Virus record (IMG/VR): IMGVR_UViG_3300009155_000051
Coordinates: 25,539 to 89,538 of that record
Source: a virus
Length of the DNA stretch: 64,000 bases
Reading direction: 5' to 3' (one strand)
Below the pieces are notes generated by a model. The model did no database searches and was not told where the DNA came from. It was given only the letters and a program-made list of their open reading frames with translations. Made by a program: the position numbers and the translations under genes. Shown here piece by piece: positions 1-64,000 of this stretch. How positions within the stretch are numbered: position 1 is the first letter of the stretch; each line of letters opens with the position of its first letter.

Positions 1-720
1 TAAAACTTCAAATTGAGTTAAACCATAATGAGTATATCTTGGTTGTGGATACATCATATACACATCTACATTATTCTCTTCTAATTCTTCAATTTCACTT
101 TCAGTCTCTTCAATAGCATCAGTTAATTGACTCACCATATCATCGTCATCAGTCTCATCATATCTTTTCTGTAACTCATCTAACTTAACTTTAAGAACTT
201 TCAACTTTTCTCTACCATCCTCATCTAAAGCATCAATTTCACCAATACTTACTAAGTTATCAAATAACGCGTGAGCCTTTTCTCCGGTCTCATCACCTTG
301 TTCTAAAGCCCACTCATCGCCATCACGAAGAGATTCTTGTTCACCAAGTTTAGCATTTAGTTCTTGTTTTTCTCTAATTCTCTCACGAGGAGAATTATGG
401 TCAGAAATATATCCCTTAACTTTCATATCACCAAGATTGGACACATTAGTTCTACTAATATTCAATGACCCATCAATATAGGCAACATTACCTAAACTAT
501 CAGTTGGAGTACTATCAAGGGTTAAGTCACCAGTAATCCATAAAGGTTTACCTTCAAACCTTTTCATTTTAGTTATCGCTTTCCCGTGATAACTACCCAA
601 TCTCATTAATTCCAAATATTCTTCCGGAGATATTTTATAATATTCCCCCTCAACTTCTTCAGTAAGTTTTTTAATATACTTGGATAATGATTTCTCGTTA
701 AGTTGTATTCTTTTATTCAT
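1..720 (-). CDS. Partial phage protein of unknown function, N-terminal 240 residues
   Basis: The frame is open from an ATG at 720 to the left edge, so only the first 240 residues are visible and the C-terminus is missing. The protein begins with a basic amphipathic stretch (MNKRIQLNEKSLSKYIKKL). A segment rich in beta-type residues follows at about 40-85, with an LTLDSTPTDSLGNV patch. An acidic, helical, probably coiled-coil region rich in E, D and K follows at about 95-210. The start is supported by a promoter-like TATTTAT box exactly four bases upstream. The N-terminal motif resembles short motifs in the proteins at 812-970 and 10913-12181, which suggests a virion or assembly role, but this is inference. 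I do not recognise a family. Confidence 0.8.
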   Translation of the reverse strand, partial: MNKRIQLNEKSLSKYIKKLTEEVEGEYYKISPEEYLELMRLGSYHGKAITKMKRFEGKPLWITGDLTLDSTPTDSLGNVAYIDGSLNISRTNVSNLGDMKVKGYISDHNSPRERIREKQELNAKLGEQESLRDGDEWALEQGDETGEKAHALFDNLVSIGEIDALDEDGREKLKVLKVKLDELQKRYDETDDDDMVSQLTDAIEETESEIEELEENNVDVYMMYPQPRYTHYGLTQFEVL

Positions 721-811
721 AATAATAAATATCAACAAAGATATAAAATATATTTACATATTACTATTATCGTTGATATTTATGGTTATAAACGTTTAAT
801 AATTTAAAATT
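721..811. promoter_or_regulatory. Divergent promoter region with a 12-bp inverted repeat
   Basis: This 91-bp gap separates divergent genes. The 12-mer GTTGATATTTAT occurs on the minus strand at 725-736 and on the plus strand at 772-783, a perfect inverted repeat with a 35-bp spacer. The minus copy ends four bases before the ATG of the leftward gene; the plus copy ends 28 bases before the rightward ATG. A second, host-type box TATCTTTG lies on the minus strand at 736-743, without a clear -33 partner. Each arm therefore looks like a promoter box, and the pair could also bind a dimeric regulator. The motif is visible; its function is inferred. Confidence 0.5.
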
Positions 812-970
812 ATGGGCTGCGGATGTAAAAACAAAGCAAATCAATCACAACCGGTACAACAATCGGGACAATCTCAACCTCAGGCACCGTCTCAGGCACC
901 ACAGCCTAAAACAGCGCCAATCCAAGAGTCAATCCGTAAAGTTGTAGAGAAATATTACAACAAAAAATAA
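812..970 (+). CDS. Small Cys/Gln/Pro-rich protein of 52 residues
   Basis: This short gene encodes 52 residues. It starts MGCGCKNK, continues with a Gln/Pro/Ser-rich linker (several QP, PSQAP and PQP units), and ends in a charged amphipathic helix (IQESIRKVVEKYYNKK). The frame is open from ATG to TAA and is followed at once by a strong intrinsic terminator, which supports a real one-gene transcript. The two cysteines near the N-terminus could bind a metal or form disulphides; this is not established. The C-terminal helix resembles the short motifs near the ends of the proteins at 1-720 and 10913-12181. Function unknown; a small virion-associated protein is one guess. Confidence 0.7.
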   Translation: MGCGCKNKANQSQPVQQSGQSQPQAPSQAPQPKTAPIQESIRKVVEKYYNKK

Positions 971-991
971 TATTTCATTATGTGAAAATTC

Positions 992-1016
992 AAAGGGACT
1001 TCGGTCCCTTTTTTTA
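992..1016 (+). terminator. Intrinsic terminator with UUCG tetraloop
   Basis: The stem AAAGGGAC / GTCCCTTT (992-999 and 1004-1011) closes a TTCG loop and runs into a T-tract. It lies 21 bases after the stop of the 52-residue gene and ends that transcript. Confidence 0.9.
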
Positions 1017-1070
1017 TTATCTATTTATTAATTAAATTATTTTCATTATTCATTGGTATAATTTAAAAAT

Positions 1071-1889
1071 ATGAAATACATAAATGAAAATTCAAACAAA
1101 GGATTAGTTAGTATATTTGCTGACTTTTTAGTTAAAGAGATAAACAAAACACATAATTACGATGTGGTAATTGAAGTTACAGACTGTGGTAAGTTTTTTG
1201 TCGTTAACGGTTTAACCAACTCTGATAAGATTTTGGATATGGTTCAAATGAAAGAAGAGTTCACCAAAGAATATAAAACATTATTAGAGAAGTACGGTTA
1301 CACTAATCTAAACATTATTGACCTGATTATTTATAGTCAGGAATTAGCGAAGAAAACAGATTACACTTTTGACTTCTACTCATCAACAAGACCATCATAT
1401 CACCACAAGGTTATTAATACTTTAGTTGATAACCCACAACCTTTATTCAACACTATTCAATACACAACCAAATTGGAGTACGAGTTGGACTATTCAGAGA
1501 ATAACACATCTAATTTACCGTATTTCACATACGCACCGTTAAATGTATCATCCGAATTTCCCCACGGGTATAGTTTAAGTATGGGAAGACAGGAGTATTA
1601 CTATTCAGAATACATCTGTAATCAATTATTTGATGTAATACTAACCGATAAGTTAACTTTCAAATATTCGTCCGTTAAAGAAGATGAGGACAATCAAATT
1701 AATCTTTACTCAACGAGTTTATTCCCACGAAAAGATATAATCTCTATGGTCTTAGATGTATTTGATTTTGATATGTTAATCTTTAATGATAAAATAAAAG
1801 GTTACGATATTATGGAAGATTTAACTAAACCATTTGATAAAAAACCTTGGCTCGTAAAAGATAAAGTTAAAGACCTGATATTATTCTAA
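1071..1889 (+). CDS. Hypothetical protein, 272 residues
   Basis: A full-length soluble protein with no signal peptide or membrane segment. It starts MKYINENSNKGLVSIFADFL and has a conserved-looking aromatic block near residues 165-185 (FPHGYSLSMGRQEYYYSEY), followed by a beta/alpha C-terminal half. I do not recognise a family. It stands alone between a terminator on its left and a two-way terminator on its right, so it is probably a single transcription unit. No Shine-Dalgarno sequence precedes the start; upstream is AT-rich with a TATAAT-like string about 10 bases before the ATG. The length of the open frame and its fit between the two terminators make it a convincing gene. Confidence 0.8.
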   Translation: MKYINENSNKGLVSIFADFLVKEINKTHNYDVVIEVTDCGKFFVVNGLTNSDKILDMVQMKEEFTKEYKTLLEKYGYTNLNIIDLIIYSQELAKKTDYTFDFYSSTRPSYHHKVINTLVDNPQPLFNTIQYTTKLEYELDYSENNTSNLPYFTYAPLNVSSEFPHGYSLSMGRQEYYYSEYICNQLFDVILTDKLTFKYSSVKEDEDNQINLYSTSLFPRKDIISMVLDVFDFDMLIFNDKIKGYDIMEDLTKPFDKKPWLVKDKVKDLILF

Positions 1890-1892
1890 AAA

Positions 1893-1919
1893 GAAAGTCC
1901 CCAATCAAGGGGACTTTTT
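1893..1919. terminator. Bidirectional terminator between convergent genes
   Basis: The stem AAAGTCCCC / GGGGACTTT (1894-1902 and 1909-1917) has a six-base loop. It is flanked by T-runs on the right and A-rich sequence on the left, so it can stop both the rightward gene ending at 1889 and the leftward operon ending at 1918. Confidence 0.88.
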
Positions 1920-2205
1920 ATTTTTTAAAGTGTTCTTTAATAATTAACACACCATCGTCAATGTCTTCATAATCTCTATCCGGAGCAAATAAGAAACTTT
2001 TTTCATTATCCTTATCCGGATTCTCAATAATCATAAATGCCGGTACAAAATCGTTTTGAGTTACCTCAACAAACATTTCATACTCATCATTATGTTCAAA
2101 GATATCTCTCTCAAGAAAATCAATATTAGACTCTTTTAATTTATCTTTCATTTGAACACAATACGGACAACCATCCATTGTGAAGATAAACAATAACTTA
2201 TCCAT
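1918..2205 (-). CDS. Glutaredoxin
   Basis: A 95-residue glutaredoxin-fold protein. The redox site is CPYC at residues 13-16 in the usual place after the first beta strand (LLFIFTMDGCPYC). A cis-proline context (FVPAFMI) follows at about residue 53. Glutaredoxins pass electrons from glutathione or a reductase to ribonucleotide reductase and other thiol proteins. The phage also encodes NrdA and NrdB at 60555-63921, which are the natural partners. The start overlaps the end of the thioredoxin gene by 8 bases, so the two are co-transcribed and probably translationally coupled. The C-terminus is acidic (DRDYEDIDDG). The family is clear; the partner is inferred. Confidence 0.9.
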   Translation of the reverse strand: MDKLLFIFTMDGCPYCVQMKDKLKESNIDFLERDIFEHNDEYEMFVEVTQNDFVPAFMIIENPDKDNEKSFLFAPDRDYEDIDDGVLIIKEHFKK

Positions 2206-2521
2206 TGATTAGGTTAGTTACCAATTGTTTAATTTGACCTTCCATTTGCATTCCCGGCTGAGAATACACTTCTTTACCATCAGAAAATGATTTAACTGTT
2301 GGGATTGCTCTAATACCTAACTGAGACGCAAATTCTTTATTCTCTTCAACATTCAAAGTGAATAATTGAACCTCTGAATTTTCTTTTCTATACTCCTCTG
2401 AAACTTTTTCAAAAGCCGGTTTCATAACTTTACAAGGTCCGCACCACGGAGCCCAAAAGTCTACCACTAATTTTTCCCCATTGTTAATTTTTTCCTGTAA
2501 TAATTCTTGTGTAATTTCCAT
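2198..2521 (-). CDS. Thioredoxin
   Basis: A 107-residue protein of standard thioredoxin length. The canonical active site WCGPC lies at residues 26-30 within DFWAPWCGPCKVMKP. The later cis-proline motif (IRAIPTV) and the Gly-rich C-terminal helix pattern are also present. It acts in the cytoplasm as a disulphide reductant. In a phage the usual roles are electron supply to class Ia ribonucleotide reductase or acting as a polymerase processivity factor; the presence of nrdAB favours the first. It is followed with an 8-base overlap by glutaredoxin and preceded by a 106-residue unknown gene two bases away, in one leftward operon. Confidence 0.95.
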   Translation of the reverse strand: MEITQELLQEKINNGEKLVVDFWAPWCGPCKVMKPAFEKVSEEYRKENSEVQLFTLNVEENKEFASQLGIRAIPTVKSFSDGKEVYSQPGMQMEGQIKQLVTNLING

Positions 2522-2523
2522 TC

Positions 2524-2844
2524 TTAATCTTTTTTTGTTAATCGTTTTATTTGTAGTAAAATATAATCTACCACGTTTTGTTTATCCACCTTTGTTAAAA
2601 TAAATATCTTAGTCTCCGACTTTCGTAAAATTAAAATACCGGTAGAATCATATTCATATAATCTATCATTATACACTATTTTGTGTTCATTATTCACAAA
2701 ATAATTAAACCATAGTAAATGTGATTTATTTAAAAATTTGTCTGTATCTTCGTTAGAAATTGTTGGATACACCTCTATAATACTAGGGTGAACTCCAAAC
2801 CTTTCTTTAAAGGTATCTACGCAATGTTGTGGTATTTCTTTCAT
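2524..2844 (-). CDS. Hypothetical protein, 106 residues
   Basis: The start chosen is the ATG at 2844 (MKEIPQHCVDTFKERF), one base after the stop of the PcfJ-like gene. An earlier ATG at 2892 would add 16 residues but force a 47-base overlap. The protein is a small alpha/beta chain with a conserved-looking centre (LLWFNYFVNNEHKIVYNDRL) and a basic C-terminus. No known family was recognised. It sits in the operon with thioredoxin and glutaredoxin, but nothing in its sequence suggests a redox role. Confidence 0.75.
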   Translation of the reverse strand: MKEIPQHCVDTFKERFGVHPSIIEVYPTISNEDTDKFLNKSHLLWFNYFVNNEHKIVYNDRLYEYDSTGILILRKSETKIFILTKVDKQNVVDYILLQIKRLTKKD

Positions 2845-2845
2845 A

Positions 2846-4603
2846 TTATAATGGGAAAACATCATTATCATCCCAATTTTGAACTGGAACAATATTATAA
2901 TTATACGAATTTAATTGCATAATTGAATCATTTTTCCAACATAATTGACGTTCAGTAGTGTCTTTTCCGGTTTTAGTTACAGAATATCTTATTACATCTT
3001 TTGACATCCAATCAGAGAACAATTCTCTTTTTTTGAACTCACCTTTAATCTGTAAGGTATCAAACAAATCCTCATATTGGTAAATTTTATTATCCAATTT
3101 GATTAATGCGTCATCCCAACTTTCATCCAATCTATCATTACGTTTACCCAAAGTTTGATATCTTTCTAAATCAAACGTGTTATGTAGTGAAGGTAAAGTA
3201 ATACGATATTCAATTGACGCTCTCTCTTCAGTTTCTCCTTGACCTCGTCTCATAGATATCAATAAGGAATCAATTCTTCTAACATATGTCTTAACACAAT
3301 TAGATTGGAATGAGGACTCGTTGTTGTATCGTTTGGATGTTGTTAACACCTCAGGATAATATGACCCATCTTTGGTTAAGATAACCTCATTTACTTTATC
3401 CACAAACTCTTGGTTGTAGATTCTAGTAAAGTCACCATTGGTGTAATGGTTATATTTCTCCGACCAATCATAATGCTCTTGAACAAACTCATCGTGAGTT
3501 CTTGATGTCCATTTAACCGGTTCCATTTGGTCCAATAAACGATAAAATCTAAAGTGGTCTTCAATTACATTACTGTTAACTAACCCTTTTTGACATAATT
3601 TATATATCTCAAAGAAATTGGAAAACTCTTTTTTTGTTAATAACCCTTTTCCAATATTATTATGAAATGTACTTTGTTTATTATGTTCCAATAATAATTG
3701 GACAAACTCATCCGATTGATTTAAAATAAACTTCTCACCAAATATTGAACAAGCGTTATTAAAATTAAGAACACCATCAAATGATTTAACGTTATGTAAT
3801 ACCCTCTTAACTTTATCCCCCTTTAAGTTATGAACCCTCATTAAAGCATCAATATACTTATACCCACACTTCACCAAATCTTTCTTCTTTGGTTGGGGAT
3901 AGGTATTCATAAGTTCAAACCAATTGTTTGGAACTTTAATTCCTTGAGCATCCAAGTATCTTTTGTAGATTCTTTGTTCAGGAAGTAAGTCAGCATATAG
4001 TTCAGTTCCGGGAATGGCGTTAACAAAGGTTGAGATAACCTGATTAACTATTGTTGGAATATCCACTTTATCTTTATCAACTATTGAGTTGAATGATTCT
4101 CTCAAGTATCGTCTCATATTATTGATAGGGTCATTATTAAAAAGGACTCTTCTAATATTTTTACGACATTTTCTCTTCAAATGGTAGTTGTCTAATGAAC
4201 CGGTATATAACGCATTTGTTTTATAGTTGAATGTAATAAACTTACAATTAGTACTTAATCTAAACCATTTACCCGCAACACGTCTTGTTTTACTATAATT
4301 GAATACCTTGAAAGAAACTTTATCATTTTCTTTAGTCACACAGATAATCACCCTATTCAAATATAATTGAGCAAGTGGGTTCCCGTAATGTTCTACAAAT
4401 TTTTCTTCTGTATCGTAATCCGCATTAAAAGTATAGTCACCCCAAGGCGTATAACTTGTATGCCTTCCTGAACTTAAACTAGTTTCAATCGTTCCCCAAA
4501 AATCATCCTCAACCTCTTTTTTAAGAGGACGAATAGGATTGGTATCCAAGTATTCAGACACTTGATACTTCTTTACGGTATAGTTAAATAATTCTTCTTT
4601 CAT
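2846..4603 (-). CDS. PcfJ-like protein
   Basis: A 585-residue protein. The C-terminal third has the PcfJ-type core: FQSNCVKTYV followed by an arginine-rich strand and ASIEYRI, then a strand-helix-strand tail. This pattern is found in PcfJ-like proteins of conjugative plasmids and phages, whose biochemical role is not known. The N-terminal part is basic, with many aromatic residues and a KRKCRKNIRR patch at about 150, so nucleic-acid binding is possible. I place the start at the ATG at 4603; a TTG at 4624 would extend the frame but lies inside the promoter box. The gene has its own host-type promoter 18 bases upstream and heads the thioredoxin/glutaredoxin operon. Confidence 0.6.
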   Translation of the reverse strand: MKEELFNYTVKKYQVSEYLDTNPIRPLKKEVEDDFWGTIETSLSSGRHTSYTPWGDYTFNADYDTEEKFVEHYGNPLAQLYLNRVIICVTKENDKVSFKVFNYSKTRRVAGKWFRLSTNCKFITFNYKTNALYTGSLDNYHLKRKCRKNIRRVLFNNDPINNMRRYLRESFNSIVDKDKVDIPTIVNQVISTFVNAIPGTELYADLLPEQRIYKRYLDAQGIKVPNNWFELMNTYPQPKKKDLVKCGYKYIDALMRVHNLKGDKVKRVLHNVKSFDGVLNFNNACSIFGEKFILNQSDEFVQLLLEHNKQSTFHNNIGKGLLTKKEFSNFFEIYKLCQKGLVNSNVIEDHFRFYRLLDQMEPVKWTSRTHDEFVQEHYDWSEKYNHYTNGDFTRIYNQEFVDKVNEVILTKDGSYYPEVLTTSKRYNNESSFQSNCVKTYVRRIDSLLISMRRGQGETEERASIEYRITLPSLHNTFDLERYQTLGKRNDRLDESWDDALIKLDNKIYQYEDLFDTLQIKGEFKKRELFSDWMSKDVIRYSVTKTGKDTTERQLCWKNDSIMQLNSYNYNIVPVQNWDDNDVFPL

Positions 4604-4621
4604 CAGGTTTATTTTGAACCA

Positions 4622-4653
4622 CAAAAGTAAGACATTAAATTTGAATATACAAA
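4622..4653 (-). promoter_or_regulatory. Bacteroidota-type promoter of the PcfJ-like operon
   Basis: On the minus strand TTTG (4653-4650), 20 bases, then TACTTTTG (4629-4622). This matches the Bacteroidota housekeeping consensus TTTG-N19/20-TAnnTTTG. The start codon at 4603 follows 18 bases later. Confidence 0.7.
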
Positions 4654-4944
4654 TTAATTAAGGGAAAAATGAGCAAATTGTGTGTGATAAATTATGGACT
4701 TAATCTTATCCATATCAACCTCATCGTTCTGAGATTGTTTAAGAGCCACAACAATAGATATAATTTGTTTTTGGGTTAAGGAAACATCCTCTCCGTTCTC
4801 AATATTATCTAATGATTGTTGTTTTACTCTGTCGTAGAAGTCATCCTTTAAAACATCCCCAATTAACTCAAGTAAGTCATTGGGGTTGTTGTTAAAGAAA
4901 GTTATAAATTGATTAATGTAGATTTCAACGTCAACATTTTTCAT
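4654..4944 (-). CDS. Hypothetical protein, 96 residues
   Basis: A small acidic, all-helical protein (MKNVDVEIYINQFITFF start, then a DLLELIGDVLKDDF helix, and a VSLTQKQIISIVVALKQSQ helix). No cysteine, membrane or signal features are visible and no family is recognised. It lies between the LRR protein gene upstream and the promoter of the PcfJ-like operon downstream, and is probably read from the LRR promoter. The full frame and tight spacing support it being real. Confidence 0.7.
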   Translation of the reverse strand: MKNVDVEIYINQFITFFNNNPNDLLELIGDVLKDDFYDRVKQQSLDNIENGEDVSLTQKQIISIVVALKQSQNDEVDMDKIKSIIYHTQFAHFSLN

Positions 4945-4966
4945 TTTTGTAGTTTTTTAGTTAATA

Positions 4967-6325
4967 CTAATTTAAATAATAGAATCCCATACCTTCATCA
5001 TCAAGTCTATCTCGTAAACCTTGTGGTATATTAATGTTTGGATTAACATCTTTTAAGTTAATAAACGCAAGATTTGGTAATTCTTTAATACATTCAGGTA
5101 AAGATTGTAAATCTTTATTACCCGGAAGAGCTAAGAAATTCAAATCTTTTAACTGACAAATTGTATCAGGTAATGTTTTTGCAATGTTTTGTAACATTAA
5201 CGCTTCTAAGTTTTTAAATCTACCAATAGATGTTGGAACCTCTAACGCAATTCTTTCTTGACTCTTATTATTGATTAACAATTTAGTAATTGTATCAGGT
5301 AAAGACTCAAATAATTCATCAAAACCATATAGAGCAATGAATTTACCTGAAGCACTATCCGGATAGTTAATCTCAACAATATCACCACCACCACTTGTTA
5401 AACCTTTAGCAAATTGAGGTTTAAAATATTCCTTAAGTTCCGCACCTCTACCATTTAAGAACTCTACTAAATTAATTCCTCTATCTCTTCTGTCCATATA
5501 TTGATTAGATGGGAAGTGGAATTGATATCTTTCTTTAGGTAACCCTGTTTTTTTACCAAACTCTGTTGAACTATTAGGTAGTATTACATAATACGGACCA
5601 TCTTTGATATAGTGACTAAAATAGGTACCATCAAGTTTTGATGTACACCAATTAGTTTCATCATTCTCATCTCTAGTATCATAATAACCACCAAAATAAG
5701 CACCAGCGTTTTTACCTTCGTCATTATTTTCAGTAATTTTTACAATTGTCCAATCAGGTGTAACAATTTCAATATTTGAACCGGGATATTGATATGGATT
5801 TTCTTTTGTAATTCTTTCTTCTTTAGATGATTTAGAATCTTTAGATAATTTAAATTCATCAACAGCTAAAGATAATGTTGCCGGTGTATATTTTGCAATA
5901 TCTCTTTCACCTTCAGGTAATCTACCTTTAAATCTTTCAAATTTTAATAAATCAACATTTATTTTATCCATATCTTCTATGAATAAACGTCTATATTCTT
6001 GAGCCGCTCTCTTATATTCAGGTGTACCCACCTCATATTCCAATTTAGGTTGAACAAAGTTTCTCAACATCCATTGAACATATTTACCAACTTTAACTTT
6101 TGACATTTCTTCAAAAGTTGCACCTTCTTTATTAAACCCTTGAGGAGCTTTAGTATCAGGGTCTCCAAATATTATATTTTTTAATGTGTCAAAATCCATA
6201 ATACCTTTTACCGGTCTTCCTGTCTCACTCTTTGCTTTTGGGTTTGGTTTAACAAACTTGTCGTAAAATAATTGTAAACGTGCGTTTTCAGTTATTAAAT
6301 TAGATAGTAATGATGTAATTTTCAT
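4967..6325 (-). CDS. Leucine-rich-repeat protein with conserved phage N-terminal region
   Basis: A 452-residue protein with two parts. Residues 1-320 include an opening amphipathic motif (ITSLLSNLITENARLQLF), a charged helical region and a central NWCTS motif followed by YYVILP and RYQFHFPSNQYMD. This resembles a domain of unknown function that I associate with large marine phages; the recall is not verified. Residues 335-445 are at least four leucine-rich repeats with the LPDTI...L..L..L.L.N pattern (SLPDTITKL, TLPDTICQL, SLPECIKEL). LRR domains bind proteins, so this may recognise a host or virion protein. A host-type promoter lies 66 bases upstream and a TATTTAT box (6342-6348) 16 bases upstream, so it may be read in two phases. 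Confidence 0.75.
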   Translation of the reverse strand: MKITSLLSNLITENARLQLFYDKFVKPNPKAKSETGRPVKGIMDFDTLKNIIFGDPDTKAPQGFNKEGATFEEMSKVKVGKYVQWMLRNFVQPKLEYEVGTPEYKRAAQEYRRLFIEDMDKINVDLLKFERFKGRLPEGERDIAKYTPATLSLAVDEFKLSKDSKSSKEERITKENPYQYPGSNIEIVTPDWTIVKITENNDEGKNAGAYFGGYYDTRDENDETNWCTSKLDGTYFSHYIKDGPYYVILPNSSTEFGKKTGLPKERYQFHFPSNQYMDRRDRGINLVEFLNGRGAELKEYFKPQFAKGLTSGGGDIVEINYPDSASGKFIALYGFDELFESLPDTITKLLINNKSQERIALEVPTSIGRFKNLEALMLQNIAKTLPDTICQLKDLNFLALPGNKDLQSLPECIKELPNLAFINLKDVNPNINIPQGLRDRLDDEGMGFYYLN

Positions 6326-6390
6326 TTTAATTGTTTTAATTATAAATATTCGTTTTTTGTAAATAATTCGCTAAACTTTATTCAAGAGTA

Positions 6391-6421
6391 CAAAGATAAT
6401 ACTAATTATCAACAATCCAAA
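6391..6421 (-). promoter_or_regulatory. Bacteroidota-type promoter upstream of the LRR gene
   Basis: On the minus strand TTTG (6421-6418), 19 bases, TATCTTTG (6398-6391). It follows directly on the stop codon of the methylase gene. A TATTTAT box at 6342-6348, nearer the start codon, is a possible second promoter. Confidence 0.7.
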
Positions 6422-7270
6422 TTATTTTTGATAATTCATAATTAAAAGTTCTTCACCCATATTTTGAGCTTTACCCTTCTTAGCCGCAGCCGCCTTAGCA
6501 AATTCTTTCTTCTCCCACACATATTGAAGTTGTGGGAACCAAGTGTGTAATTGTGGAAAATCATAATACGATAATGAGAACTTACCTTGAATACCTTTTA
6601 AACAATCCGCCAATCTCTCGTGGTCCGTACTATCAAAGTCGTGGTTGTTGTAATAATTCTCAGTCTTCCAATATGGGGGGTCAGCATAAACATATGTAGA
6701 TGGACCATCATACTTTTGAATAACCTCTTCAAAGTCCATATTCTCCACCTTAGTAACCTTTAAGAAGTGTTCCACCCAATCAGGTTTAGATAACTTATCT
6801 CGGAATGTAAGATACTTTGATTTATATTTCCCTTTCAAATCTATAAATGAACTTGTTTCCGGTTTAGACCCCGAAAATACCTGAGCCAATACATATGCGT
6901 ATTTTGCAGCAACAACGTAATCGTAAGGTTGTACGCTGAAATTCTCGGCAAATATTTCAGCTTGGAAGCTGATGAATTGTTCTTTATAGATATCCGGTGT
7001 CGGAAACTCATTTCTTTGCTGACAAGGAATATTATTCACTTCTTCTAATAATCTCTCAGGATTCTGAAGACACTGAAATAAATTGTAGTTAAGCGGATTG
7101 AAGTCGTTATAAACAACTTCTTTTAAATTGGGGTACTTGGTTAAGTCCATATTAAAGAATACCCAAAACATCCCTGAGAATGGTTCTACGTATGTTTCAA
7201 TGTCGTTAGGTATGAATGGAACAATCCATTTACCTATTTTAGATTTACCCCCGATGTATGATAATGCCAT
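6422..7270 (-). CDS. N6-adenine DNA methyltransferase, Dam/D12 class
   Basis: A 282-residue methylase when started at the ATG at 7270 (MALSYIGGKSKIG); the frame extends 15 residues further upstream but that part is hydrophobic and unlike the family. The order of motifs is that of D12-class enzymes: GGKSK near the N-terminus, the SAM-binding EPFSGMFWVFF, a central helical target-recognition region, and the catalytic DPPYW at about residue 196, followed by HDFDSTDHERLAD. It transfers a methyl group from SAM to adenine in DNA. In a phage this usually protects against host restriction or marks DNA for packaging or replication. A second, unrelated adenine methylase is at 17898-20339. Confidence 0.9.
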   Translation of the reverse strand: MALSYIGGKSKIGKWIVPFIPNDIETYVEPFSGMFWVFFNMDLTKYPNLKEVVYNDFNPLNYNLFQCLQNPERLLEEVNNIPCQQRNEFPTPDIYKEQFISFQAEIFAENFSVQPYDYVVAAKYAYVLAQVFSGSKPETSSFIDLKGKYKSKYLTFRDKLSKPDWVEHFLKVTKVENMDFEEVIQKYDGPSTYVYADPPYWKTENYYNNHDFDSTDHERLADCLKGIQGKFSLSYYDFPQLHTWFPQLQYVWEKKEFAKAAAAKKGKAQNMGEELLIMNYQK

Positions 7271-7368
7271 AATTTCTTTTTTATAAAGTATAAGAAATAA
7301 AAAGTGAAAAAGCAACTTTCTCTTTCAAATATTTTTAACTATATTTATTTTAAATTAAATTTATAACT

Positions 7369-7596
7369 ATGGAAACTGTAGAAGGAGAAATCATTGACGT
7401 AACGGAAATAAACAAAAACGTTGTACCTGAACCCCCTAAAAAAAATTGTAAAACTTGTAAACAAGGTAAAGAAGCTGTATCGTCTGTTAGACAAACTCAA
7501 AAAATACTAGTATTCGCATCTCTTTATTTTTTATTTGCCGGTATATATGGTACAATAAAATTGATTAAGGATATTCTACATTATTTTGGATATTAA
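7369..7596 (+). CDS. Small membrane protein, 75 residues
   Basis: The protein has an acidic N-terminus (METVEGEIIDVTE), a short NCKTCKQGK motif with a CxxC pair at residues 27-30, and one strong membrane segment at about 46-68 (ILVFASLYFLFAGIYGTIKLI). The order suggests an N-terminal soluble tail anchored in the inner membrane. A TATATTTAT box (7340-7348) lies 20 bases before the start. The stop codon overlaps that of the convergent dnaJ gene, with no terminator between. No family recognised; the acidic N-terminus is reminiscent of other small phage membrane proteins. Confidence 0.75.
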   Translation: METVEGEIIDVTEINKNVVPEPPKKNCKTCKQGKEAVSSVRQTQKILVFASLYFLFAGIYGTIKLIKDILHYFGY

Positions 7597-8516
7597 GTTC
7601 TATTGAATTTAATAAATTGATTAATATACATATCCCCGTTATTAAACCCTTTAGATTTTACTCTAAGGGGTTTTGAACTATCAAACTGACTTGGTAACTT
7701 TACTGAAATATTCCCTTTAGGGTGTGGGACCTCTAACATCTCTTTATATAAGTCACTTAAATTAAAGTAGGCGTTATAAATCAAATCATCCCCATTTTTT
7801 TCAAAGTTATTTTCAGGTTGAACTTTAACACGTAAAACTAAATTACCGTACATACCATCTTTCCAATCACCTTTATTTTGAAGTCTTAAAAATTGTCCGT
7901 CATCAATTCCGTGTGGTAATTTAATTGTAATACTATCCACTGAACTTTTAGTACCCTCACCACTACATCCTCCACATATTTTTGTAAAATTGAATCCTCT
8001 ACCACTACAAGAGTGACAAGGTTGTCTGAATACCTGACTAAACATTCCCGTACCCATTCTTTGAACAATAAATCCGGAACCACTACAGATAGAACAATTT
8101 GTTTTATCTCCACCGGTACCACTACAATCCCCACACATATGTTTTCTTGAGTAGTTTATTGTTTTATCTTTAGCGTTATAACTCTCAAACACTCCAACAT
8201 TAACATCAACTATCTTATCCGGAACCGCACGTTTTCTTTGTTGAGCTCCGTTGAACATATCCCCAAAAGGATTAAATCCACCACTAAATGGGTCAAACCC
8301 ACCTCCCCCACCAAATGGATTAGAACGTTGATTATCGTATTGACTTCGTTTATTTTCGTCACCTACCGTATCATAAGCTTCAGAAATCTTTTTAAATTTA
8401 TTTTCATCACCACCTTTATCCGGATGATGTTCTACCGCCAATTTTCTATAGGCTTTCTTTATCTCATCTTGAGTCGCGTTTTCATTAACACCTAATGTTT
8501 GATAAAAATTTTCCAT
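7593..8516 (-). CDS. DnaJ-type cochaperone (Hsp40)
   Basis: A 307-residue type I Hsp40. The J domain occupies residues 1-60 with the catalytic HPD at 32-34 (VEHHPDKGGDENKF). A Gly/Phe-rich region follows at about 66-90. Then come four zinc-binding CxxCxGxG repeats (CGDCSGTG, CSICSGSG, CHSCSGRG, CGGCSGEG), and one to two beta substrate-binding domains. It is shorter than E. coli DnaJ (about 376 residues), lacking part of the C-terminal dimer region. It would stimulate host DnaK ATPase, perhaps for virion assembly or replication-complex remodelling. No phage DnaK or GrpE is in this window, so host partners are assumed. The gene is convergent with the small membrane protein gene. Confidence 0.95.
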   Translation of the reverse strand: MENFYQTLGVNENATQDEIKKAYRKLAVEHHPDKGGDENKFKKISEAYDTVGDENKRSQYDNQRSNPFGGGGGFDPFSGGFNPFGDMFNGAQQRKRAVPDKIVDVNVGVFESYNAKDKTINYSRKHMCGDCSGTGGDKTNCSICSGSGFIVQRMGTGMFSQVFRQPCHSCSGRGFNFTKICGGCSGEGTKSSVDSITIKLPHGIDDGQFLRLQNKGDWKDGMYGNLVLRVKVQPENNFEKNGDDLIYNAYFNLSDLYKEMLEVPHPKGNISVKLPSQFDSSKPLRVKSKGFNNGDMYINQFIKFNRT

Positions 8517-8556
8517 ACTTGTTTACTTATATTTAATATAAAACTAATTTTTTATT

Positions 8557-9198
8557 ATGAACTATCTAATAGTATTATTCAAAAATAAGATAAAAAAGAA
8601 AATAATAAATAAATTTATAACTCATAAAAAGGCAAATGAGTATTATAAAAATTTGTTAATGGAAAGTGATTCCGTAATATTTGAACGGGAATATGAAAAT
8701 GGTTATCTATGTAGTTATGAACTAGCAATATTAGAAAAAACGTCAGGTAGTTTTTTACCTATTTTTTTAAAAGATGAATTAGGTAGAAAGATTAAAGTTA
8801 ACTTAGATGACGACGATTACACTATTAATCTAATATCAAAATATAAAACAGAAGAATTAATATTAGACACGACCACAAATAAAAAAATAAACTCAAAAGA
8901 GTTTATTAAATTATATTTAAGTGGTTCCGGACTTAAATTAGTATCTAAATTGAATAATAAAGTTGTTGTTCAAAATGATAACACCTTTAATTTATTTACC
9001 TTAAAGAATGATAACGACTCAAATAGATTTATTGATTCAATCTCTAATTATTTTATAGAACAAAAAAGGTCTGATTGTATTTTTGTTAAAGACTATTCAA
9101 CCACACAAAGAAAATATTTATACAATCTTTTAATTGATAACGGATTCTCTAAGAGTTATCTTCAACGTCAGTCAACGACTCATCCAATAAAAACATAA
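8557..9198 (+). CDS. Hypothetical protein, 213 residues
   Basis: A basic-to-neutral protein with a lysine-rich N-terminus (KNKIKKKIINKFITHKK) and a middle part of alternating strands. No family is recognised, and there are no membrane or zinc motifs. It is transcribed divergently from dnaJ through a 40-bp AT-rich gap. Its last 50 bases overlap the convergent gene at 9149-9400, which is unusual and means one of the two could be mis-called at its end. The long ATG-led frame and low GC typical of phage genes favour it as real. Confidence 0.65.
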   Translation: MNYLIVLFKNKIKKKIINKFITHKKANEYYKNLLMESDSVIFEREYENGYLCSYELAILEKTSGSFLPIFLKDELGRKIKVNLDDDDYTINLISKYKTEELILDTTTNKKINSKEFIKLYLSGSGLKLVSKLNNKVVVQNDNTFNLFTLKNDNDSNRFIDSISNYFIEQKRSDCIFVKDYSTTQRKYLYNLLIDNGFSKSYLQRQSTTHPIKT

Positions 9199-9400
9199 AT
9201 TCAACCCCCGACAAATCAATCTTAAATTGTTTATGAGAATGGTCAATTGTTCTGAAATTTTTTTGAACTTTTTTAAACTCATCTAATTTTAATTCAAGGG
9301 CGACAGCGATAACACCATTAGGAAAGAGTTCCTCCAATCCATCCGCAATTAACGCTAATTTTTCTATAATCCCATCAATACTTTTTGTATTCTCTGCCAT
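9149..9400 (-). CDS. Hypothetical protein, 83 residues
   Basis: A small protein with an N-terminal helical region (IDGIIEKLALIADGLEELF) and a C-terminal strand pair (FKIDLSGVEFMFLLDE). It belongs to a leftward string of small overlapping genes: its start lies 37 bases inside the upstream gene at 9364-9564, and its end overlaps a rightward gene by 50 bases. No family recognised. The chained overlaps are typical of phage accessory operons and support co-translation. Confidence 0.65.
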   Translation of the reverse strand: MAENTKSIDGIIEKLALIADGLEELFPNGVIAVALELKLDEFKKVQKNFRTIDHSHKQFKIDLSGVEFMFLLDESLTDVEDNS

Positions 9401-9564
9401 AACGTTATTTTTTTAGGTGGTTCAGGTGGTTTCGGTAGAATATCCTCCCTCGTTAATTTTTTTAACTCGTTTATTATTTTCTCTTTTTCGGATTGGAGTT
9501 GTATTTGACTCTTTAGTGAGTCATTTTTTAGGAGTTCCAACTCCTTCAAGACTTTCTTCTTCAT
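9364..9564 (-). CDS. Small charged coiled-coil protein, 66 residues
   Basis: A lysine/glutamate-rich helix (residues 1-40, starting MKKKVLKELELLKND) is followed by a proline-rich hinge (PKPPEPPKK) and an amphipathic C-terminal segment (ITLWQRIQKVLMGL) that could bind a membrane or a protein partner. It overlaps the upstream gene by 44 bases and the downstream gene by 37, in different frames. Function unknown. Confidence 0.65.
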   Translation of the reverse strand: MKKKVLKELELLKNDSLKSQIQLQSEKEKIINELKKLTREDILPKPPEPPKKITLWQRIQKVLMGL

Positions 9565-9949
9565 CTACTAATTCTATTTTACCGGTTTTTAATTCAAAAT
9601 TAAGATTTTTTAAACTAGTCAAGTCTTGTCTCTCAAATATTGATTTAAGCTCCTCAACTTTGTTTTGGAATAATCTATCTTTTTCTTCTCTGTCGTGATT
9701 GTATTTAATAATATTCTTTAAATTCTCCGACATTTTCTCCACCGACTCTTCATTTATTTCAGAAACAAACGAAAAGAATCTATGTCCATCAGCCTTACTT
9801 GTTTGTTCCATCACCTTATCTTCATCAACATATTTTTTAGGTAATTTCCAAGTAGTCGGAAAACTAAGGTCAAAACTTAAATAACTCTCTAATTTTCTAA
9901 CCGATTGTAAATAAGGTAACAACGCAGAAAATTCTTTATATAAACTCAT
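9521..9949 (-). CDS. Hypothetical helical protein, 142 residues
   Basis: I choose the ATG at 9949 (MSLYKEFSALLPYL), two bases after the stop of the small membrane protein gene; an earlier start would overlap it. The protein is mostly helical, with an aromatic N-terminal part (LSFDLSFPTTWKLPKKY), a long charged coiled-coil-like region at about 70-115 (NLKNIIKYNHDREEKDRL), and an acidic tail (VDEEESLEGVGTPKK). It is part of the chain of overlapping small genes. No family recognised. Confidence 0.72.
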   Translation of the reverse strand: MSLYKEFSALLPYLQSVRKLESYLSFDLSFPTTWKLPKKYVDEDKVMEQTSKADGHRFFSFVSEINEESVEKMSENLKNIIKYNHDREEKDRLFQNKVEELKSIFERQDLTSLKNLNFELKTGKIELVDEEESLEGVGTPKK

Positions 9950-9951
9950 AA

Positions 9952-10140
9952 TTAATTTTGTATTAAATAGGTTAAGCAATACGTTATTGCTAATCCAAGA
10001 TATATAAGTTCCCCTCTATACCATTCAAATTTCTTTGGTGGGTTAGAAAATAGGGAACTCATTATCCTAGCAACCGTTCTCAAAACGGTCAGTAGTGAAA
10101 AAATGAATACAAATAAAAATATTGTATTAATATTATTCAT
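9952..10140 (-). CDS. Small membrane protein, 62 residues
   Basis: Two hydrophobic segments, at about residues 6-30 (IFLFVFIFSLLTVLRTVARI) and 46-60 (LIYLGLAITYCLTYLI), flank a basic loop (NPPKKFEWYRG). Its ATG shares one base with the TAA stop of the histone-like gene upstream (TAATG), which indicates translational coupling. Two short membrane helices would be compatible with a holin or another inner-membrane phage protein, but nothing specific supports that. Confidence 0.65.
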   Translation of the reverse strand: MNNINTIFLFVFIFSLLTVLRTVARIMSSLFSNPPKKFEWYRGELIYLGLAITYCLTYLIQN

Positions 10141-10316
10141 TACTCGTCTCCTTTTCTTTCTGCTAAAATCTCTTTTCTAAGACTATCCAATAATTTTTTC
10201 AATTCTTGTGCAGATTTTCTAGCTCTTGTACCGGCACTTTTATTTCCGGCAAAGAATTTAGATGTGTCAACTGATAATTCCTCAGTTAAAGACTTAATTT
10301 GTTCTAATGTTTCCAT
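10140..10316 (-). CDS. Histone H1-like DNA-binding protein (Hc1-type)
   Basis: A 58-residue gene. The core FFAGNKSAGTRARKSAQELK, followed by KLLDSLRKEILAERK, matches my memory of the histone H1-like (Hc1 family) proteins that are common in Bacteroidota, in which a short helix precedes a [GN]KxAGTRxRKxxQxLK motif. These proteins bind DNA and help compact or organise it. In the phage it could act on intracellular or packaged DNA, or modulate host chromatin. The stop TAA overlaps the next ATG by one base. It heads the run of small leftward genes. The family call rests on motif recall, not a search. Confidence 0.7.
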   Translation of the reverse strand: METLEQIKSLTEELSVDTSKFFAGNKSAGTRARKSAQELKKLLDSLRKEILAERKGDE

Positions 10317-10397
10317 TTTAAATTTAGTTTAATAATTTATTTTATTATGTAAAAAATAATTTTTTTTATGTTATAGTAAACACTATAGGGGTTTTTT

Positions 10398-10865
10398 TTA
10401 CTTTTTAACATTTTTATCTAACACTTTATATATAGTTGATACCATATCAATGTCTGATTTTGTAAAGGATTTTTTAACGTTGAATAGTTCTTTAAAGAAT
10501 TTACCGATGGAACTTCTAACCTTTTCGTTCTTTTGATGATAAAAAACTTCCGTAAAGAACTCATAAAAATAATCGTAATGTTCCCCGTTATTTTGAAAAT
10601 TAATACCTTCTTGTTTGAAATTACTAATTATCTTACCCCAACACCATTCAAAATGTTTTTTATTGTCGTTTTCCGTTAAGATAATTTTAGTTTCATTAGG
10701 CAAGTCATTTTCACCTAAATAAGTTTCTAAAATTAAAATATTAAGTGAATGGGCAAAATCAAAGTATAATTCCATTTTTTCAGGAATCATATTATTCACC
10801 CGGAACCAAACGTCAACGTCTTCCGGTGTTAAAGGTTTTGATATGTAGTTAAAAAAATTCTCCAT
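10398..10865 (-). CDS. Hypothetical protein, 155 residues
   Basis: A soluble helical protein (MENFFNYISKPLTPEDVDVW start, a FEWCWGKIISNFKQEG segment in the middle, basic C-terminus DKNVKK). No family recognised. Its start codon is embedded in the descending arm of a terminator-like hairpin (10851-10882), and codons 4 and 5 (TTT TTT) form most of the T-tract. Initiation may therefore be controlled by RNA structure, or the gene may be read mostly from leak-through. The gap downstream (10317-10397) has an imperfect inverted repeat (TATAGT / ACTATA) but no clear terminator. Confidence 0.75.
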   Translation of the reverse strand: MENFFNYISKPLTPEDVDVWFRVNNMIPEKMELYFDFAHSLNILILETYLGENDLPNETKIILTENDNKKHFEWCWGKIISNFKQEGINFQNNGEHYDYFYEFFTEVFYHQKNEKVRSSIGKFFKELFNVKKSFTKSDIDMVSTIYKVLDKNVKK

Positions 10866-10882
10866 AGAGTTCGTCTATGGAG
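10851..10882 (-). terminator. Terminator-like hairpin overlapping a start codon
   Basis: On the minus strand CTCCATAGA (10882-10874), loop CGAAC, TCTATGGAG (10868-10860), then AA and seven T. The nine-pair stem and T-tract are those of an intrinsic terminator for the gene ending at 10913. The ATG of the next gene (10865-10863) lies within the 3' arm. Confidence 0.7.
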
Positions 10883-10912
10883 AAATTATAAGTTATATTA
10901 TGTGTTTGTAAA

Positions 10913-12181
10913 TTATTGAGTTATTTGATTATAACCCATCAACGATTTCATTCTATTAAATTCTTCACTAATTAATTTTTCTTGTTTTTCATTACTCTCA
11001 GTTTTAAGATGTAACCCATTTCCCGATTCTTGACCTGTTTTATCACTTATAACAGGTTGAGGGGCTTTATTGTATGCCGCTCTTTTAGCTTTATTGTACG
11101 CACCTTTCTTACGAGTTTTATTTAATTTTTTATTCTCATCAGTTTCAACAGCGTTAGCCCATTCTGAATTATTTCCAGTTTTTGATGAACCTTCAATATT
11201 ATTATCCATCCACTCTTCATTAGGATGAATTTCATCATAATCTAAAGTTTGCATCCCAGGTCTTAAGTAATCGTCAATAAATTCTTTACCATCGTCAGAA
11301 AGTTCATAAGCAGTTTTCTTCATTTTTTCTAACTCTCCATTCCCTTTAGGGAATACTTTTGGTTCCATTGAATATTCACCTTTAGAACCGTCTTTAAGGT
11401 AATCTTTCATTTTTTTAGTAACATCTTTAATGTAATCGTCATTTTCTTTACCAGAACCTTTGTGAGCCTTCTCATACGCCGAATAACCTTTAGGTGTTCC
11501 ACCAATTGGTTTTAATTTTGTGTCGGTTGTTTTTTCAATCGCTTCAGTTTTTTGTTCTTTAACAATTCTTTCAATCATAGATACTAATTCACTTTCAGTT
11601 AATCTATAAGATTCTTTAACCTGATATTCTTTACCATCCACTTCAAATGAATCTTCCCCACTTTTTTTAGCGTTAGCCAAGGCCCCTGAAAACGCATTAC
11701 CTTCGTCTGTTTCAGTTTTTTTACCCTTTCTTAACATCTTAAAATCTTCAGCATCAATCTTATTGTTTTTGTTTCTATCCAATCTTTTTTGACGACCTTT
11801 TAAAGATTCGTTCATATCTGAACCACAGAATTTTAACGTTCTTTCATCTTCAGGACCAAAATTATCCATATGATATTTACAAGCATCTTCATTTTTAGAA
11901 TCTAACTCTTCATTATCCGAATCACCTAACACCATATCTTCTTGGACATAGTCAAATTCTTCTGAATTATCAATGTCTTTAACATCGTAGATACCTTCTT
12001 CCATATCACCACTTTTATATCCACACTCATTACATTCACCTTCATACATTGTCCCACCGCATTCGCAAACACTACCGGATTCCGTTAATTTAGAAACAAT
12101 ATTATCGGCTCTATCTTCTAAAGTTTCTTTTAAAATTTTAGATACCAAATTGTCTAAGTAAGTACTATTTAATTTTTTCAT
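10913..12181 (-). CDS. Large acidic virion/assembly-type protein with zinc-ribbon and EF-hand-like motifs
   Basis: A 422-residue, highly charged, low-complexity protein. It opens with an amphipathic helix (LDNLVSKILKETLEDRAD), then a four-cysteine ribbon at about 39-53 (CECGGTMYEGECNECGY). A calcium-loop-like motif follows at about 133-144 (DRNKNNKIDAED, acidic or Asn at loop positions 1, 3, 5, 9 and 12). Next come a second amphipathic motif (LTESELVSMIERIVKEQ) and a long Lys/Glu/Asn-rich stretch. The final motif is ISEEFNRMKSLMGY. The combination suggests a structural or scaffold protein with repeated peptide tags; no family name is secure. A TATTTAT box (12196-12202) lies 14 bases upstream. 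A terminator-like hairpin follows. Confidence 0.75.
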   Translation of the reverse strand: MKKLNSTYLDNLVSKILKETLEDRADNIVSKLTESGSVCECGGTMYEGECNECGYKSGDMEEGIYDVKDIDNSEEFDYVQEDMVLGDSDNEELDSKNEDACKYHMDNFGPEDERTLKFCGSDMNESLKGRQKRLDRNKNNKIDAEDFKMLRKGKKTETDEGNAFSGALANAKKSGEDSFEVDGKEYQVKESYRLTESELVSMIERIVKEQKTEAIEKTTDTKLKPIGGTPKGYSAYEKAHKGSGKENDDYIKDVTKKMKDYLKDGSKGEYSMEPKVFPKGNGELEKMKKTAYELSDDGKEFIDDYLRPGMQTLDYDEIHPNEEWMDNNIEGSSKTGNNSEWANAVETDENKKLNKTRKKGAYNKAKRAAYNKAPQPVISDKTGQESGNGLHLKTESNEKQEKLISEEFNRMKSLMGYNQITQ

Positions 12182-12217
12182 TTTTCTTTTTTATTATAAA
12201 TATATTAATCTTCAAGT

Positions 12218-13186
12218 TTATTTCTTAGGAAAGGTATTTTCATACTCATAAGCGATAATACTTTTAATTACATTTTCACTTATGTTATGTCTTTCACTTA
12301 TATTTTTAATCGCATTTTTCACATTTTCATTCTCAAAAATCTTTAGAGCTTTAATATCACCTTGATTACAGTATGGAAATTTTTTACATTTTTTCTTAAC
12401 TTGAACAAATTTACCTCCGGGAATTTGTGTTTTAGATTTTCCTCTCCAATCTTTTTTACTTGTTGATTTAGCCCAAGCCGCATTTGTCTCATAAGAACCT
12501 GAAGAACCTGAACCCGTCGCCTCTGTTGCTTCAACTTTTTTGGTTTCTCCACAAACACATTTAGATTTAACCCTATCACAAGAATCACAATATTCTTCTT
12601 TGTTTTCTTTCACACAATTAGGAACCATTTTACCATTTTTCTTTTTACCACCAATTTGTTTATATCCTTTCCAACATTCTTCTTCCATTTCACCTTTAGT
12701 TGTTGAGAATAATGGAGCGGAAAATCCACCTGCAGAACCTGAACCGGTACTTTCTTTACTTTCTTCTTTACCAACTCTTTTATATCTGTTTTTTTTAATA
12801 AACGGGTCAGACACAGTTACATTTGGTGTACCAAATTCATTATCCTTTTCTTTAAACTTTTTAAAATCGGTGTCTGTTTGAATATCTTTCTGAAATTGTT
12901 TTTTACCACTTTTATCTTCCCCCATAATTGGTAATCCCATTGTTAATTTACCAATAGGTGTTTTCATTTTAGTCTTACCAACCAATTTATCAACAACCCC
13001 CGATTTAATAGGTCTTTTAATCATAACTTCTTTTTTATTTTTTTTATCAATATCCATAGACTCATTTGAGACTGATGATAAAGTTTCCGCGGCTATTGTA
13101 GCCGCCTCAACACCACCACGATAAACATTAGCATTACTAAATTCTTTTTCCATTGCGGCCTTTAAACTTGGAATTTTGTTTGACAT
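12218..13186 (-). CDS. Basic modular protein, candidate virion component
   Basis: A 322-residue Lys/Gly/Ser-rich protein. Visible modules are an N-terminal helix (IPSLKAAMEKEFSNANVY), a Gly/Ser linker (STGSGSAGGFSAP) and a CWKGYKQIGGKKKNGKMVPN cysteine module. A compact cysteine cluster follows (CDSCDRVKSKCVCG), then a second Gly/Ser linker (EATGSGSSGSYET) leading to NAAWAKSTSKKDWRGKSKTQ and a KKCKKFPYCNQGD module. The C-terminal helix is FENENVKNAIKNI. The architecture of short Cys modules joined by flexible linkers resembles proteins I have seen in large marine phages, where the function is unknown; a virion role is inferred from position. The stop of the 81-residue gene upstream is 3 bases from its start. 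Confidence 0.7.
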   Translation of the reverse strand: MSNKIPSLKAAMEKEFSNANVYRGGVEAATIAAETLSSVSNESMDIDKKNKKEVMIKRPIKSGVVDKLVGKTKMKTPIGKLTMGLPIMGEDKSGKKQFQKDIQTDTDFKKFKEKDNEFGTPNVTVSDPFIKKNRYKRVGKEESKESTGSGSAGGFSAPLFSTTKGEMEEECWKGYKQIGGKKKNGKMVPNCVKENKEEYCDSCDRVKSKCVCGETKKVEATEATGSGSSGSYETNAAWAKSTSKKDWRGKSKTQIPGGKFVQVKKKCKKFPYCNQGDIKALKIFENENVKNAIKNISERHNISENVIKSIIAYEYENTFPKK

Positions 13187-13189
13187 AAA

Positions 13190-13435
13190 TTAAGCGTTTT
13201 TAAGTCTTGGTTCCCAATAACTTCTGTTCATCCACATAAATTGATAGAATTCTCGGAACATTCGTAACGCAATTTCTTTAACATCACCTTCTAGTTTTCC
13301 TCGTTTAAGTTCTTTAGATATTGTATCAATTAATTTATTTTCATATTGTTGCATAGTACTACTCCCAAAAAAATCTTTAATTTCTTTACGAACCATAACT
13401 TCAATATCTTTTTTTTCTGTCGCTGTTAGTGCCAT
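13190..13435 (-). CDS. Hypothetical protein, 81 residues
   Basis: A small helical protein (MALTATEKKDIEVMVRKEIK start) with an aromatic C-terminal block (FREFYQFMWMNRSYWEPRL). No family name is known to me. It is packed between the candidate spanin gene (2 bases) and the modular protein gene (3 bases), so it is co-expressed with virion and lysis functions. It has no signal peptide or membrane segment. Confidence 0.7.
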   Translation of the reverse strand: MALTATEKKDIEVMVRKEIKDFFGSSTMQQYENKLIDTISKELKRGKLEGDVKEIALRMFREFYQFMWMNRSYWEPRLKNA

Positions 13436-13437
13436 AA

Positions 13438-13842
13438 TTATTTAACTATTAATAAATATGAAGTCGCCAATACACCTAAAAATGTACCGGCTTTATATAT
13501 AAAAGATTTAAATTTAACCGCCTTTAATTCTTTCTGTAAATCCTTAGTCATCAGGTCATATTGAGTTATTTGTAAATCTTTTTGACCTATAATAAATTGA
13601 TTATTTTTATCTTTCTTCTCTAATAAAGAAATGATTGTATCTTTCTGAACTTCTCTAGCCTCAACTTTAGTTAGTTTAAATTGAGTTAACGATAACTCTT
13701 GTTTACATCCATCAAATCTTAATAAGTCTTGATAGATTAATCTAGCTGTTTTAGTTGGAAGAACTACTTTGGTTGTATCTTGCTGCGAATAACAGCTCAA
13801 GCTCAACATTACCAAAGTTATTAGCATTATTAACTTTTTCAT
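13438..13842 (-). CDS. Candidate unimolecular spanin (lipoprotein with C-terminal membrane helix)
   Basis: A 134-residue protein with an N-terminal signal peptide ending in a lipobox-like site (VMLSLSC, Cys17). A long polar, helical, partly coiled-coil stretch follows at residues 30-108, and a C-terminal membrane segment at about 112-132 (FIYKAGTFLGVLATSYLLIV). This is the architecture of u-spanins such as T1 gp11 (131 residues): the lipid end sits in the outer membrane, the helix end in the inner membrane, and the protein fuses them in the last step of lysis. The lipobox is not ideal (S at -3), but Bacteroidota lipoproteins often vary there. Its start lies within the preceding membrane protein gene (92-base overlap, different frame). 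The endolysin gene is just upstream. Confidence 0.55.
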   Translation of the reverse strand: MKKLIMLITLVMLSLSCYSQQDTTKVVLPTKTARLIYQDLLRFDGCKQELSLTQFKLTKVEAREVQKDTIISLLEKKDKNNQFIIGQKDLQITQYDLMTKDLQKELKAVKFKSFIYKAGTFLGVLATSYLLIVK

Positions 13843-14116
13843 TTGTTTTTTCTTTTACGATTGTTAAATTATTATCAATATGATGAATTTCTTTAGTAAT
13901 GTTGGTAACATTCTCTTTTACCTCCATAACTTTAGTATCTATTTGTTTATTAACTACTTGAGCAGAATCCACTTTAACTTGTATCCCCTCAATTTTCTTT
14001 TTATAACCACTAACGTCAGTTTTAATACCACTAGTTGTGAAAATATTCCAACCCACTAAAGCGGCGACGATAATTAATAAAATTGTTTGACTTTTACCTT
14101 GAGTAATATCTTTCAT
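13751..14116 (-). CDS. Membrane-anchored coiled-coil protein, 121 residues
   Basis: A single membrane segment at about 11-28 (TILLIIVAALVGWNIFTTSG) is followed by a periplasmic-type heptad-rich coiled coil (residues 35-100: VKVDSAQVVNKQIDTKVMEV and onward) and a polar tail. This is the layout of an inner-membrane spanin (Rz-type), and its overlap with a lipoprotein-signal gene in another frame recalls Rz/Rz1 pairs. However, the overlapping gene itself looks like a u-spanin, so the role here is uncertain. Its start shares one base with the end of the 196-residue gene. Confidence 0.65.
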   Translation of the reverse strand: MKDITQGKSQTILLIIVAALVGWNIFTTSGIKTDVSGYKKKIEGIQVKVDSAQVVNKQIDTKVMEVKENVTNITKEIHHIDNNLTIVKEKTNEKVNNANNFGNVELELLFAARYNQSSSSN

Positions 14117-14706
14117 TATTTCTCTGTTTTAATTGTTTTCTTTCTTGATGCCAATACTTTAGACCATTTTACCTTAAATTTTTCATAAAACGCCTTTAAT
14201 TTTGTTATCATTTCCAAAAAATCGTCATCGGTTTTAATCATATCACCGTTAATATATATCCCACTCTCTTCCCCAATTGAAAGAAGGAATTCAATATCAA
14301 AATCAATAATTTTACCAGACCATTCAACATTATTTGGATAAAGATTAAGTTTATTAAAATCTACTAAATCCGAAACTTCATTAACAAATTCATCCATAGT
14401 CTCTTGGAATGCAATTTTTTCATCTGTTGTTAACTCTAAATCAGTTTGTTCTTTACCGTGTAATACTAACACACCACCGGAGATTCTATAAGCCTGTGAC
14501 TTATCGTCATTAGTCTCTGTATCGTCCTCAATTGCATCATCAACTGATTGAGCAACATCGTATTTTTTAGTTACATCATTATCCGCAACATCTTGTTCAT
14601 TTAATAAACTATATTGTCTACGGATATCTTCATTAATATTATTGTCTCCCAATAATCTTCTTGAAGCATTTAATAATTGTTTGATTTCATCGTGTGAATT
14701 GTTCAT
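14116..14706 (-). CDS. Hypothetical phage protein, 196 residues
   Basis: A soluble acidic protein. The N-terminal helix (DEIKQLLNASRRLLGDN) is followed by an acidic linker (residues 45-70), then a well-structured domain (YRISGGVLVLHGKEQTDLEL; FVNEVSDLVDFNKLNLYPN; VEWSGKIIDFDIEFLLSIGE) and a basic C-terminus. I associate this domain with conserved hypothetical proteins of large marine phages, without a known function. It overlaps the amidase gene by 20 bases and the next gene by 1, so it belongs to the lysis/assembly operon. The GIYINGDMIKTDDDFLEMI segment looks like a small alpha/beta unit. Confidence 0.72.
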   Translation of the reverse strand: MNNSHDEIKQLLNASRRLLGDNNINEDIRRQYSLLNEQDVADNDVTKKYDVAQSVDDAIEDDTETNDDKSQAYRISGGVLVLHGKEQTDLELTTDEKIAFQETMDEFVNEVSDLVDFNKLNLYPNNVEWSGKIIDFDIEFLLSIGEESGIYINGDMIKTDDDFLEMITKLKAFYEKFKVKWSKVLASRKKTIKTEK

Positions 14707-15295
14707 ATTCTATTTTTTTTAAAAATTCTTCAAATTTAAAAGCCGGACTCACATCAGTAAATTGAGAATCAAAATTACTTTTAGTCACAACCCCCTCGTA
14801 TTTTTCAATACCTATTATTTTTGTATTGTGTTCTATTATTTGGTTCTTTATTGATACTTTATCAAACAAATGATTACATAACGCCGCAGTAGATTCAAGT
14901 TGTTTATCAGTATAAGGTTGCCAAAAGAAATAATCTCTCCACTTCTTTTCAAACACATTACCTTTATAAATATCCCCAATCCAGTTAATGTAATAGTCAC
15001 TTAGCGGTTCTTTTTGTAACCACCCTAAATTTTCTAATGATATGATAATTGAATTTCTATTAATATTTGGTTCCGAGAAATATTCGGTGTGTTCATTGTT
15101 CTCTAAAAGTTGGAGAATTTCACCTTCTTTTGTTACAATGTAGTTTGGTACTCTTTTAAATTTCCCGTTGTAACGATATTTTAACATCATTAAATACTCA
15201 CCCGAATTTCTTGAAGTATGGGTGAGTATTATTTGATTTTTTTTCTTTTGTTTTCCCGATGGCTTAAAGTCACCGTATTTTATTATGTCTATCAT
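14687..15295 (-). CDS. N-acetylmuramoyl-L-alanine amidase (endolysin)
   Basis: A 202-residue enzyme with the amidase-2 (T7 lysozyme-like) pattern. The first zinc ligand is His26 in LTHTSRNSGEY, and the central strands VPNYIVTKEGEILQLL and SIIISLENLGWL follow the family order. The late His156 (QIIEHNTKI) and Asp181 in FTDVSPAF take the place of the usual gH...DPGP ligands. It would cut the bond between muramic acid and the peptide stem in host peptidoglycan. No signal peptide is present, so a holin is expected to release it; the membrane proteins next to it are candidates. The W/Y-rich middle (DYYINWIGDIYKG, FFWQPYTDKQLE) may bind glycan. Confidence 0.82.
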   Translation of the reverse strand: MIDIIKYGDFKPSGKQKKKNQIILTHTSRNSGEYLMMLKYRYNGKFKRVPNYIVTKEGEILQLLENNEHTEYFSEPNINRNSIIISLENLGWLQKEPLSDYYINWIGDIYKGNVFEKKWRDYFFWQPYTDKQLESTAALCNHLFDKVSIKNQIIEHNTKIIGIEKYEGVVTKSNFDSQFTDVSPAFKFEEFLKKIEYEQFTR

Positions 15296-15317
15296 TTCAG
15301 ATAACTTAATTATTTAT

Positions 15318-16139
15318 TTAGTCATTTGTTGGTTTAACATAACTTAACCTATTTGGACGTGGTGGTTCGTGTGTGTCCATTCCCGGACTAACATATTTAT
15401 CTTCAATTAATTCGTCAAAGTAATCTTCTTCTTCATCGTTATCTTTGTTTAATTCAACCACTGCAACTTCAACAATCTTTTCAACCTCAACAATCTTTTC
15501 AACCTCAACAATCTTTTCAACTTCAACAATCCTCTCAACTTCAATAGGTACTCTAACTATTTTTTCAACAATCACTTCTTCTATTACCGGAACCTCTACG
15601 ATTACTTCTTTAATAACCTCTTTTTCCACAATAACTTCTTTAATTATCTCTTTTACCTCATTATTACCTGATTTTCCATCATCGTATTTTGTGAAGAAGT
15701 GTAGAGACGTTAATGAGATTACAGGAAGTAAACCTCCTTCTAAGAATGCCAACCATCTTTTCATTGAGATAACGTCATTAGCTTTTGAACCTAACATTTC
15801 CCACACCGGTCCGGTAAGTTCCATCCACGATTTAAATAACTCCCCATTAGCATCAATTTGTTTATATGAATAGAAAATATTACCAATCATTTGGATGAAA
15901 GTAATTATCCCAAACATAAACCATACACCACCTTTGATTTTGTTAGTGGCCGCAACCAATGCGGTCATAGCACCTATCTCAATAGCAATTGATAAGTATA
16001 TCGCCCAACTGATGGGATTGGCCAAATTATACCAAGATACAACGTGTGATATAGATATTCCCGCAACCAAAATTATAGGTATCAAGAACATCGCTCTGTT
16101 TGGGTGTTCCTTAACGGATGCCCATAACTTCTTAATCAT
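15318..16139 (-). CDS. Four-helix membrane protein with Glu/Val/Ile repeat tail
   Basis: A 273-residue protein. Four membrane segments are visible at about 14-36, 40-62, 69-92 and 127-149 (for example FLIPIILVAGISISHVVSW). They are followed by a cytoplasmic-type tail (155-225) made of alternating V/I and E/K residues with perfect VEKIVE repeats (18-bp DNA repeats at 15464-15544), then an acidic and proline-rich end. Next to an amidase endolysin it is a candidate holin or lysis regulator, though it is longer than most holins. Another phage gene (24208-24843) has the same kind of EV/IK repeat. Its end is 22 bases from the amidase start. Confidence 0.7.
   Translation of the reverse strand: MIKKLWASVKEHPNRAMFLIPIILVAGISISHVVSWYNLANPISWAIYLSIAIEIGAMTALVAATNKIKGGVWFMFGIITFIQMIGNIFYSYKQIDANGELFKSWMELTGPVWEMLGSKANDVISMKRWLAFLEGGLLPVISLTSLHFFTKYDDGKSGNNEVKEIIKEVIVEKEVIKEVIVEVPVIEEVIVEKIVRVPIEVERIVEVEKIVEVEKIVEVEKIVEVAVVELNKDNDEEEDYFDELIEDKYVSPGMDTHEPPRPNRLSYVKPTND
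15464..15544. repeat. 18-bp tandem repeat (4.5 copies)
   Basis: The unit CAACYTCAACAATCTTTT repeats at 15464, 15482, 15500 and 15518 with a partial copy from 15536. It encodes the VEKIVE hexapeptide repeat in the membrane protein gene. Copies 2 and 3 are identical, which suggests recent slippage or unequal recombination. Confidence 0.9.
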
Positions 16140-16404
16140 TAGATATTTTACTTATTTCTTGGTCAATTTGAGTTTGTCTTGTAACATCTAATATTTTTCT
16201 ATCAGACGCTTGAATAGCTCTTTTCTCAGATTTAAGACCTTCAATCTTTATTTCTCTACGAAGTTTAACTGATAATGAATCAACACTATCATTAACGTCT
16301 TGGACTTTTGAATTTGTACTACAAGTCTTAAAAAATGTAATAATTACTAGGAAGAACATTATTCTAATACCCCAAGTATCAATAAAATTTAAAATTGGTT
16401 TCAT
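16132..16404 (-). CDS. Small membrane-anchored coiled-coil protein, 90 residues
   Basis: One membrane segment at about residues 11-27 (GIRIMFFLVIITFFKTC), then a charged helical region of about 60 residues with heptad character (VQDVNDSVDSLSVKLRREI). A cysteine directly after the hydrophobic stretch recalls a lipobox but the context (FFKTCST) is poor. The layout is that of small inner-membrane phage proteins such as Rz-type or holin-associated proteins. It heads the lysis operon and overlaps the four-helix membrane protein by 8 bases. No family recognised. Confidence 0.65.
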   Translation of the reverse strand: MKPILNFIDTWGIRIMFFLVIITFFKTCSTNSKVQDVNDSVDSLSVKLRREIKIEGLKSEKRAIQASDRKILDVTRQTQIDQEISKISND

Positions 16405-16431
16405 AATTTTTGTATTAAGTTTATTATAAAA

Positions 16432-16466
16432 GTAAAAAACCTTCTATTATAATAAATAGAAGGTTC
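16432..16466 (-). terminator. Intrinsic terminator after the sigma-factor gene
   Basis: On the minus strand an 11-pair stem AACCTTCTATT / AATAGAAGGTT (16465-16455 and 16448-16438) closes a six-base AT loop and is followed by TTTT. It ends the sigma-factor operon 9 bases after its stop and separates it from the lysis operon. Confidence 0.88.
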
Positions 16467-16474
16467 TAAAGTTT

Positions 16475-17275
16475 TTACATATAATCAAACAATACGGAAC
16501 TCTCATTCCTTAATTTTCGTAAAGCTTTTTCTTTAATTTGCCTGACACGTTCTTTTGTGAGGTTGAAATCCCCACCGATATCTTCAAGGGTTCTTGGTGT
16601 TCCGGATAATCCAAAATAATCCTCAATAATCAATTTTTCTCTTTCATCTAAAATATGTAATAGACTTAATAATTTAATCTTCAACATATCACCTGAATTA
16701 AATGACTCGTCGGGCATATCTGCATTATTGTTAACAATGATATCAACTAAAGTATCACCATCCTCATTAATATTCATATCCAAGTCAATCATTGATGGTA
16801 AGTTTTGAAACTTATCTTCTAACTTACCACCATTAGATTCAATTGCTTTCTTGGCTCTATGTAAATCCTGAACTACATTAACCGGTAGTCTTATAGTACG
16901 AGCATTGTCGTTTAATGATTGAAGAATGGATTGTTTAACCCACCATACCGCGTAAGATATAAATCTAAGATTCTTAGACCAATCAAAGTTATTAATAGCT
17001 TTCATCAACCCTAAGTTACCTTCGGCAATTAAATCAGGAAAATCTAATCCTTGATTTTGATATTGTTTAGCAACTGTAATAACAAAACGTAAATTCCCCT
17101 CAAGAAGTTCTTTTTGAATCTCCTTTCGTCTAGTATCACTAATCTCATTACCATTCATTAGTAACGCTAACTGACGTTCTCTTTCGGGAGTCATTACTTT
17201 AATCTTACGAATGTCTTTCAAATATAAGTTAATCTCTTCTTGGTTAATCGGTATGCCTGAATTTTTTTCTTTCAT
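16475..17275 (-). CDS. Sigma-70 family RNA polymerase sigma factor, Bacteroidota RpoD-like
   Basis: A 266-residue primary-type sigma factor. Region 1.2 is at about 14-42 (INLYLKDIRKIKVMTPERE). Region 2 is at 57-122 with NLRFVITVAKQYQNQGLDFP, NLGLMKAINNF and FISYAVWWVKQSIL. A shortened region 3 begins at RTIRLPVN and contains a DTLVDIIVNN patch like the Bacteroidota RpoD linker. Region 4 is at about 205-258 with the helix-turn-helix (LEDIGGDFNLTKERVRQIKE). The QYQNQGL signature is that of Bacteroidota RpoD. It would redirect host RNA polymerase to phage promoters. Host-type promoter sequence precedes its operon, so it is probably early. I infer that it recognises the TATTTAT boxes before virion genes. 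Confidence 0.92.
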   Translation of the reverse strand: MKEKNSGIPINQEEINLYLKDIRKIKVMTPERERQLALLMNGNEISDTRRKEIQKELLEGNLRFVITVAKQYQNQGLDFPDLIAEGNLGLMKAINNFDWSKNLRFISYAVWWVKQSILQSLNDNARTIRLPVNVVQDLHRAKKAIESNGGKLEDKFQNLPSMIDLDMNINEDGDTLVDIIVNNNADMPDESFNSGDMLKIKLLSLLHILDEREKLIIEDYFGLSGTPRTLEDIGGDFNLTKERVRQIKEKALRKLRNESSVLFDYM

Positions 17276-17276
17276 A

Positions 17277-17852
17277 TTAATTTGAGTATTTATTTAGTTG
17301 TGATAATTCTTTTTCTGTTAGTGAATTTAAACCTTTATCTTTAATTTTTTCCAATAATTCATCTAAAGATGGTATGCGTTGTTTATTTTTAATTTCATCA
17401 ATGTCCGTCCACTCATCTTCATCATATTCAAAATCAAAATTATCAACGTTTAAGTTAAAGTTATCTCGGATTTTGTCTTGTATCATTTTTCGTACCTCAA
17501 ATTCTTCTGTATACGAATTATTTGGTTTTTCTGACATAAAGTCACTAATACCATCATTAAAAAGATGTTTAGATATTTTTTCAGGTAATCCATATGACAA
17601 ATTGTCAGAGGTGTAAGGTAATAATATATACATAATATCACCCACGTCTAAAATCATATCAATATAGTCTTTCACATCCTGATAAGAATCTAATGTTGAT
17701 ATTGTGAACACAGATGATTCTGGTCCGAAATAAAAATTAAGATTTGGTGAGTCAGAAATAACACATAATTCTTCTGCGATTTGTTCTGTAAATTCTTTTG
17801 GGTTGTCGTTTTTTGCAAAGACAAATAAAATGTATTTGGTTAAGTCATTCAT
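17277..17852 (-). CDS. Acidic hypothetical protein co-transcribed with the sigma factor
   Basis: A 191-residue acidic protein. The first 100 residues form an alpha/beta domain (ILFVFAKNDNPKEFTEQIAE, VGDIMYILLPYTSDNLSYGL), the centre is Asp/Glu-rich (FDFEYDEDEWTDIDE), and the C-terminus is a helical hairpin (PSLDELLEKIKDKGLNSLTE). That tail resembles the LDxILDKIxxxGxxSLTxxE tail seen at the end of Bacteroidota rhomboid-type proteins; only the tail matches. One base separates it from the sigma-factor gene, so it may modulate the sigma factor or polymerase, but this is inference. Confidence 0.72.
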   Translation of the reverse strand: MNDLTKYILFVFAKNDNPKEFTEQIAEELCVISDSPNLNFYFGPESSVFTISTLDSYQDVKDYIDMILDVGDIMYILLPYTSDNLSYGLPEKISKHLFNDGISDFMSEKPNNSYTEEFEVRKMIQDKIRDNFNLNVDNFDFEYDEDEWTDIDEIKNKQRIPSLDELLEKIKDKGLNSLTEKELSQLNKYSN

Positions 17853-17883
17853 ACGTTATACGTTTAAGTTAGATATTATGTTA

Positions 17884-17891
17884 CAAAGATA
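17884..17891 (-). promoter_or_regulatory. Bacteroidota-type -7 box before the sigma-factor operon
   Basis: TATCTTTG on the minus strand, about 31 bases before the ATG at 17852. The -33 partner is weak (TTGG at a spacing of 22), so only the -7 element is supported. It lies just beyond the stop codon of the methylase gene. Confidence 0.45.
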
Positions 17892-17897
17892 GTGAAA

Positions 17898-20339
17898 TTA
17901 TTTTAATAAAAACCCAAGTTCATAAACCATTGGAGTCATTTCTTTATCTAATTGTTCAACCAAACTCTCAATTAATACTACATTAGATTCAGACGCAATT
18001 TTTTTAAATTGTGAATATCCCATATCCCACGGATATTCAGTTGAATTTAAAATTGTTTCAAAATAAATTCTTCTATACTCATCAATTATTTTTTTTGCAA
18101 TAGTCGGAATCCCTTCATAAAAATTTTCATCAGATAATATTTTTGCAACAAATCTATCTTCAGATAAATTAAAATCATCATATAGTGACATCACTTGGTG
18201 TTTTTCCATATGTTTAGTTAGCGATTGTCTCATAAATGGAAAAAATTCATTTTTAACCCTATAATTAACACCATTATATATTTTACTTATCCACGAAGTT
18301 TGATTAGAACCATTAGAAAATAAACATCTTATTAATGATAATTTTTTAAAAATATTATATTTTGGATGTTCTTCATCCGGTTTTAAATATTCATCTTTAT
18401 GATTTAACCAATTATTTTTTATTAATTTTCTCGCATTAAACATCATTATTGCCTCCCAAAATCCTTCTTCATTAAATGAAACTCCGTGTGATGAAGCAAA
18501 TGGCATTGTATAAAGTCCAACATATTGAGAATTAAATTGTACACAATTTGAGTTATTATGTAAAAACCCAATAAAATTTGTTTTAACAGTATCTTTATTT
18601 TTACTATTTAGAACAGGAACATCATACCCATTTATAGTAGGAACAAATTGAGCATTATCAGATTTTTCAATCCATTTTGATTTAATCCACGGTTTTGAAG
18701 ATTCTAAATTATCCGTATTGTAAAACAACTTCACACCCTTATTAACAACATCAATCCCTTCTCTTTCCAATATATCAAACGCAAACGTATTTGAGTCCTC
18801 AGGTACTCCACATTCAAAAATAGCAAAAACTAATGGCCAAGATTTAACACCCGCAAATTCTTTAGCATTAATTAAAAACCCTTTTTTAAATTTATAATTT
18901 CTACCCATAAATTCTCTAAGTTCTTTAGTTTTCTCACCTGTGAAATAAATTGGTAACATAAAATAACCAATATTAACTTTTTTACCGGTTTTTAAATATA
19001 AATTATTATTTTGATATAAGAATTGATTAAATAATTGGTCGCACGAATTACCTAGCCCGTCTTTTATCATTAATTTTCTAATGTATGTGTCTGAAACACC
19101 AGGTTTACTTGTTTTCCCATAATTTGCGGAGGTAAGGAATGGCGGATTTTCTAATTTATTTATTACTTCCGCATTATCAATTAAATTTTTTACACTAATT
19201 GGCAATAAATCGTAATTAGTCTCCAAATAATCTATTTCTTCAACAATTGCACCTTTATTATACCCCGATTGAATAATAGTATCAACATCCGCTCTATCTT
19301 TAGTTGATAATATTAAATTTGAGTATCTTCTATCTTTAGTTATATTAGCAGTTCCGGCACTTGAATCCCATACTAAATCAGTTGTTGATGTTCTATAATT
19401 TGGAAAAATTGATTCATAATATAAATCCGCTTGTTCAGCCCAAACAGATTGAGTATAAAATGCCCCTAATCTTCTTCTTTCAGAATCTTGAATTAAAGTA
19501 TCTTGAGTTGATGTTATTTTCTTTTTTTCATTATTTGAAAAATTATTAACATTAAATCCGTTCATTAATAATTCAAAATTTGTTTTATTAACTTTAATTT
19601 TAGAATTTCCAAAAGATTCTGTAATCAGAGAACCATCATTTTTTTTAACATTTAATCCATTACACATTGGATTAACAAATAAATGAACAAATAAATTAAC
19701 TGAATCATTTGGTAACATTTTAGTTTTTAGAACATCTTCCTCCCAATATGAAAACGCTTTTTTAATTTTATTAGACGTTACTGGTCTTTTTTGTACACTA
19801 TTTTTACAATAATTTAATATTCTATCATAAATTATTGGGAGATTAATTGCGGATATTGTATGATATATAGGTATTAATAAATTATTATTTAAGTCATTTA
19901 AAACCAAATCATATAATAATGGCACTTCTTTCCAAGCATCAACGGCATTACTAGGCCACTTAATATCTTCTGCTAAATAACTAAGAAGTTGATTTGTATG
20001 AAAATAAACAAATTCATTTTTATCTACAATTGCAACCACTTTAGGTGTCTTCAATTCTGTTGATTCATCCATTCGATGTAAATAAACTAAAGCTTGCACA
20101 AGAGCTCTTACCAAAGATTTATTACTTGATAAATTTTCATCAAGTTTAAATTCAAACAAAATACTGACATACCACTTTTTATTTTTAGGTGATTCATCGT
20201 AAAGAACCCCATCATCCCCTCGGAATCTATTAAATAATAAATTACTTTTAGATTGGAAAAATCCAATAATTGATTGTTGAACCACGCTTTCATTGTTTGC
20301 AATGGCTAAATTACTAATTGTTTGTCCTGTTGTTATCAT
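17898..20339 (-). CDS. Large N6-adenine DNA methyltransferase with nuclease-like N-terminus
   Basis: An 813-residue protein. Residues 1-110 contain a PD-(D/E)XK-like patch (VSILFEFKLDENLS, then RALVQALVYLHRMD). The methylase core begins near residue 290 with RRLGAFYTQSVWAEQA. SAM-binding motif I is VWDSSAGTANIT where the family has DPxxGTGN, so two usual residues differ. The catalytic motif IV NPPF is intact at about 399. Downstream are YFMLPIYFTGEKTKELREF and long C-terminal alpha-rich regions that could be target recognition. It resembles type IIG-like or stand-alone phage methylases. It has its own host-type promoter four bases upstream and is AT-richer than its neighbours, hinting at separate acquisition. 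Activity is uncertain because of motif I. Confidence 0.75.
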   Translation of the reverse strand: MITTGQTISNLAIANNESVVQQSIIGFFQSKSNLLFNRFRGDDGVLYDESPKNKKWYVSILFEFKLDENLSSNKSLVRALVQALVYLHRMDESTELKTPKVVAIVDKNEFVYFHTNQLLSYLAEDIKWPSNAVDAWKEVPLLYDLVLNDLNNNLLIPIYHTISAINLPIIYDRILNYCKNSVQKRPVTSNKIKKAFSYWEEDVLKTKMLPNDSVNLFVHLFVNPMCNGLNVKKNDGSLITESFGNSKIKVNKTNFELLMNGFNVNNFSNNEKKKITSTQDTLIQDSERRRLGAFYTQSVWAEQADLYYESIFPNYRTSTTDLVWDSSAGTANITKDRRYSNLILSTKDRADVDTIIQSGYNKGAIVEEIDYLETNYDLLPISVKNLIDNAEVINKLENPPFLTSANYGKTSKPGVSDTYIRKLMIKDGLGNSCDQLFNQFLYQNNNLYLKTGKKVNIGYFMLPIYFTGEKTKELREFMGRNYKFKKGFLINAKEFAGVKSWPLVFAIFECGVPEDSNTFAFDILEREGIDVVNKGVKLFYNTDNLESSKPWIKSKWIEKSDNAQFVPTINGYDVPVLNSKNKDTVKTNFIGFLHNNSNCVQFNSQYVGLYTMPFASSHGVSFNEEGFWEAIMMFNARKLIKNNWLNHKDEYLKPDEEHPKYNIFKKLSLIRCLFSNGSNQTSWISKIYNGVNYRVKNEFFPFMRQSLTKHMEKHQVMSLYDDFNLSEDRFVAKILSDENFYEGIPTIAKKIIDEYRRIYFETILNSTEYPWDMGYSQFKKIASESNVVLIESLVEQLDKEMTPMVYELGFLLK

Positions 20340-20343
20340 AATG

Positions 20344-20375
20344 CAAATATAATCATAATTATTTCAATAAACAAA
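20344..20375 (-). promoter_or_regulatory. Bacteroidota-type promoter, near-leaderless, of the large methylase
   Basis: On the minus strand TTTG (20375-20372), 20 bases, TATATTTG (20351-20344), then only four bases to the ATG at 20339. If transcription starts about six bases after the box, as is usual, the mRNA has essentially no 5' leader. Confidence 0.75.
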
Positions 20376-20387
20376 AAAAATAATATT

Positions 20388-22757
20388 TTATTGGGAAACA
20401 TAACTAATATTTTCTTCTTTTCTAATTCTTACCACGTTATCAGCCCAATTTGTTACTAATGGGTTGTGTGTAATAACAAATATCTTTTCAAAGTATTCTT
20501 TAATCTTACTAAAGAATTCTGATACCATCTCCAAGTTGTCGTTAGACATCTTCCCGAACACCTCATCAAACACAACAACGTTAGCTCTTGGTAATGAACA
20601 TATTTTACTCAATACCGCTCTCAACGCTAGTGAAGCAATTGACCTTTCATATCCGGACCCGGACGCCATCGGTTTCTCAACCTGAGTGTTGTTATCAATC
20701 ATTAGGAAGTCAACTTCATTCTTATCGTTAATCTTAACTTCTAATCTGAAGTGACAACTATCTTCCAATAGTCTTTGAAGTTCACTATTGATAAGTGGCA
20801 TCATCGTCTTCATTATAAGTTTGGTAACACCATTCTTACCGAATATTTCCAAATAGATTTTATAGATTCTTTCTCTCTCCGCTTCTTCCGCAATCTTTCT
20901 AATTGTTTCCAAGTTAGATGTTATCTTGGTTGTTAGATTGGTAATCGTAAACTTATTGTTTGAGATACTAGTTTCAATAGTTTTCTTCTCACCCTCAAGT
21001 TCATCAATTCTAATCCCCGCTTTAATCAATAATCCATCTGTCTTATTGTTTTCAATAATCTTATCCTGAACCTCAGAGTATCTTTCCAATTTGGTTTTCA
21101 ACGCATCAATCATCAATTGGAAACGTTCAACACTTAATTCGTATTTCTCTTTGATAAGTTTGTTTTTCTCATACTCATCAAATTCTTTTTTAAGGTTAAC
21201 AAAACCTAACTCTTTGCTGGTTAAATCCTGCATTAACCCCTCTAATTCCCCTTTGTGCGTGATAAATCCTGCAAGTTCCCCAATTTTTGCATTGGTAATC
21301 GCCGCATTCATTAGTTCAATACCACAGTGTTCACATTTGATTCCACCATCAACAGAACTCTTAAGTTCTTCAATACTTTTAATCTTTGCGTTGTTCTCCG
21401 CTTGTTTAGTAATCAAATCTTTAATTTTCTGTTTCACCTCATCGTGTTTGTCCTCGTGGTAAAATTCAGATGGTTCAACAACCTTAACCCCATCTCTGTC
21501 AGAAATGGCTTTGGCTTTCTGTAGGTCCAACCCATTAATTTCCTCTTGGACTTTATCCGGAGATACTAATGTTAAATCTCTATCAATATTGTGTTTGGAT
21601 TTTAACAATCCATCACGATACTCCTGACCCTTAAGGATTCTTGCTTTAGCATCTTCCAATTGAGTATCTAAAGTAAGATTACTCTCCGTTAGAGTATCAA
21701 TTGTATCTTGACTAGTTTGGTTATCCGTTTTAAGTTCTTCAGAGTTATAAATGTTTGACAACATTCCTTTGGAGAAGTCACTATAAATTTCTTTGGCGGC
21801 CTCTTCTTTACGTTTAAGGAAATCCAACCCCATAAACCTTGAAAGAACTTGACCCCTCGCCGTAGGTTTGGCGTCAATTAGTTCTTCCAAGTTGGTGGCA
21901 GTTGTTAGGATGGTCATTAAGAAGTCCTCTTTGGTCCCGATAGATGTTTTGATAAACGCCTCGGTCTCTCTTCGTTGTTCTCCGGTGAAGTTCTGCAAAC
22001 TACCATCAGACAATCTTTTGTAAAAGTCCAACTCGGTCTTAACCGTCCATTCATTTTTCTTTGATAACTTTCTCTCAATATTTCTCAATATGATATACTC
22101 CTCACCATCTATTGTAATCTCACCTTTTACAGCAACTTTGTTTCTCTCTGTAAACCTGTTGAATATCTCCTCCGCTTTAGATGTCTTGGTTGTCTCATTA
22201 AAGAATAAGAACATCAATAAATCCACAGTAAGAACTGTCTTACCCCCAAAGTTAGGTGGGTTTGATTCAACAACCGTAATCCCATCACACTTCTCAAAAT
22301 CTATTTTCTGATTCTCACCATAGGATAAAAAGTTTGAGAACTCAATGTTCTTGATATACCATCTCTTGAACGGGGCAGCATCAGTTTGAGTTTGTAACAA
22401 TTTGTTATCCACAATACTATTAAGTTGGTAGATATCATCGTAGTGTTCCATATTCCCCTTTGACTCCAAGAATGAACGAACTAACTCTAATTGATAGTTC
22501 TCATCCAAGATGTTAAAGGATATGTCTACGGTATGTGTGGTGTCGTCAGCAACCTTTGTTTTTGTTATTACATTGACGTTGGTTGTGTTATACTTCTTTT
22601 GAAAGTAATGACGAACACTCTTAATTTTTTCTTGAGTAAAGTTTTCAGCGTAATCCTCCCATACAATCTGTAAGTAAGGATTATCAAAACTTGTGATATC
22701 TAAATCTTTTATCATTATTGTGTAATTAAATTCTATGGGGGGATTAAATAAATCCAT
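20388..22757 (-). CDS. SbcC/Rad50-type recombination ATPase (T4 gp46-like)
   Basis: A 789-residue SMC-like ATPase. Walker A is at about 164-174 (ESNPPNFGGKT), preceded by YIKNIEFSNFLSYGENQ, the usual start of the family. Two long coiled-coil arms flank a zinc hook CEHC at about 473. The C-terminal half has the ABC signature SGSGYERS, Walker B VVVFDEVFG and the ITHN H-loop. With the SbcD/gp47 subunit at 24821-25618 it forms the nuclease complex that processes DNA ends for recombination-dependent replication. About 130 extra residues precede the canonical N-terminus. An internal ATG at 22715 (MIKDLDITSF) is an alternative start. Three AATGTCTAA repeats lie just upstream. Confidence 0.92.
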   Translation of the reverse strand: MDLFNPPIEFNYTIMIKDLDITSFDNPYLQIVWEDYAENFTQEKIKSVRHYFQKKYNTTNVNVITKTKVADDTTHTVDISFNILDENYQLELVRSFLESKGNMEHYDDIYQLNSIVDNKLLQTQTDAAPFKRWYIKNIEFSNFLSYGENQKIDFEKCDGITVVESNPPNFGGKTVLTVDLLMFLFFNETTKTSKAEEIFNRFTERNKVAVKGEITIDGEEYIILRNIERKLSKKNEWTVKTELDFYKRLSDGSLQNFTGEQRRETEAFIKTSIGTKEDFLMTILTTATNLEELIDAKPTARGQVLSRFMGLDFLKRKEEAAKEIYSDFSKGMLSNIYNSEELKTDNQTSQDTIDTLTESNLTLDTQLEDAKARILKGQEYRDGLLKSKHNIDRDLTLVSPDKVQEEINGLDLQKAKAISDRDGVKVVEPSEFYHEDKHDEVKQKIKDLITKQAENNAKIKSIEELKSSVDGGIKCEHCGIELMNAAITNAKIGELAGFITHKGELEGLMQDLTSKELGFVNLKKEFDEYEKNKLIKEKYELSVERFQLMIDALKTKLERYSEVQDKIIENNKTDGLLIKAGIRIDELEGEKKTIETSISNNKFTITNLTTKITSNLETIRKIAEEAERERIYKIYLEIFGKNGVTKLIMKTMMPLINSELQRLLEDSCHFRLEVKINDKNEVDFLMIDNNTQVEKPMASGSGYERSIASLALRAVLSKICSLPRANVVVFDEVFGKMSNDNLEMVSEFFSKIKEYFEKIFVITHNPLVTNWADNVVRIRKEENISYVSQ

Positions 22758-22763
22758 TGGTTG

Positions 22764-22794
22764 AATGTCTAAAAAATGTCTAACGAATGTCTAA
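22764..22794. repeat. Three 9-bp direct repeats at 11-bp spacing
   Basis: AATGTCTAA occurs at 22764-22772, 22775-22783 and 22786-22794, each exactly 11 bases from the next. On the coding strand the units read TTAGACATT and lie between the stop of the 89-residue gene (inside the last unit) and the start of the SbcC gene, 6 bases away. The spacing of one helical turn suits a protein binding one DNA face, or a repeated RNA-binding site for translational control. Confidence 0.85.
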
Positions 22795-23060
22795 ACAGTT
22801 TCAGAAGTTACAACTTCTACATCTGTTACGTTAATGTCATTTGTTTCACCAACAATTACATCACTAAGAACTTCAGTGTTCACATTAACTAGTTCACCAT
22901 TTTCATTTTGGTATTGAGCTTTTAACTCTTCCATTTGTTTTTCAAACATTTCTTGATACTCTGCTTGAGCTTTTTTTCTTAATCCTCTAAGAGTGTTGTT
23001 TCTGTGTGTAACTCTTGTTTTGTGTGCCTTTGCACCACCACGTAATTTTGACTTTGGCAT
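22791..23060 (-). CDS. Basic-to-acidic small protein, 89 residues
   Basis: The N-terminus is strongly basic (MPKSKLRGGAKAHKTRVTHR), followed by a helical Lys/Glu/Gln region (MFEKQMEELKAQYQNENGEL) and an acidic tail rich in V, T and D. I associate the first 20 residues with a conserved small protein of large phages, but know no function; nucleic-acid binding through the basic arm is plausible. It lies in the replication/recombination operon between a 169-residue gene and the SbcC gene. Its stop lies in the last of three 9-bp repeats. Confidence 0.72.
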   Translation of the reverse strand: MPKSKLRGGAKAHKTRVTHRNNTLRGLRKKAQAEYQEMFEKQMEELKAQYQNENGELVNVNTEVLSDVIVGETNDINVTDVEVVTSETV

Positions 23061-23068
23061 AATTGTTT

Positions 23069-23578
23069 TTATTTATTGTTATTTATTTCGTTGTTAAATT
23101 CTTGTTGTATTTCTTCTAATGTTATTTCCGGTTCTTCGTCTACCATATCTCTAAGTTCTTGTGTTAACATATCAGTAATTCTTTGATATTGATTCTCAGT
23201 TTTAATTACTTTATCTCCCGGTTCTTCGTCATCATTCTTGTAAAAATCTAACCAATCAGGTCTTTCTTGAACTTTAATTTTATCAACCTTTTCAATCATT
23301 TGTTGAACTTCAGTTTTGGTTCCATTCAATATTTTCTTTAACTTAACTTTTCTTTCAAGTTCATTCCATATTCGGTAATAACCCGCCGAACTGTTGTTAT
23401 GAAAATTAACATCAATTTGATTGTTTTCCAAATACTCCATAATATCAATCATAACATCATCCTCTTCTATAATTCCCATATCACCACAAAGGGTAAATAA
23501 ATCATCGGAAGTAATAATCCATCGTTGAGTTTTCTTTTCCTCAATTTTTTTTAATATAAATTCACCTAATTTTCCCAT
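23069..23578 (-). CDS. Hypothetical protein, 169 residues
   Basis: A soluble charged protein. The N-terminal 75 residues look like a small helical domain (LGEFILKKIEEKKTQRWIIT, DDVMIDIMEYLENNQIDV) with a possible winged-helix pattern; the C-terminal half is Asp/Glu-rich and helical (TDMLTQELRDMVDEEPEITL). No family is recognised and there are no metal or membrane motifs. Its position 8 bases before the basic 89-residue gene and 3 bases after the membrane gene places it in the primase-to-SbcC operon. Confidence 0.68.
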   Translation of the reverse strand: MGKLGEFILKKIEEKKTQRWIITSDDLFTLCGDMGIIEEDDVMIDIMEYLENNQIDVNFHNNSSAGYYRIWNELERKVKLKKILNGTKTEVQQMIEKVDKIKVQERPDWLDFYKNDDEEPGDKVIKTENQYQRITDMLTQELRDMVDEEPEITLEEIQQEFNNEINNNK

Positions 23579-23581
23579 ACT

Positions 23582-23926
23582 TTAATTTTTTGTTGGTCTA
23601 TTTTCTTCAAACCATTCTACCATCCCGTTGAACGCCCACACAAACCCGGAAGCAATCAGTCCATCAAAGAACCAACTAATCCAAGTTGGCGTCCCAATAA
23701 GGAATGACGATGGTGAATAATAAGCAATTCCAAGGAAAAAACCAACCCACGTTGATGTACACATCATACAAGACAGTAAATCACCAAAAAATTTTCCTAA
23801 TGAATTAAATGGTAACATACTATTTCCCCAATTTTGTAAACCATTTCTTAATCCTTGGAATATTGACCCATAAACCAATATGTTCGTCATCCCATATGCC
23901 GCTAGTAACCAAATTAATATTATCAT
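23582..23926 (-). CDS. Small membrane protein, DUF1360-like
   Basis: A 114-residue membrane protein with two to three hydrophobic segments (about 1-20, 52-70 and 82-101). The motif LLSCMMCTSTWVGFFLG with CMMC and a following aromatic W is the core of the DUF1360 family of unknown function, which occurs in bacteria and phages. A YG motif near the N-terminus (AAYGMTNILVYG) also fits. The cysteines could bind a metal or form disulphides. It is one base away from the 92-residue gene in the recombination operon; why a membrane protein sits here is not clear. Confidence 0.7.
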   Translation of the reverse strand: MIILIWLLAAYGMTNILVYGSIFQGLRNGLQNWGNSMLPFNSLGKFFGDLLSCMMCTSTWVGFFLGIAYYSPSSFLIGTPTWISWFFDGLIASGFVWAFNGMVEWFEENRPTKN

Positions 23927-23927
23927 C

Positions 23928-24206
23928 TTATTCTCCTATATAATGTGTACTTATGTTCTCACCTTCTTCAACTTCACTTATGAATTTTTGGATAGAACGA
24001 AATTCTTTTATTTTTTCAATTTGGTCATTTTCAGTTGAGGTCGTTTCAAAACGTAGTCTAGCACTACCATCACCATCTACTGTGACCGGGATGGTTCTGT
24101 TAGACCCAACTGAACCTAAAATTTGTATCTTTGTTAGTAATTCAAGTAATTCTTGTATTTCTTCCTTACCACCACTAACCCTAATGTCTAAATAATAATT
24201 TTCCAT
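23928..24206 (-). CDS. Hypothetical protein, 92 residues
   Basis: I start the gene at the ATG at 24206 (MENYYLDIRVSGGKEEIQEL), one base after the stop of the previous gene; an ATG at 24221 would overlap it. The protein has an alpha/beta N-terminal part, a central VDGDGSARLRFETT strand with two Asp-Gly units, and an acidic C-terminus. The DGDGS string recalls a calcium loop or a tight turn. I know similar small phage proteins without function. Confidence 0.68.
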   Translation of the reverse strand: MENYYLDIRVSGGKEEIQELLELLTKIQILGSVGSNRTIPVTVDGDGSARLRFETTSTENDQIEKIKEFRSIQKFISEVEEGENISTHYIGE

Positions 24207-24207
24207 A

Positions 24208-24843
24208 TTACATTGTATCATTTATGTTTGAACCTTTCAAATAGACAGCACCCTGACTAATCTTAATAGATTCTAATTGTTTATTTATTTCTTCTAATTG
24301 TTTAATCTCATCGGTCTTTGAGTTTAATTCTTTTCTTAAAGTTTGTAAAGTCTCTTGTAACATTGTCATCTTATCATTTGATTTTTCTACCTCAATAATT
24401 GTTTCAACCGGGACTTCTTTAATTACCTCAACCTCTTTAATTGTTTCAATTATTTCCGGTGGTCTATCTTCCAACTGTTGTATTTTTAACAACAGTTCAT
24501 TTACTTGAGTTTCGTCCCCAATTTTATCTATATTTGGGACAGGAACTTCAATTCTCACTTCTTTAATAACCTCAACTTCTCGGATTATTTCTTTAATGAC
24601 CTCAACTTCTTTAATAACTTCTACCGGAACTTCTACCCGTATTTCACGAATTACCTCAATTTCTACCTGTTTTTCACCAACAATACCCGTTTTTCCCGAA
24701 TCATCACCAAGTAATCCATATTTGTTAATGTTAAAACCTTCAGTGTAACATTTGGATATGAACTTATCCACATCCTCAATATTGTTTAACTTACAATATT
24801 CTTGGACAGACTTTAATTGATTAGTTGTTAGTTTTATTTCCAC
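24208..24843 (-). CDS. Coiled-coil protein with Glu-Val-Ile-Lys repeats, 211 residues
   Basis: The first 50 residues form a small domain (KLTTNQLKSVQEYCKLNN). Residues 55-105 and 133-155 are repetitive, with alternating hydrophobic and charged residues (EVIKEV, EIIREV, VRIEVPV units). A leucine-rich coiled coil follows (MLQETLQTLRKELNSKTDEI). The same kind of repeat occurs in the membrane protein at 15318-16139. Such stretches can be extended spacers or beta-like rods. The start overlaps the end of the SbcD gene by 23 bases. Function unknown. Confidence 0.72.
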   Translation of the reverse strand: MEIKLTTNQLKSVQEYCKLNNIEDVDKFISKCYTEGFNINKYGLLGDDSGKTGIVGEKQVEIEVIREIRVEVPVEVIKEVEVIKEIIREVEVIKEVRIEVPVPNIDKIGDETQVNELLLKIQQLEDRPPEIIETIKEVEVIKEVPVETIIEVEKSNDKMTMLQETLQTLRKELNSKTDEIKQLEEINKQLESIKISQGAVYLKGSNINDTM

Positions 24844-25618
24844 TATTAACTAATTTTTCAGTTCCGTTTATAATATCATCAAATGATTTCATCTTAAATG
24901 ATAAGAAGGGTTTTGGATTATCCAAATCAACAAATGAATAATCATCTGTCTCAACATTATATATTCCAAATCCGTGTTTGGTTATTGTCTCACCATAGTT
25001 CTGTTGGATTGTTGAACCCACCATATATGCTTTTTTTCCACCCGGGATGTTGAAAGTTTGTCTTTTGTGAATATCCCCGCATAAAACCAAGTCACATCCG
25101 TTAAACTTATCTGTTTCAAATCCGGTTTCAAACTTATATCCGATGTCGGTTGTTAATCCTTGAACTGGTCCGTGAAATAATCCAATCTTTAATCTACCCG
25201 TTTTTTCAATCTCAGGTGGAATGTTATGGTCAAGTAATGAATACACCACCCAATCAACATTATCATCCTCGTATTCTCCTCTGTTCTTCAAATAAACGAT
25301 GTTGTTGTTCTTTAATGAATCAATTACCGGTGTAAGAGCATCCAATCTTGATGAGTTCGATTCCAAGAAATCGTGGTTTCCAATTATAACTATGGTTTTG
25401 GCAATCTGAGAACATTCCGTAAGAATCCAAGCAACAAACTCAATAAGTTCAGGTGTCATTTGATTCTTAGAATGTACTAGGTCTCCGGTGAAAACAATCC
25501 TGTCCGGAGCAATCTCTTTGAATTGTTCCAACATATTGACTAAAATGCCACGATATAAGTCGTGGTCTTTAAATAATCGTATATGTAAGTCACTAAAGTG
25601 AACTAATTTTTTTATCAT
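24821..25618 (-). CDS. SbcD/Mre11-type nuclease subunit (T4 gp47-like)
   Basis: A 265-residue calcineurin-like phosphoesterase, started at the ATG at 25618 (MIKKLVHFSDLHIRLF), one base past the stop of the zinc-ribbon gene; the frame extends 10 residues upstream without family support. The motif order is DLH, then FTGDLVHS, IGNHDF, LFHGPV and LCGDIHKRQ, which supply the two-metal site. It is shorter than T4 gp47 (339 residues) and probably lacks much of the C-terminal region. Together with the SbcC-like protein at 20388-22757 it should make the end-processing nuclease. Confidence 0.92.
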   Translation of the reverse strand: MIKKLVHFSDLHIRLFKDHDLYRGILVNMLEQFKEIAPDRIVFTGDLVHSKNQMTPELIEFVAWILTECSQIAKTIVIIGNHDFLESNSSRLDALTPVIDSLKNNNIVYLKNRGEYEDDNVDWVVYSLLDHNIPPEIEKTGRLKIGLFHGPVQGLTTDIGYKFETGFETDKFNGCDLVLCGDIHKRQTFNIPGGKKAYMVGSTIQQNYGETITKHGFGIYNVETDDYSFVDLDNPKPFLSFKMKSFDDIINGTEKLVNSGNKTNN

Positions 25619-25619
25619 C

Positions 25620-25835
25620 TTATTTGTCAAATAATTTAAACTCCTCATTTACGTGACCGCAATCATCACATCTGTATGTTGGGAACGGAACTATAGTGTC
25701 TTCCGAACTTCCTGTTAACAATTTGTTAACTTTTTTTATCATCGTAACTTCTTTGAAGTAGATACTATCACACTCCTCACACACTAAAGTAGGTTGTTGT
25801 TTTAAATCAATCTTTGGTTTTAATAAATCGTCCAT
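25620..25835 (-). CDS. Small zinc-ribbon protein, 71 residues
   Basis: Two CxxC knuckles, CEEC at 19-22 and CDDC at 56-59, are separated by 33 residues of mostly beta character, as in zinc ribbons. The first 15 residues are polar (MDDLLKPKIDLKQQP) and the end is acidic. It could bind nucleic acid or a polymerase subunit; nothing specific is visible. It lies between the RecB-like nuclease gene and SbcD in the replication operon. Confidence 0.75.
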   Translation of the reverse strand: MDDLLKPKIDLKQQPTLVCEECDSIYFKEVTMIKKVNKLLTGSSEDTIVPFPTYRCDDCGHVNEEFKLFDK

Positions 25836-25864
25836 ATTCTTTTTTTTATAAATTTAGTTTATTT

Positions 25865-26728
25865 TTATTTCTTTGTCAAATATTTTGACATATCCATTTC
25901 CAAGATAGTATCTTGAACTGACTTAGGAACACGGAACTCTTCATATTGACCAATTTCTTTAACAAGGACAATCACACACCCATACAATTTAATGTTTTCG
26001 TATTTGGTTCCTTGTAACATTTTAATAAGAAGTTTCCCATAAAATGGTAATTGAGTGAAGTAATGACCCAATGCGTTGTTTGGTAACTTATCAAATGGAT
26101 AATACATTTTTTTAGTAAAATGATTCTCTTCAAAGTTTTTTGGTTTATTACTTTTCCAGTCTGTTATGACCAACCCAAACTCAGTTTGTTCTTTATTCAT
26201 AATTAACCACACCTTATCGGGTTGTCCCGTATACTTTAACTCGGGGTCACCCAACACAATCTCAGTATCCAATAACACGGCACCCCTCTCAACCATAAGG
26301 TTCAGATATGCAGTCCCTGCTGATATCATACTATCACCTTTTAAAATTTGTGTAAAATCGCATTCAAAGATGGGTTGTCTTACTTCTTTGTAATCACCAA
26401 ACATCTCAATGGTTTTCTTTTCCAACATATAGTGAACCCTACTTCCCATATTAGTTGAGTAATCTCCGGCAGCCTTCCACTCATCCAATAGTTGTTGTTG
26501 AACTTCAGGGTCACCTTTAGCTTTCTTTAGTGAGATACCTTCCGTATCAAACTCCTCGTAAAAGTATTTCATCACTTTACTAACGGAGGGATAATCACTT
26601 CGGACTACACCGGTCTCATCCTTCATATAATAAGTGTGGGTGTCCTCAACGAATGTTAACTCAAGTTCCTCTCTTCGTTTATCCAATAACCCTCTAATCT
26701 CTTTTGCAACCTCATTTAAATCTATCAT
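25865..26728 (-). CDS. PD-(D/E)XK nuclease, RecB/Cas4-like
   Basis: A 287-residue protein with the core of the RecB-like exonuclease fold. SRVHYMLEKK provides the early helix with His; YTGQPDKVWL supplies the Asp of motif II; LVITDWKSNKPKNF supplies the D-x-K of motif III; HYFTQLPFYGKLL is the QxxxY motif IV. The N-terminus (FVEDTHTYYMKDETGVVRSD, YPSVSKVMKYF) is also typical of phage members. It likely degrades or trims DNA ends in recombination or host DNA breakdown. It directly abuts the primase gene (no spacing). Confidence 0.8.
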   Translation of the reverse strand: MIDLNEVAKEIRGLLDKRREELELTFVEDTHTYYMKDETGVVRSDYPSVSKVMKYFYEEFDTEGISLKKAKGDPEVQQQLLDEWKAAGDYSTNMGSRVHYMLEKKTIEMFGDYKEVRQPIFECDFTQILKGDSMISAGTAYLNLMVERGAVLLDTEIVLGDPELKYTGQPDKVWLIMNKEQTEFGLVITDWKSNKPKNFEENHFTKKMYYPFDKLPNNALGHYFTQLPFYGKLLIKMLQGTKYENIKLYGCVIVLVKEIGQYEEFRVPKSVQDTILEMDMSKYLTKK

Positions 26729-27628
26729 CTATTTCATTGTATAAAAGTAATCACTGATATCACCCCTTAAATCGGCAACATCGGCATCACCCGTTAATTT
26801 TATTATTTTAACTTTACCATATAATCTCCCACCATTTAAGTTGTGGAATAGTTTTACACCATCATTCCAAGCATCACTATCCAAACAAATAATTATGTTA
26901 CCATTTGCTTTCTCGTATAATGTATTAAGTAATAACTCCGACATATGTTTTCCCAACATAGCGATACTATTAGGTAGGAATATCGCATCAAACGCTCCTT
27001 CGCAAAGATGAATGTCGGCATTCCAATTAATTGTACTCTCAAAGAAAATTATCTCATCTTTTGATGCCTCAGGATTTTTGTATTTGGCTCTTGAGTTCGG
27101 GTCCCAACTTCGGGCAATAAAATAGTTTAACTCGTCCTTACTATCATAAGAAGGAATTATTATCCTACCCGAGAACGCACCCTTATCACAGAATCCAATA
27201 CCATACTTCTCAATAATCTTATCAGTTATTCCTCGTTGGGTTAAGTAATTGTACGCCTGACGACGAACCGGATAAACCAAACTACTATCTTTGAATTTGG
27301 TAAATCCTTCAGGTAATCTTAATTTAGTAACTCGTTTTTCTTTTGGTTTGTGATTTTCAGGTTGGAGTAGGTTGTATATTTTTTTCTGTTTCTTATTACC
27401 AAAAGTGTCTATAAGTTTCCCAAGAGGTCCTTTGGTGTTATTCTCATCACCACAACTCCAACACTTATAAACGTGTTCAAAGTAATTCACCTCCATATTT
27501 CCTTTGTGCTGGTCTTCATCGCATACAGGACAGTCAAAAGATATTTGACCTTTTGACTCATAGTGAAGTTTTTCATCACCTAAGATATCGTGTAATATCT
27601 CCAATAAAATTTCCGCATCATCTGACAT
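26729..27628 (-). CDS. DnaG-type DNA primase
   Basis: A 299-residue primase with a CHC2-like zinc-binding domain at residues 30-62 (FDCPVCDEDQHKG and KCWSCGDEN, Cys 33, 36, 56, 59). A linker follows, then a TOPRIM domain with LCEGAFDAIF, then CLDSDAW and a late VADLRG motif. It makes RNA primers at the fork for lagging-strand synthesis. No helicase domain is fused; the helicase must be elsewhere. It is first in the recombination operon and is preceded, five bases away, by a TATCTTTG promoter box. Confidence 0.9.
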   Translation of the reverse strand: MSDDAEILLEILHDILGDEKLHYESKGQISFDCPVCDEDQHKGNMEVNYFEHVYKCWSCGDENNTKGPLGKLIDTFGNKKQKKIYNLLQPENHKPKEKRVTKLRLPEGFTKFKDSSLVYPVRRQAYNYLTQRGITDKIIEKYGIGFCDKGAFSGRIIIPSYDSKDELNYFIARSWDPNSRAKYKNPEASKDEIIFFESTINWNADIHLCEGAFDAIFLPNSIAMLGKHMSELLLNTLYEKANGNIIICLDSDAWNDGVKLFHNLNGGRLYGKVKIIKLTGDADVADLRGDISDYFYTMK

Positions 27629-27633
27629 ATAGG

Positions 27634-27664
27634 CAAAGATACGAATAAAATTATTATTATCAAA
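27634..27664 (-). promoter_or_regulatory. Bacteroidota-type promoter of the primase/recombination operon
   Basis: On the minus strand TTTG (27664-27661), 19 bases, TATCTTTG (27641-27634), then five bases to the primase ATG at 27628. It fits the host consensus exactly and predicts a leaderless or nearly leaderless mRNA. Confidence 0.75.
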
Positions 27665-27688
27665 ACTTTATTAGTTTTTTAATCCTCC

Positions 27689-27697
27689 TATATTTAT
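27689..27697 (+). promoter_or_regulatory. Late-type promoter box before the plus-strand fibre island
   Basis: TATATTTAT lies 19 bases before the ATG at 27717, in the 88-bp gap between divergent operons. No TTTG is found at the -33 position. It shares the TATTTAT core with boxes before other virion genes. Confidence 0.45.
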
Positions 27698-27716
27698 TGG
27701 AATAACTTAAATCTAA

Positions 27717-27932
27717 ATGTCTACATTCATTAATATTAACGTAATCGCCGGCCAATCACCTTTTGATATCTACCTTTGTGATAACCCAATCACAAATTGT
27801 ATATATATTGGCACCATTACTTCATTTCCATACGAATTTCAAATTCCTGTTGTAATTGAAGGTCAAAACGATTATACCTTAAAAGTTATTGATAATAATG
27901 GATGCGAATCCTTCAAAATTCTAACAACGTAA
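27717..27932 (+). CDS. Small beta-rich virion-type protein, 71 residues
   Basis: An all-beta small protein (IAGQSPFDIYLCDNPITNCI, FPYEFQIPVVIEGQNDYTLKV, NNGCESFKI). Three cysteines and the TLKVIDNNGCES strand recall the end of an Ig-like or SprB-type repeat, which finishes VtD..GC. Its sequence is close in style to the first 70 residues of the adhesin at 29510-31945 ([20 protein letters not shown]). It is probably a single-domain fibre or baseplate accessory, but this is inference. The gene opens the plus-strand block. Confidence 0.7.
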   Translation: MSTFININVIAGQSPFDIYLCDNPITNCIYIGTITSFPYEFQIPVVIEGQNDYTLKVIDNNGCESFKILTT

Positions 27933-27934
27933 TT

Positions 27935-29107
27935 ATGTCGTGTCCATCATCAATATATTGTATTAGTAATACCGGAATACCTTTATATAACGATAGTTAT
28001 GAAGATACTCTAACAAATTATAATGGTGTGCAATATTACACCGGTCAAACTAACGGATTATTTATTTACTATTCATCAGGTGACACACAATGGTGTTTGT
28101 CTGACACATTAGGTGGTACTTGTTTCTTATCAGGTAAATCACCTTGTTCAACAACTTGTCCTGACTTATGTGATGAATTATTTACTGTGGGAACTTGTCC
28201 CACACCAACACCAACACCAACAAATAATTGTGGTTCATTAGATTTCGCAGTTTTATTTGATTGTGATTTACCACCTACGCCTTCGGTTACACCAACTAGC
28301 ACAGTAACACCAACAGTAACGGTAACACCAACATCAACAAATATTTGTCCCGTATCATTTATTGATGCAACAATATTTTCATTAAGTCCAACACCAACTA
28401 GAACCCCTACACCTACACCTACACCATCAAGAAATGTTGAAAGGGATTGTACGTTTTCAGGAGCAGTATCTTTTGATATGATAAATGATGAAATTATTTG
28501 TCCATTTTCAAATGAATTCCAAGATTGTTTCTCCGATGGAATTAAATATTTTACTTACGATTCAATTGAAAATCCTCAGGGGGGTCATATTCTTGAATTT
28601 CAGATTTTCAAAGCACTTGTAAACGGTCAAAGTAGATGTATACATTATGTTGGTATTAACACCAACCCTCAAGAAATTTCAAGCATAACATTACTATCAG
28701 CCGGTTATGGTTTTTCAAATAGAGGAGAATGTCCAAATTGTAATAACGTTAATACCCCAACACCAACATCAACACCAACAGTCACACCAACAATATCACT
28801 AACACCTAGTAACACACCACCAGTAACTCAAACACCGTCTATAACACCAACAAATACACCAACACCATCTATAACACAAACGGTTACACCAACGGTTACA
28901 CCAACAAGATTACCTTGTTTAGGGTATTTTCTTTCTGTAGAAAATCGCTCAGGTGAAAGTGCGAGTGTTACTTATTTAAATTGTTCAGGAGTTGGAGAAG
29001 TTACTGAAACTGTATATTGGGGTGGTAGTGTTGCATTTTGTGCCTCTCAAATTATTTCTGAATCTTTAGGAACATACGGAACTCTTTCCCCAACGGGTAA
29101 TTGTTAA
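27935..29107 (+). CDS. Pro/Thr-linker fibre-type protein, 390 residues
   Basis: I start at the ATG at 27935 (MSCPSSIYCISNTG), two bases after the previous stop. Four folded pieces are joined by Pro/Thr-rich linkers at about 90-100, 116-138, 153-169 and 279-330 (repeats such as TPTPT and TPTVT). The pieces are Cys-rich and beta (YSSGDTQWCLSDTLGG; FLSVENRSGESASVTYLNC). Such linkers in secreted and phage proteins are extended and flexible. It is probably a tail fibre or virion decoration protein. The linkers are coded by CCAACA-type DNA repeats that also occur in other fibre genes of the window. Confidence 0.75.
   Translation: MSCPSSIYCISNTGIPLYNDSYEDTLTNYNGVQYYTGQTNGLFIYYSSGDTQWCLSDTLGGTCFLSGKSPCSTTCPDLCDELFTVGTCPTPTPTPTNNCGSLDFAVLFDCDLPPTPSVTPTSTVTPTVTVTPTSTNICPVSFIDATIFSLSPTPTRTPTPTPTPSRNVERDCTFSGAVSFDMINDEIICPFSNEFQDCFSDGIKYFTYDSIENPQGGHILEFQIFKALVNGQSRCIHYVGINTNPQEISSITLLSAGYGFSNRGECPNCNNVNTPTPTSTPTVTPTISLTPSNTPPVTQTPSITPTNTPTPSITQTVTPTVTPTRLPCLGYFLSVENRSGESASVTYLNCSGVGEVTETVYWGGSVAFCASQIISESLGTYGTLSPTGNC
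28201..28222 (+). repeat. CCAACA-type repeat coding a Pro/Thr linker
   Basis: The 6-bp unit ACCAAC repeats about 3.5 times. Similar runs occur on the plus strand at about 28750-28910, 32985-33070, 33650-33690 and 36540-36620, and on the minus strand at about 39835-39890. They encode (PT)n linkers and give short homologies between fibre genes. Confidence 0.8.
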
Positions 29108-29117
29108 CAATCAAATT

Positions 29118-29513
29118 ATGATTAATTTAATTAAAAGTATTGTTAATACTAAAGATGATGTGGTATTTGTTGGTAGTACATATTTATGGTACTTAAATTT
29201 AATAAAAAAAGCTAACGATATAGATATTGTTGTTAATGATTTAAACGGATTAGAAGTTTTTGGAGAAATAACTACTTGGGAAACAACATCACCAATGAGT
29301 TTAAGCGGGAAAAGAGCGCATATTAAACGAGATGATTATAGTATAGATATTTTTATTGAGCCTATATTACCAAAATTTAATATAATTGATGGTATTAAAT
29401 TTAGAACAATAGAAGATTACAAATTATTTATTGATTCACTAATTGAATTAACTGAAGGTGAGTTTAAAAATAGAATGATTGATAAAAAGAGATTATTAGA
29501 TTCAATAATATGA
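29118..29513 (+). CDS. Nucleotidyltransferase-like protein, 131 residues
   Basis: The N-terminal half shows the minimal nucleotidyltransferase pattern. GS at residues 19-20 ([12 protein letters not shown]) is followed at 34-36 by DID ([12 protein letters not shown]), and by a later strand with a third acid (YSIDIFIEP). This is the fold of MNT-type and related nucleotidyltransferases, which transfer NMP groups to protein or small-molecule substrates. It is short and lacks a visible C-terminal domain. It lies between two adhesin genes and its stop overlaps the next ATG by four bases. Perhaps it modifies a virion or host component; this is speculation. Confidence 0.6.
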
Positions 29514-31945
29514 GAGTAATAGAAATTCCATTAATATCGGGTTTAACTAACCCATATTTCGTTCAAGTTTGTGATGTGTATGGTAGTAATTGTGCATTAT
29601 TATCTCAAATTTTTACCACAGTACCACCAACAACCACAATCTATCTTCCACCTCAATTTGAATCATCTCCATCAGTTATGGTTAAAGTATCCACCTTAGA
29701 TGGTTGTGTAAAATCTAGAATTGTTGATTGTATTAGTGTTACCCCTATTATTGTGGATTGCGTTAGTTATGTTACCACCGGAAGTACAGATATATTTAAA
29801 TATAACATTGATACTAATGTTTTAACCCTTTTAACATTTCCTTCACTACCATCAATAGGTGATATTGCCAATAATTATAATAAATTTTGGATAACCGATA
29901 TTAATAATCCTCAAACAATAACAGAATATTATATTAACCCATCACCGTTTGTTGCCGTATATAATAGAATATTATCCCCATCACAACCTTTATTGGGACT
30001 ATGTGTTAAAGACGATAATACTTTAATTTCAACAATAACCGGAGTAAGTATTGGTGATTCATATATTATTGTTGAAGCAGACATATCAGGAAGTGTTCCT
30101 ACAATAACTAATAAATTTTCATTACCGGGAACAGGTAGAGTTCTTGGTGGTGATTTATTCTATTTTCCATCAACAAATAAATTATTTGTTTCAAATATAA
30201 ATGGTGGTAATACGTATTTAACCCAATATAACTATACCACAGGTGTTGTTGAATATGATACAATCATTAGTCCGTCAATCAACGGAGTTTACGGATTATC
30301 ATCAAAGAATGATAACCTTTATTTATTTGAATACTCAACAGGAAAAGTTTATCGCCTTGATGATATAACAATACCAACCTTTACATTAGTTCAAACAACA
30401 ATTCCGGGTGTCGGAGCCGCATCATCGGATGTTAGTTGTGTAACACCACCACCATCTTTTATATCGGTATGGAGAACAACAGGTTCATCTGAATCAATTA
30501 CGTTACCTTATTATTCAACAGGGACATATAGTGGAACCATAGATTGGGGCGACGGAAATTTTTCCGCCAATACTTACGCAAACAGAACACACACATACTC
30601 ATTTGCCGGTGACTATATTGTCACAGTTTATGGTGTACTTGATGGTTGGTCATTCTATAATGGAACTAGACCTGAAGGTGTGGATAAATTAAAAATTAGA
30701 GAAGTTTTAAAATGGGGTCCTTGGAAAAGTGTTCACGAAGCAACATTTTGGGGATGTACTAATCTAACATTATTAAATGTTGTAGATACACCTGATTTAT
30801 CCGGTTCAATTAATTTAACTTATATGTTTGCAGGTTGTTCGTCAATCACCACAATTAATAACTTAAATTCTTGGGTTGTAACTAATACTAACACATTTGA
30901 AGGAATGTTCTTAAATTGTTCACAATTTAATAGTGTTGTATCTAATTGGGATGTTTCAAACTCCGATAACTTCTATAATATGTTCGGATTCTGTACCCTA
31001 TTTAATAATGGTCTATCATCCGGAACTTCAGGTAGTGGAATGAATAATTGGGATGTTTCTTTTGCAAATACAACTAGACGTATGTTTGTTGGATGTCAAT
31101 CATTTAACCAACTTATTTCATCTTGGGATGTATCAAACGTTACTAATATGGAAAGTATGTTTAACGAGTGTTTTGTGTTTAACCAACCTTTATCTAATTG
31201 GGAAAGAACTACACCAACAACTTCCACACTATCAAATGTTCAAACTATGTCACAAATGTTTTCCAACACTTATATATTTAATCAAAATATTAATAATTGG
31301 GATGTGAGTAGTGTTCAAACTATGTTAGGAATGTTTGAAGAATCTCGTCTATTTAATCAACCTTTAGATAATTGGGACACATCTTTAGTACAAGATATGT
31401 CAGGAATGTTTAGAAGAGCCGGTGGTGGAGGAGGAACAATGGTATTTAATCAAAATATTGGAAGTTGGGACACATCTTCAGTTACAAATATGTCAACTAT
31501 GTTTCAAAATTCTGACGCATTTAATAATGATAGTAGTTCAGACATTAATAATTGGATAACGTCAGGAGTTACAAATATGAGTAATATGTTTTATAACTCA
31601 ACATTATTTAATCAACCAATAGGAAATTGGAATGTTTCAAATGTTACAAATATGGGAGCAATGTTCTTTAATTCAACAGCTTTTGACCAAAATATAGGTG
31701 GATGGAATGTTAGTGGGGTTACCAACTTCACCGACTTTATGTCATTTAAAACATTCACAGATTACTCAACAACGAATCTTAACTCAATTTATAATGGATG
31801 GAGTTCTTTACCAACATTAACCTACGGTATTAATATTAATTTTGGGTCAATTAAATATACTTTATCCGGACAATCAGGTAAAAATCAATTAGAAGGGACC
31901 TCTATTGGTCAGTATGGTTGGGTAATAACTGACGGTGGAATTTAA
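29510..31945 (+). CDS. BspA-type repeat adhesin with PKD-like domain
   Basis: An 811-residue surface-type protein. Residues 1-75 are an Ig-like module ([15 protein letters not shown]). About 85-310 looks like a beta-propeller (repeating [23 protein letters not shown] and [14 protein letters not shown] units). About 320-375 is PKD-like ([25 protein letters not shown]). About 395-760 holds roughly ten BspA/DUF285 leucine-rich repeats (W.VSNVTNM..MF....FNQ.L..W). BspA-type repeats occur on bacterial surfaces and bind host proteins; on a phage they fit a receptor-binding fibre or tip. Its ATG overlaps the nucleotidyltransferase-like gene (ATGA). Confidence 0.85.
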
Positions 31946-32124
31946 TTAGTTAATTTCTTAGGTGTTTTACTCAAATTTTCATATATCCTTAGAAGTTTTA
32001 AGGACTCGTAATAATTTTTTTCCAATCTATCAAGTTCCCTTTCCGGAACACCTTTGTCACAAGCAAGTTCATAAGCCTCTTTGGCTTCAGTCACGACATT
32101 TGATATTGTATCTATAAGTTTCAT
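31942..32124 (-). CDS. Small helical protein on the opposite strand, 60 residues
   Basis: A lysine/glutamate-rich helical protein ([35 protein letters not shown]) from the ATG at 32124; an ATA-led extension upstream is unlikely. It is the only minus-strand gene within the plus-strand fibre island, and its stop overlaps the stop of the adhesin gene by four bases. A TGATATTTAT box precedes its ATG by exactly four bases, as for three other genes, which supports it as real. Function unknown. Confidence 0.55.
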
Positions 32125-32235
32125 ATCTATAAATATCACCTAACTCACCATTTATTAACGTAGTTTATGAATTATATTTATAGTAAAATAAAAAAAAATC
32201 AAATTTTTGATTATTTATAGTAAAAAGAAAAACTA
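32125..32235. promoter_or_regulatory. Divergent regulatory region with duplicated late-type boxes
   Basis: On the plus strand the 13-mer ATTTATAGTAAAA occurs at 32176-32188 and 32213-32225, each preceded by a T giving TATTTAT. The second copy ends about 10 bases before the ATG at 32236. Between them, AATCAAA / TTTGATT (32197-32212) can pair. On the minus strand TATTTAT (32135-32129) lies four bases before the ATG at 32124. Confidence 0.55.
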
Positions 32236-34362
32236 ATGGCTTGTAACTGCTACTTAATACAAAACGATTCACCAACTTCATACGGTTATTTTAACTATAA
32301 AGACTGTAATACAGGGATATGGTCGGGAGAAATTGAAGTACCACCTGCACAACCTGAAACTACAGGCCCTACAATTGTATATTACTGTTCGTTAGAAACT
32401 CCTATTGACGGTTCGGCGGAAGGTTTAATAATTAGCCCATCCGTATCAAGTTTTTGTGGTGGATGTGTTTGTACTTGTGACACATTTATAGGATTTTATT
32501 ATAAAGCAGGACCCGGCGTTGCCAATATTAATTATACAGATTGTAATAACAATCCACAAACCGTTACAGTTAGTGTTGGACCTCAAACCGGTCCTCCCGG
32601 TGGTCAAACATTATATTTATTTAGTGAAAGTATCAACAATATTCCCGAACCTTGTGTTAAACACGGAACCACAATAACTAGAACAATTATTAGTGGTAGT
32701 TTAAACGCATTTAACCCCCAATTAGAAGGTTGTTGTGCAATATCATACGCAACTTTTTTAGTTGCAGATTGTTGTGAGATAAAACCCGATGGTTATATGT
32801 CTTTACCCAACACACTTACTGTTGGTCAAGTGGTTGGTTCTTCAACAGACAATAATTGTTATATAATTATTGATGTCGCAGAAGCAATACCAACATTAGA
32901 TTGGGATGGTACTGAATTTCTATCACTTAACGGATGTCAAGATTGCCAATTACAAAACCAATATTTGTGTCCACAAGACCCACCAACACCCACACCAACT
33001 AAAACACCAACACCAACACCAACTCTAACTCCAACTATAACACCTAGTGTAACCCCAACCCAAACACCTCAAAGTAATACAATATATTTTCAAAAATGTT
33101 GTACACCATCAAAATATATTGGTGTTAATAATTATAACGGGTTACCTATACCACAAAATTCGTCAGTCTCAATTACAGTAAATAATAATACATTTTGTGT
33201 TAAATTAATACCAACAAAACCTCAAAACGTAATACTATACGATTACAATAATGTTGAGCTAGTAAGTTTTAATAGTTGTTCAGATTGTTATAATGAGCAT
33301 CCTTGTCCTCCTGCCCCATCAAAACAAATTATGGGATACGAAAATGAATGTGGTGTAATTACAATTTTTCCATTGGAACTTGAATGTAAGAGTATAAACC
33401 CATCTTCTATCACAGCAAACGATGGTATGGTATCGGTAAGTATTACCGGAGGAACACCTCCTTATAAATATTATTGGTCAGGTCCCGGTATTGGTGAAAC
33501 TAATAATAACTCAGCAGCAATTGAATACGTACATATTGGTGATTATACCGTTACTGTTGTTGATTTTTACGGAGATTTTACCGCAACAACAGTTTGTACT
33601 ATAACCGCAGAAAAAGATTGTGCGTTTAGTGGTACTGTTGTAGAATTTATACCACCAACACCAACACCTACCCCTACTCAAACAAAACCACCACAACCGT
33701 GTAACTGTAAAGAGGGGACTATTTATATTGGACAAGCGGATTTAGACGCGTCAGAAGATTCAACAGTATATCTTAGTTTTACTGAGTGTACTAACTCAAT
33801 ACAATCTTCCGCTAAAATTATTGGTGGATATCCATTTACCACTTCAGGTCAATCTGATTATAACCCTTGTATTGATATTACAACAGGTGCTATTGTACCA
33901 TCATTATTCATTATGGTTAATGGTTCTCCTCAAACATTACCATCTAATGCAGATTCATATATCACGTTAGGTAATTGTTGTACACCTCCACCACTTCTTA
34001 AAAACTATAGTTGTGTTGTTGGTGTATGTACTCTTGTAGAAACAGGAACAGGTGATTACATTTCTTCTAATTGCGATAATCAATGTGGTTTAACATATAA
34101 AAGTTGGAATGTTACTTGGAGTTTTAACACTAAGTGTGAACAATTTGACATTTGTTCATTACAAGGCTCAACTCCATTAACAGTGTACACTAATAGTTCT
34201 GTTAATAGTTGGAATAATGGTGATTTAGTTTACACTGATTCATTGTTATCAAATCAAATTCAATCCGGTAGATACTATCAAAATCAAGGTCATCTATGGA
34301 CTTACGGACCAACAGGATTACAATGTTTTTGTATAATTGGTAATACACCTTGTAGTTGTTAA
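32236..34362 (+). CDS. Multidomain fibre-type protein with SprB-like repeat and Pro/Thr linkers
   Basis: A 708-residue, cysteine-rich, beta protein. Residues 1-245 contain repeated Cys pairs (GGCVCTCDTF, CQDCQLQNQYLCPQ). A Pro/Thr linker spans about 248-278. A module with YNGLPIPQNSS follows. Then comes a SprB-like repeat at about 378-460 (NDGMVSVSITGGTPPYKYYW, IGDYTVTVVD), a second linker (IPPTPTPTPTQTKPPQP), and a C-terminal Cys-rich part ending CFCIIGNTPCSC. SprB repeats are typical of the gliding adhesin of flavobacteria. It is most likely a tail fibre or decoration protein. Confidence 0.75.
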   Translation: MACNCYLIQNDSPTSYGYFNYKDCNTGIWSGEIEVPPAQPETTGPTIVYYCSLETPIDGSAEGLIISPSVSSFCGGCVCTCDTFIGFYYKAGPGVANINYTDCNNNPQTVTVSVGPQTGPPGGQTLYLFSESINNIPEPCVKHGTTITRTIISGSLNAFNPQLEGCCAISYATFLVADCCEIKPDGYMSLPNTLTVGQVVGSSTDNNCYIIIDVAEAIPTLDWDGTEFLSLNGCQDCQLQNQYLCPQDPPTPTPTKTPTPTPTLTPTITPSVTPTQTPQSNTIYFQKCCTPSKYIGVNNYNGLPIPQNSSVSITVNNNTFCVKLIPTKPQNVILYDYNNVELVSFNSCSDCYNEHPCPPAPSKQIMGYENECGVITIFPLELECKSINPSSITANDGMVSVSITGGTPPYKYYWSGPGIGETNNNSAAIEYVHIGDYTVTVVDFYGDFTATTVCTITAEKDCAFSGTVVEFIPPTPTPTPTQTKPPQPCNCKEGTIYIGQADLDASEDSTVYLSFTECTNSIQSSAKIIGGYPFTTSGQSDYNPCIDITTGAIVPSLFIMVNGSPQTLPSNADSYITLGNCCTPPPLLKNYSCVVGVCTLVETGTGDYISSNCDNQCGLTYKSWNVTWSFNTKCEQFDICSLQGSTPLTVYTNSSVNSWNNGDLVYTDSLLSNQIQSGRYYQNQGHLWTYGPTGLQCFCIIGNTPCSC

Positions 34363-34384
34363 TAACCTAAAATAAAAATAAAAA

Positions 34385-35677
34385 ATGAGTAGATATTATA
34401 ACGTACATATAACAGCAGGATTCACGTCACCAGGTCCATATACCATATATTGGAGTACGGTATCATCCGGTAGTATTGCAACAATATATGGGACATCCTT
34501 ACCCGCAAGTGGTTTGACTTTACAACAACTTACCGGAACAACCGGTATTAATGTTATGGTTCCAGATTCAACCACGTCTATTATTTTATATAATACGTAT
34601 TGCAATCAACCACAATATTTTAACGCCACACCAACAGAAAAACTTTACGACTTCTGTATGAACATATTAATTCTAGACACAAGTAACAATACAATCCACT
34701 TTAATCCGAACGGTGTTGATAATAACGGAAAAAATAAATGGATTTCTGATGACACAGTATATCAAATTGTTTGGAGTACTTCCCTAAATAAATGGGAGTT
34801 ACAAACTTGGCCTTGTCTTGGTAGTATTTGTCCAATAATAACATCAACATCCTCTTATCCACCTTTAACAAATTGGACAATTAGTGGGTTACAGGGAACA
34901 GTAACAGTAACCGAAGGTGTGTGTTCACCATCAACATATTTAAAACAAATTAATTCGTCAAATAGTGTTAACCAACCTAAATGTGGATGTGATGGTAATA
35001 TTGTAATTAACACAAAAAACTTAAGTAATACTGTACCTCCATACACATATTCTATTGATAATGGTTTAACATACAGTAATTCACCATTTTTTAATAATTT
35101 GTGTACCGGAATCTATAATATAAAAATTAAAGATTCGTATAACTATATTATTGGTAACGTTGCAACATTAAATGAACCAACACCACCAACAACGTATTCA
35201 ATCTCATTAAGTACTACAAACACAACAATAACAAACACGACATACACATTAACTAAAGAATATAAAACAACAATTAATATAACACCACCATTACCTGATG
35301 GAGTTACATTATCATTTGATTTAATACATAACAATAATTTTAATTCATCACCAAACAATAATACATCAACAATAAGTACAAATACATCATTTGATAAAAA
35401 CAACACTCTTATAGTTCGTGATAGTTATTCAACAACAACAGGAACAACAGTTAATTTTAAACCTAGTTGTCAAGATTTATTAGTTTATCAAACAGGTAGA
35501 ACTGAAAGTTGGATTTCTCAAACAATTACAAATACCGACACAATAATCATTACAACATCAACAAGTGTCACTAAATCAGAATATGAACTTTGTACTGTTG
35601 GTGAGAGCGCGGACACCTATTCATTATTAAACGCAAATATAAGTGGTTGTGATTGTTGTAATATTATTATAACTTAA
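34385..35677 (+). CDS. Fibre-type protein with SprB-like repeat, 430 residues
   Basis: A beta-rich protein without membrane segments. The N-terminus (YYNVHITAGFTSPGPYTIYW) is similar in style to other fibre genes of the block. Residues about 197-268 form a SprB-like repeat (CGCDGNIVINTKNLSN, PPYTYSIDNGLTYSNSPFFN, CTGIYNIKIKDSYN). The C-terminal half is unusually rich in Thr and Asn, low-complexity and likely extended. The end is Cys-rich (NISGCDCCNIII). A role in the tail fibre or as an adhesin is likely. Confidence 0.72.
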   Translation: MSRYYNVHITAGFTSPGPYTIYWSTVSSGSIATIYGTSLPASGLTLQQLTGTTGINVMVPDSTTSIILYNTYCNQPQYFNATPTEKLYDFCMNILILDTSNNTIHFNPNGVDNNGKNKWISDDTVYQIVWSTSLNKWELQTWPCLGSICPIITSTSSYPPLTNWTISGLQGTVTVTEGVCSPSTYLKQINSSNSVNQPKCGCDGNIVINTKNLSNTVPPYTYSIDNGLTYSNSPFFNNLCTGIYNIKIKDSYNYIIGNVATLNEPTPPTTYSISLSTTNTTITNTTYTLTKEYKTTINITPPLPDGVTLSFDLIHNNNFNSSPNNNTSTISTNTSFDKNNTLIVRDSYSTTTGTTVNFKPSCQDLLVYQTGRTESWISQTITNTDTIIITTSTSVTKSEYELCTVGESADTYSLLNANISGCDCCNIIIT

Positions 35678-35701
35678 AACAACACAAAAAGAAAAAAACA
35701 A

Positions 35702-35712
35702 TATTTATCATT
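35702..35712 (+). promoter_or_regulatory. Late-type promoter box, four bases before a start codon
   Basis: TATTTAT (35702-35708) is followed by CATT and the ATG at 35713. The spacing of four equals that found at 720, 32124 and 60471. Confidence 0.5.
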
Positions 35713-38421
35713 ATGAGTTTTATATTAAAAAATACATCAGGATTAATTAACACGAGATTGACCGACATAGGTAGACAAAAACTATCTCAAGGAGGTTTCA
35801 ATATATCGTATTTTCAAGTTGGAGATAGTGAGGTTTCATATACTTTAACAGGAACATCATATAATCAATTTAATACTAACATATTAGTACCAAATTTTAA
35901 TTCTCAAAATGACGCTCCGGGTCAACGTAACAAACAATATGTGAAATACCCATATTATGTTGATGGAATTACCGGTAATACTTATGGAATACCATTTTTA
36001 GCATCAGTTGTTCAACCTATCTATAATAGAGCCGCTATGAGAGGTTTTTTTACAGGTGACACAACATTAGATACTATCAATTGGAGTGCGTTAACTAATA
36101 GTCAATATACAATCAATTCTAATTATGTTGTTGATATGTCAACATTAACCGGTAGTACTATTATTGATGTAACATTTTCCGGTTGTAATACTGACATTGT
36201 TAGATTACCAATGGTTGGTGACCTAATCACAATTTTCTTTGATGGTAGTGGGAAAACTAATTGTGACTGTAGTTACATTCCAACACCGGAACCAACACCA
36301 ACATCAAGCCCCGCACCTGTAAATTATCAAACATATTATGTTACAAATTGTAACGGTGTTAGTCCTGACGGTATAATCTCATTACCTAACACATACGGTA
36401 GTTGGGAAGTTGTTACAGACATATATAATCAATGTTATTTAGTTAATTACCCAATTGGTGGTCCCGCAAATTTAATTTGGAACGGTGGTGATTATGGTAG
36501 TAATGAAACTGCTTGTACAACTTGTTTGTCAAGTCAAGTTACCCCAACACCAACACCAAGTTCAGGGTTTGCTTGTACCCCACACGTAACACCAACACCA
36601 ACCTCAACATTCTGTACGACACCAACACCTTATTACTGCCCTCCACCGGCACCTGCTGAGTGCGAGATGTCAGTAAGTAGTTGTTACACAATATTAACTT
36701 ATAAAATTGTTGGTATTTGTGGTACACAAATAACTCTTGATAGACCAACACCTGATTTTTCAATGTTCAGTGATTGTTGTTATGCTAGAACTATTGTATA
36801 CCCACCAAATATGACATCATTATATGATAGTGTTACACCTACACCTCATTGGAAGGAAGATGTAATTAATTTTGAATCTGTATGTGATAGAGACCAATTT
36901 GACGTTAAAGTTTGGAATATGAATATTCCTTGGTCAGAAAATCCTGCCGGTCTATACGATAACGTTAATTTACCTTACCCATATTTTGGCTCCGCATCAT
37001 ATATTGGAGCTAAAGAATATTTTGGTTATATGTCAAATAGTGGTCAAACATTTATTGACGTAAATGATAATGTTGAACTACCAACTTATTATTTTAATTC
37101 ATTTGGTAACACGGTTTATGTAGAACCTAAACAACAAAAAGCTATCGCAATAATTCACTACACTAATCAAAGTATAGATTTCTTTTATGGTGAAAAATTT
37201 GCATTAGAACCTTACGATATATCAAACCCTAATAATACAACGGGAGAAGCAAGAAACTTTAAATTACACATACCAACATTAATGTGGCATAAAAACCCTG
37301 AATGTTGTTTTGGTGAAACATTTTATGTTGACCCACCTGATTTTGACGAGAAATTAGGATTATTTAAACCCCATTACATAACATCAAAGAAAAACTCAGA
37401 TATGAATAATCCTGGGTTAAGATATTATCAATTATGGGATACACATCCAAACCCAAATCCGGGACCAAATTTTGGTAAACCTAATAGAATTGGTAGAGTA
37501 TTCCCTGATGACCAAATTATCATTATTGATGATGAAGAAATCATTGCGGCAATGTCTTACAAATCAAATAGAAACTGGACTTTACCTGCACCAACTATTG
37601 GATTAACTACACCTAATACTTGTGGTTCCAATGGTGAAACAACATTAGGTTTATTAACAGACTCCACAGAATATTTTTATGTAACATATAGATTAACTAA
37701 CGATAATTCTTACACAAATTCATTACATTGTAACTATTACACCGTAATACAAGGACCTGATTTATCTTGTAACCCAACATCTACTCAAAACGTAACAATT
37801 AGATTTGGTAGTGAATTTGGTTGTTTAAATCAAATACCTGAGTTATCACCATCACCCGTGACTTGTGATTTAACCTCAGGATTCTTTGGTGAAAGATTTG
37901 AAATTATTTGTCAAAGAGTCACCGGAGACACTAGACCAAATTCTTCTGAATGGAAAATTATTGATGTAACATCTCAAATTAGTGGAGATAGTATTAACGG
38001 TTATATCACACAAAGTGGTATTACAGGTAATACATTTGTAATCAGTGAAATTGATTATGAAAACGCACCTTATTATAATTTAGGTAATGATGTGAATAAC
38101 CCTTCAATTGATAACTACGGATTGTCTTTACCAATTACCGGTCAAACAGGCACCACATTAAATTTTGGTGATGAATATTATTTTTATGGTTCATTAGAAA
38201 CTGATATTCAAGCAACCATTTATGAGATGAGATATAAGATAAATCTTGGTCAAGCAGAATTTTTAGCTCCCTCAAATCCTAGTTGGAATGTTAACACACC
38301 TTCATATATTTCTGAAATTGGTCTTTACGATTCTGATATGAATCTTATGATTGTATCAAAGCTACAATCTCCTGTACAAAGACAGGGAATTCAACAGTTT
38401 TTAGTAAAATTTGATTTCTAA
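35713..38421 (+). CDS. Large tail-associated protein with Pro/Thr linkers, 902 residues
   Basis: The N-terminus (MSFILKNTSGLINTRLTDIG, then FNISYFQVGDSEVSY) is a motif I know from tail-associated proteins of large marine phages and is likely the attachment point to the virion. A folded beta region runs to residue 185, followed by a Pro/Thr linker (TPEPTPTSSPAP), a Cys module, and a second linker (VTPTPTPSSG ... TPTPTSTFCT). A long domain (residues 330-902) follows with blocks such as YFGYMSNSGQTFIDVND and PDDQIIIIDDEEIIAAMSYK. This is probably a fibre or baseplate-attached protein. A late-type box directly precedes the gene. Confidence 0.75.
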   Translation: MSFILKNTSGLINTRLTDIGRQKLSQGGFNISYFQVGDSEVSYTLTGTSYNQFNTNILVPNFNSQNDAPGQRNKQYVKYPYYVDGITGNTYGIPFLASVVQPIYNRAAMRGFFTGDTTLDTINWSALTNSQYTINSNYVVDMSTLTGSTIIDVTFSGCNTDIVRLPMVGDLITIFFDGSGKTNCDCSYIPTPEPTPTSSPAPVNYQTYYVTNCNGVSPDGIISLPNTYGSWEVVTDIYNQCYLVNYPIGGPANLIWNGGDYGSNETACTTCLSSQVTPTPTPSSGFACTPHVTPTPTSTFCTTPTPYYCPPPAPAECEMSVSSCYTILTYKIVGICGTQITLDRPTPDFSMFSDCCYARTIVYPPNMTSLYDSVTPTPHWKEDVINFESVCDRDQFDVKVWNMNIPWSENPAGLYDNVNLPYPYFGSASYIGAKEYFGYMSNSGQTFIDVNDNVELPTYYFNSFGNTVYVEPKQQKAIAIIHYTNQSIDFFYGEKFALEPYDISNPNNTTGEARNFKLHIPTLMWHKNPECCFGETFYVDPPDFDEKLGLFKPHYITSKKNSDMNNPGLRYYQLWDTHPNPNPGPNFGKPNRIGRVFPDDQIIIIDDEEIIAAMSYKSNRNWTLPAPTIGLTTPNTCGSNGETTLGLLTDSTEYFYVTYRLTNDNSYTNSLHCNYYTVIQGPDLSCNPTSTQNVTIRFGSEFGCLNQIPELSPSPVTCDLTSGFFGERFEIICQRVTGDTRPNSSEWKIIDVTSQISGDSINGYITQSGITGNTFVISEIDYENAPYYNLGNDVNNPSIDNYGLSLPITGQTGTTLNFGDEYYFYGSLETDIQATIYEMRYKINLGQAEFLAPSNPSWNVNTPSYISEIGLYDSDMNLMIVSKLQSPVQRQGIQQFLVKFDF

Positions 38422-38426
38422 AAAAT

Positions 38427-39026
38427 ATGAAGAAAATACTTAAAGAAAGCCCTAAAGTTTTAGGGCTTGATGTTTCAACAAAAACTATTGGTGTCGCATT
38501 ATTTGATATTCAAACTAAAGAATTATTAGAATTAACTCACGTTTCTCCGATTCCAAAACCAAAGGAAGAAAATAAAATAAAAGAGTTATTACTTAAAGGT
38601 GAAATATTTAGAACCAAATTACTTGAATATAAAGATTTAGGTATAACTAAAGTGATTATTGAAGAACCTCTATTAAACTCTAATAATGTTTATACAATAC
38701 AAACACTATTACGTTTCAATACTTTAGTGACTAAGGAGATATACGACATCTTTGGAATTGTCCCTGACTTCATTTCAACATATAATTCTCGTAAGTTTGC
38801 CTTTCCTGAATTAATCCAATTAAATGATAAAGGTAAATACGTCCTATTTGGAGGACTTCCTAAGGACGTTGATAAGAAAATGGTTATATGGGAACTTGTG
38901 GCAAAAAAAGAACCTCAAATCACTTGGCAATACACAAGGAACAACACCCTTAAAAAAGAAAACTTTGACCAAACGGATGCTTATTGTTGCGTAATTGGTC
39001 ATATGAAACAAGAAAATATATGGTAA
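38427..39026 (+). CDS. RuvC-like Holliday junction resolvase
   Basis: A 199-residue RNase H-fold nuclease. The first catalytic Asp is D15 in VLGLDVSTKTIGVALF, the second acid is in KVIIEEPLL (about 80), and the final motif FDQTDAYCCVIGH holds the late Asp pair. The spacing agrees with RuvC-type resolvases, here with a basic, extended central part. It would cut Holliday junctions during recombination-dependent replication or packaging. It is unusual that it is placed at the end of a fibre cassette and not with the recombination genes at 20-27 kb. A strong terminator follows. Confidence 0.82.
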   Translation: MKKILKESPKVLGLDVSTKTIGVALFDIQTKELLELTHVSPIPKPKEENKIKELLLKGEIFRTKLLEYKDLGITKVIIEEPLLNSNNVYTIQTLLRFNTLVTKEIYDIFGIVPDFISTYNSRKFAFPELIQLNDKGKYVLFGGLPKDVDKKMVIWELVAKKEPQITWQYTRNNTLKKENFDQTDAYCCVIGHMKQENIW

Positions 39027-39027
39027 A

Positions 39028-39056
39028 AAATAACCCACCTTTTGGTGGGTTTTTTA
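39028..39056. terminator. Bidirectional terminator between resolvase and fibre genes
   Basis: The stem AACCCACC / GGTGGGTT (39032-39039 and 39044-39051) with a TTTT loop has A-runs on the left and T-runs on the right. It can end both the plus-strand island at 39026 and the minus-strand operon at 39067. Confidence 0.92.
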
Positions 39057-39066
39057 TATTACATAA

Positions 39067-40089
39067 TTAGGGAGTACAAGACTGTACCCTATTTGTATCC
39101 ACAATACTAGATGCCATAATTTCTTGACAACCATTTTGAGAACAACCAACAATAAATGTATTTTCAATCCCATTTTCATCAAGATATTTAACCCAATTAT
39201 TTATTTCAGGATGGTATATAGGGTCAGGACAAGGAGGTCCAAATCCTTCATAATAAAATGACTTTAATGGTAGTAATGGTGTACAACTCTGTCCAGTATC
39301 TGTTACGGTACCATAACCACAAATAAAGTCTGGATAAGGTTGACCTGCAGTTATAACATTACCATTAGTTAAAGCACATACTTGATACTGAGTTCCCGTC
39401 ATTGAACCACCAAAGGTATGAGTCTGAGGAAAACCATCACAATCTGTCCATTCAACAGCTGCGTGACCATAAGATGGTAACCCACTATTACAAAGTGGAT
39501 TAACACCACCAACAGTAAATATAACCGTAGTACATCGTGGGAGTGAATTACAAGACGTACAATTAGTAAATATAGTATTTAACACAGGTGTAAAATAATT
39601 ACCTGTAAAGTTAGTCAAATCTGTTCCCGGAGGAAATGGATTTGGATTAGTTGTTGTATATAGATATTCATAACAAAAGTAACCATCAATATCATTACCA
39701 AATTTAAAAGCATTATTTGGATTTAAACTAACACCATTAATTGGTGGTACCGGTAATGTTTGAATTACATAATAATCCCTATCACAAATTTTATACACAT
39801 AATATTGTTTAGGTAATGTTGGACTAGGTGTTGGTGTAATTGTAGGTGTAATCGTAGGAGTAGGTGTGTTAGTTGGTGTAGGTGTTTGACCCGCAATAAC
39901 TAATGTACAAGTAGTATCAAATGCCGGAAAATATAAACTATATGTCCCATAATAATAATCCGAATTATAATCGTATGGTAACACTTGTGAACCAAGATTA
40001 ACCACCGGACCACCATTATCAGGTGTGAATGTTATTATCGCGGTTTGCCCGTTATAATTATCTGTCGTTATTTGTATTGTTGTTGGCAT
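39067..40089 (-). CDS. Fibre-type protein with Pro/Thr linker, 340 residues
   Basis: The N-terminal beta module (TTIQITTDNYNGQTAIITFT, TYSLYFPAFDTTCTLVI) is followed by a Pro/Thr linker at about 69-93 (TPTPTNTPTPTIT). A Cys-rich beta region begins with PKQYYVYKICDRDYYVIQTL, and a C-terminal domain follows (LKSFYYEGFGPPCPDP, FIVGCSQNGCQEIMASSIVD). It has the style of the plus-strand fibre genes but is on the other strand, next to the terminator. It is separated by one base from the 1299-residue protein and most likely belongs to the same tail structure. Confidence 0.75.
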   Translation of the reverse strand: MPTTIQITTDNYNGQTAIITFTPDNGGPVVNLGSQVLPYDYNSDYYYGTYSLYFPAFDTTCTLVIAGQTPTPTNTPTPTITPTITPTPSPTLPKQYYVYKICDRDYYVIQTLPVPPINGVSLNPNNAFKFGNDIDGYFCYEYLYTTTNPNPFPPGTDLTNFTGNYFTPVLNTIFTNCTSCNSLPRCTTVIFTVGGVNPLCNSGLPSYGHAAVEWTDCDGFPQTHTFGGSMTGTQYQVCALTNGNVITAGQPYPDFICGYGTVTDTGQSCTPLLPLKSFYYEGFGPPCPDPIYHPEINNWVKYLDENGIENTFIVGCSQNGCQEIMASSIVDTNRVQSCTP

Positions 40090-40090
40090 A

Positions 40091-43000
40091 TTAATTTAAG
40101 ATTACATTTGAACTTCCAATAAGTGTTTGTAATGCGGTAAATGCTGTATCACTTGCCGATGTTCGTTTAGGGGTTCCACTACATTTTATTGAAAATAAAG
40201 ACCCTCCCGGTATATTAATATATTTAGGTTGAGTATCAATTAATAAATTATCAGTTTGAGATTGATTAAACCCTGACCAACCATTAGTAGGTGACAATGA
40301 TAATGTAAGGAAGCTATTTACCCAATTTCTACCTGAAGTGTATGTAAAAGTCATTTGTGAAACTATTTCAATACGTGTTACAGGTGATGGTAAATAATAT
40401 AAATCACCTGTTAAAGTACCAAGAGACTTCAAATACAATTGTTGTAATGTACTTGGTAATGTTGATATATCGCCAAATACCGATATAAAATTACTATTTG
40501 TCAAACGAATTAAAGTTAAATTAGGTGGGAATCCTGAGATATTCCCGGTTATTGAAGTATTACCCCGAATATCCAACGAATTTAAAGTTGAGGGTAAATT
40601 AGACACATTACCACTAATGGTATTATTACCTTGAATTGATATATTTTGTGTTGGTGAAGTAAACCCTGATGTATCACCACTAACGGTATTAGCACCATAT
40701 ATCCATATTACTTGTGAATGGTATATGTTAGAAACATCACCACTTATAGTATTATTACCTTGAATATCCAACAGAAAACTTGGTTGAGGTAAACCTGATG
40801 TGTCACCACTAATAGTGTTAACACCATAGATTTGACATTGATATGTTGTTTGAGGTAAACCTGATGTATCACCACTGATTGTATTGCTACCTTGAATAAC
40901 CAAATTTGTCATAATATTATTTGGTAATCCTGATGTATTACCACTAATAGTATTAGTACCTGTTATAAGACAATTAGTTAATAATGGTGGTAAATTTGAT
41001 GTATCACCACTAACATTCGTATTCTGAATATTAAGACCTATTAAACTATTAGGTAAATTAACCACATCTCCGGTAATAAATAATCCGTTATAAATACCAC
41101 TCAAATTCAATAATCCATCTAATTTATTTAACTCAGCTGTTGATACCCATAATGACTGAAGCGGGTGTGGTTCAGATTGTGCAGTAAACTCTAATATAGT
41201 TGTTAAATCAGTTGATAAAATAGTAATAGGTCCCGTGTATGGTGATGAATATGTGTGAGACGCACCAACACTACTACCCGAAAAATATTGAGTTACAGTA
41301 CCATCACCCCAATTTATTTGAAAATTATTTGTTGAGTTAAATATAAACCCTAAAGCCGCTCCAGCTCCATCAACTTGATTAACGCCAATAGCATTAATTA
41401 TAAACTCTTCTAATGGTGGTGTTGTTTGAATAACACAAACGTTATCAACATATATTGAACCGCTAGTACCACAAGCATCCCAAGCTGAAATACCAAAACT
41501 ATTATTTCCGATACAAGTTAATGTTAAATTAATTTGTCCTCCGGATTGTATTAATGATGATTCACTAGTCCCCGCAAAAACTTTGACGTAAGCATATTCA
41601 GTACAAGGAGCATTATAATATAATGTAAAACTAATATTATATGTTGCTCCAACAGTTAAAATATTTTGATAAATTGAATTATTAAAATTATCTGTACCAC
41701 CAAAGTTTGCACTACCTCCATTATTAGGACTCCAAGACCATTCATTACCACCAAACTGTGACCACCCATTTAAATTAGTATTAAATGTTGGGTTAGTGAT
41801 TAAATTACCCGTACAGAAATCCGTTGGTGGTTGAGTATATTCAATATCACAATCAAGATTACATTTCTCACAAGAAATAATATACTCAATTCTTAATGCA
41901 ACAACTACTTTAGAATTATGTAATGATTCTTGGTCACAATTAGTGTTAATGGTTATAGTGTTATTAGGATAATTAATTATAACATCCCCAATATTTGGAT
42001 AAGTCTCTAATATTGTCGTAACCGCGGAAAACCATAAGTTATCCGACGGATATATTGTTAAACTATTTGAATAGAAAAACGGTGTTGTTGTTAACTCGCC
42101 ATCAACGGTGACTTGGGCAATAAATGTTGCCGAATCCAAAACACAATTAAAGTCATTTGATACTTCATCAAAAAACCCTTCAACATACATTTCTTTTATA
42201 CCTTTTTTAACATTTCCCCCATCCACAAATGTATCTTCACAAATAGTGTATGATTTATATGACGAAACTGAATCCCACCCATAAACCGTTATCGTTCTTT
42301 GTGATGTACATCCATTAGTATCAGTTATTGTTAAAGTATAATCACCTTTACCTAACCCTGATATATTTGGTGTTGTTTGTCCATTACTCCATAAATATGT
42401 AAATGGTGGTGTCCCGCTAGATATATAGGATTCAACCATACCGTTTGAACCTGAAGTAGCATCAGTCGCCACTAAACTAAAATAAACTGATTGAGAAGGA
42501 TTAATAAAAAATTCTTGTCTTTGTAGACAATTAGTTATGGTATCTAAAGTTGTTGCGGTATAACTACCGGTAGGTAAGTTAGTGAATGTCACACTAGTAT
42601 TAGAACTTGTTATTGAAGGTCTTGTTGTTATTGTATAAATAAATGGACCTACAGAACCATCAACATCTAAAGTTACTAAACCATTAGAACCATTACAAGT
42701 CGTTCCCGTAGTTGAGACAATTAAGTCATATAATACCTCATTTAATATCGTATAATCATTTGTAAAGACACAAGTACCTCCTGAGATACTTAGACTGTAT
42801 GTGCCTGAAGATAACCCATCAAACGACCAACTAGTACTATTTACGGTAACTGATTCTGTTGTTGTACCATCAGGATATGTTAATGTATAGTTATAAGGTT
42901 GACTTGGTCCAAAAATAGTAATTGGATTTAAGGCTCCACTAAAATTATTACAAACAGAATTTTGAATTCCAATATTCACGATAGAAAATCCTTGTGGTAC

Positions 43001-43990
43001 CATAATTGATGTACTTCCATTCGCACTACATAAAGCCGCATCAGTTATTAAAACTGAAAATAAACCTGAACCAATATTTTCAAAAGTGTATTCCGTGTCG
43101 TATGTTACCACACTATAACCATTTGAACCTGAATAATAAAATGGTAATGTCCCACCTGATGTGTAAACTGTTACCGACCCATTATTAATAAAACAATCTG
43201 GATTTATAGAACTAAATGAAACAATACCTAATTGAGGTACATCTAAAACATTTGCGTTTTTTGTAAGAACACACCCTGAACTATCTGTTACTTGGACAGA
43301 GTAATTACCTGATGGTAAATCTGTTATAAAATCATTCATCGAATAATCCTGCCATAAATACGTATACGGTGGATTACCCGTTAATCCTGTAATATATATC
43401 TTACCTGTATTTCCTGTACACCCCGCATTGTTTACAATAAAAAACCCAAAATCCATTTCTGAAGACGGTTGAATTAAACAGGTTTCTGATTTACCCGTAC
43501 ATCCACCTCCATCATTGGCCACCACATAATAAGTCCCCGCAGATAAACTACCAAAAGAATATGTGTTTGTATAACTTGTACCACTAGTGAGATACCCTAA
43601 TGTATTATGATATAAATAAAATTCTGCATTACCATTATAAACGTTAACCGTAGATGCCGTTAACGAACCATTATATAAATCACAGGTAGTGTCTTGGGTT
43701 GATAAAATACTTGTACAAGTTCCGGTAGATATATAAAAACTAACAGGAAAAATAGTACTAGTAGGCGAACAAGTATCAATGACATTAAATGTATATGTAC
43801 CACCTGACAACCCTGTTTGAGTATACCCTGTAACACCCGCACCTAACGCAATTGTACCATAAGATGATGGTTCAATCCATTGTATTGTATAATCAGGAGC
43901 GGTACCAAAAATATCAACATTAATTGCACCAAGACTACTATTGGTACAATCACCCGTAAAACTTTTTCCAACATTTAAAAAACAACTCAT
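40091..43990 (-). CDS. Giant SprB-repeat adhesin-type virion protein with LRR-like repeats
   Basis: A 1299-residue protein. Residues 1-590 hold about six to seven SprB-type repeats (patterns C..GSLT, PPYTYLW, LPSGNYSVQVTDSSGC, PFTYLWSNGQTTPNISGLGK, GDYTLTITDTNGC). Residues about 740-870 look like a carbohydrate-binding jelly roll (NPTFNTNLNGWSQFGG, YNISFTLYYN, SIYVDNVCVI). A PKD-like unit follows (INWGDGTVTQYF). Residues about 960-1190 are LRR-like 22-residue repeats with NTISGDTSGLP. Flavobacteria use SprB-repeat adhesins for gliding, so a binding role at the cell surface is inferred. The end overlaps the next start by four bases. Confidence 0.8.
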   Translation of the reverse strand: MSCFLNVGKSFTGDCTNSSLGAINVDIFGTAPDYTIQWIEPSSYGTIALGAGVTGYTQTGLSGGTYTFNVIDTCSPTSTIFPVSFYISTGTCTSILSTQDTTCDLYNGSLTASTVNVYNGNAEFYLYHNTLGYLTSGTSYTNTYSFGSLSAGTYYVVANDGGGCTGKSETCLIQPSSEMDFGFFIVNNAGCTGNTGKIYITGLTGNPPYTYLWQDYSMNDFITDLPSGNYSVQVTDSSGCVLTKNANVLDVPQLGIVSFSSINPDCFINNGSVTVYTSGGTLPFYYSGSNGYSVVTYDTEYTFENIGSGLFSVLITDAALCSANGSTSIMVPQGFSIVNIGIQNSVCNNFSGALNPITIFGPSQPYNYTLTYPDGTTTESVTVNSTSWSFDGLSSGTYSLSISGGTCVFTNDYTILNEVLYDLIVSTTGTTCNGSNGLVTLDVDGSVGPFIYTITTRPSITSSNTSVTFTNLPTGSYTATTLDTITNCLQRQEFFINPSQSVYFSLVATDATSGSNGMVESYISSGTPPFTYLWSNGQTTPNISGLGKGDYTLTITDTNGCTSQRTITVYGWDSVSSYKSYTICEDTFVDGGNVKKGIKEMYVEGFFDEVSNDFNCVLDSATFIAQVTVDGELTTTPFFYSNSLTIYPSDNLWFSAVTTILETYPNIGDVIINYPNNTITINTNCDQESLHNSKVVVALRIEYIISCEKCNLDCDIEYTQPPTDFCTGNLITNPTFNTNLNGWSQFGGNEWSWSPNNGGSANFGGTDNFNNSIYQNILTVGATYNISFTLYYNAPCTEYAYVKVFAGTSESSLIQSGGQINLTLTCIGNNSFGISAWDACGTSGSIYVDNVCVIQTTPPLEEFIINAIGVNQVDGAGAALGFIFNSTNNFQINWGDGTVTQYFSGSSVGASHTYSSPYTGPITILSTDLTTILEFTAQSEPHPLQSLWVSTAELNKLDGLLNLSGIYNGLFITGDVVNLPNSLIGLNIQNTNVSGDTSNLPPLLTNCLITGTNTISGNTSGLPNNIMTNLVIQGSNTISGDTSGLPQTTYQCQIYGVNTISGDTSGLPQPSFLLDIQGNNTISGDVSNIYHSQVIWIYGANTVSGDTSGFTSPTQNISIQGNNTISGNVSNLPSTLNSLDIRGNTSITGNISGFPPNLTLIRLTNSNFISVFGDISTLPSTLQQLYLKSLGTLTGDLYYLPSPVTRIEIVSQMTFTYTSGRNWVNSFLTLSLSPTNGWSGFNQSQTDNLLIDTQPKYINIPGGSLFSIKCSGTPKRTSASDTAFTALQTLIGSSNVILN
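40440..41060. repeat. Tandem LRR-like coding repeat, about 66 bp per unit
   Basis: About eight units of 21 to 23 codons share the core NTISGDTSGLP, coded (plus-strand reading) by variants of CCTGATGTATCACCACTAAT. Their DNA is close enough to allow unequal recombination and length change. Confidence 0.75.
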
Positions 43991-46900
43991 TTACTACACA
44001 ATATATTAAAATTTATCCCCACCTTTATATCAAATTTAACCCCAATTCTTGAAACATCACAAACTATGTTATAAATTGCAACATTATCAGTCTCCGTAAT
44101 ATAATAGTCATAACCAAAAGTTTCTAAACCATCTAACGCAGTTAAAAGAGCGGTATTCCACACAGAATCACAAGGTGAACTTGCTCCCGAAAATGTAGGT
44201 GTCTCAACACAAGGACTTGGGTTGTAATAACCAACACCATTAAAGAATGGTTTTTTTATTTTAAGTTCATTATCAATATATATCTCAACAAACCATTGCG
44301 AATTTAATGTACTAGCTGAACAGTTTTCAAACTTATATCCATTATCTATTAAATAAGCATTTAATAACGTTCCTAACACACCATTAAAAGTCGTCCCTTT
44401 TGGATATTTAGAACATTCAACAATTTGTGTCGGACAGTCATTTGCAAATAAATTAGAAGTTAGTGTACAAGGTGTACAATAAATTGGAATTAACTCACAA
44501 CCCATTTGTCTTCTCCATACAAATTTTTGTCTATGAAAAATAGAGTTTTCGTATTTAACACCCGTATTCCATATAGTCGTTGCCGGTATCAATTGTTCTA
44601 CTAATCTAATCCAATAATCACCTAATCCATCCACATACTCAATCATTGTCTTATATGTGAAGTTATCGTTTGGAATACCAGCGATTTTTTCTGATTCTAA
44701 ATATTTCCAATAAATTGATGATAATGTCGGATAACCACTTGTTTTACCGTCAGTATTAAATTGTCTATTTCTAACATTAATTGTGTTTAACCAAAATGTT
44801 TGAGCGAACTCAAAAAATGTTTTTCTCTTTGGTTGAGGGTCAATAACAGTCCAATCCACACCACCTCTCATTGGATAATCAACATTTGGTGAAGGATTAC
44901 ATTTAGTTGGTTCAACCCAACCTAACCCATTATTTGATATTGGGTAATCATATTTTCTTGACATATACCATACATCATACGCTAACCCTTGAGCAGGATT
45001 TAAAAATAAATCAATGTTTTTAACATTTATTACTAAATCATCACTTTCCGTAAAATATAACGCATTATACCCTCCATCAAGGTTACTTCTTAAACCAATT
45101 TCATTATCAACCCAAGTTTTGTTATTATCTACCTGAGCAGTTAAATTAAACCCTAAATCCGTAAAAGGCAATTGTTTATAATTGTTTAAATATTCTTGAC
45201 CATATGTATATGGTTTTAAACTTGTTTGATAATTTGGGTTAGTTCCCGTAAAAACACTATTAGTTAAATCAACCTGTTCAGGTGCTCTATGTTGTGGTGT
45301 AGATTCAAACCACCCACTACCCATTTGAAAAAAGTATACATCACTATTTTCCGGCATTGACGGATACCCTAAATTATCAATTGGGTACTCACTTAAAGTA
45401 ACGTTAACATCCTTCATAATAGAAGTTGTTGTAAAACCGGTATACACATTTGGAAGTCCGTGAATAGTATACGTGTCTGATGGGTCTAACACTGGCAACT
45501 CCCTTAAATAAGTTCCGGTAGATATTTGAGCGTATTGTGTTTCAAAATCACTCATATTTATTTTACCATCGGCTAAATAAACATATTCGTTAAATTCAAC
45601 TAAAGCATCCGGAGCACCAATCAATCTCATTAAAATCTCAATAGATTTTCTAGTACCTTTTGATTTAAAAAGATATGCCGAGTTTAGTATTAAATTTCTA
45701 TAGTATTGATAATTTAATTCATCCGGAGTTGAAGGTTGAGATATACCCGCAAAATTTGACGACTCCGTATTTGTTTGACCAAAAACCGAACTTAAAAAAT
45801 CATCATTAGTAATTGGTGACATATTAATAGACCAACCTAACGTTTGTGATAAATTCTTTAATAATTGTGATGGTATATCATTACCAACATTATAGTTAAC
45901 AGAATTCATATATGCCAAAGCACTTACAAATTTATTTGTCTCGTCAAAACTTCTACCATAAACTTGTAGAACTTTTTCCATTTTTTGGTCAACAGTATCA
46001 AAATCTTTAAAAGCACCTGTTGTTAAAAATCTTGAAACTAAATTTGTTTTATACGAGTCTAACGATTCCCCAATATCATTTAACTTAATTAAATAATTGG
46101 TAAATGATGGTGTTAAAATATCTAAATTCCAAGTACCGTATAAAGGCCAAGTAACAGTTTGATTATATGTATAATAGTTACCACTATCATCCTCTTTTGG
46201 GACTTTAAACGTTGCCGTATATAAAGGTGTTATAGTTCTATTTAATAAGAAATTTTCAACCTCATCTAAATTCTCGTTTAATACTCTACTAACCTCATAA
46301 TCATTTGGTCTTACAACTAAATCATCAAAAATTACTGTTTGATATGAAAAAGGATTCCCTTTAACTGTAATAGTTAAGGTTCCTGTTGATAGAGAGGATG
46401 TTGGAACTATTGAACTAACCGTATACCCCGAATTATTATAATATAATGAATACTTTGCGTATTCTATTGTCATATCTCTTAAAGGAGAAACAGTAACTTC
46501 TCTTAATTGTATATTTCTAGTTGCATTAACTGAAAAATCAATATCAAATGGATTCCTAATTTTAGCAACATCAAAATCAAAACTAGTTAAGTTTTCAACA
46601 TCATTATAAACAATGTTAGTAGCAGTTGCACCTGTAACATAATTAACACCTAAAAAAGTTGACTCTAAAGCTGCAGGGAATTGACTAATAATTGACTCAA
46701 CAGAAGTTGATAATCTCTTAACCATAGAACCATATAAGGTGAAATTAGTAATTTGACTTAAATCAAAATTAGGATAAACCTTAAAATTATTTTCAACAAT
46801 TCTTTTTGATTGAGCAACATTTTCAAGACCTAAAGTGTCTAAACTAATTGGGTCTGAAAAATTACCAGTACTAAATGTTCTGTTAGTTTTCTCAGTTACT

Positions 46901-47031
46901 GACGTTACAAATTCAAAATTACCTTGCGTTAGACCACCCCCCGTGACTAATTGGAACCCAACTAAGTCATCAGAAAATGTACCGGAACCGGTAGCCGATT
47001 GTGGAGGACAAGTATATTTGGTTATCGCCAT
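43987..47031 (-). CDS. Large virion protein, baseplate-type, 1014 residues
   Basis: A long protein with no membrane segment. N-terminal beta patterns (TGSGTFSDDLVGFQLVTGGG) and long helical parts (LLKNLSQTLGWSINMSPITN; RNLILNSAYLFKSKGTRKSIEI) are followed by a C-terminal block (FWLNTINVRNRQFNTDGKTS, FVWRRQMGCELIPIYC) and a last Cys-rich module of about 130 residues. I link the RRQ.GC block to hypothetical structural proteins of large marine phages. The gene lies between other virion genes and shares four bases with the SprB gene and one base with the upstream gene. A baseplate or tail-fibre-attachment role is inferred. Confidence 0.7.
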   Translation of the reverse strand: MAITKYTCPPQSATGSGTFSDDLVGFQLVTGGGLTQGNFEFVTSVTEKTNRTFSTGNFSDPISLDTLGLENVAQSKRIVENNFKVYPNFDLSQITNFTLYGSMVKRLSTSVESIISQFPAALESTFLGVNYVTGATATNIVYNDVENLTSFDFDVAKIRNPFDIDFSVNATRNIQLREVTVSPLRDMTIEYAKYSLYYNNSGYTVSSIVPTSSLSTGTLTITVKGNPFSYQTVIFDDLVVRPNDYEVSRVLNENLDEVENFLLNRTITPLYTATFKVPKEDDSGNYYTYNQTVTWPLYGTWNLDILTPSFTNYLIKLNDIGESLDSYKTNLVSRFLTTGAFKDFDTVDQKMEKVLQVYGRSFDETNKFVSALAYMNSVNYNVGNDIPSQLLKNLSQTLGWSINMSPITNDDFLSSVFGQTNTESSNFAGISQPSTPDELNYQYYRNLILNSAYLFKSKGTRKSIEILMRLIGAPDALVEFNEYVYLADGKINMSDFETQYAQISTGTYLRELPVLDPSDTYTIHGLPNVYTGFTTTSIMKDVNVTLSEYPIDNLGYPSMPENSDVYFFQMGSGWFESTPQHRAPEQVDLTNSVFTGTNPNYQTSLKPYTYGQEYLNNYKQLPFTDLGFNLTAQVDNNKTWVDNEIGLRSNLDGGYNALYFTESDDLVINVKNIDLFLNPAQGLAYDVWYMSRKYDYPISNNGLGWVEPTKCNPSPNVDYPMRGGVDWTVIDPQPKRKTFFEFAQTFWLNTINVRNRQFNTDGKTSGYPTLSSIYWKYLESEKIAGIPNDNFTYKTMIEYVDGLGDYWIRLVEQLIPATTIWNTGVKYENSIFHRQKFVWRRQMGCELIPIYCTPCTLTSNLFANDCPTQIVECSKYPKGTTFNGVLGTLLNAYLIDNGYKFENCSASTLNSQWFVEIYIDNELKIKKPFFNGVGYYNPSPCVETPTFSGASSPCDSVWNTALLTALDGLETFGYDYYITETDNVAIYNIVCDVSRIGVKFDIKVGINFNILCSK

Positions 47032-47939
47032 TATTCAGTTATATTTGTAAAGTTTTTACTAAAATCAATATTATTCCCTCTATCTTTTCTAACCTCATAA
47101 AGTAAGTTATTAAATTGGTCTCTAATTTCGTATAAGTTATATTGTTTGTAAATATTATTTTGACTATCATACAATGTGTAGATACCATCATCCATTGATT
47201 TGGTTTGATTACCAAATAACGCAATTGCCAACGTTGAAAAGTCGTGTTCAACAATTTCAACATCCATTGTAATAGGATTAAAGAAAGTATTTGTAATAAT
47301 AATATCTTGATTTGGTTGACCAATAAATGGAGTCGCATTTGGTTTGTTAGTTGGAGCTGAAGACGGTGATAGAGTACAGAAAATTAAATTAGTATTATTA
47401 TCCGTATATCTATATCTAATGGCTTTAGCCGATGTATTAGTTAAATTTTGAACAACCGGTTCACAGAAGAATGATGAAGTAATTAATCTAAAAAAGTTAG
47501 ATATTTTAGTACCGTCCGAGTTTAGATATTCAACTCTAAAACCAACCAATCCTTGATTAACAAACTTATTTCTAAATTTTGACGGGACATCTGTTAAATC
47601 AATAACAATCCCCTTAACATTAGGTAATGATGATAATACACCACAATCCAATATCTTAGTTCTAATTTGAGCAGGTCTAATGAATAGGGTGTAAATCCCT
47701 AATTTATTAAATGTCTCTGCAGGTAATCTTAAATTATATAAACCACCTAAGATTTCAACGTTAGCGTTCCCACCTGTCTCATCATTATTGTAATAAGGTT
47801 TTAATACCGATAAAGCATCCAATGTTGTTAAAACAAAGTTATCAGTTTCATCACGACTTGGTGTGTAGTTTAAGATAATCTCCACATCTTGAGGAGATAC
47901 ATCTGCCGGTCTAATAGTACCATAGGTTCCTGTTGCCAT
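47031..47939 (-). CDS. Virion protein, 302 residues
   Basis: A beta-rich protein without cysteine-rich modules. It begins MATGTYGTIRPADVSPQDVE, has a middle domain (YTLFIRPAQIRTKILDCGVL, VKGIVIDLTDVPSKF, GLVGFRVEYLNSDGTK), and ends in a polar C-terminus with DSQNNIYKQYNLYEIRDQFN. No family recognised. It is the first gene of the operon that continues to 39067, with a TTGATATTTATCAA motif 18 bases upstream. The order and the style of the neighbours suggest a baseplate component. Confidence 0.7.
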   Translation of the reverse strand: MATGTYGTIRPADVSPQDVEIILNYTPSRDETDNFVLTTLDALSVLKPYYNNDETGGNANVEILGGLYNLRLPAETFNKLGIYTLFIRPAQIRTKILDCGVLSSLPNVKGIVIDLTDVPSKFRNKFVNQGLVGFRVEYLNSDGTKISNFFRLITSSFFCEPVVQNLTNTSAKAIRYRYTDNNTNLIFCTLSPSSAPTNKPNATPFIGQPNQDIIITNTFFNPITMDVEIVEHDFSTLAIALFGNQTKSMDDGIYTLYDSQNNIYKQYNLYEIRDQFNNLLYEVRKDRGNNIDFSKNFTNITE

Positions 47940-47956
47940 ATTATATTGTTGTTATA

Positions 47957-47970
47957 TTGATAAATATCAA
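47957..47970 (-). promoter_or_regulatory. Late-type promoter box with hairpin symmetry
   Basis: The minus strand reads TTGATATTTATCAA, containing the TGATATTTAT box, 18 bases before the ATG at 47939. Its outer arms TTGATA/TATCAA pair around TT, so an operator is also possible. Confidence 0.5.
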
Positions 47971-47972
47971 AT

Positions 47973-49163
47973 TTATGTTTTTATTACCTTAAAAAATTTA
48001 TATCCGTACTTAGTTAGGTCACCGACGTTATCTACTTCACCTAATCTTTCTAATCTTTCCAAACTAGATTGTTTACCTCTCTCAATGAATATCTCAGATT
48101 GGACCTCAGCCTCATCAATAACATTTAATAAGACTTCGTTTTTAGTGATTGCCGAACAAACAATCATATCAGAAGTTAATCCCGAAGATTTAACCATAAA
48201 AATCGTTGTACCATCTTGTAAATCAACATAGTCAATCCCGTTAACCGAATACATAACCCCCAAACCATCATCTGTTAATCCACTATAAACACCTATATTA
48301 CCTGATGTTCCTGTAACAACAGTATTTAACTTAAATGGTACCTGACCATATTGTTTTAAATCGTTTAAACTTGATTGTGTATATCCCGATACCACAAAAG
48401 GAACTGTTGTAAATTCCCCAATTGTATCAACGGTTGTATCACAATTAGAATCACCACTAAAAATAAAGTCATACATCAATGTAAGTCCTGACCAATTACC
48501 ACCCGCAGGTGTAAACCAAGAGGTACCATTTATAGTACCATTAGGGTTACCTATCACAACATCAGTATAAGGTACGTGAACCGTCTTTTTAACCACGTTT
48601 GAACCCCAAGGACTCATTCCCGACATACTAATATTATATCCTTCTACGGGACTTGGTTCGGAATATGTGTGGTTTAATGGAAATATTGTTGATGATGATA
48701 ATGTAATTATACCCGGGTCATTTGGGTCACCCCAATCTAACATATAAGTTGAAAACTCTAAATATTTCTTAAACTCAGTATCTGATGTATTATAAAAATA
48801 TACAGTATCCGCACTTAATGATGTCGCCGAAAATATAAAATTAGTCATAACATCTTTTTGAACTACCATACCATCAAACACGGAATAATACCCAATATCC
48901 ACAGTATTCTCTGTTAATAAAATAGGTATGGTTAAACCAGTTAATAGTGATGCTCCATCAGTACCACCGGATAATATTTGTGTCATTGATGAATAAACAT
49001 ACGCCTCACCTGTAATATTTTTAGTCACAGGTCTCTGATACGTTTTACAACAAATTTTATAATCAGTGTATGTTGTTAATTGTCCCGCAAAATATGGGAC
49101 TTTAAATACATCCCCAAGAATTACCTCAGGTGAAATTTTAATGTGATAATTTCTATCGTCCAT
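47973..49163 (-). CDS. Virion protein with PKD-like segment, 396 residues
   Basis: A beta-sandwich-rich protein. The N-terminus reads MDDRNYHIKISPEVILGDVF. A PKD-like stretch lies at about 140-200 (MLDWGDPNDPGIITL, PLNHTYSEPSP, KKTVHVPYTDV). A helical C-terminus (EAEVQSEIFIERGKQSSLER) ends in GYKFFKVIKT. No family recognised. It is spaced one base after the preceding gene, in the baseplate-type operon. The PKD-like fold is found in several virion proteins of this window, which points to a shared surface or assembly style. Confidence 0.7.
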   Translation of the reverse strand: MDDRNYHIKISPEVILGDVFKVPYFAGQLTTYTDYKICCKTYQRPVTKNITGEAYVYSSMTQILSGGTDGASLLTGLTIPILLTENTVDIGYYSVFDGMVVQKDVMTNFIFSATSLSADTVYFYNTSDTEFKKYLEFSTYMLDWGDPNDPGIITLSSSTIFPLNHTYSEPSPVEGYNISMSGMSPWGSNVVKKTVHVPYTDVVIGNPNGTINGTSWFTPAGGNWSGLTLMYDFIFSGDSNCDTTVDTIGEFTTVPFVVSGYTQSSLNDLKQYGQVPFKLNTVVTGTSGNIGVYSGLTDDGLGVMYSVNGIDYVDLQDGTTIFMVKSSGLTSDMIVCSAITKNEVLLNVIDEAEVQSEIFIERGKQSSLERLERLGEVDNVGDLTKYGYKFFKVIKT

Positions 49164-49164
49164 A

Positions 49165-50010
49165 TTAAGGGTTTATATATTCATACCATTTTATGGGACC
49201 ACTGTCCCCAACTCTTAAACCCTGCAAATCAAAAATTTTATAAGTGTATGTTACGTAATCTAAAACCACTTTATAATAAAAATAAATTTCAGGTTTAAAC
49301 TGAAATGGATTTGCCTGATTTATAGTAATCTGAGGTTTATTTGTCATTTTAACAAACACACCTAATCTCGCATCAAAAAACTTAGCGGTCATATAAAACG
49401 TCTCTGTAGTATGAGCAGGATTTGGGTTTATATCTAAGAAACTTTTTTTCCTTAACCAATACAAAAAGAACCCCTCTTTATCCCCAACATAATCTAACGT
49501 GAAATTAGGTGTTCTAATGTCAACATTTGGTTTGTATGGTGATAGACTAACATTTTGTGTTGCCCCTTGTTGTGTTGGAATAATTACAGTAAAATAATTT
49601 GTTTGAGTTATTGCTGTATTTGAATCATAAAAATCCAATTTAAAAAATGACTTTGTGAATGGTTTAACATAATAATAAATTTCTTTAACATTAAACCCTT
49701 CAGGAATATAACTACTAATCCAATCAGAAGCTATTGAAGAATAAACATTCTGCACCGGGTTTGGTGGAACAGTTCCATTTACACTAAAGAAATGAAACAT
49801 ATATTTCACATCTGTTTTTGTATCACTACTATACGGTGCGTGAGCAAATCTTAATATTTCAAAATCCTCTTTATTACCCGTCAATTGGTTAATAACATCA
49901 TCCTCATAAACACTAATACTATCATCTCTACCATAAAAATCCCACTTCATCTCAATTGGTAAATCAATGAATTTGTCGTTTTTAGGTAATATAAATTTAA
50001 ATCTATTCAC
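49165..50010 (-). CDS. Virion protein, 281 residues
   Basis: A beta-rich chain with aromatic repeats (KEIYYYVKPFTKSFFKLDFY, FFLYWLRKKSFLDI, EIYFYYKVVLDYVTYTYKIF). No cysteine and no membrane segment. Family not recognised. It overlaps the upstream gene by 8 bases and lies 1 base before the 396-residue gene, in a strictly chained operon. Like its neighbours it probably belongs to the baseplate or tail. Confidence 0.7.
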   Translation of the reverse strand: MNRFKFILPKNDKFIDLPIEMKWDFYGRDDSISVYEDDVINQLTGNKEDFEILRFAHAPYSSDTKTDVKYMFHFFSVNGTVPPNPVQNVYSSIASDWISSYIPEGFNVKEIYYYVKPFTKSFFKLDFYDSNTAITQTNYFTVIIPTQQGATQNVSLSPYKPNVDIRTPNFTLDYVGDKEGFFLYWLRKKSFLDINPNPAHTTETFYMTAKFFDARLGVFVKMTNKPQITINQANPFQFKPEIYFYYKVVLDYVTYTYKIFDLQGLRVGDSGPIKWYEYINP

Positions 50011-51826
50011 AATTGTCTACTATTGGTGACGCGGCTCCGTAAAGGTTTGCGTAATAATTTATGTCTCTCTCTATATAATTAGTACCTTCCGGTATAATTC
50101 TAAATGTATAATCACTATATGGATAATGAGTATTATTAAAGAATGGATAATTAACACCATTACCCTTATTATCTATAAACCCATAAGTGTATATATCCCT
50201 CCAACGAAATAAATTATCCCTTGTTGAAAAAAATGAATAATCAGGAACTCCCACAACATCTTTTGGTGACCCGGTCTCAATATAATCAGAAAAATCTCTA
50301 ATTTTTAAACCATAATGTGGTTTATAATAAAAACCAAACGGGTTAAATTGTAATCTAGTGTCTGACGATAAAACATTAAATACATTTGGGTTATATGTCA
50401 ATTTATGATAAATTTCAGAAATAACTCTCTCTTTTTGTTCATAATTATTCCATTCACAAAAATCACCATCCAACGTGTCTCCCGACATAAACGTATCAAG
50501 ATAAGTAAAAACATAAGTACTTGCCGGTGTTGGTTGAGTTTTAGTATATGTACTGATAGGAAAATTAGTGTTAGATAAATTGTTACTTAAAGACCACCAA
50601 GGTGATGGTATTCCAGGTAATACACTATCATTTAAAGGTAAGTTAAACTCATACCCTTGTTTCATACCAATATACTTATTCGGATTACTAAAACTAGTTT
50701 GCCCAAACATCCAACCAAAATAACCTTTATATAATACAGTAAAGAATAATTCAGAAACCGGTCTTTTTTGGTTATCAATTATTTTATTAATATCTATATC
50801 TCTATTAAAAGATAATGTATAAGATTGAGCACCTTCTCTAATTGAAACTCTCGCTTCACGATTTGGTGTATATCCACTACTCTCATATTTCTTCTTAGTC
50901 CCAAAAATATTTTGTTCAAACCCGGCTTTAACCAAAACCGCATCTTCAATATTTGTAATTATTTTATGTTTTCTAACATAATATGATGATAATGTCTCTA
51001 CCGGATTCTCAATGTTAATAATTCTTCTAAAAGTACCCGATGTATTATTATCAAACGTTGTACCTGTAAATCCAATATCAACAATATTAAACGTATACAT
51101 ATCACTTCCTTCAAGTCCTGTACCTAAAGAAAACACTTGATATTTATCCTCACCATTATAAGAAAAACTTAATTTAACATACTCACCTACAGTTAAGTTA
51201 TGTTTAACAGGACATCTAAACGATATCATACCTAAACCACCAATTTTTGACGAATAAAGTACAAAGGGAATACCATCTGACGCAATCCATTGAAGTGTTT
51301 GATTAGTATTGGAATCAATCGCTTGTAAAGTTTTTGTATAATCATTTTCAAACGGATAACTAAGGTAATGAGTCCAATTGTATGTGGACGCACTTTTATT
51401 AACAAATAAAATATGTTCATTTGGTGGTTGAGTATACCCCGAAAAATCATAATCTGTTCTAATAAAATCAAACTCATTATATTGGGGGAATCCTGACCAA
51501 GAAACATTAGAATTTGTTGGACAATTAAGTTTAGCAGCAGCATCCTCATTTATATATGACAAAGTTTTTTCAAATCTTTCATAGTTAGAACAGCCTGTAT
51601 ACGAATTTTTAAATAAAACTGAAAATTTACAACTAGGTCTAAAATTAGTAGATTGCTGTCTTTCATTATCATATAATGTTGCCAAGTTAATATCCAAACT
51701 TCTATCAAACTCCACGTTTTCTTTAGTTGTTTGTACAAATGGGATATTAAGACCAATATCCGTATTTGACGCTCCCTTATACGTTAAAGAACCTAAAACA
51801 ATTCTAGTGTCGTTACTATTACTCAT
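50003..51826 (-). CDS. Virion protein, 607 residues
   Basis: A large soluble protein, beta-rich, with many aromatic and Asn residues. It begins MSNSNDTRIVLGSLTYKGAS, contains stretches such as KFSVLFKNSYTGCSNYERF, VSIREGAQSYTLSFNRDIDI and ELFFTVLYKGYFGWMFGQ, and ends with YTFRIIPEGTNYIERDINYY. No named domain recognised. It starts on the last base of the 1761-residue gene and overlaps the next by 8 bases. Placement in a row of tail genes supports a baseplate component. Confidence 0.7.
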   Translation of the reverse strand: MSNSNDTRIVLGSLTYKGASNTDIGLNIPFVQTTKENVEFDRSLDINLATLYDNERQQSTNFRPSCKFSVLFKNSYTGCSNYERFEKTLSYINEDAAAKLNCPTNSNVSWSGFPQYNEFDFIRTDYDFSGYTQPPNEHILFVNKSASTYNWTHYLSYPFENDYTKTLQAIDSNTNQTLQWIASDGIPFVLYSSKIGGLGMISFRCPVKHNLTVGEYVKLSFSYNGEDKYQVFSLGTGLEGSDMYTFNIVDIGFTGTTFDNNTSGTFRRIINIENPVETLSSYYVRKHKIITNIEDAVLVKAGFEQNIFGTKKKYESSGYTPNREARVSIREGAQSYTLSFNRDIDINKIIDNQKRPVSELFFTVLYKGYFGWMFGQTSFSNPNKYIGMKQGYEFNLPLNDSVLPGIPSPWWSLSNNLSNTNFPISTYTKTQPTPASTYVFTYLDTFMSGDTLDGDFCEWNNYEQKERVISEIYHKLTYNPNVFNVLSSDTRLQFNPFGFYYKPHYGLKIRDFSDYIETGSPKDVVGVPDYSFFSTRDNLFRWRDIYTYGFIDNKGNGVNYPFFNNTHYPYSDYTFRIIPEGTNYIERDINYYANLYGAASPIVDNCE

Positions 51827-54800
51827 TAGTTTACAATATTTTCAGTATTTATCCATTTTTGAGTAAATCTATCATAAGATGACTTACCTTTTTTCAAACC
51901 AAAGAAGAAATGAAATGGTGCTCCAACGGTAACCGTATTTGGATTAGTCCAATATTGTACTTTTGGATTAATAATACCATTCGCATCTACAGCATAGATA
52001 TAACCTTTAAAATTCTTAACAGGTTGACCCGCTTGAGCCCCCATAAAATAGTCACTATTACCTTGTAATCTATCTAATGATTGGTATTGATTTGAGAAAA
52101 ATGCCGGACCATTAACCGGACCTGTTACCCAATTATCATCTTGGTCTCCAAAAATACTATGTGTATTACTTCTACCAGGACCATTTTGGTCTATATACCA
52201 CTTATAAAACGGAACAACTTGACTATAAACACCAAAGTTATTAAATGCACAAACATTAGACATATTTACTGTATCATCAATAATAGTTCTTTTTGGTGTT
52301 ATAAAATCTCTAACTTGAGTATTAGAAGAAAAGAAGATACCAATAATTGCTTTACTAGAACTCGCACCATTAAAATAAATTGGTGGTTGTGAACCCGCCG
52401 GTGGGTCAGGATAATTAGCCGTATCAAATTCCGCAACACCTAATTCAGAACTAATACCTATCATTTGAGGATAGTCGGCATCCGCCTTAAGATTTGGTCT
52501 AACACCGAAATACTTACCAATAATATTCTCCCCAATAACAATACTAATTAAACTGTCTAAGAAACTTTTATTAATCATTCTACTAATAATATGTAAATTT
52601 AAAATGTCTGAAACATCACTAAATGTTGTTGGTGCTAATTTATCCATAACATACCCATCATAGATATCGGACATAACTATTTCTTGTAAGTAATAAGTTC
52701 TTGGACCTAAATCCATCATTGTTGTTGGATATTTTAAATTAAGAGTATTTTCAACAAAATAACTACCAAAAAGAAACCCAACAATTCCACCAGGATTAGG
52801 TCTATCGGAACCAATAAATTCATTAGTACTAAATTTGTAAGGACTTGACCTATAATAAAATGTTTTTGTTTGACTATGGAAAATAATTGGCTCCTTACAA
52901 TGGTCAGATTGAGCTCTATTATTACTATCGTAGTAAGTTGAAGTTTTAAAAGGAAACGCAAATAAGGTACCGTTAATCCAATTATTGGCAAAACTATCCG
53001 ACCAAGTATTTCTACAAGCAGCAAAATTAATATTTAACCTTGACTGCCATTCCGGTTGAACACTAAATAAATCACCAACCAATGAAAAGAACGGTACTGT
53101 CCCAACTAAATAACAACCACCTCGAAAGATACTTTGACCCCAAAAATTATATGAACATCTACCTCGAGACACCGTAATTGTATCTCCGTTAGCAACATAA
53201 CAATCTAAATTAGCCGATTGAGGACAAGTAAAACTTTGAATAAGTGCACTACCCACTGAACTAGAATATGATGCCGTTTCAATTGTTGCATTACCTCCCG
53301 CGCCAGTACTCACCGGATTAGAACCCGATGTTAAACCAAAGGCAAATACACCACTTCTACTATCCATAGTATCCATATAAAAATTCTCATTAGCAAATAA
53401 CGGAAAACTAAATGTTGAGTCTGTTAAACCATTACACTTATTCCATTGCACACAAGTGGATGTTGGCAATCTATCTGACCTCATAATTATTTGTCTACCA
53501 CTAGTTCCCAATCCAAACAACATCTTAACATTTTCATTATAAGAGGGTGATAAATATAATGAAGTAACATCAATATAAGGATACGGTACTCCTGGAATAT
53601 TATTAGTGTGTGGTATGTACGGTGTTAGTGTGTTATTTTTATTTGTTCTCATAATTAAAATACCTCCACCTTCAATAATCTCATCAGGGAAATAACCTCT
53701 AGTAACACCAGTGTATGATGGTGTTAATGGTCTATCATTTGACGTTGTTCCGGTAATATTATTATGGGTATAATCAAAATAGTCACAACCAAGTATTGGT
53801 GACACAGGTAATAGAATTTCCTTAGCTTGACCCCATTCATTAGTATAATCATTATCGTCACCATCAATTCTTAACCCTGATGTTGATTGATATGAACCAC
53901 TATTAACATTTTGATTATATGGACCACACCCACCACCATTAAACGCCATTGATAAATTATCTAATGAAGAATATAATCTTGGTAAACTACTTGAGAAAGG
54001 TTTAAATAACGTAGAATCCGGTTTATAGGTATAGGAATCGTAATAAAGTTTTTGATTCAACGTTGCATATGTATCTAATGTTGTATTAGTTGACATATCC
54101 TGTCTCGTATTTTTAAACCCTCCTTGGATTGGGATATTCAAATGAAATTTAGGGTCGCCTGAAAGTGCTCCGCCTATTTGAACCGCATCTTCATTTGTAT
54201 GACCAAATAACCTACCCAAACCATATTTAACATTTACCTTAGGTGAATATGGGTCAACACCCCTAACTAAAAATACAACAACTAAATCATTATAATTTTT
54301 AATCTTACTTATAGGATTTATATATAACGGAGCCTCAGGATTTGATGAAGGATAATTACACCCATTAGCCTGAAGATGATTAATACGAATTTTATTAGAG
54401 AGATATCTCGCATTAAACGAATTCGGTAATTGTGTCACACATTGATTGGTATATGCACTATAGGTCATACCTGTTAATACTTGGAAATACTCTATATCAA
54501 TAGGGAATTTATGATAGTCTGTTGACGCAGTAATGTTTAAACCTGTATAATTTGTTGTAGTATTCCCCGACCCACTAATATGTGCGTAATTAAGGGTAAT
54601 TGAAGTTAATGGTAATGTTGTACCTGTAATTGCAAAATTTTGAAATTGATTTTGAACAGCATTAACATTTGACAAATACATATCAACATTTATATCCGCA
54701 GATGCTCTTGTATCACCTGTTAATTTAGGGTTTTGGAAAGTAATTAAAGTACCGGGTAAAAGTCTATTTAATGATTGTTTAGAACATAAAACCGCAACAA

Positions 54801-57111
54801 CATTATCAAAGTGATGGTTAGTATTATTTGGATTAAAATTAACTTTTACTCTATTAACACCACCTCCCGGATTAGGAAATCCCGGAATTGATTCATCAAA
54901 ATATTTTGCTTTAGTATTAAACAAATTCATTCTTTCAGAAAAAGTTAAACTTGTTGTAAAATTATTATAAGGGTTTGACCCGTATTGAAAAAATTGAGGA
55001 GCATTTATTCTAACATCATTTTGTACTTGTTTTGGATTGGTCTGAGGTGGAATCACGTCCCCTGTTAATAAAGCAACTGTTTGAATATAATAATCATCAC
55101 TACCACCAATTAAAGTTTTATCATATGTCTCACCTTTTGATAATTTAACCAATTGAACATAACCTGTCCCAACACAATTACCATTATGTTCTTGACTTTC
55201 ATCCTCAACACCAACATCTGCTGTAACATCTGCAGTAACCGCACTACCATCAACACCTCCTTGTTGAAGACTACAATCACACATAGAACAATCTGGGTAT
55301 AATATTAAAGGTAATTGCATTGGAGTACATTGGTCAACAACTTTCTTTTTCCACTGATTTGCAACAATAAATAATGCTGCGGAAATAGCCGCATATTTGG
55401 CAGCACTTCCTAACATCGCTAAATTTGGAGGATAAGTACCAAACGCATTAATTACTTCAAGAACCGCTGAAACGGCATAAGATGCCGCCATATATAAAAG
55501 ATAGAACCATAATATATAAACCGCTGTATATAATACGTGAAGTATAATTATTATAATCCAAACAACTGACCTAATAACTACCGATAATAAATTAAATAAC
55601 GTGTAAATAATATCAAATCTAAAATTAGCATCATTTGTTGGGAATTTATTATTTTCCGTATTACAATCGTCTTGAGATATGGCTTTAATACCAACAAAAT
55701 TATCAGGGAACAAACCCCCTCTAAATTTATCAATCATTTGGGATACAGTATAAACTTTATTATATTGCATTAAATAAAATTTATCCTCACAATTAATCGC
55801 CTCTTGAATCATATGCTGACCCATAGGGGTTGTATCACCATAATCATCCCAATCTAAACTAAATGCGTACGACTTAAATGCGTATTGAGTACCAATACCA
55901 TTATTTTTAGTTGGGTCATTACCCGTTGAATTCCAACCATATTCTTTAATATTTGGAACCAGATAATATCCACGTCTAATTGATTCACCTAATGACGGAG
56001 ATTGAGCCCATTTAACTTTAAACCTATATTTTCCTTTAGTTGGAATACCTTTATTTGGGTCGTCTGATATAACTTGTTCACCAAATTCATTAGTTATTAA
56101 ATAATCTAAATTCATTGGTACATCCAATAACCAAGCTCCATTATCATCAATAACTACACCACCCATTTCTAAGTCAAATAACTCTAAAGTAGGTCTACCC
56201 ATAGGGTCTTCCTTAATAGTCTGTCTAATCGCCAATATTTCACCGGGACTTACCGTTAAATTACATAATCCCCCGAGTTTCCATTTAGAATTACAAGATG
56301 TTCTTACAGTAGCACCATCAATATTAGAAACAAGAGACCCCATAAAAATTGAGGTTGGATTTATATTAATATTAGATTCGTTACTTAAATCAAAATCACT
56401 TCTACAAATACCTAAATTACAAACCTCAGATTGACCCCATAATGGTTCAACAACAACAGTTCTTACTAAATTAATAATTTGTGGTAATTCTCGTAAATTA
56501 GTTGATTTCTTAAATTTAGTACCGTTAACTTGAGCTTGAGTCGCAATACCCATTCTTATTAAATCTTGAGGTGATAAAGAAAATTCACCTATATCAGATA
56601 AGTCAATATCAATAGAAATGGTATGAGTACCAACCGGTACCCCAAAAATCATAAAATCCCCACTATCGTTAGTTACCGCATTATATTTAAAATATTTGTC
56701 ATAAACTTGAATAAGTGTCGGATTTGTTAAAACATCGGTTCTGTTAAAAAAAGTACCTGTAGGTACGTGATTACTATAAGATGGTTCGTAAGGTAATAAA
56801 TTATATCTATACCCGTCTTCATTAACATCACTAATTGATTGATATGGATATATCTCAGAAATGACAGAATTAAGACCATCTTCTTCTGTTAATGGAATAA
56901 ATACTGATACTTTAGCGTTTGGTAACCCAAACCCATTATTAACACTAACACGCCCAATAATAACACCATAATCTGAGCACACTCTTGTGTATATCTCACT
57001 CTGTAAAACTTTCAGAGATAATATCTCAAGATACTCAAATTCTTGGTCTATACTTACGTTTATTGACTTGTTAATACCTAAGTCCGTTCTTATTCTATAT
57101 GAATTTGGCAT
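51826..57111 (-). CDS. Giant virion protein with internal hydrophobic cluster, 1761 residues
   Basis: The largest gene of the window. The N-terminal region has an Ig or carboxypeptidase-regulatory-like module (VIIGRVSVNNGFGLPNAKVS; DSGDFMIFGVPVGTHTISID). Residues about 500-595 are strongly hydrophobic, with two to four membrane-type helices (IIYTLFNLLSVVIRSVVWII; HVLYTAVYILWFYLLYMAAS; AAISAALFIVANQW). A Cys cluster follows (CSMCDCSLQQGG), then about 1150 residues of beta-rich virion-type sequence. A hydrophobic cluster inside a structural protein suggests membrane insertion during DNA entry, or a buried oligomer core. No family recognised; it is not a typical coiled-coil tape measure. Confidence 0.75.
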   Translation of the reverse strand: MPNSYRIRTDLGINKSINVSIDQEFEYLEILSLKVLQSEIYTRVCSDYGVIIGRVSVNNGFGLPNAKVSVFIPLTEEDGLNSVISEIYPYQSISDVNEDGYRYNLLPYEPSYSNHVPTGTFFNRTDVLTNPTLIQVYDKYFKYNAVTNDSGDFMIFGVPVGTHTISIDIDLSDIGEFSLSPQDLIRMGIATQAQVNGTKFKKSTNLRELPQIINLVRTVVVEPLWGQSEVCNLGICRSDFDLSNESNININPTSIFMGSLVSNIDGATVRTSCNSKWKLGGLCNLTVSPGEILAIRQTIKEDPMGRPTLELFDLEMGGVVIDDNGAWLLDVPMNLDYLITNEFGEQVISDDPNKGIPTKGKYRFKVKWAQSPSLGESIRRGYYLVPNIKEYGWNSTGNDPTKNNGIGTQYAFKSYAFSLDWDDYGDTTPMGQHMIQEAINCEDKFYLMQYNKVYTVSQMIDKFRGGLFPDNFVGIKAISQDDCNTENNKFPTNDANFRFDIIYTLFNLLSVVIRSVVWIIIIILHVLYTAVYILWFYLLYMAASYAVSAVLEVINAFGTYPPNLAMLGSAAKYAAISAALFIVANQWKKKVVDQCTPMQLPLILYPDCSMCDCSLQQGGVDGSAVTADVTADVGVEDESQEHNGNCVGTGYVQLVKLSKGETYDKTLIGGSDDYYIQTVALLTGDVIPPQTNPKQVQNDVRINAPQFFQYGSNPYNNFTTSLTFSERMNLFNTKAKYFDESIPGFPNPGGGVNRVKVNFNPNNTNHHFDNVVAVLCSKQSLNRLLPGTLITFQNPKLTGDTRASADINVDMYLSNVNAVQNQFQNFAITGTTLPLTSITLNYAHISGSGNTTTNYTGLNITASTDYHKFPIDIEYFQVLTGMTYSAYTNQCVTQLPNSFNARYLSNKIRINHLQANGCNYPSSNPEAPLYINPISKIKNYNDLVVVFLVRGVDPYSPKVNVKYGLGRLFGHTNEDAVQIGGALSGDPKFHLNIPIQGGFKNTRQDMSTNTTLDTYATLNQKLYYDSYTYKPDSTLFKPFSSSLPRLYSSLDNLSMAFNGGGCGPYNQNVNSGSYQSTSGLRIDGDDNDYTNEWGQAKEILLPVSPILGCDYFDYTHNNITGTTSNDRPLTPSYTGVTRGYFPDEIIEGGGILIMRTNKNNTLTPYIPHTNNIPGVPYPYIDVTSLYLSPSYNENVKMLFGLGTSGRQIIMRSDRLPTSTCVQWNKCNGLTDSTFSFPLFANENFYMDTMDSRSGVFAFGLTSGSNPVSTGAGGNATIETASYSSSVGSALIQSFTCPQSANLDCYVANGDTITVSRGRCSYNFWGQSIFRGGCYLVGTVPFFSLVGDLFSVQPEWQSRLNINFAACRNTWSDSFANNWINGTLFAFPFKTSTYYDSNNRAQSDHCKEPIIFHSQTKTFYYRSSPYKFSTNEFIGSDRPNPGGIVGFLFGSYFVENTLNLKYPTTMMDLGPRTYYLQEIVMSDIYDGYVMDKLAPTTFSDVSDILNLHIISRMINKSFLDSLISIVIGENIIGKYFGVRPNLKADADYPQMIGISSELGVAEFDTANYPDPPAGSQPPIYFNGASSSKAIIGIFFSSNTQVRDFITPKRTIIDDTVNMSNVCAFNNFGVYSQVVPFYKWYIDQNGPGRSNTHSIFGDQDDNWVTGPVNGPAFFSNQYQSLDRLQGNSDYFMGAQAGQPVKNFKGYIYAVDANGIINPKVQYWTNPNTVTVGAPFHFFFGLKKGKSSYDRFTQKWINTENIVN

Positions 57112-57125
57112 AATATTCTTTTTTG

Positions 57126-57132
57126 ATAAATA
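57126..57132 (-). promoter_or_regulatory. Late-type box before the giant virion gene
   Basis: TATTTAT on the minus strand, 14 bases before the ATG at 57111. Just upstream TAGTATATAAACTA is nearly palindromic. The position matches other virion operons. Confidence 0.4.
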
Positions 57133-57192
57133 GTTTATATACTATTTTCAAAAGATAATTGAAGTTATTTTAAAATAAATTCTATTAAAAAG

Positions 57193-58134
57193 TTATTTCT
57201 TTAATAGTTTGACCGGGTTTTGGTCGTTAGATAGATAATTTGAAATTATACTAAACACTTTATTTGCCATTACGTTATCTATTGAGGTATGAGTCACATT
57301 AGGGATATGAATATTTACATACTCTGTTTTTTTATTTTTTACCTCAGTAGATATTTTACCACCTGAATTTGTGAAAAAATAATAGTTATCAGACCATTTG
57401 TCTGATGTAAAATTTATTGCATATTTTACATTATCTTTAACAACATAGTCATAATTATTGTATTTTTTATTAGCTGAGTCTAAAAATATTACTAAATCAA
57501 CAGTTTTCTTTTCTAAATATAATTTATCTAAAACTTGAGTAACATTATAACCTCCAAGACTATGTCCAACTAAAATAACCTTTCCATTTGGTCTGAACAT
57601 TCTAAAATATTTTACCGTCGTATAAACTTCTTGAGGTGATAAATTAAAACTATGAGAACCAACATAGGTTAAAACTGTTGTATTTTTAGTTGTTAACTTT
57701 TTTTCCACACCACCTAAAGCATCTATATCTCGACTTCTTGTTACGTCAATTTGAGTTTTATTATTTGGAATATAATCAGTTACTGGCCAATTAGCCCCTT
57801 CCATAATAATAACCAAATTATCAGTATTTTCAGTGTAATAACTTAATTCATATTTAGATGCTTCAAATTGTCTTCGTTTTATAATTACACCAATTTCGGA
57901 CATTGTAAAAATAAAAAATAAACCGGTAAAAAAATATATAATTTTTCGTTTATCAGTTATTAACAGATTTCTAAAATAGATTAAAGTAATTAAACTAAAT
58001 ATTAATCTAATGTTTAAGACAAACCCAAAAAAAAGTGATTGAGCCCAAGTACCGTGTTCACCTTTCAAAGTATCTAAAGATAATATTGAAAAACCATCTT
58101 CTATAAATTCCAAAAATTGTGTAATATATTCCAT
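57193..58134 (-). CDS. Membrane-anchored alpha/beta-hydrolase (lipase-like)
   Basis: A 313-residue protein with two membrane segments (about 31-58, 64-84), then an alpha/beta-hydrolase domain. The nucleophile elbow GHSLGG places Ser at 192 (VILVGHSLGGYNV). A candidate Asp is at 219 (VIFLDSAN) and the candidate His at 282 (NVTHTSID). The order Ser-Asp-His and spacing suit a lipase, esterase or thioesterase. The N-terminal helices would hold it in the host inner membrane. It lies between gp6 and the giant virion gene, without overlap (58135-58172 and 57112-57192 are free). Possible roles are lysis, superinfection exclusion or lipid modification; none is shown. Confidence 0.7.
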   Translation of the reverse strand: MEYITQFLEFIEDGFSILSLDTLKGEHGTWAQSLFFGFVLNIRLIFSLITLIYFRNLLITDKRKIIYFFTGLFFIFTMSEIGVIIKRRQFEASKYELSYYTENTDNLVIIMEGANWPVTDYIPNNKTQIDVTRSRDIDALGGVEKKLTTKNTTVLTYVGSHSFNLSPQEVYTTVKYFRMFRPNGKVILVGHSLGGYNVTQVLDKLYLEKKTVDLVIFLDSANKKYNNYDYVVKDNVKYAINFTSDKWSDNYYFFTNSGGKISTEVKNKKTEYVNIHIPNVTHTSIDNVMANKVFSIISNYLSNDQNPVKLLKK

Positions 58135-58172
58135 AAAAATAATCGTAACACATTTTTACTTAAAATAAATAA

Positions 58173-60011
58173 TTACGAGAAATTTACAGTTTTTAAATTT
58201 TTAACTCTAATATTAATATCTTTACTAGCGTATCTAATTTGGTAGACTTGGCTTGGTTCCGCAAAGATAGTATCATCAACTAACCCAATTTGTTTAGTTG
58301 CACTATCAGAATATCTTTGTGATGTTTGAGATGATGAATACTCACCACCAACTTTATTAAAGAACAATATGTCAGATAATGATATTACACCATTCTCACT
58401 TTGAATTAATCTTCTTAAATCTGATACGTTAACATTCTCACCCATTTGTCTATTAGTTGGAGCAAAAAAGTCATTAATAAGGTTTATTATTTGAGATATA
58501 ACAACCCCTTGATTTTGACTATTATCTAACACAACATCAACATTAACCCCTAAATCAATAACACTCGCAGTTTCAATAGAAACATAATCATTAATCATTC
58601 TATAATTCGATAGATAATTTGCTACGTTATTTTTTAAAGTATTAGAAACAACATTAGTTAATTTACCATTTTCATCATAAGATAACATCTGAACTTTTAT
58701 CTTATTGTTTTCTTCTGTTATTGCCACTTTAGCGGGTGCACCAAATTGTGATGGCATTGTTCTAATAATTGAATCATAATCATTAATAGTTACCGCTCTT
58801 TGTTGTGCCGAAAAGTTAAACGCCACTAAATTTCTTACTTCCTCTGTTGTTGGGTAGTTAGCCCCACCAATAGCCGCAGTTACGTTAGTACACGATAAAG
58901 AGTTAATTGTACTTGTGTTTTGAGATTGACTTGGTCCATTAACAAAGAATGAAACGGTACCAATTTGAGTAATTGCATTAACACCTAAATTACTTCCGGT
59001 ACCACCACCAATTCTATATTGTATAAATAATGTTGAATTACCCTTTAATGTACTTCCTAACGCTAAGTTATTAGAATACTTATACAAATTCAAATTATAA
59101 CCATCTCGGGCAAACTCTCTTAACTGTTCATCAGAGGATTGATTTCCACCACCAAAAGTCATTTTTAAGAAACCTTCCGGTGTAAATTCTGTTATAAATT
59201 TATCACTTGTCTCAATATATTTACCCACTTTAATTCCGGGTTGGTCAGAAACTTTAGTTGGGTCCTCAATAAAAACTCTATTATCAGCCAAAGCATTCAC
59301 CTCATACCATCTATTATCAACACCTAAAAATTCTTGGACGGGCGGCACATTTGAATATTGAGTACTATCTTTAAGTAAAACACTAGTTACCCCTAAAACA
59401 TTTTTTTCAGGTAAGAAAACCTCTAAAAATGGTCTAACATCATTAGCCGTAATAACTTTCTTAAAAACTTTAGTAATACCATTAACAACAGTTTCTCTTT
59501 TAATTATGGTATAATTAATTAATGTATTATTACCATCAAAATTTGGTATTTTTAATCTATTAGGGTACCCTTCAGCTCCAATTGGAGATGAAAAGTCAAT
59601 ATCATAAACTGTTTCAAATACCTGACCGGCACCACTCACTTGTGAACCTCTACGTAAAATCCCACAATATCTTAAATCTTCTTTATCCCCATACGCCGGA
59701 ACTGTAATAGCAAAATCAACTAAAGCAACAGACGGTCTTTGTCCCGGAACTTTTAATCCATATGTTCTTGCAATATTAAAGATTGATGACCTTTGTTGAG
59801 CATATTGTAATACCGTTTCTTGAATACTTCTATCAATATTAAATTGTATGTTATCCGTAACAGCCGCGTTTAGGTCTAATAATACTGAAAATACTCCAGC
59901 ATCATTAAAGTTATCAATTAACTCAGGGTAATAAGTTCTAGTGAAGTTTATTAACTCAGTTCTGATTGATTGGAAGTCTCTCGTAGTATACGATATTTTC
60001 TTGTTTGCCAT
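58173..60011 (-). CDS. Baseplate wedge protein, T4 gp6-like (baseplate J type)
   Basis: A 612-residue protein close to the length of T4 gp6 (660). The N-terminus, KKISYTTRDFQSIRTELINF followed by TYYPELIDNFNDAG and LNAAVTDNIQFNIDRSIQET, is the characteristic gp6/baseplate-J start. The centre includes long beta regions, and AFNFSAQQRAVTINDYDSII marks the core baseplate-J domain. In T4-type phages gp6 forms the wedge scaffold of the baseplate. It is followed on the upstream side by the gp25-like gene, four bases away, which is the common order in myoviruses. Confidence 0.88.
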   Translation of the reverse strand: MANKKISYTTRDFQSIRTELINFTRTYYPELIDNFNDAGVFSVLLDLNAAVTDNIQFNIDRSIQETVLQYAQQRSSIFNIARTYGLKVPGQRPSVALVDFAITVPAYGDKEDLRYCGILRRGSQVSGAGQVFETVYDIDFSSPIGAEGYPNRLKIPNFDGNNTLINYTIIKRETVVNGITKVFKKVITANDVRPFLEVFLPEKNVLGVTSVLLKDSTQYSNVPPVQEFLGVDNRWYEVNALADNRVFIEDPTKVSDQPGIKVGKYIETSDKFITEFTPEGFLKMTFGGGNQSSDEQLREFARDGYNLNLYKYSNNLALGSTLKGNSTLFIQYRIGGGTGSNLGVNAITQIGTVSFFVNGPSQSQNTSTINSLSCTNVTAAIGGANYPTTEEVRNLVAFNFSAQQRAVTINDYDSIIRTMPSQFGAPAKVAITEENNKIKVQMLSYDENGKLTNVVSNTLKNNVANYLSNYRMINDYVSIETASVIDLGVNVDVVLDNSQNQGVVISQIINLINDFFAPTNRQMGENVNVSDLRRLIQSENGVISLSDILFFNKVGGEYSSSQTSQRYSDSATKQIGLVDDTIFAEPSQVYQIRYASKDINIRVKNLKTVNFS

Positions 60012-60015
60012 ATTA

Positions 60016-60471
60016 TTAAATATTAATTATTACAAAATCACTAGCGTTGAATACGTCGTCAGTAATCGTATATTCTATTTTAACCTTTGCGGTATGTTCT
60101 TTAAGTCCGATTCCGGGTACTCTATAAATTCGTTCATCACCATCAATATAGGTACCTTTATCTTCTTCACCATCAGAAGCATCCGTTACATTTATATTTG
60201 TTATTGTAATGTTTGGTATATATTCTTCAACCGAAGCCCTTATTTCCGCCTCAATCTCAGAAAATGTTGGACCATCCATTGGTTCAAAAATAAACTCATA
60301 TAATCTTGTCCCAAAATTTGGCATATAATATCTTGTACCTTTTCTAGTTAATAAAAGGTGTATTAAATCAGTTCTAATCTCTTGAGTAGCCGTACTTGAA
60401 AGACTCAAATATTTTCCCTCACGAGAATCATTAAAAGGAAAATTAATCCCATATGTTCTACCATCTGCCAT
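60016..60471 (-). CDS. Baseplate wedge protein, T4 gp25-like (GPW/gp25 family)
   Basis: A 151-residue protein from the ATG at 60471 (MADGRTYGINFPFND); a possible earlier start lies inside the terminator and is rejected. The core RTDLIHLLLTRKGTRYYMPN with FGTRLYEFIFEPMD is the hallmark of gp25/lysozyme-like wedge proteins, followed by a helix (IEAEIRASVEEYIP) and strands. It is a little longer than T4 gp25 (132). It anchors the sheath to the baseplate in contractile tails. Its box TATTTAT lies four bases before the ATG. Confidence 0.93.
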   Translation of the reverse strand: MADGRTYGINFPFNDSREGKYLSLSSTATQEIRTDLIHLLLTRKGTRYYMPNFGTRLYEFIFEPMDGPTFSEIEAEIRASVEEYIPNITITNINVTDASDGEEDKGTYIDGDERIYRVPGIGLKEHTAKVKIEYTITDDVFNASDFVIINI

Positions 60472-60475
60472 AACT

Positions 60476-60482
60476 ATAAATA
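60476..60482 (-). promoter_or_regulatory. Late-type promoter box before the baseplate operon
   Basis: On the minus strand CTATATTTAT is followed by AGTT and the ATG at 60471. Flanking arms ACTATA/TATAGT pair. A second TATTTAT lies about 25 bases further upstream (60503-60509). Confidence 0.55.
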
Positions 60483-60516
60483 TAGTGTCGTAATTATTTC
60501 TTATAAATAGAGTAAA

Positions 60517-60545
60517 ATAAAAAATCACGACCGAAGTCGTGATTT
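60517..60545 (-). terminator. Intrinsic terminator after nrdA
   Basis: On the minus strand AAATCACGAC (60545-60536 complement) pairs with GTCGTGATTT across a four-base loop, followed by TTATTTTA. It lies 10 bases after the nrdA stop and separates the nucleotide operon from the baseplate operon. Confidence 0.9.
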
Positions 60546-60554
60546 ATATTTTGA

Positions 60555-62969
60555 TTAAGAACCACATCCGAAACATTCAAATTCCGTATCTGTTGGTTTT
60601 GAAGTTAGTTCAACAGTTGGTTTCTCAATTTGTTTTGGTTGACCCACTTTTGAAATGTCCACCGCCAAGTGTTTAGCTCCGGTTGATATTGCCTTTGTTC
60701 TAACATAATAACAAAGAGTTTTCAATCCTTTACCCCAAGAATGGAAGTGTGATGAAGATATCTTTGATAATGTTGGATTAGACATATAAATATTCATTGA
60801 TTGTGATTGGTCAATAAAAGGTGCTCTGTCTGCAGCCATATCAATAAGTTCTCTTTGAGATATTTCCCAAATTGTTTTATATTTTAGAATTAAATGTTCA
60901 ATTCTTTTAACTTTTTTATTGTAATTTTTGTCTTCGGTATCTAAATAATTATTAAAATTAATGTTCAAAATAGAACCTTCATTCATTATAATTTCATTTT
61001 TCAAATCCTCACCCCAAAGGCCTAACTTTTCAAAATCGTTAATTAAGTATTTGTTAACAATTAAAATTTCACCACCAACTACACGACGATTAAATAATGC
61101 CGAATGAGCCGGTTCTGTCATTTCAAATGACCCTGTAATCTTAGCTGAAGACGCAACTGGCATCTGAGCCGTGAATAATGAGTTGCAAACCCCGTGATTG
61201 GACACTTCTAACTTAAGTGAGTCCCAATCCCACATTCTACCTAATCCTTCGTAATCTAATCCCCACATATCAAATTGGAATATACCTTTTGACATAGGTG
61301 ACCCTTCAAAAAAATCATATGGTTTGTACTCACCTGATTTACATAATTCCATACTCTCGGTGATTGCCGCAAAGTAGATAGTTTCAAAAATATCTTTATT
61401 AAGTTTTTTCGCCTCTTCAGATGTGAAGATATAATCCATTAAGAAGAATACGTCAGCAAGACCTTGAGTTCCAATAGCGATTGTTCTTTGTTCTAACCCA
61501 CCTTTTCTACCTTGTTCCGTTGAATAACTATTAATATCAACAACTTTGTTAAGTGCTCTAACGACCTTTCTAACTTCACTATATAGTAATTTGAAGTCAA
61601 ACTCTCCTTTAATAATAAAGTTTTTCAACACCATAGACGATAACGTACAGATTGCTGTGGTGTTCTCATCAGTATATTGGTAAATCTCATTACATAGGTT
61701 AGATTGTTTAATCACCCCAATGTTTTGATGATTAGTCTTTCTGTTAGCACTATCTTTAGAACATAAATAAGGAACCCCTGTCTCAACTTGAGATTCAATA
61801 ATTTTATTCCAAATTGTTTGAGCAGAAACTTTTTTACCTAAACCAAGTTCAACCGCTTTGTTGTAGTTTGATTCATACTCATCACCGTAAGCTTCTTGTA
61901 ATGGTTTGATACCCGCCTTAATAATATCGTTGGGACAAAATAAATACCAATCATCATTGTTCTTAACCGCATTCATAAAGTTGTCCGGTAACCAAATTGA
62001 GGTGAATAAATCTTTAGCTCTCAATTCCTCAGCACCTGTATTCTTTTTAATTTCAAGTAAGTCAATAATGTCTTTATGCCAAGGTTCAATGTAGATAGCC
62101 GCACTACCCGGTCTTCTTCCTTGTTGATTAAAGAATCTTAATCCTTCATTAACAATCTTTAGGTATTTCAATAAACCACCCGCAAATCCTCCTGATGAGT
62201 TAATACGACTTTCTTTACTACGAATGTTAGACATACATAATCCAATACCTGCAGCGTCAGATGAATAAGTTGAGATGTCGTTGAATGTCTGTAATAGACC
62301 TTCTCTTGAATCCCCATTATTGTATTTCAATACACAAGAAGCTAATTGAGGTGTTCTTGTCCCGGCATTAATCATAATTGGTGTCGCCGGAGAGATAAGT
62401 TGATTTGATAATGAATTATAGTATTCAACCGCCTCTTCAAATGACTTAGTCACCCATAAAGCCACTCTCATATACATATGTTGAGGTCTTTCAATTACTT
62501 TACCTTCCGGAGTTTTTAACAAATACATTTCTGATAACGATTTCCACGCAAAATAATCAAAATTATAATCATTCTCGTGATTAATTACAGAATCAATATT
62601 TTCAGGACCATATAGTTCAATAGTCTCCATTAACTTATCGTTAATAATACCATCAACGTGTAATGTGTGCATTGTGTTACAGAAACTATCATCAGTCTCT
62701 TTATGATATGCCGAAATAGCCACAGATGAGGCTAATCTTGAGTAATCGTGATGACTTCCGGTATATGCCGCTGCAATCTCATAAACTAATTTATCCAACT
62801 CTTTAGTTGTAATAACTCCCTCAGTTGGTACCGAAGTAATTACCTTGATGAATACCTCATCAGCGTTAACGTTCAACCCTTTAGCCGCTCTCTTTACTCT
62901 ACTGTATATTTTTTGGGGGTTAAACGATACTTCGTCTCCCCCTCTTTTTTTTATCTTTAATGACATCAT
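60555..62969 (-). CDS. nrdA: Ribonucleotide reductase large subunit, class Ia
   Basis: An 804-residue class Ia alpha subunit. The N-terminal ATP cone is present (KIKKRGGDEVSFNPQKIYSR). Active-site features are LASCVLKYN for the first thiyl-disulphide Cys, NLCNEI for the Asn-Cys-Glu triad, and ICTLSS for the second Cys of the pair. MPVASSAKITGS is the family's later loop. The C-terminal tail ends ECFGCGS, the redox pair that is reduced by thioredoxin or glutaredoxin, both coded at 1918-2521. It reduces ribonucleoside diphosphates for phage DNA synthesis. It begins one base after the end of nrdB. Confidence 0.97.
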   Translation of the reverse strand: MMSLKIKKRGGDEVSFNPQKIYSRVKRAAKGLNVNADEVFIKVITSVPTEGVITTKELDKLVYEIAAAYTGSHHDYSRLASSVAISAYHKETDDSFCNTMHTLHVDGIINDKLMETIELYGPENIDSVINHENDYNFDYFAWKSLSEMYLLKTPEGKVIERPQHMYMRVALWVTKSFEEAVEYYNSLSNQLISPATPIMINAGTRTPQLASCVLKYNNGDSREGLLQTFNDISTYSSDAAGIGLCMSNIRSKESRINSSGGFAGGLLKYLKIVNEGLRFFNQQGRRPGSAAIYIEPWHKDIIDLLEIKKNTGAEELRAKDLFTSIWLPDNFMNAVKNNDDWYLFCPNDIIKAGIKPLQEAYGDEYESNYNKAVELGLGKKVSAQTIWNKIIESQVETGVPYLCSKDSANRKTNHQNIGVIKQSNLCNEIYQYTDENTTAICTLSSMVLKNFIIKGEFDFKLLYSEVRKVVRALNKVVDINSYSTEQGRKGGLEQRTIAIGTQGLADVFFLMDYIFTSEEAKKLNKDIFETIYFAAITESMELCKSGEYKPYDFFEGSPMSKGIFQFDMWGLDYEGLGRMWDWDSLKLEVSNHGVCNSLFTAQMPVASSAKITGSFEMTEPAHSALFNRRVVGGEILIVNKYLINDFEKLGLWGEDLKNEIIMNEGSILNINFNNYLDTEDKNYNKKVKRIEHLILKYKTIWEISQRELIDMAADRAPFIDQSQSMNIYMSNPTLSKISSSHFHSWGKGLKTLCYYVRTKAISTGAKHLAVDISKVGQPKQIEKPTVELTSKPTDTEFECFGCGS

Positions 62970-62970
62970 A

Positions 62971-63921
62971 TTAAAAATCCTCTGTAAATGTTAATGACTC
63001 ACCTAATTTTGCTTTCTGATACTCCATAGTTCTTGATTCAAAGAAGTTACCTTTTGTTTCAACAGCAATTTGTTCCATAAATTTGAATGGTTGTTCCACA
63101 TTAAAGTGTTTCTTACAACCAAACTTAATTAGTAATCCGTCAGTTACAAATTCAAGATATTGTTTCATCAAGTTTGAGTTCATACCAATTAAAGACACTG
63201 GTAATGATTCTGTGATAAATTCTTTTTCAATTTCTAATGCAGATAGTAAGATTTCTTTAATTCTTTTTTCTGTTGGTTTGTTCTCAACGTGATTGTTAAT
63301 CAAATGGATTGCAAAATCACAGTGTAAATTCTCATCTTTGAAGATAAGACTGTTAGCATTACATAATCCTTGCATAATTCCTCTTGATTTCATCCAAAAT
63401 ATTGAACAGAATGAACCTGAGAAGAAGATACCTTCAACCGCCGCAAATGCCACTAATCTTTCTTGAAAAGAAGCGTTCTCAATCCAATCAAGAGCCCATT
63501 TAGCTTTCTTTTGAACTGCCGGTAATCTATCAATTGCGTGAAAACATTCGTCTTTCTCTGTTTCATCAGATACGTAAGTATCAATCAACAATGAATACAT
63601 TAACGAGTGAATGTTCTCCATCATAATTTGGAATCCGTAGAAAAATTTTGCTTCAGCATATTGAACCTCTTTTAAGAAATTCTCAGCTAAGTTTTCATTT
63701 ACAATACCATCAGATGCTGCAAAGAATGCTAATATATTTTTAAGGAAATATCTCTCATTATCAGATAGGTTTTCCCAATCTCTAATATCGTTAGATAAAT
63801 CAACTTCTTCTGCCGTCCAAAAAGCCGCTTGATGTTGTTTGTAATATTCCCATATATCATTATGTTCAATTGGGAAGATAACAAATCTATCATTATTTGG
63901 TTCTAATATTTTTTCTTTCAT
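62971..63921 (-). CDS. nrdB: Ribonucleotide reductase small subunit, class Ia
   Basis: A 316-residue beta subunit. Metal-site residues are seen in order: Asp in WTAEEVDLS, Glu in NENLAENF, ExxH in MMENIHS, Glu in AVEGIFFSG and ExxH in [11 protein letters not shown]. The radical tyrosine is present (IHSLMYSLL). A C-terminal tail (ESLTFTEDF) fits the docking peptide for NrdA. It supplies the tyrosyl radical to NrdA. The gene is directly upstream of nrdA, and its start is 7 bases after the stop of the next gene to the right. Confidence 0.96.
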
Positions 63922-63928
63922 TTTTAAA

Positions 63929-64000
63929 TTAATTTTGTGTTTGTTCTTTTTGTTTTCTTTTGTCTAACAAATCTTTTATTCTTTGTCTGTTTCTTTCTTC
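63929..64000 (-). CDS. C-terminal end of a charged protein (partial)
   Basis: A minus-strand frame is open from the right edge to a TAA at 63929-63931 and gives 23 residues, strongly charged ([18 protein letters not shown]). It would be the C-terminus of a gene just upstream of nrdB, probably in the same operon. With so few residues, the frame cannot be verified. Confidence 0.45.

Follow-up and report, generated by a model that had tools for sequence, protein, structure and literature searches.

Introduction

The genes of a phage represented by IMG/VR virus record IMGVR_UViG_3300009155_000051 are preceded by two recurrent promoter-like elements, and the question raised by this locus is which sigma factor reads each of them. 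In bacteriophage T4, late transcription depends on the sigma factor gp55, with gp33 and the gp45 clamp, acting at TATAAATA at -13 to -6. A preliminary description of the 64,000-nucleotide stretch analyzed here (the window) had proposed that a Bacteroidota-type phage sigma factor reads a TATTTAT box, giving a late program that lacks a T4-type system. Our best reading is instead a T4-like late system with an altered box and much leaderless mRNA.

With moderate confidence, we further propose that a deep, unnamed gp55-type sigma branch in T4-like phages of Bacteroidota and Rhodothermus reads a late box with a TATTTA core. In the window's jumbo-phage clade, promoters of both the late and the host type would be placed for either no leader or one of at least about 9 bases; roughly one in three late units would then be leaderless, a proportion many-fold above the few per cent that have been reported in two host-phylum species. 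If true, this would carry the principle of T4 late transcription over to phages of a further bacterial phylum whose promoter code has changed, assign a function to 'hypothetical proteins' of cultured phages (immuto gp118), make it possible to recognize late genes by sequence alone in many uncultured phages, and offer a simple natural system for studying leaderless translation in host-phylum bacteria, which are described in portions of PMC9723704 as being without Shine-Dalgarno sequences.

Two promoter classes in the window

The preliminary description had suggested a motif search upstream of operon-first genes against a shuffled background. In the window (gap of at least 25; n = 27; 60 bases upstream scanned), TATTTAT occurs 16 times versus 2.5 expected, a count reached in none of 1000 dinucleotide shuffles, while its reverse complement ATAAATA occurs twice versus 2.9 expected in the same upstreams. 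Three large relatives, which were outside the data behind the original idea, show 64 versus 10.6 (G001), 96 versus 15.6 (G002) and 96 versus 14.7 (G003); the four main genomes are related to each other and their counts are not independent. An unprompted k-mer ranking of 547 upstreams from four related genomes placed TATTTAT (257 versus 48) and TATCTTTG (55 versus 0.9) at the top, and no third class of similar strength was found in the 231 upstreams without either motif.

Counting intragenic sites, the window holds 13 copies of the second class, TTTG-N18..21-TAnnTTTG, versus 3.5 expected, a number that none of 100 shuffles reaches. This class matches the TTTG / TAnnTTTG promoters of the Bacteroidota primary sigma (sigma-ABfr/sigma-A) described in sections of PMC7366714 and PMC9723704, including the spacing of TTTG about 19-20 bases before TAnnTTTG; TATTTAT, unlike these promoters, lacks both TTTG elements and the spacing. 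Both proposed classes are thus enriched and promoter-like in behavior.

All four full host-like sites lie on the minus strand where they had been reported. The site at 4622-4653 (TTTG-N20-TAnnTTTG) precedes a 585-aa gene (2846-4603) and stands at -26 in all four genomes. That at 6391-6421 is in tandem with a TATTTAT box at 6342-6348 (minus strand), which is placed at -23 relative to the LRR gene (4967-6325) and at -23/-24 across the four genomes, and the tandem is kept in all of them. The -7 box of the site at 20344-20375 starts 12 before the ATG at 20339, predicting a leaderless mRNA, and the site at 27634-27664 is at -13 from the ATG of the primase gene 26729-27628 (-12/-13 in four genomes), which is identified by a DNAG_N match plus phrog_47 on the G003 ortholog. 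Both reported TATCTTTG boxes, also on the minus strand, are likewise in place: the -7 box at 736-743 is upstream of the 453-aa gene with its ATG at 720, and that at 17884-17891 is upstream of the 17277-17852/sigma operon, whose host-type site is at -39 in the G001, G002 and G003 orthologs and under threshold in the window itself.

The ten TATTTAT boxes reported before named genes all exist, ending 4-28 bases ahead of each gene start, but the positions given for them were those of the gene starts. Four are on the plus strand: 777-783 (35 before the ATG at 812 of a small ORF absent from our gene calls), 7342-7348 (-27 of the small ORF 7369-7596, under the matrix threshold), 27691-27697 (-26 of 27717, oriented divergently to the primase promoter) and 32212-32218 (-24 of the 708-aa gene 32236-34362). 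A fifth, at 35702-35708, is at -11 of the 902-aa gene 35713-38421 and predicts a leaderless mRNA; no box was flagged at the G003 gene in the matching order position (146768). On the minus strand, the box at 725-731 is 11 before the ATG at 720, a predicted leaderless placement found at -11 in all four genomes. The 453-aa gene that it precedes has 62-73% protein identity to G003 and a weak head-protease match (phrog_530, E 1.4e-6 on the G003 ortholog), with no single stretch passing. The boxes at 12196-12202 (422-aa gene 10913-12181) and 57126-57132 (1761-aa gene 51826-57111, 42-48% identity to G003) are at -21, and at -21/-22 across the four genomes; that at 47960-47966 is at -27 of gene 47031-47939. 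The last, at 60476-60482, is at -11 of a gp25-like baseplate gene (ATG at 60471; GPW_gp25, E 3.1e-12) with a second box at 60503-60509, and no box was flagged at its G003 counterpart, 168505-169008.

Beyond these ten and the tandem box at 6342-6348, the minus strand carries boxes at 16452-16458, which lies at -54 relative to gene 16132-16404 (-54/-55 across the four genomes), immediately downstream of the sigma gene, and at 32129-32135, 11 before the ATG at 32124 of a 60-aa ORF whose mRNA is predicted to be leaderless.

Box architecture and leaderless placement

The late-box consensus is approximately A-TATTTAT-n4-A, with an A/T-rich triplet near -26. The extension TGATATTTAT proposed earlier is weak, but the box is often preceded by an A, and GATATTTA shows enrichment (59 versus 4.5). 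The sequence logo contains no TTTG partner or -33 element, as had been reported, and a phage-specific box of this kind fits a sigma switch. In the four related genomes, an A is found at +11 from the box in 90% of 119 boxes located at -29 to -18 (versus about 53% at nearby positions; nominal p 4e-18), and in 73% of 60 boxes at -60 to -30.

The distance from box to ATG is bimodal: only 3 of 190 boxes in the interval -30 to -10 fall at -19 to -14, and in the window's clade TATTTAT stands either exactly at -11 or at -20 and beyond. The offset is kept, with G003 boxes at -11 also at -11 in 17 of 20 box-carrying orthologs. Host-type boxes show the same empty zone and a peak at exactly -12 (17 sites), in agreement with the host box position of -12 to -5 given in the relevant part of PMC9723704. 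The empty zone is limited to the window's clade, and the 17 of 164 boxes that fall inside it in immuto-like loci count against our explanation. With a box at -11, the predicted start A is the A of the ATG, so the mRNA would be leaderless; about one third of TATTTAT promoters in the window's clade are placed in this way. Judged from sequence, box placement in this clade implies mRNAs that are leaderless or have leaders of at least about 9 bases.

Two phage sigma factors

The window encodes a 266-aa RpoD-like sigma (16475-17275, minus strand) with Pfam Sigma70_r2 (1.4e-16) and Sigma70_r4 (1.3e-15) matches, both over the curated cut-off, and region 1.2 just under it. Aligned with host RpoD-type proteins, it matches closely in the -10/-7-reading helix and the region 4.2 helix (region 2.3/2.4, FISYAVWW-KQSIL; region 4.2, NLTKERVRQIKEKAL). 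It most likely reads the host-type class.

A second, gp55-like sigma occurs in 10 of 22 related records searched, including all 7 that reach 250 kb or more, at odds with the proposed absence of a T4-type late system; the search query was built from 7 of the 10 positives, and the other 3 are new finds. The gene was not found in the window's own record, an 89.5-kb fragment, and presumably belongs to this phage's genome as well. The best PHROG match is 'late sigma' (E 5.4e-4), a match not found for 3 of 4 further members, and in a set of 354 ORFs taken from two T4 stretches of 50 kb each, T4 gp55 ranks first for the family (E 0.0021). Direct hhalign comparison with T4 gp55 indicates weak kinship (probability 5.6%, E 0.0069). 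Pfam matches are sub-threshold, with RNaseH_C outscoring the sigma match. The named top Foldseek matches of the predicted model (pLDDT 68) are mostly sigma factors, and PDB matches below 1e-3 were not found. TATTTAT promoters precede the gene in both G002 and G003; in the stretches scanned, host-type candidates are weak and inside genes in G003 (scores 11.5-13.2) and lacking in G002, which counts against our reading. Its 116-131-aa neighbor gene could be a gp33-like protein. No gp45 clamp was found over cut-off in 12 records; another gp45 model found only T4 itself among 8, and the gp45 models were also silent in Mel-JY01, although clamp-loader genes are annotated there.

Related phages and virion genes

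Flavobacterium phage immuto, phage Mel-JY01 and Rhodothermus phage RM378 resemble the window's clade in having a TATTTA-core box and a gp55-like relative, annotated 'hypothetical protein'; the match in RM378 is a short one, supported by the finding that RM378 p020 matches 79 of 80 loci. They differ in having few leaderless placements and no RpoD-like sigma over cut-off (Sigma70_r4 was over cut-off in none of 9 records, T4 included). Upstream counts are 28 versus 4.8 expected for TATTTAT in immuto, 13 versus 0.6 for the variant TTATTTAA in RM378, and 14 of 84 upstreams versus 1.8 for ATATTTAT in Mel-JY01; immuto-like loci have 164 boxes versus 31.4, and Mel-like loci 17 versus 5.2. In immuto, 16 of 21 units in the virion block (terminase, portal, sheath, tube) have a box no more than 80 bases away, versus 2 of 26 in the small-gene block (p 1.8e-6). 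In the window's clade a box precedes the tail sheath gene, and the gp25-like gene is boxed in the window only. A large family of phages infecting Bacteroidota-type bacteria appears to turn on its late genes from this box.

In immuto-like loci, 87% of 93 distinct boxes have the +11 A, as do 21 of 24 in immuto. Several observations count against our explanation: Mel-JY01 does not keep the +11 A (6 of 18), and Mel-like loci have it in only 9 of 15; RM378 boxes are mostly at -21 to -14; the DnaB-like helicase gene carries a TATTTAT box too; and LR756508 has a gp55-like relative, yet TATTTAT numbers 2 versus 1.9 expected, with 6 in 217 upstreams.

Which factor reads the box

We propose that TATTTAT serves as the -10-type element in a late promoter specific to the phage, and that its most likely reader is the host core RNA polymerase with the divergent gp55-like sigma encoded by near-complete relatives. 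Transcripts would begin with the A that stands 11 bases past the first T of the box, yielding leaderless mRNA when the box is at -11 and mostly leaders of at least about 9 bases otherwise, while host-type promoters would drive the primase, RpoD-like sigma and other operons. Taken as a whole, with the RpoD-like sigma on the host-type class, this explanation is likely.

It is quite unlikely that the RpoD-like sigma has acquired altered specificity and itself reads TATTTAT, as originally supposed. Its gene lies in the window behind a host-type box, and such a reader would explain how the gp55-like operon, itself behind TATTTAT, is first switched on. However, its promoter-reading residues are host-like, an intact region 4.2 would predict use of a -33 element, and immuto, Mel-JY01 and, with the variant box, RM378 have the box but no detected RpoD-like sigma.

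A host sigma, primary or alternative, would make a phage factor unnecessary, and the box does overlap the host -7 box in position; portions of PMC9723704 also describe minor motifs unlike TAnnTTTG in Flavobacterium psychrophilum. This is very unlikely, given that no TATTTAT-type motif is named for that species in those portions and that TATTTAT is enriched neither in 182 upstreams around host rpoD genes (5 versus 4.3; a small sample, G+C 0.43) nor in Prevotella phage LakA1 (8 versus 9.4).

The link of the box to gene starts, with one distance mode fixed at -11 from ATG, might also suggest a translation or RNA-processing signal rather than a promoter. We regard this as most unlikely: there are two distinct distance modes, the +11 A is independent of ATG distance in both the window's clade and immuto, and before operon-internal genes the box is rare by matrix (0/46, 2/158, 1/169 and 1/116 in four genomes), at chance level by exact 7-mer (0, 4, 4 and 5 versus 1.4, 3.8, 3.9 and 3.1), and absent from all 26 in the window. 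Chance occurrence in A+T-rich intergenic DNA, with which the whole-window exact 7-mer count agrees (54 versus 60.2 expected), has a negligible probability, being refuted by the strand and position controls and contradicted by the dinucleotide shuffles of the same upstreams and the further data sets.

Comparison with known phage systems

The proposed gp55-like late system shares with the jumbo phages phiKZ and AR9, which have multisubunit RNA polymerases, a large phage with its own promoter class; it differs in that Rpb2_6 matched in 0 of 10 records, with a model that may miss the most divergent polymerases.

T4 late promoters, in the sections of PMC2988020 and PMC1524935 that concern them, have a -10-only box followed by A/T-rich DNA, no -35 element, and a location upstream of virion genes. 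The system described here is alike in these respects and in a phage sigma with region-2 similarity to gp55. It differs in its box, TATTTAT on the coding strand versus TATAAATA (or CTAAATA) in T4; in its sigma, about 249 aa with additional C-terminal helices in the model versus 185 aa for gp55; in its lack of a detected gp45; and in the presence of an additional RpoD-like sigma. As a control, T4 itself shows 8 TATTTAT versus 2.3 expected, which counts against our reading, and 14 TATAAATA versus 0.8 near -35 from ATG, with none at -13 to -10, whereas many boxes here are positioned to suit leaderless mRNA.

The TATTTAT box upstream of operon-first genes

The preliminary description of this DNA had proposed TATTTAT as a phage late box, separate from promoters of the host type (Bacteroidota TTTG/TAnnTTTG), and all of the coordinates that it gave were confirmed. 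Over the whole window the motif stands at chance level (54 observed vs 60.2 expected), and whole-window counts were dropped as an uninformative test; in the window's coding strands it is rare (23 per 62,124 nt). A motif search of the 60 bases before operon-first genes (upstreams) showed enrichment on the coding strand alone, at 16 vs 2.5 in 27 window upstreams, with the reverse complement ATAAATA at 2 vs 2.9 and no TATTTAT in 26 upstreams of operon-internal genes. Three large relatives outside the data of that description gave 64 vs 10.6, 96 vs 15.6 and 96 vs 14.7, ATAAATA being also somewhat raised there (23 vs 11.3, 33 vs 17.3 and 33 vs 16.2). An unprompted k-mer ranking of 547 upstreams put TATTTAT (257 vs 48) and ATCTTTG/TATCTTTG (55 vs 0.9) at the top, and no third promoter class as strong was found in the 231 upstreams with neither motif. 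The host-type pattern TTTG-N17..21-TAnnTTTG occurs 7, 12, 21 and 19 times in the virus record G000 and its relatives G001, G002 and G003, respectively, against 0.1-0.7 in mononucleotide shuffles.

The enrichment argument is carried by these exact 7-mer counts and not by an iterated box matrix, which is circular because it was seeded with exact TATTTAT, and whose reverse-strand control was unclean (5/49 to 21/191 at threshold 8), we think because divergent genes own boxes too. We chose the score thresholds ourselves, 8 for the TATTTAT box and 9 for sites of the host type, and gene starts come from our own caller, not a standard tool. The T4-style TATAAATA was rejected as the window's box; it is enriched in loci of some relatives (21 vs 4.0, 21 vs 6.0 and 14 vs 6.7), perhaps, at a guess, as a part of TATTTATAAATA.

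Promoter architecture and leaderless placement

In the box-aligned logo an A precedes the box, the triplet 14-16 bases upstream is nearly A/T-only, and a conserved A lies 11 bases past the first T; there is neither a -33 element nor a TTTG partner. For boxes whose first T lies at -13 to -10 relative to the ATG, this +11 A is by construction mostly the A of the ATG. It is present in 90% of boxes at -29 to -18 (n=119), where the two following positions are A in 85% and 88%, and in 73% of those at -60 to -30 (n=60). Outside the window's clade, the A is found in 87% of 93 boxes in immuto-like loci and, for exact TATTTAT boxes split by phage, in 21/24 of the Flavobacterium phage immuto, 9/15 of Mel-like loci and 6/18 of phage Mel-JY01. 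The figures by phage supersede a first pooled logo of immuto and Mel-type sequences (66 boxes, pattern ATATTTA), in which early and late boxes were mixed and the A reached just 50%. In the Rhodothermus phage RM378, TTATTTAA is followed 11-13 bases further on by an A run in 13 of 13 cases, and in four the run directly adjoins the ATG.

Box-to-ATG distances in the window's clade, taken over four genomes, are bimodal, with 62 boxes at exactly -11, the offset that would place the RNA start on the A of the ATG, 17 at -12 or -13, only 3 at -19 to -14, and 108 at -30 to -20. Host-type boxes leave this zone empty too, and 17 of them lie at exactly -12; since the host box spans -12 to -5 (PMC9723704), these would also start on the A of the ATG. 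Both classes thus seem to give mRNAs that either are leaderless or carry about 9 leader bases or more. The gap is not general: immuto-like loci hold 17 of 164 boxes inside -19 to -14, and those of RM378 lie mostly at -21 to -14.

The predicted leaderless share of TATTTAT promoters (31/81 in G003, 27/78 in G002, 17/50 in G001 and 4/17 in G000) compares with 5.5% of mRNAs in F. psychrophilum (PMC9723704) and with roughly 3.7% of 5' UTRs shorter than 10 nt in B. thetaiotaomicron (PMC7366714). Among box-carrying orthologs the -11 offset is kept in 17/20 comparisons, while leadered boxes drift (13/38 unchanged). No in-frame start codon lies further upstream in 46 of the 62 genes that have their box at -11, and a codon-position test of the leaderless starts placed 44 of 80 changes at third positions (p 5.5e-5) in 7 pairs, the other 10 of 17 having been left out for low ungapped identity.

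Genes behind the promoters

The window, bases 25,539-89,538 of the 89.5-kb G000, looks T4-like in its gene content, because Pfam finds a gp47-like phosphoesterase, a primase, a gp25-like gene and a baseplate-J-like gene, together with a gp46-like match slightly under the cut-off. For the genes behind host-type promoters that had been called methylase and PcfJ-like, neither Pfam nor PHROG gave a family at E 0.001. An LRR gene stands under tandem host-type and TATTTAT promoters (6342-6421), an arrangement found in four genomes, and 27717-40089 encodes, on both strands, putative surface proteins that are large and rich in Cys and PTPT.

In the window's clade the annotated genes that tie the box to the virion are few: the tail sheath gene and the window's gp25-like gene, for which no box is flagged at the corresponding G003 gene. 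The strong functional test of a link between box and virion genes comes from immuto, where TATTTAT lies within 80 bases of 16/21 units in the virion blocks (terminase, portal, sheath, tube, fibres), 2/26 in a small-gene block and 9/29 elsewhere; we set the block borders from annotation tables (small genes 60-78.2 kb; virion 78.2-104.4 and 117.6-150 kb). The small-gene block has TATTTAG instead, in 16/26 units; this separate signal, about TATATTTAGGTATCAATAATTAAAAC with GTTGC upstream, precedes many of the small genes (L393:10988-26244). A DnaB-like helicase gene also carries the box, so that the 'late' class may be 'middle plus late'.

Which sigma factor reads the box

The preliminary description had assigned the box to the RpoD-like sigma encoded at 16475-17275 (-). 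This protein has counterparts at 76-91% identity in 79 further viral contigs, plus one identical copy (best 80 of 342 relatives), some of the contigs being 200-322 kb long. Cellular matches (best 80 of 594) are RpoD-type, mostly from Bacteroidota and neighbouring groups, at 38-44%. Aligned with eleven host RpoD-type proteins from those 80 loci, its -10-reading and 4.2 helices are conserved, and its natural target would therefore be the host-type promoters.

Were this sigma the reader, the box would be expected to be missing from phages that do not encode the protein; they have it, which tells against the assignment. Sigma region 4 exceeded the cut-off in none of nine records, including complete immuto, Mel-JY01, RM378, LR756508 and T4; sub-threshold matches occur in four of them (RM378, best at E 3.7e-5, LR756508, G022 and T4) and also in G002, G005 and G006. 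TATTTAT exceeds expectation in immuto (28 vs 4.8 in bases 1-150,000 of 160,410), in immuto-like loci (164 vs 31.4) and in Mel-like loci (17 vs 5.2); the absence of an RpoD-like match from these loci says little, because they are pieces of 5-21 kb, four of whose whole records are among the nine. Mel-JY01 has ATATTTAT in 14/84 upstreams vs 1.8, and RM378 (bases 1-100,000 of 129,908) the variant TTATTTAA at 13 vs 0.6. The exception is LR756508 (200 or 350 kb of 484 kb), with TATTTAT at 2 vs 1.9 and TCTATTTA, a possible variant box, at 7 vs 0.8. As controls, two 50-kb stretches of T4 gave TATAAATA at 14 vs 0.8 near -35, and TATTTAT also at 8 vs 2.3; TATTTAT was not enriched in host rpoD loci or in the Prevotella phage LakA1, whose genetic code may be altered, making its gene calls rough. 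Rpb2_6, for phage RNA polymerase subunits, matched in none of ten records; gp45 clamp models found nothing over the cut-off in 12 records, and another such model matched T4 alone of eight. In RM378, one palindromic box, TTTTTATTTAAATAAAAA, is common to divergent genes (L396:14414-14442), perhaps one promoter in each direction.

A second, gp55-like sigma

A sigma region 2 search of 11 relatives gave a second, sub-threshold match in seven, in frames of 250-270 aa that form one family (63-95% identity to the G003 member). A profile of these seven picks up three further members, in G006, G017 and G021, which brings the family to 10 of 22 records and to 7/7 of those of at least 250 kb. Where one record holds both sigma genes they lie about 120-180 kb apart, so G000, G001, G009 and G010 end too soon to include the second. 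The PHROG that the family matches best is 'late sigma transcription factor' (E 5.4e-4), and when 42 distinct members are combined into a profile, T4 gp55 comes out first of 354 ORFs in the two T4 stretches (E 0.0021; next 0.23). In Foldseek, the named top matches are for the most part sigma factors, whichever of the two libraries is searched; there is one viral match, and no PDB match lies below E 0.001. Relatives are labelled 'hypothetical protein' in immuto, Mel-JY01 and, by a short match, RM378, and the unannotated huge phage LR756508 carries one as well. RM378 p020 as query matches 79/80 loci of the family; the single Mel-JY01 protein found no relative in the viral scan, unlike an alignment query, which does.

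In G002 and G003 the gp55-like gene itself sits behind TATTTAT promoters, which suggests that it amplifies its own expression; host-type candidates near it in the scanned stretches are three only, weak and intragenic, in G003. TATTTAT promoters and their start sites are predicted here from sequence. In the open-access literature, as far as its accessible text goes, we found neither a TATTTAT box nor a gp55 described for these phages. Within the T4 family, pairs of a divergent gp55 and its box are known, as in Aeh1 with CTAAATA (PMC1524935).

The next gene after the gp55-like gene encodes 116-131 aa in several lineages (L308:9540-9935; L393:28906-29256 in immuto; L096:18455-18835). Its Mel-JY01 and immuto copies are homologous (E 4e-23), and that of the window's clade is alignable, without a significant pairwise match; it is an unproven candidate for a gp33-like co-activator. 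Mel-JY01 (PP395634; L301, L302, L307, L308) is labelled a Microcystis phage, and some of its upstreams contain promoters of Bacteroidota type (TTGCATA...TATATTTG); its late sigma is nearest to those of LR756508 and immuto, and the phage may in reality infect a Bacteroidota companion. In G003 the gp55-like gene is preceded by a long series of genes that includes glycosyltransferases and an aminotransferase (240154-257680, L096), and immuto likewise has a sugar-gene cluster.
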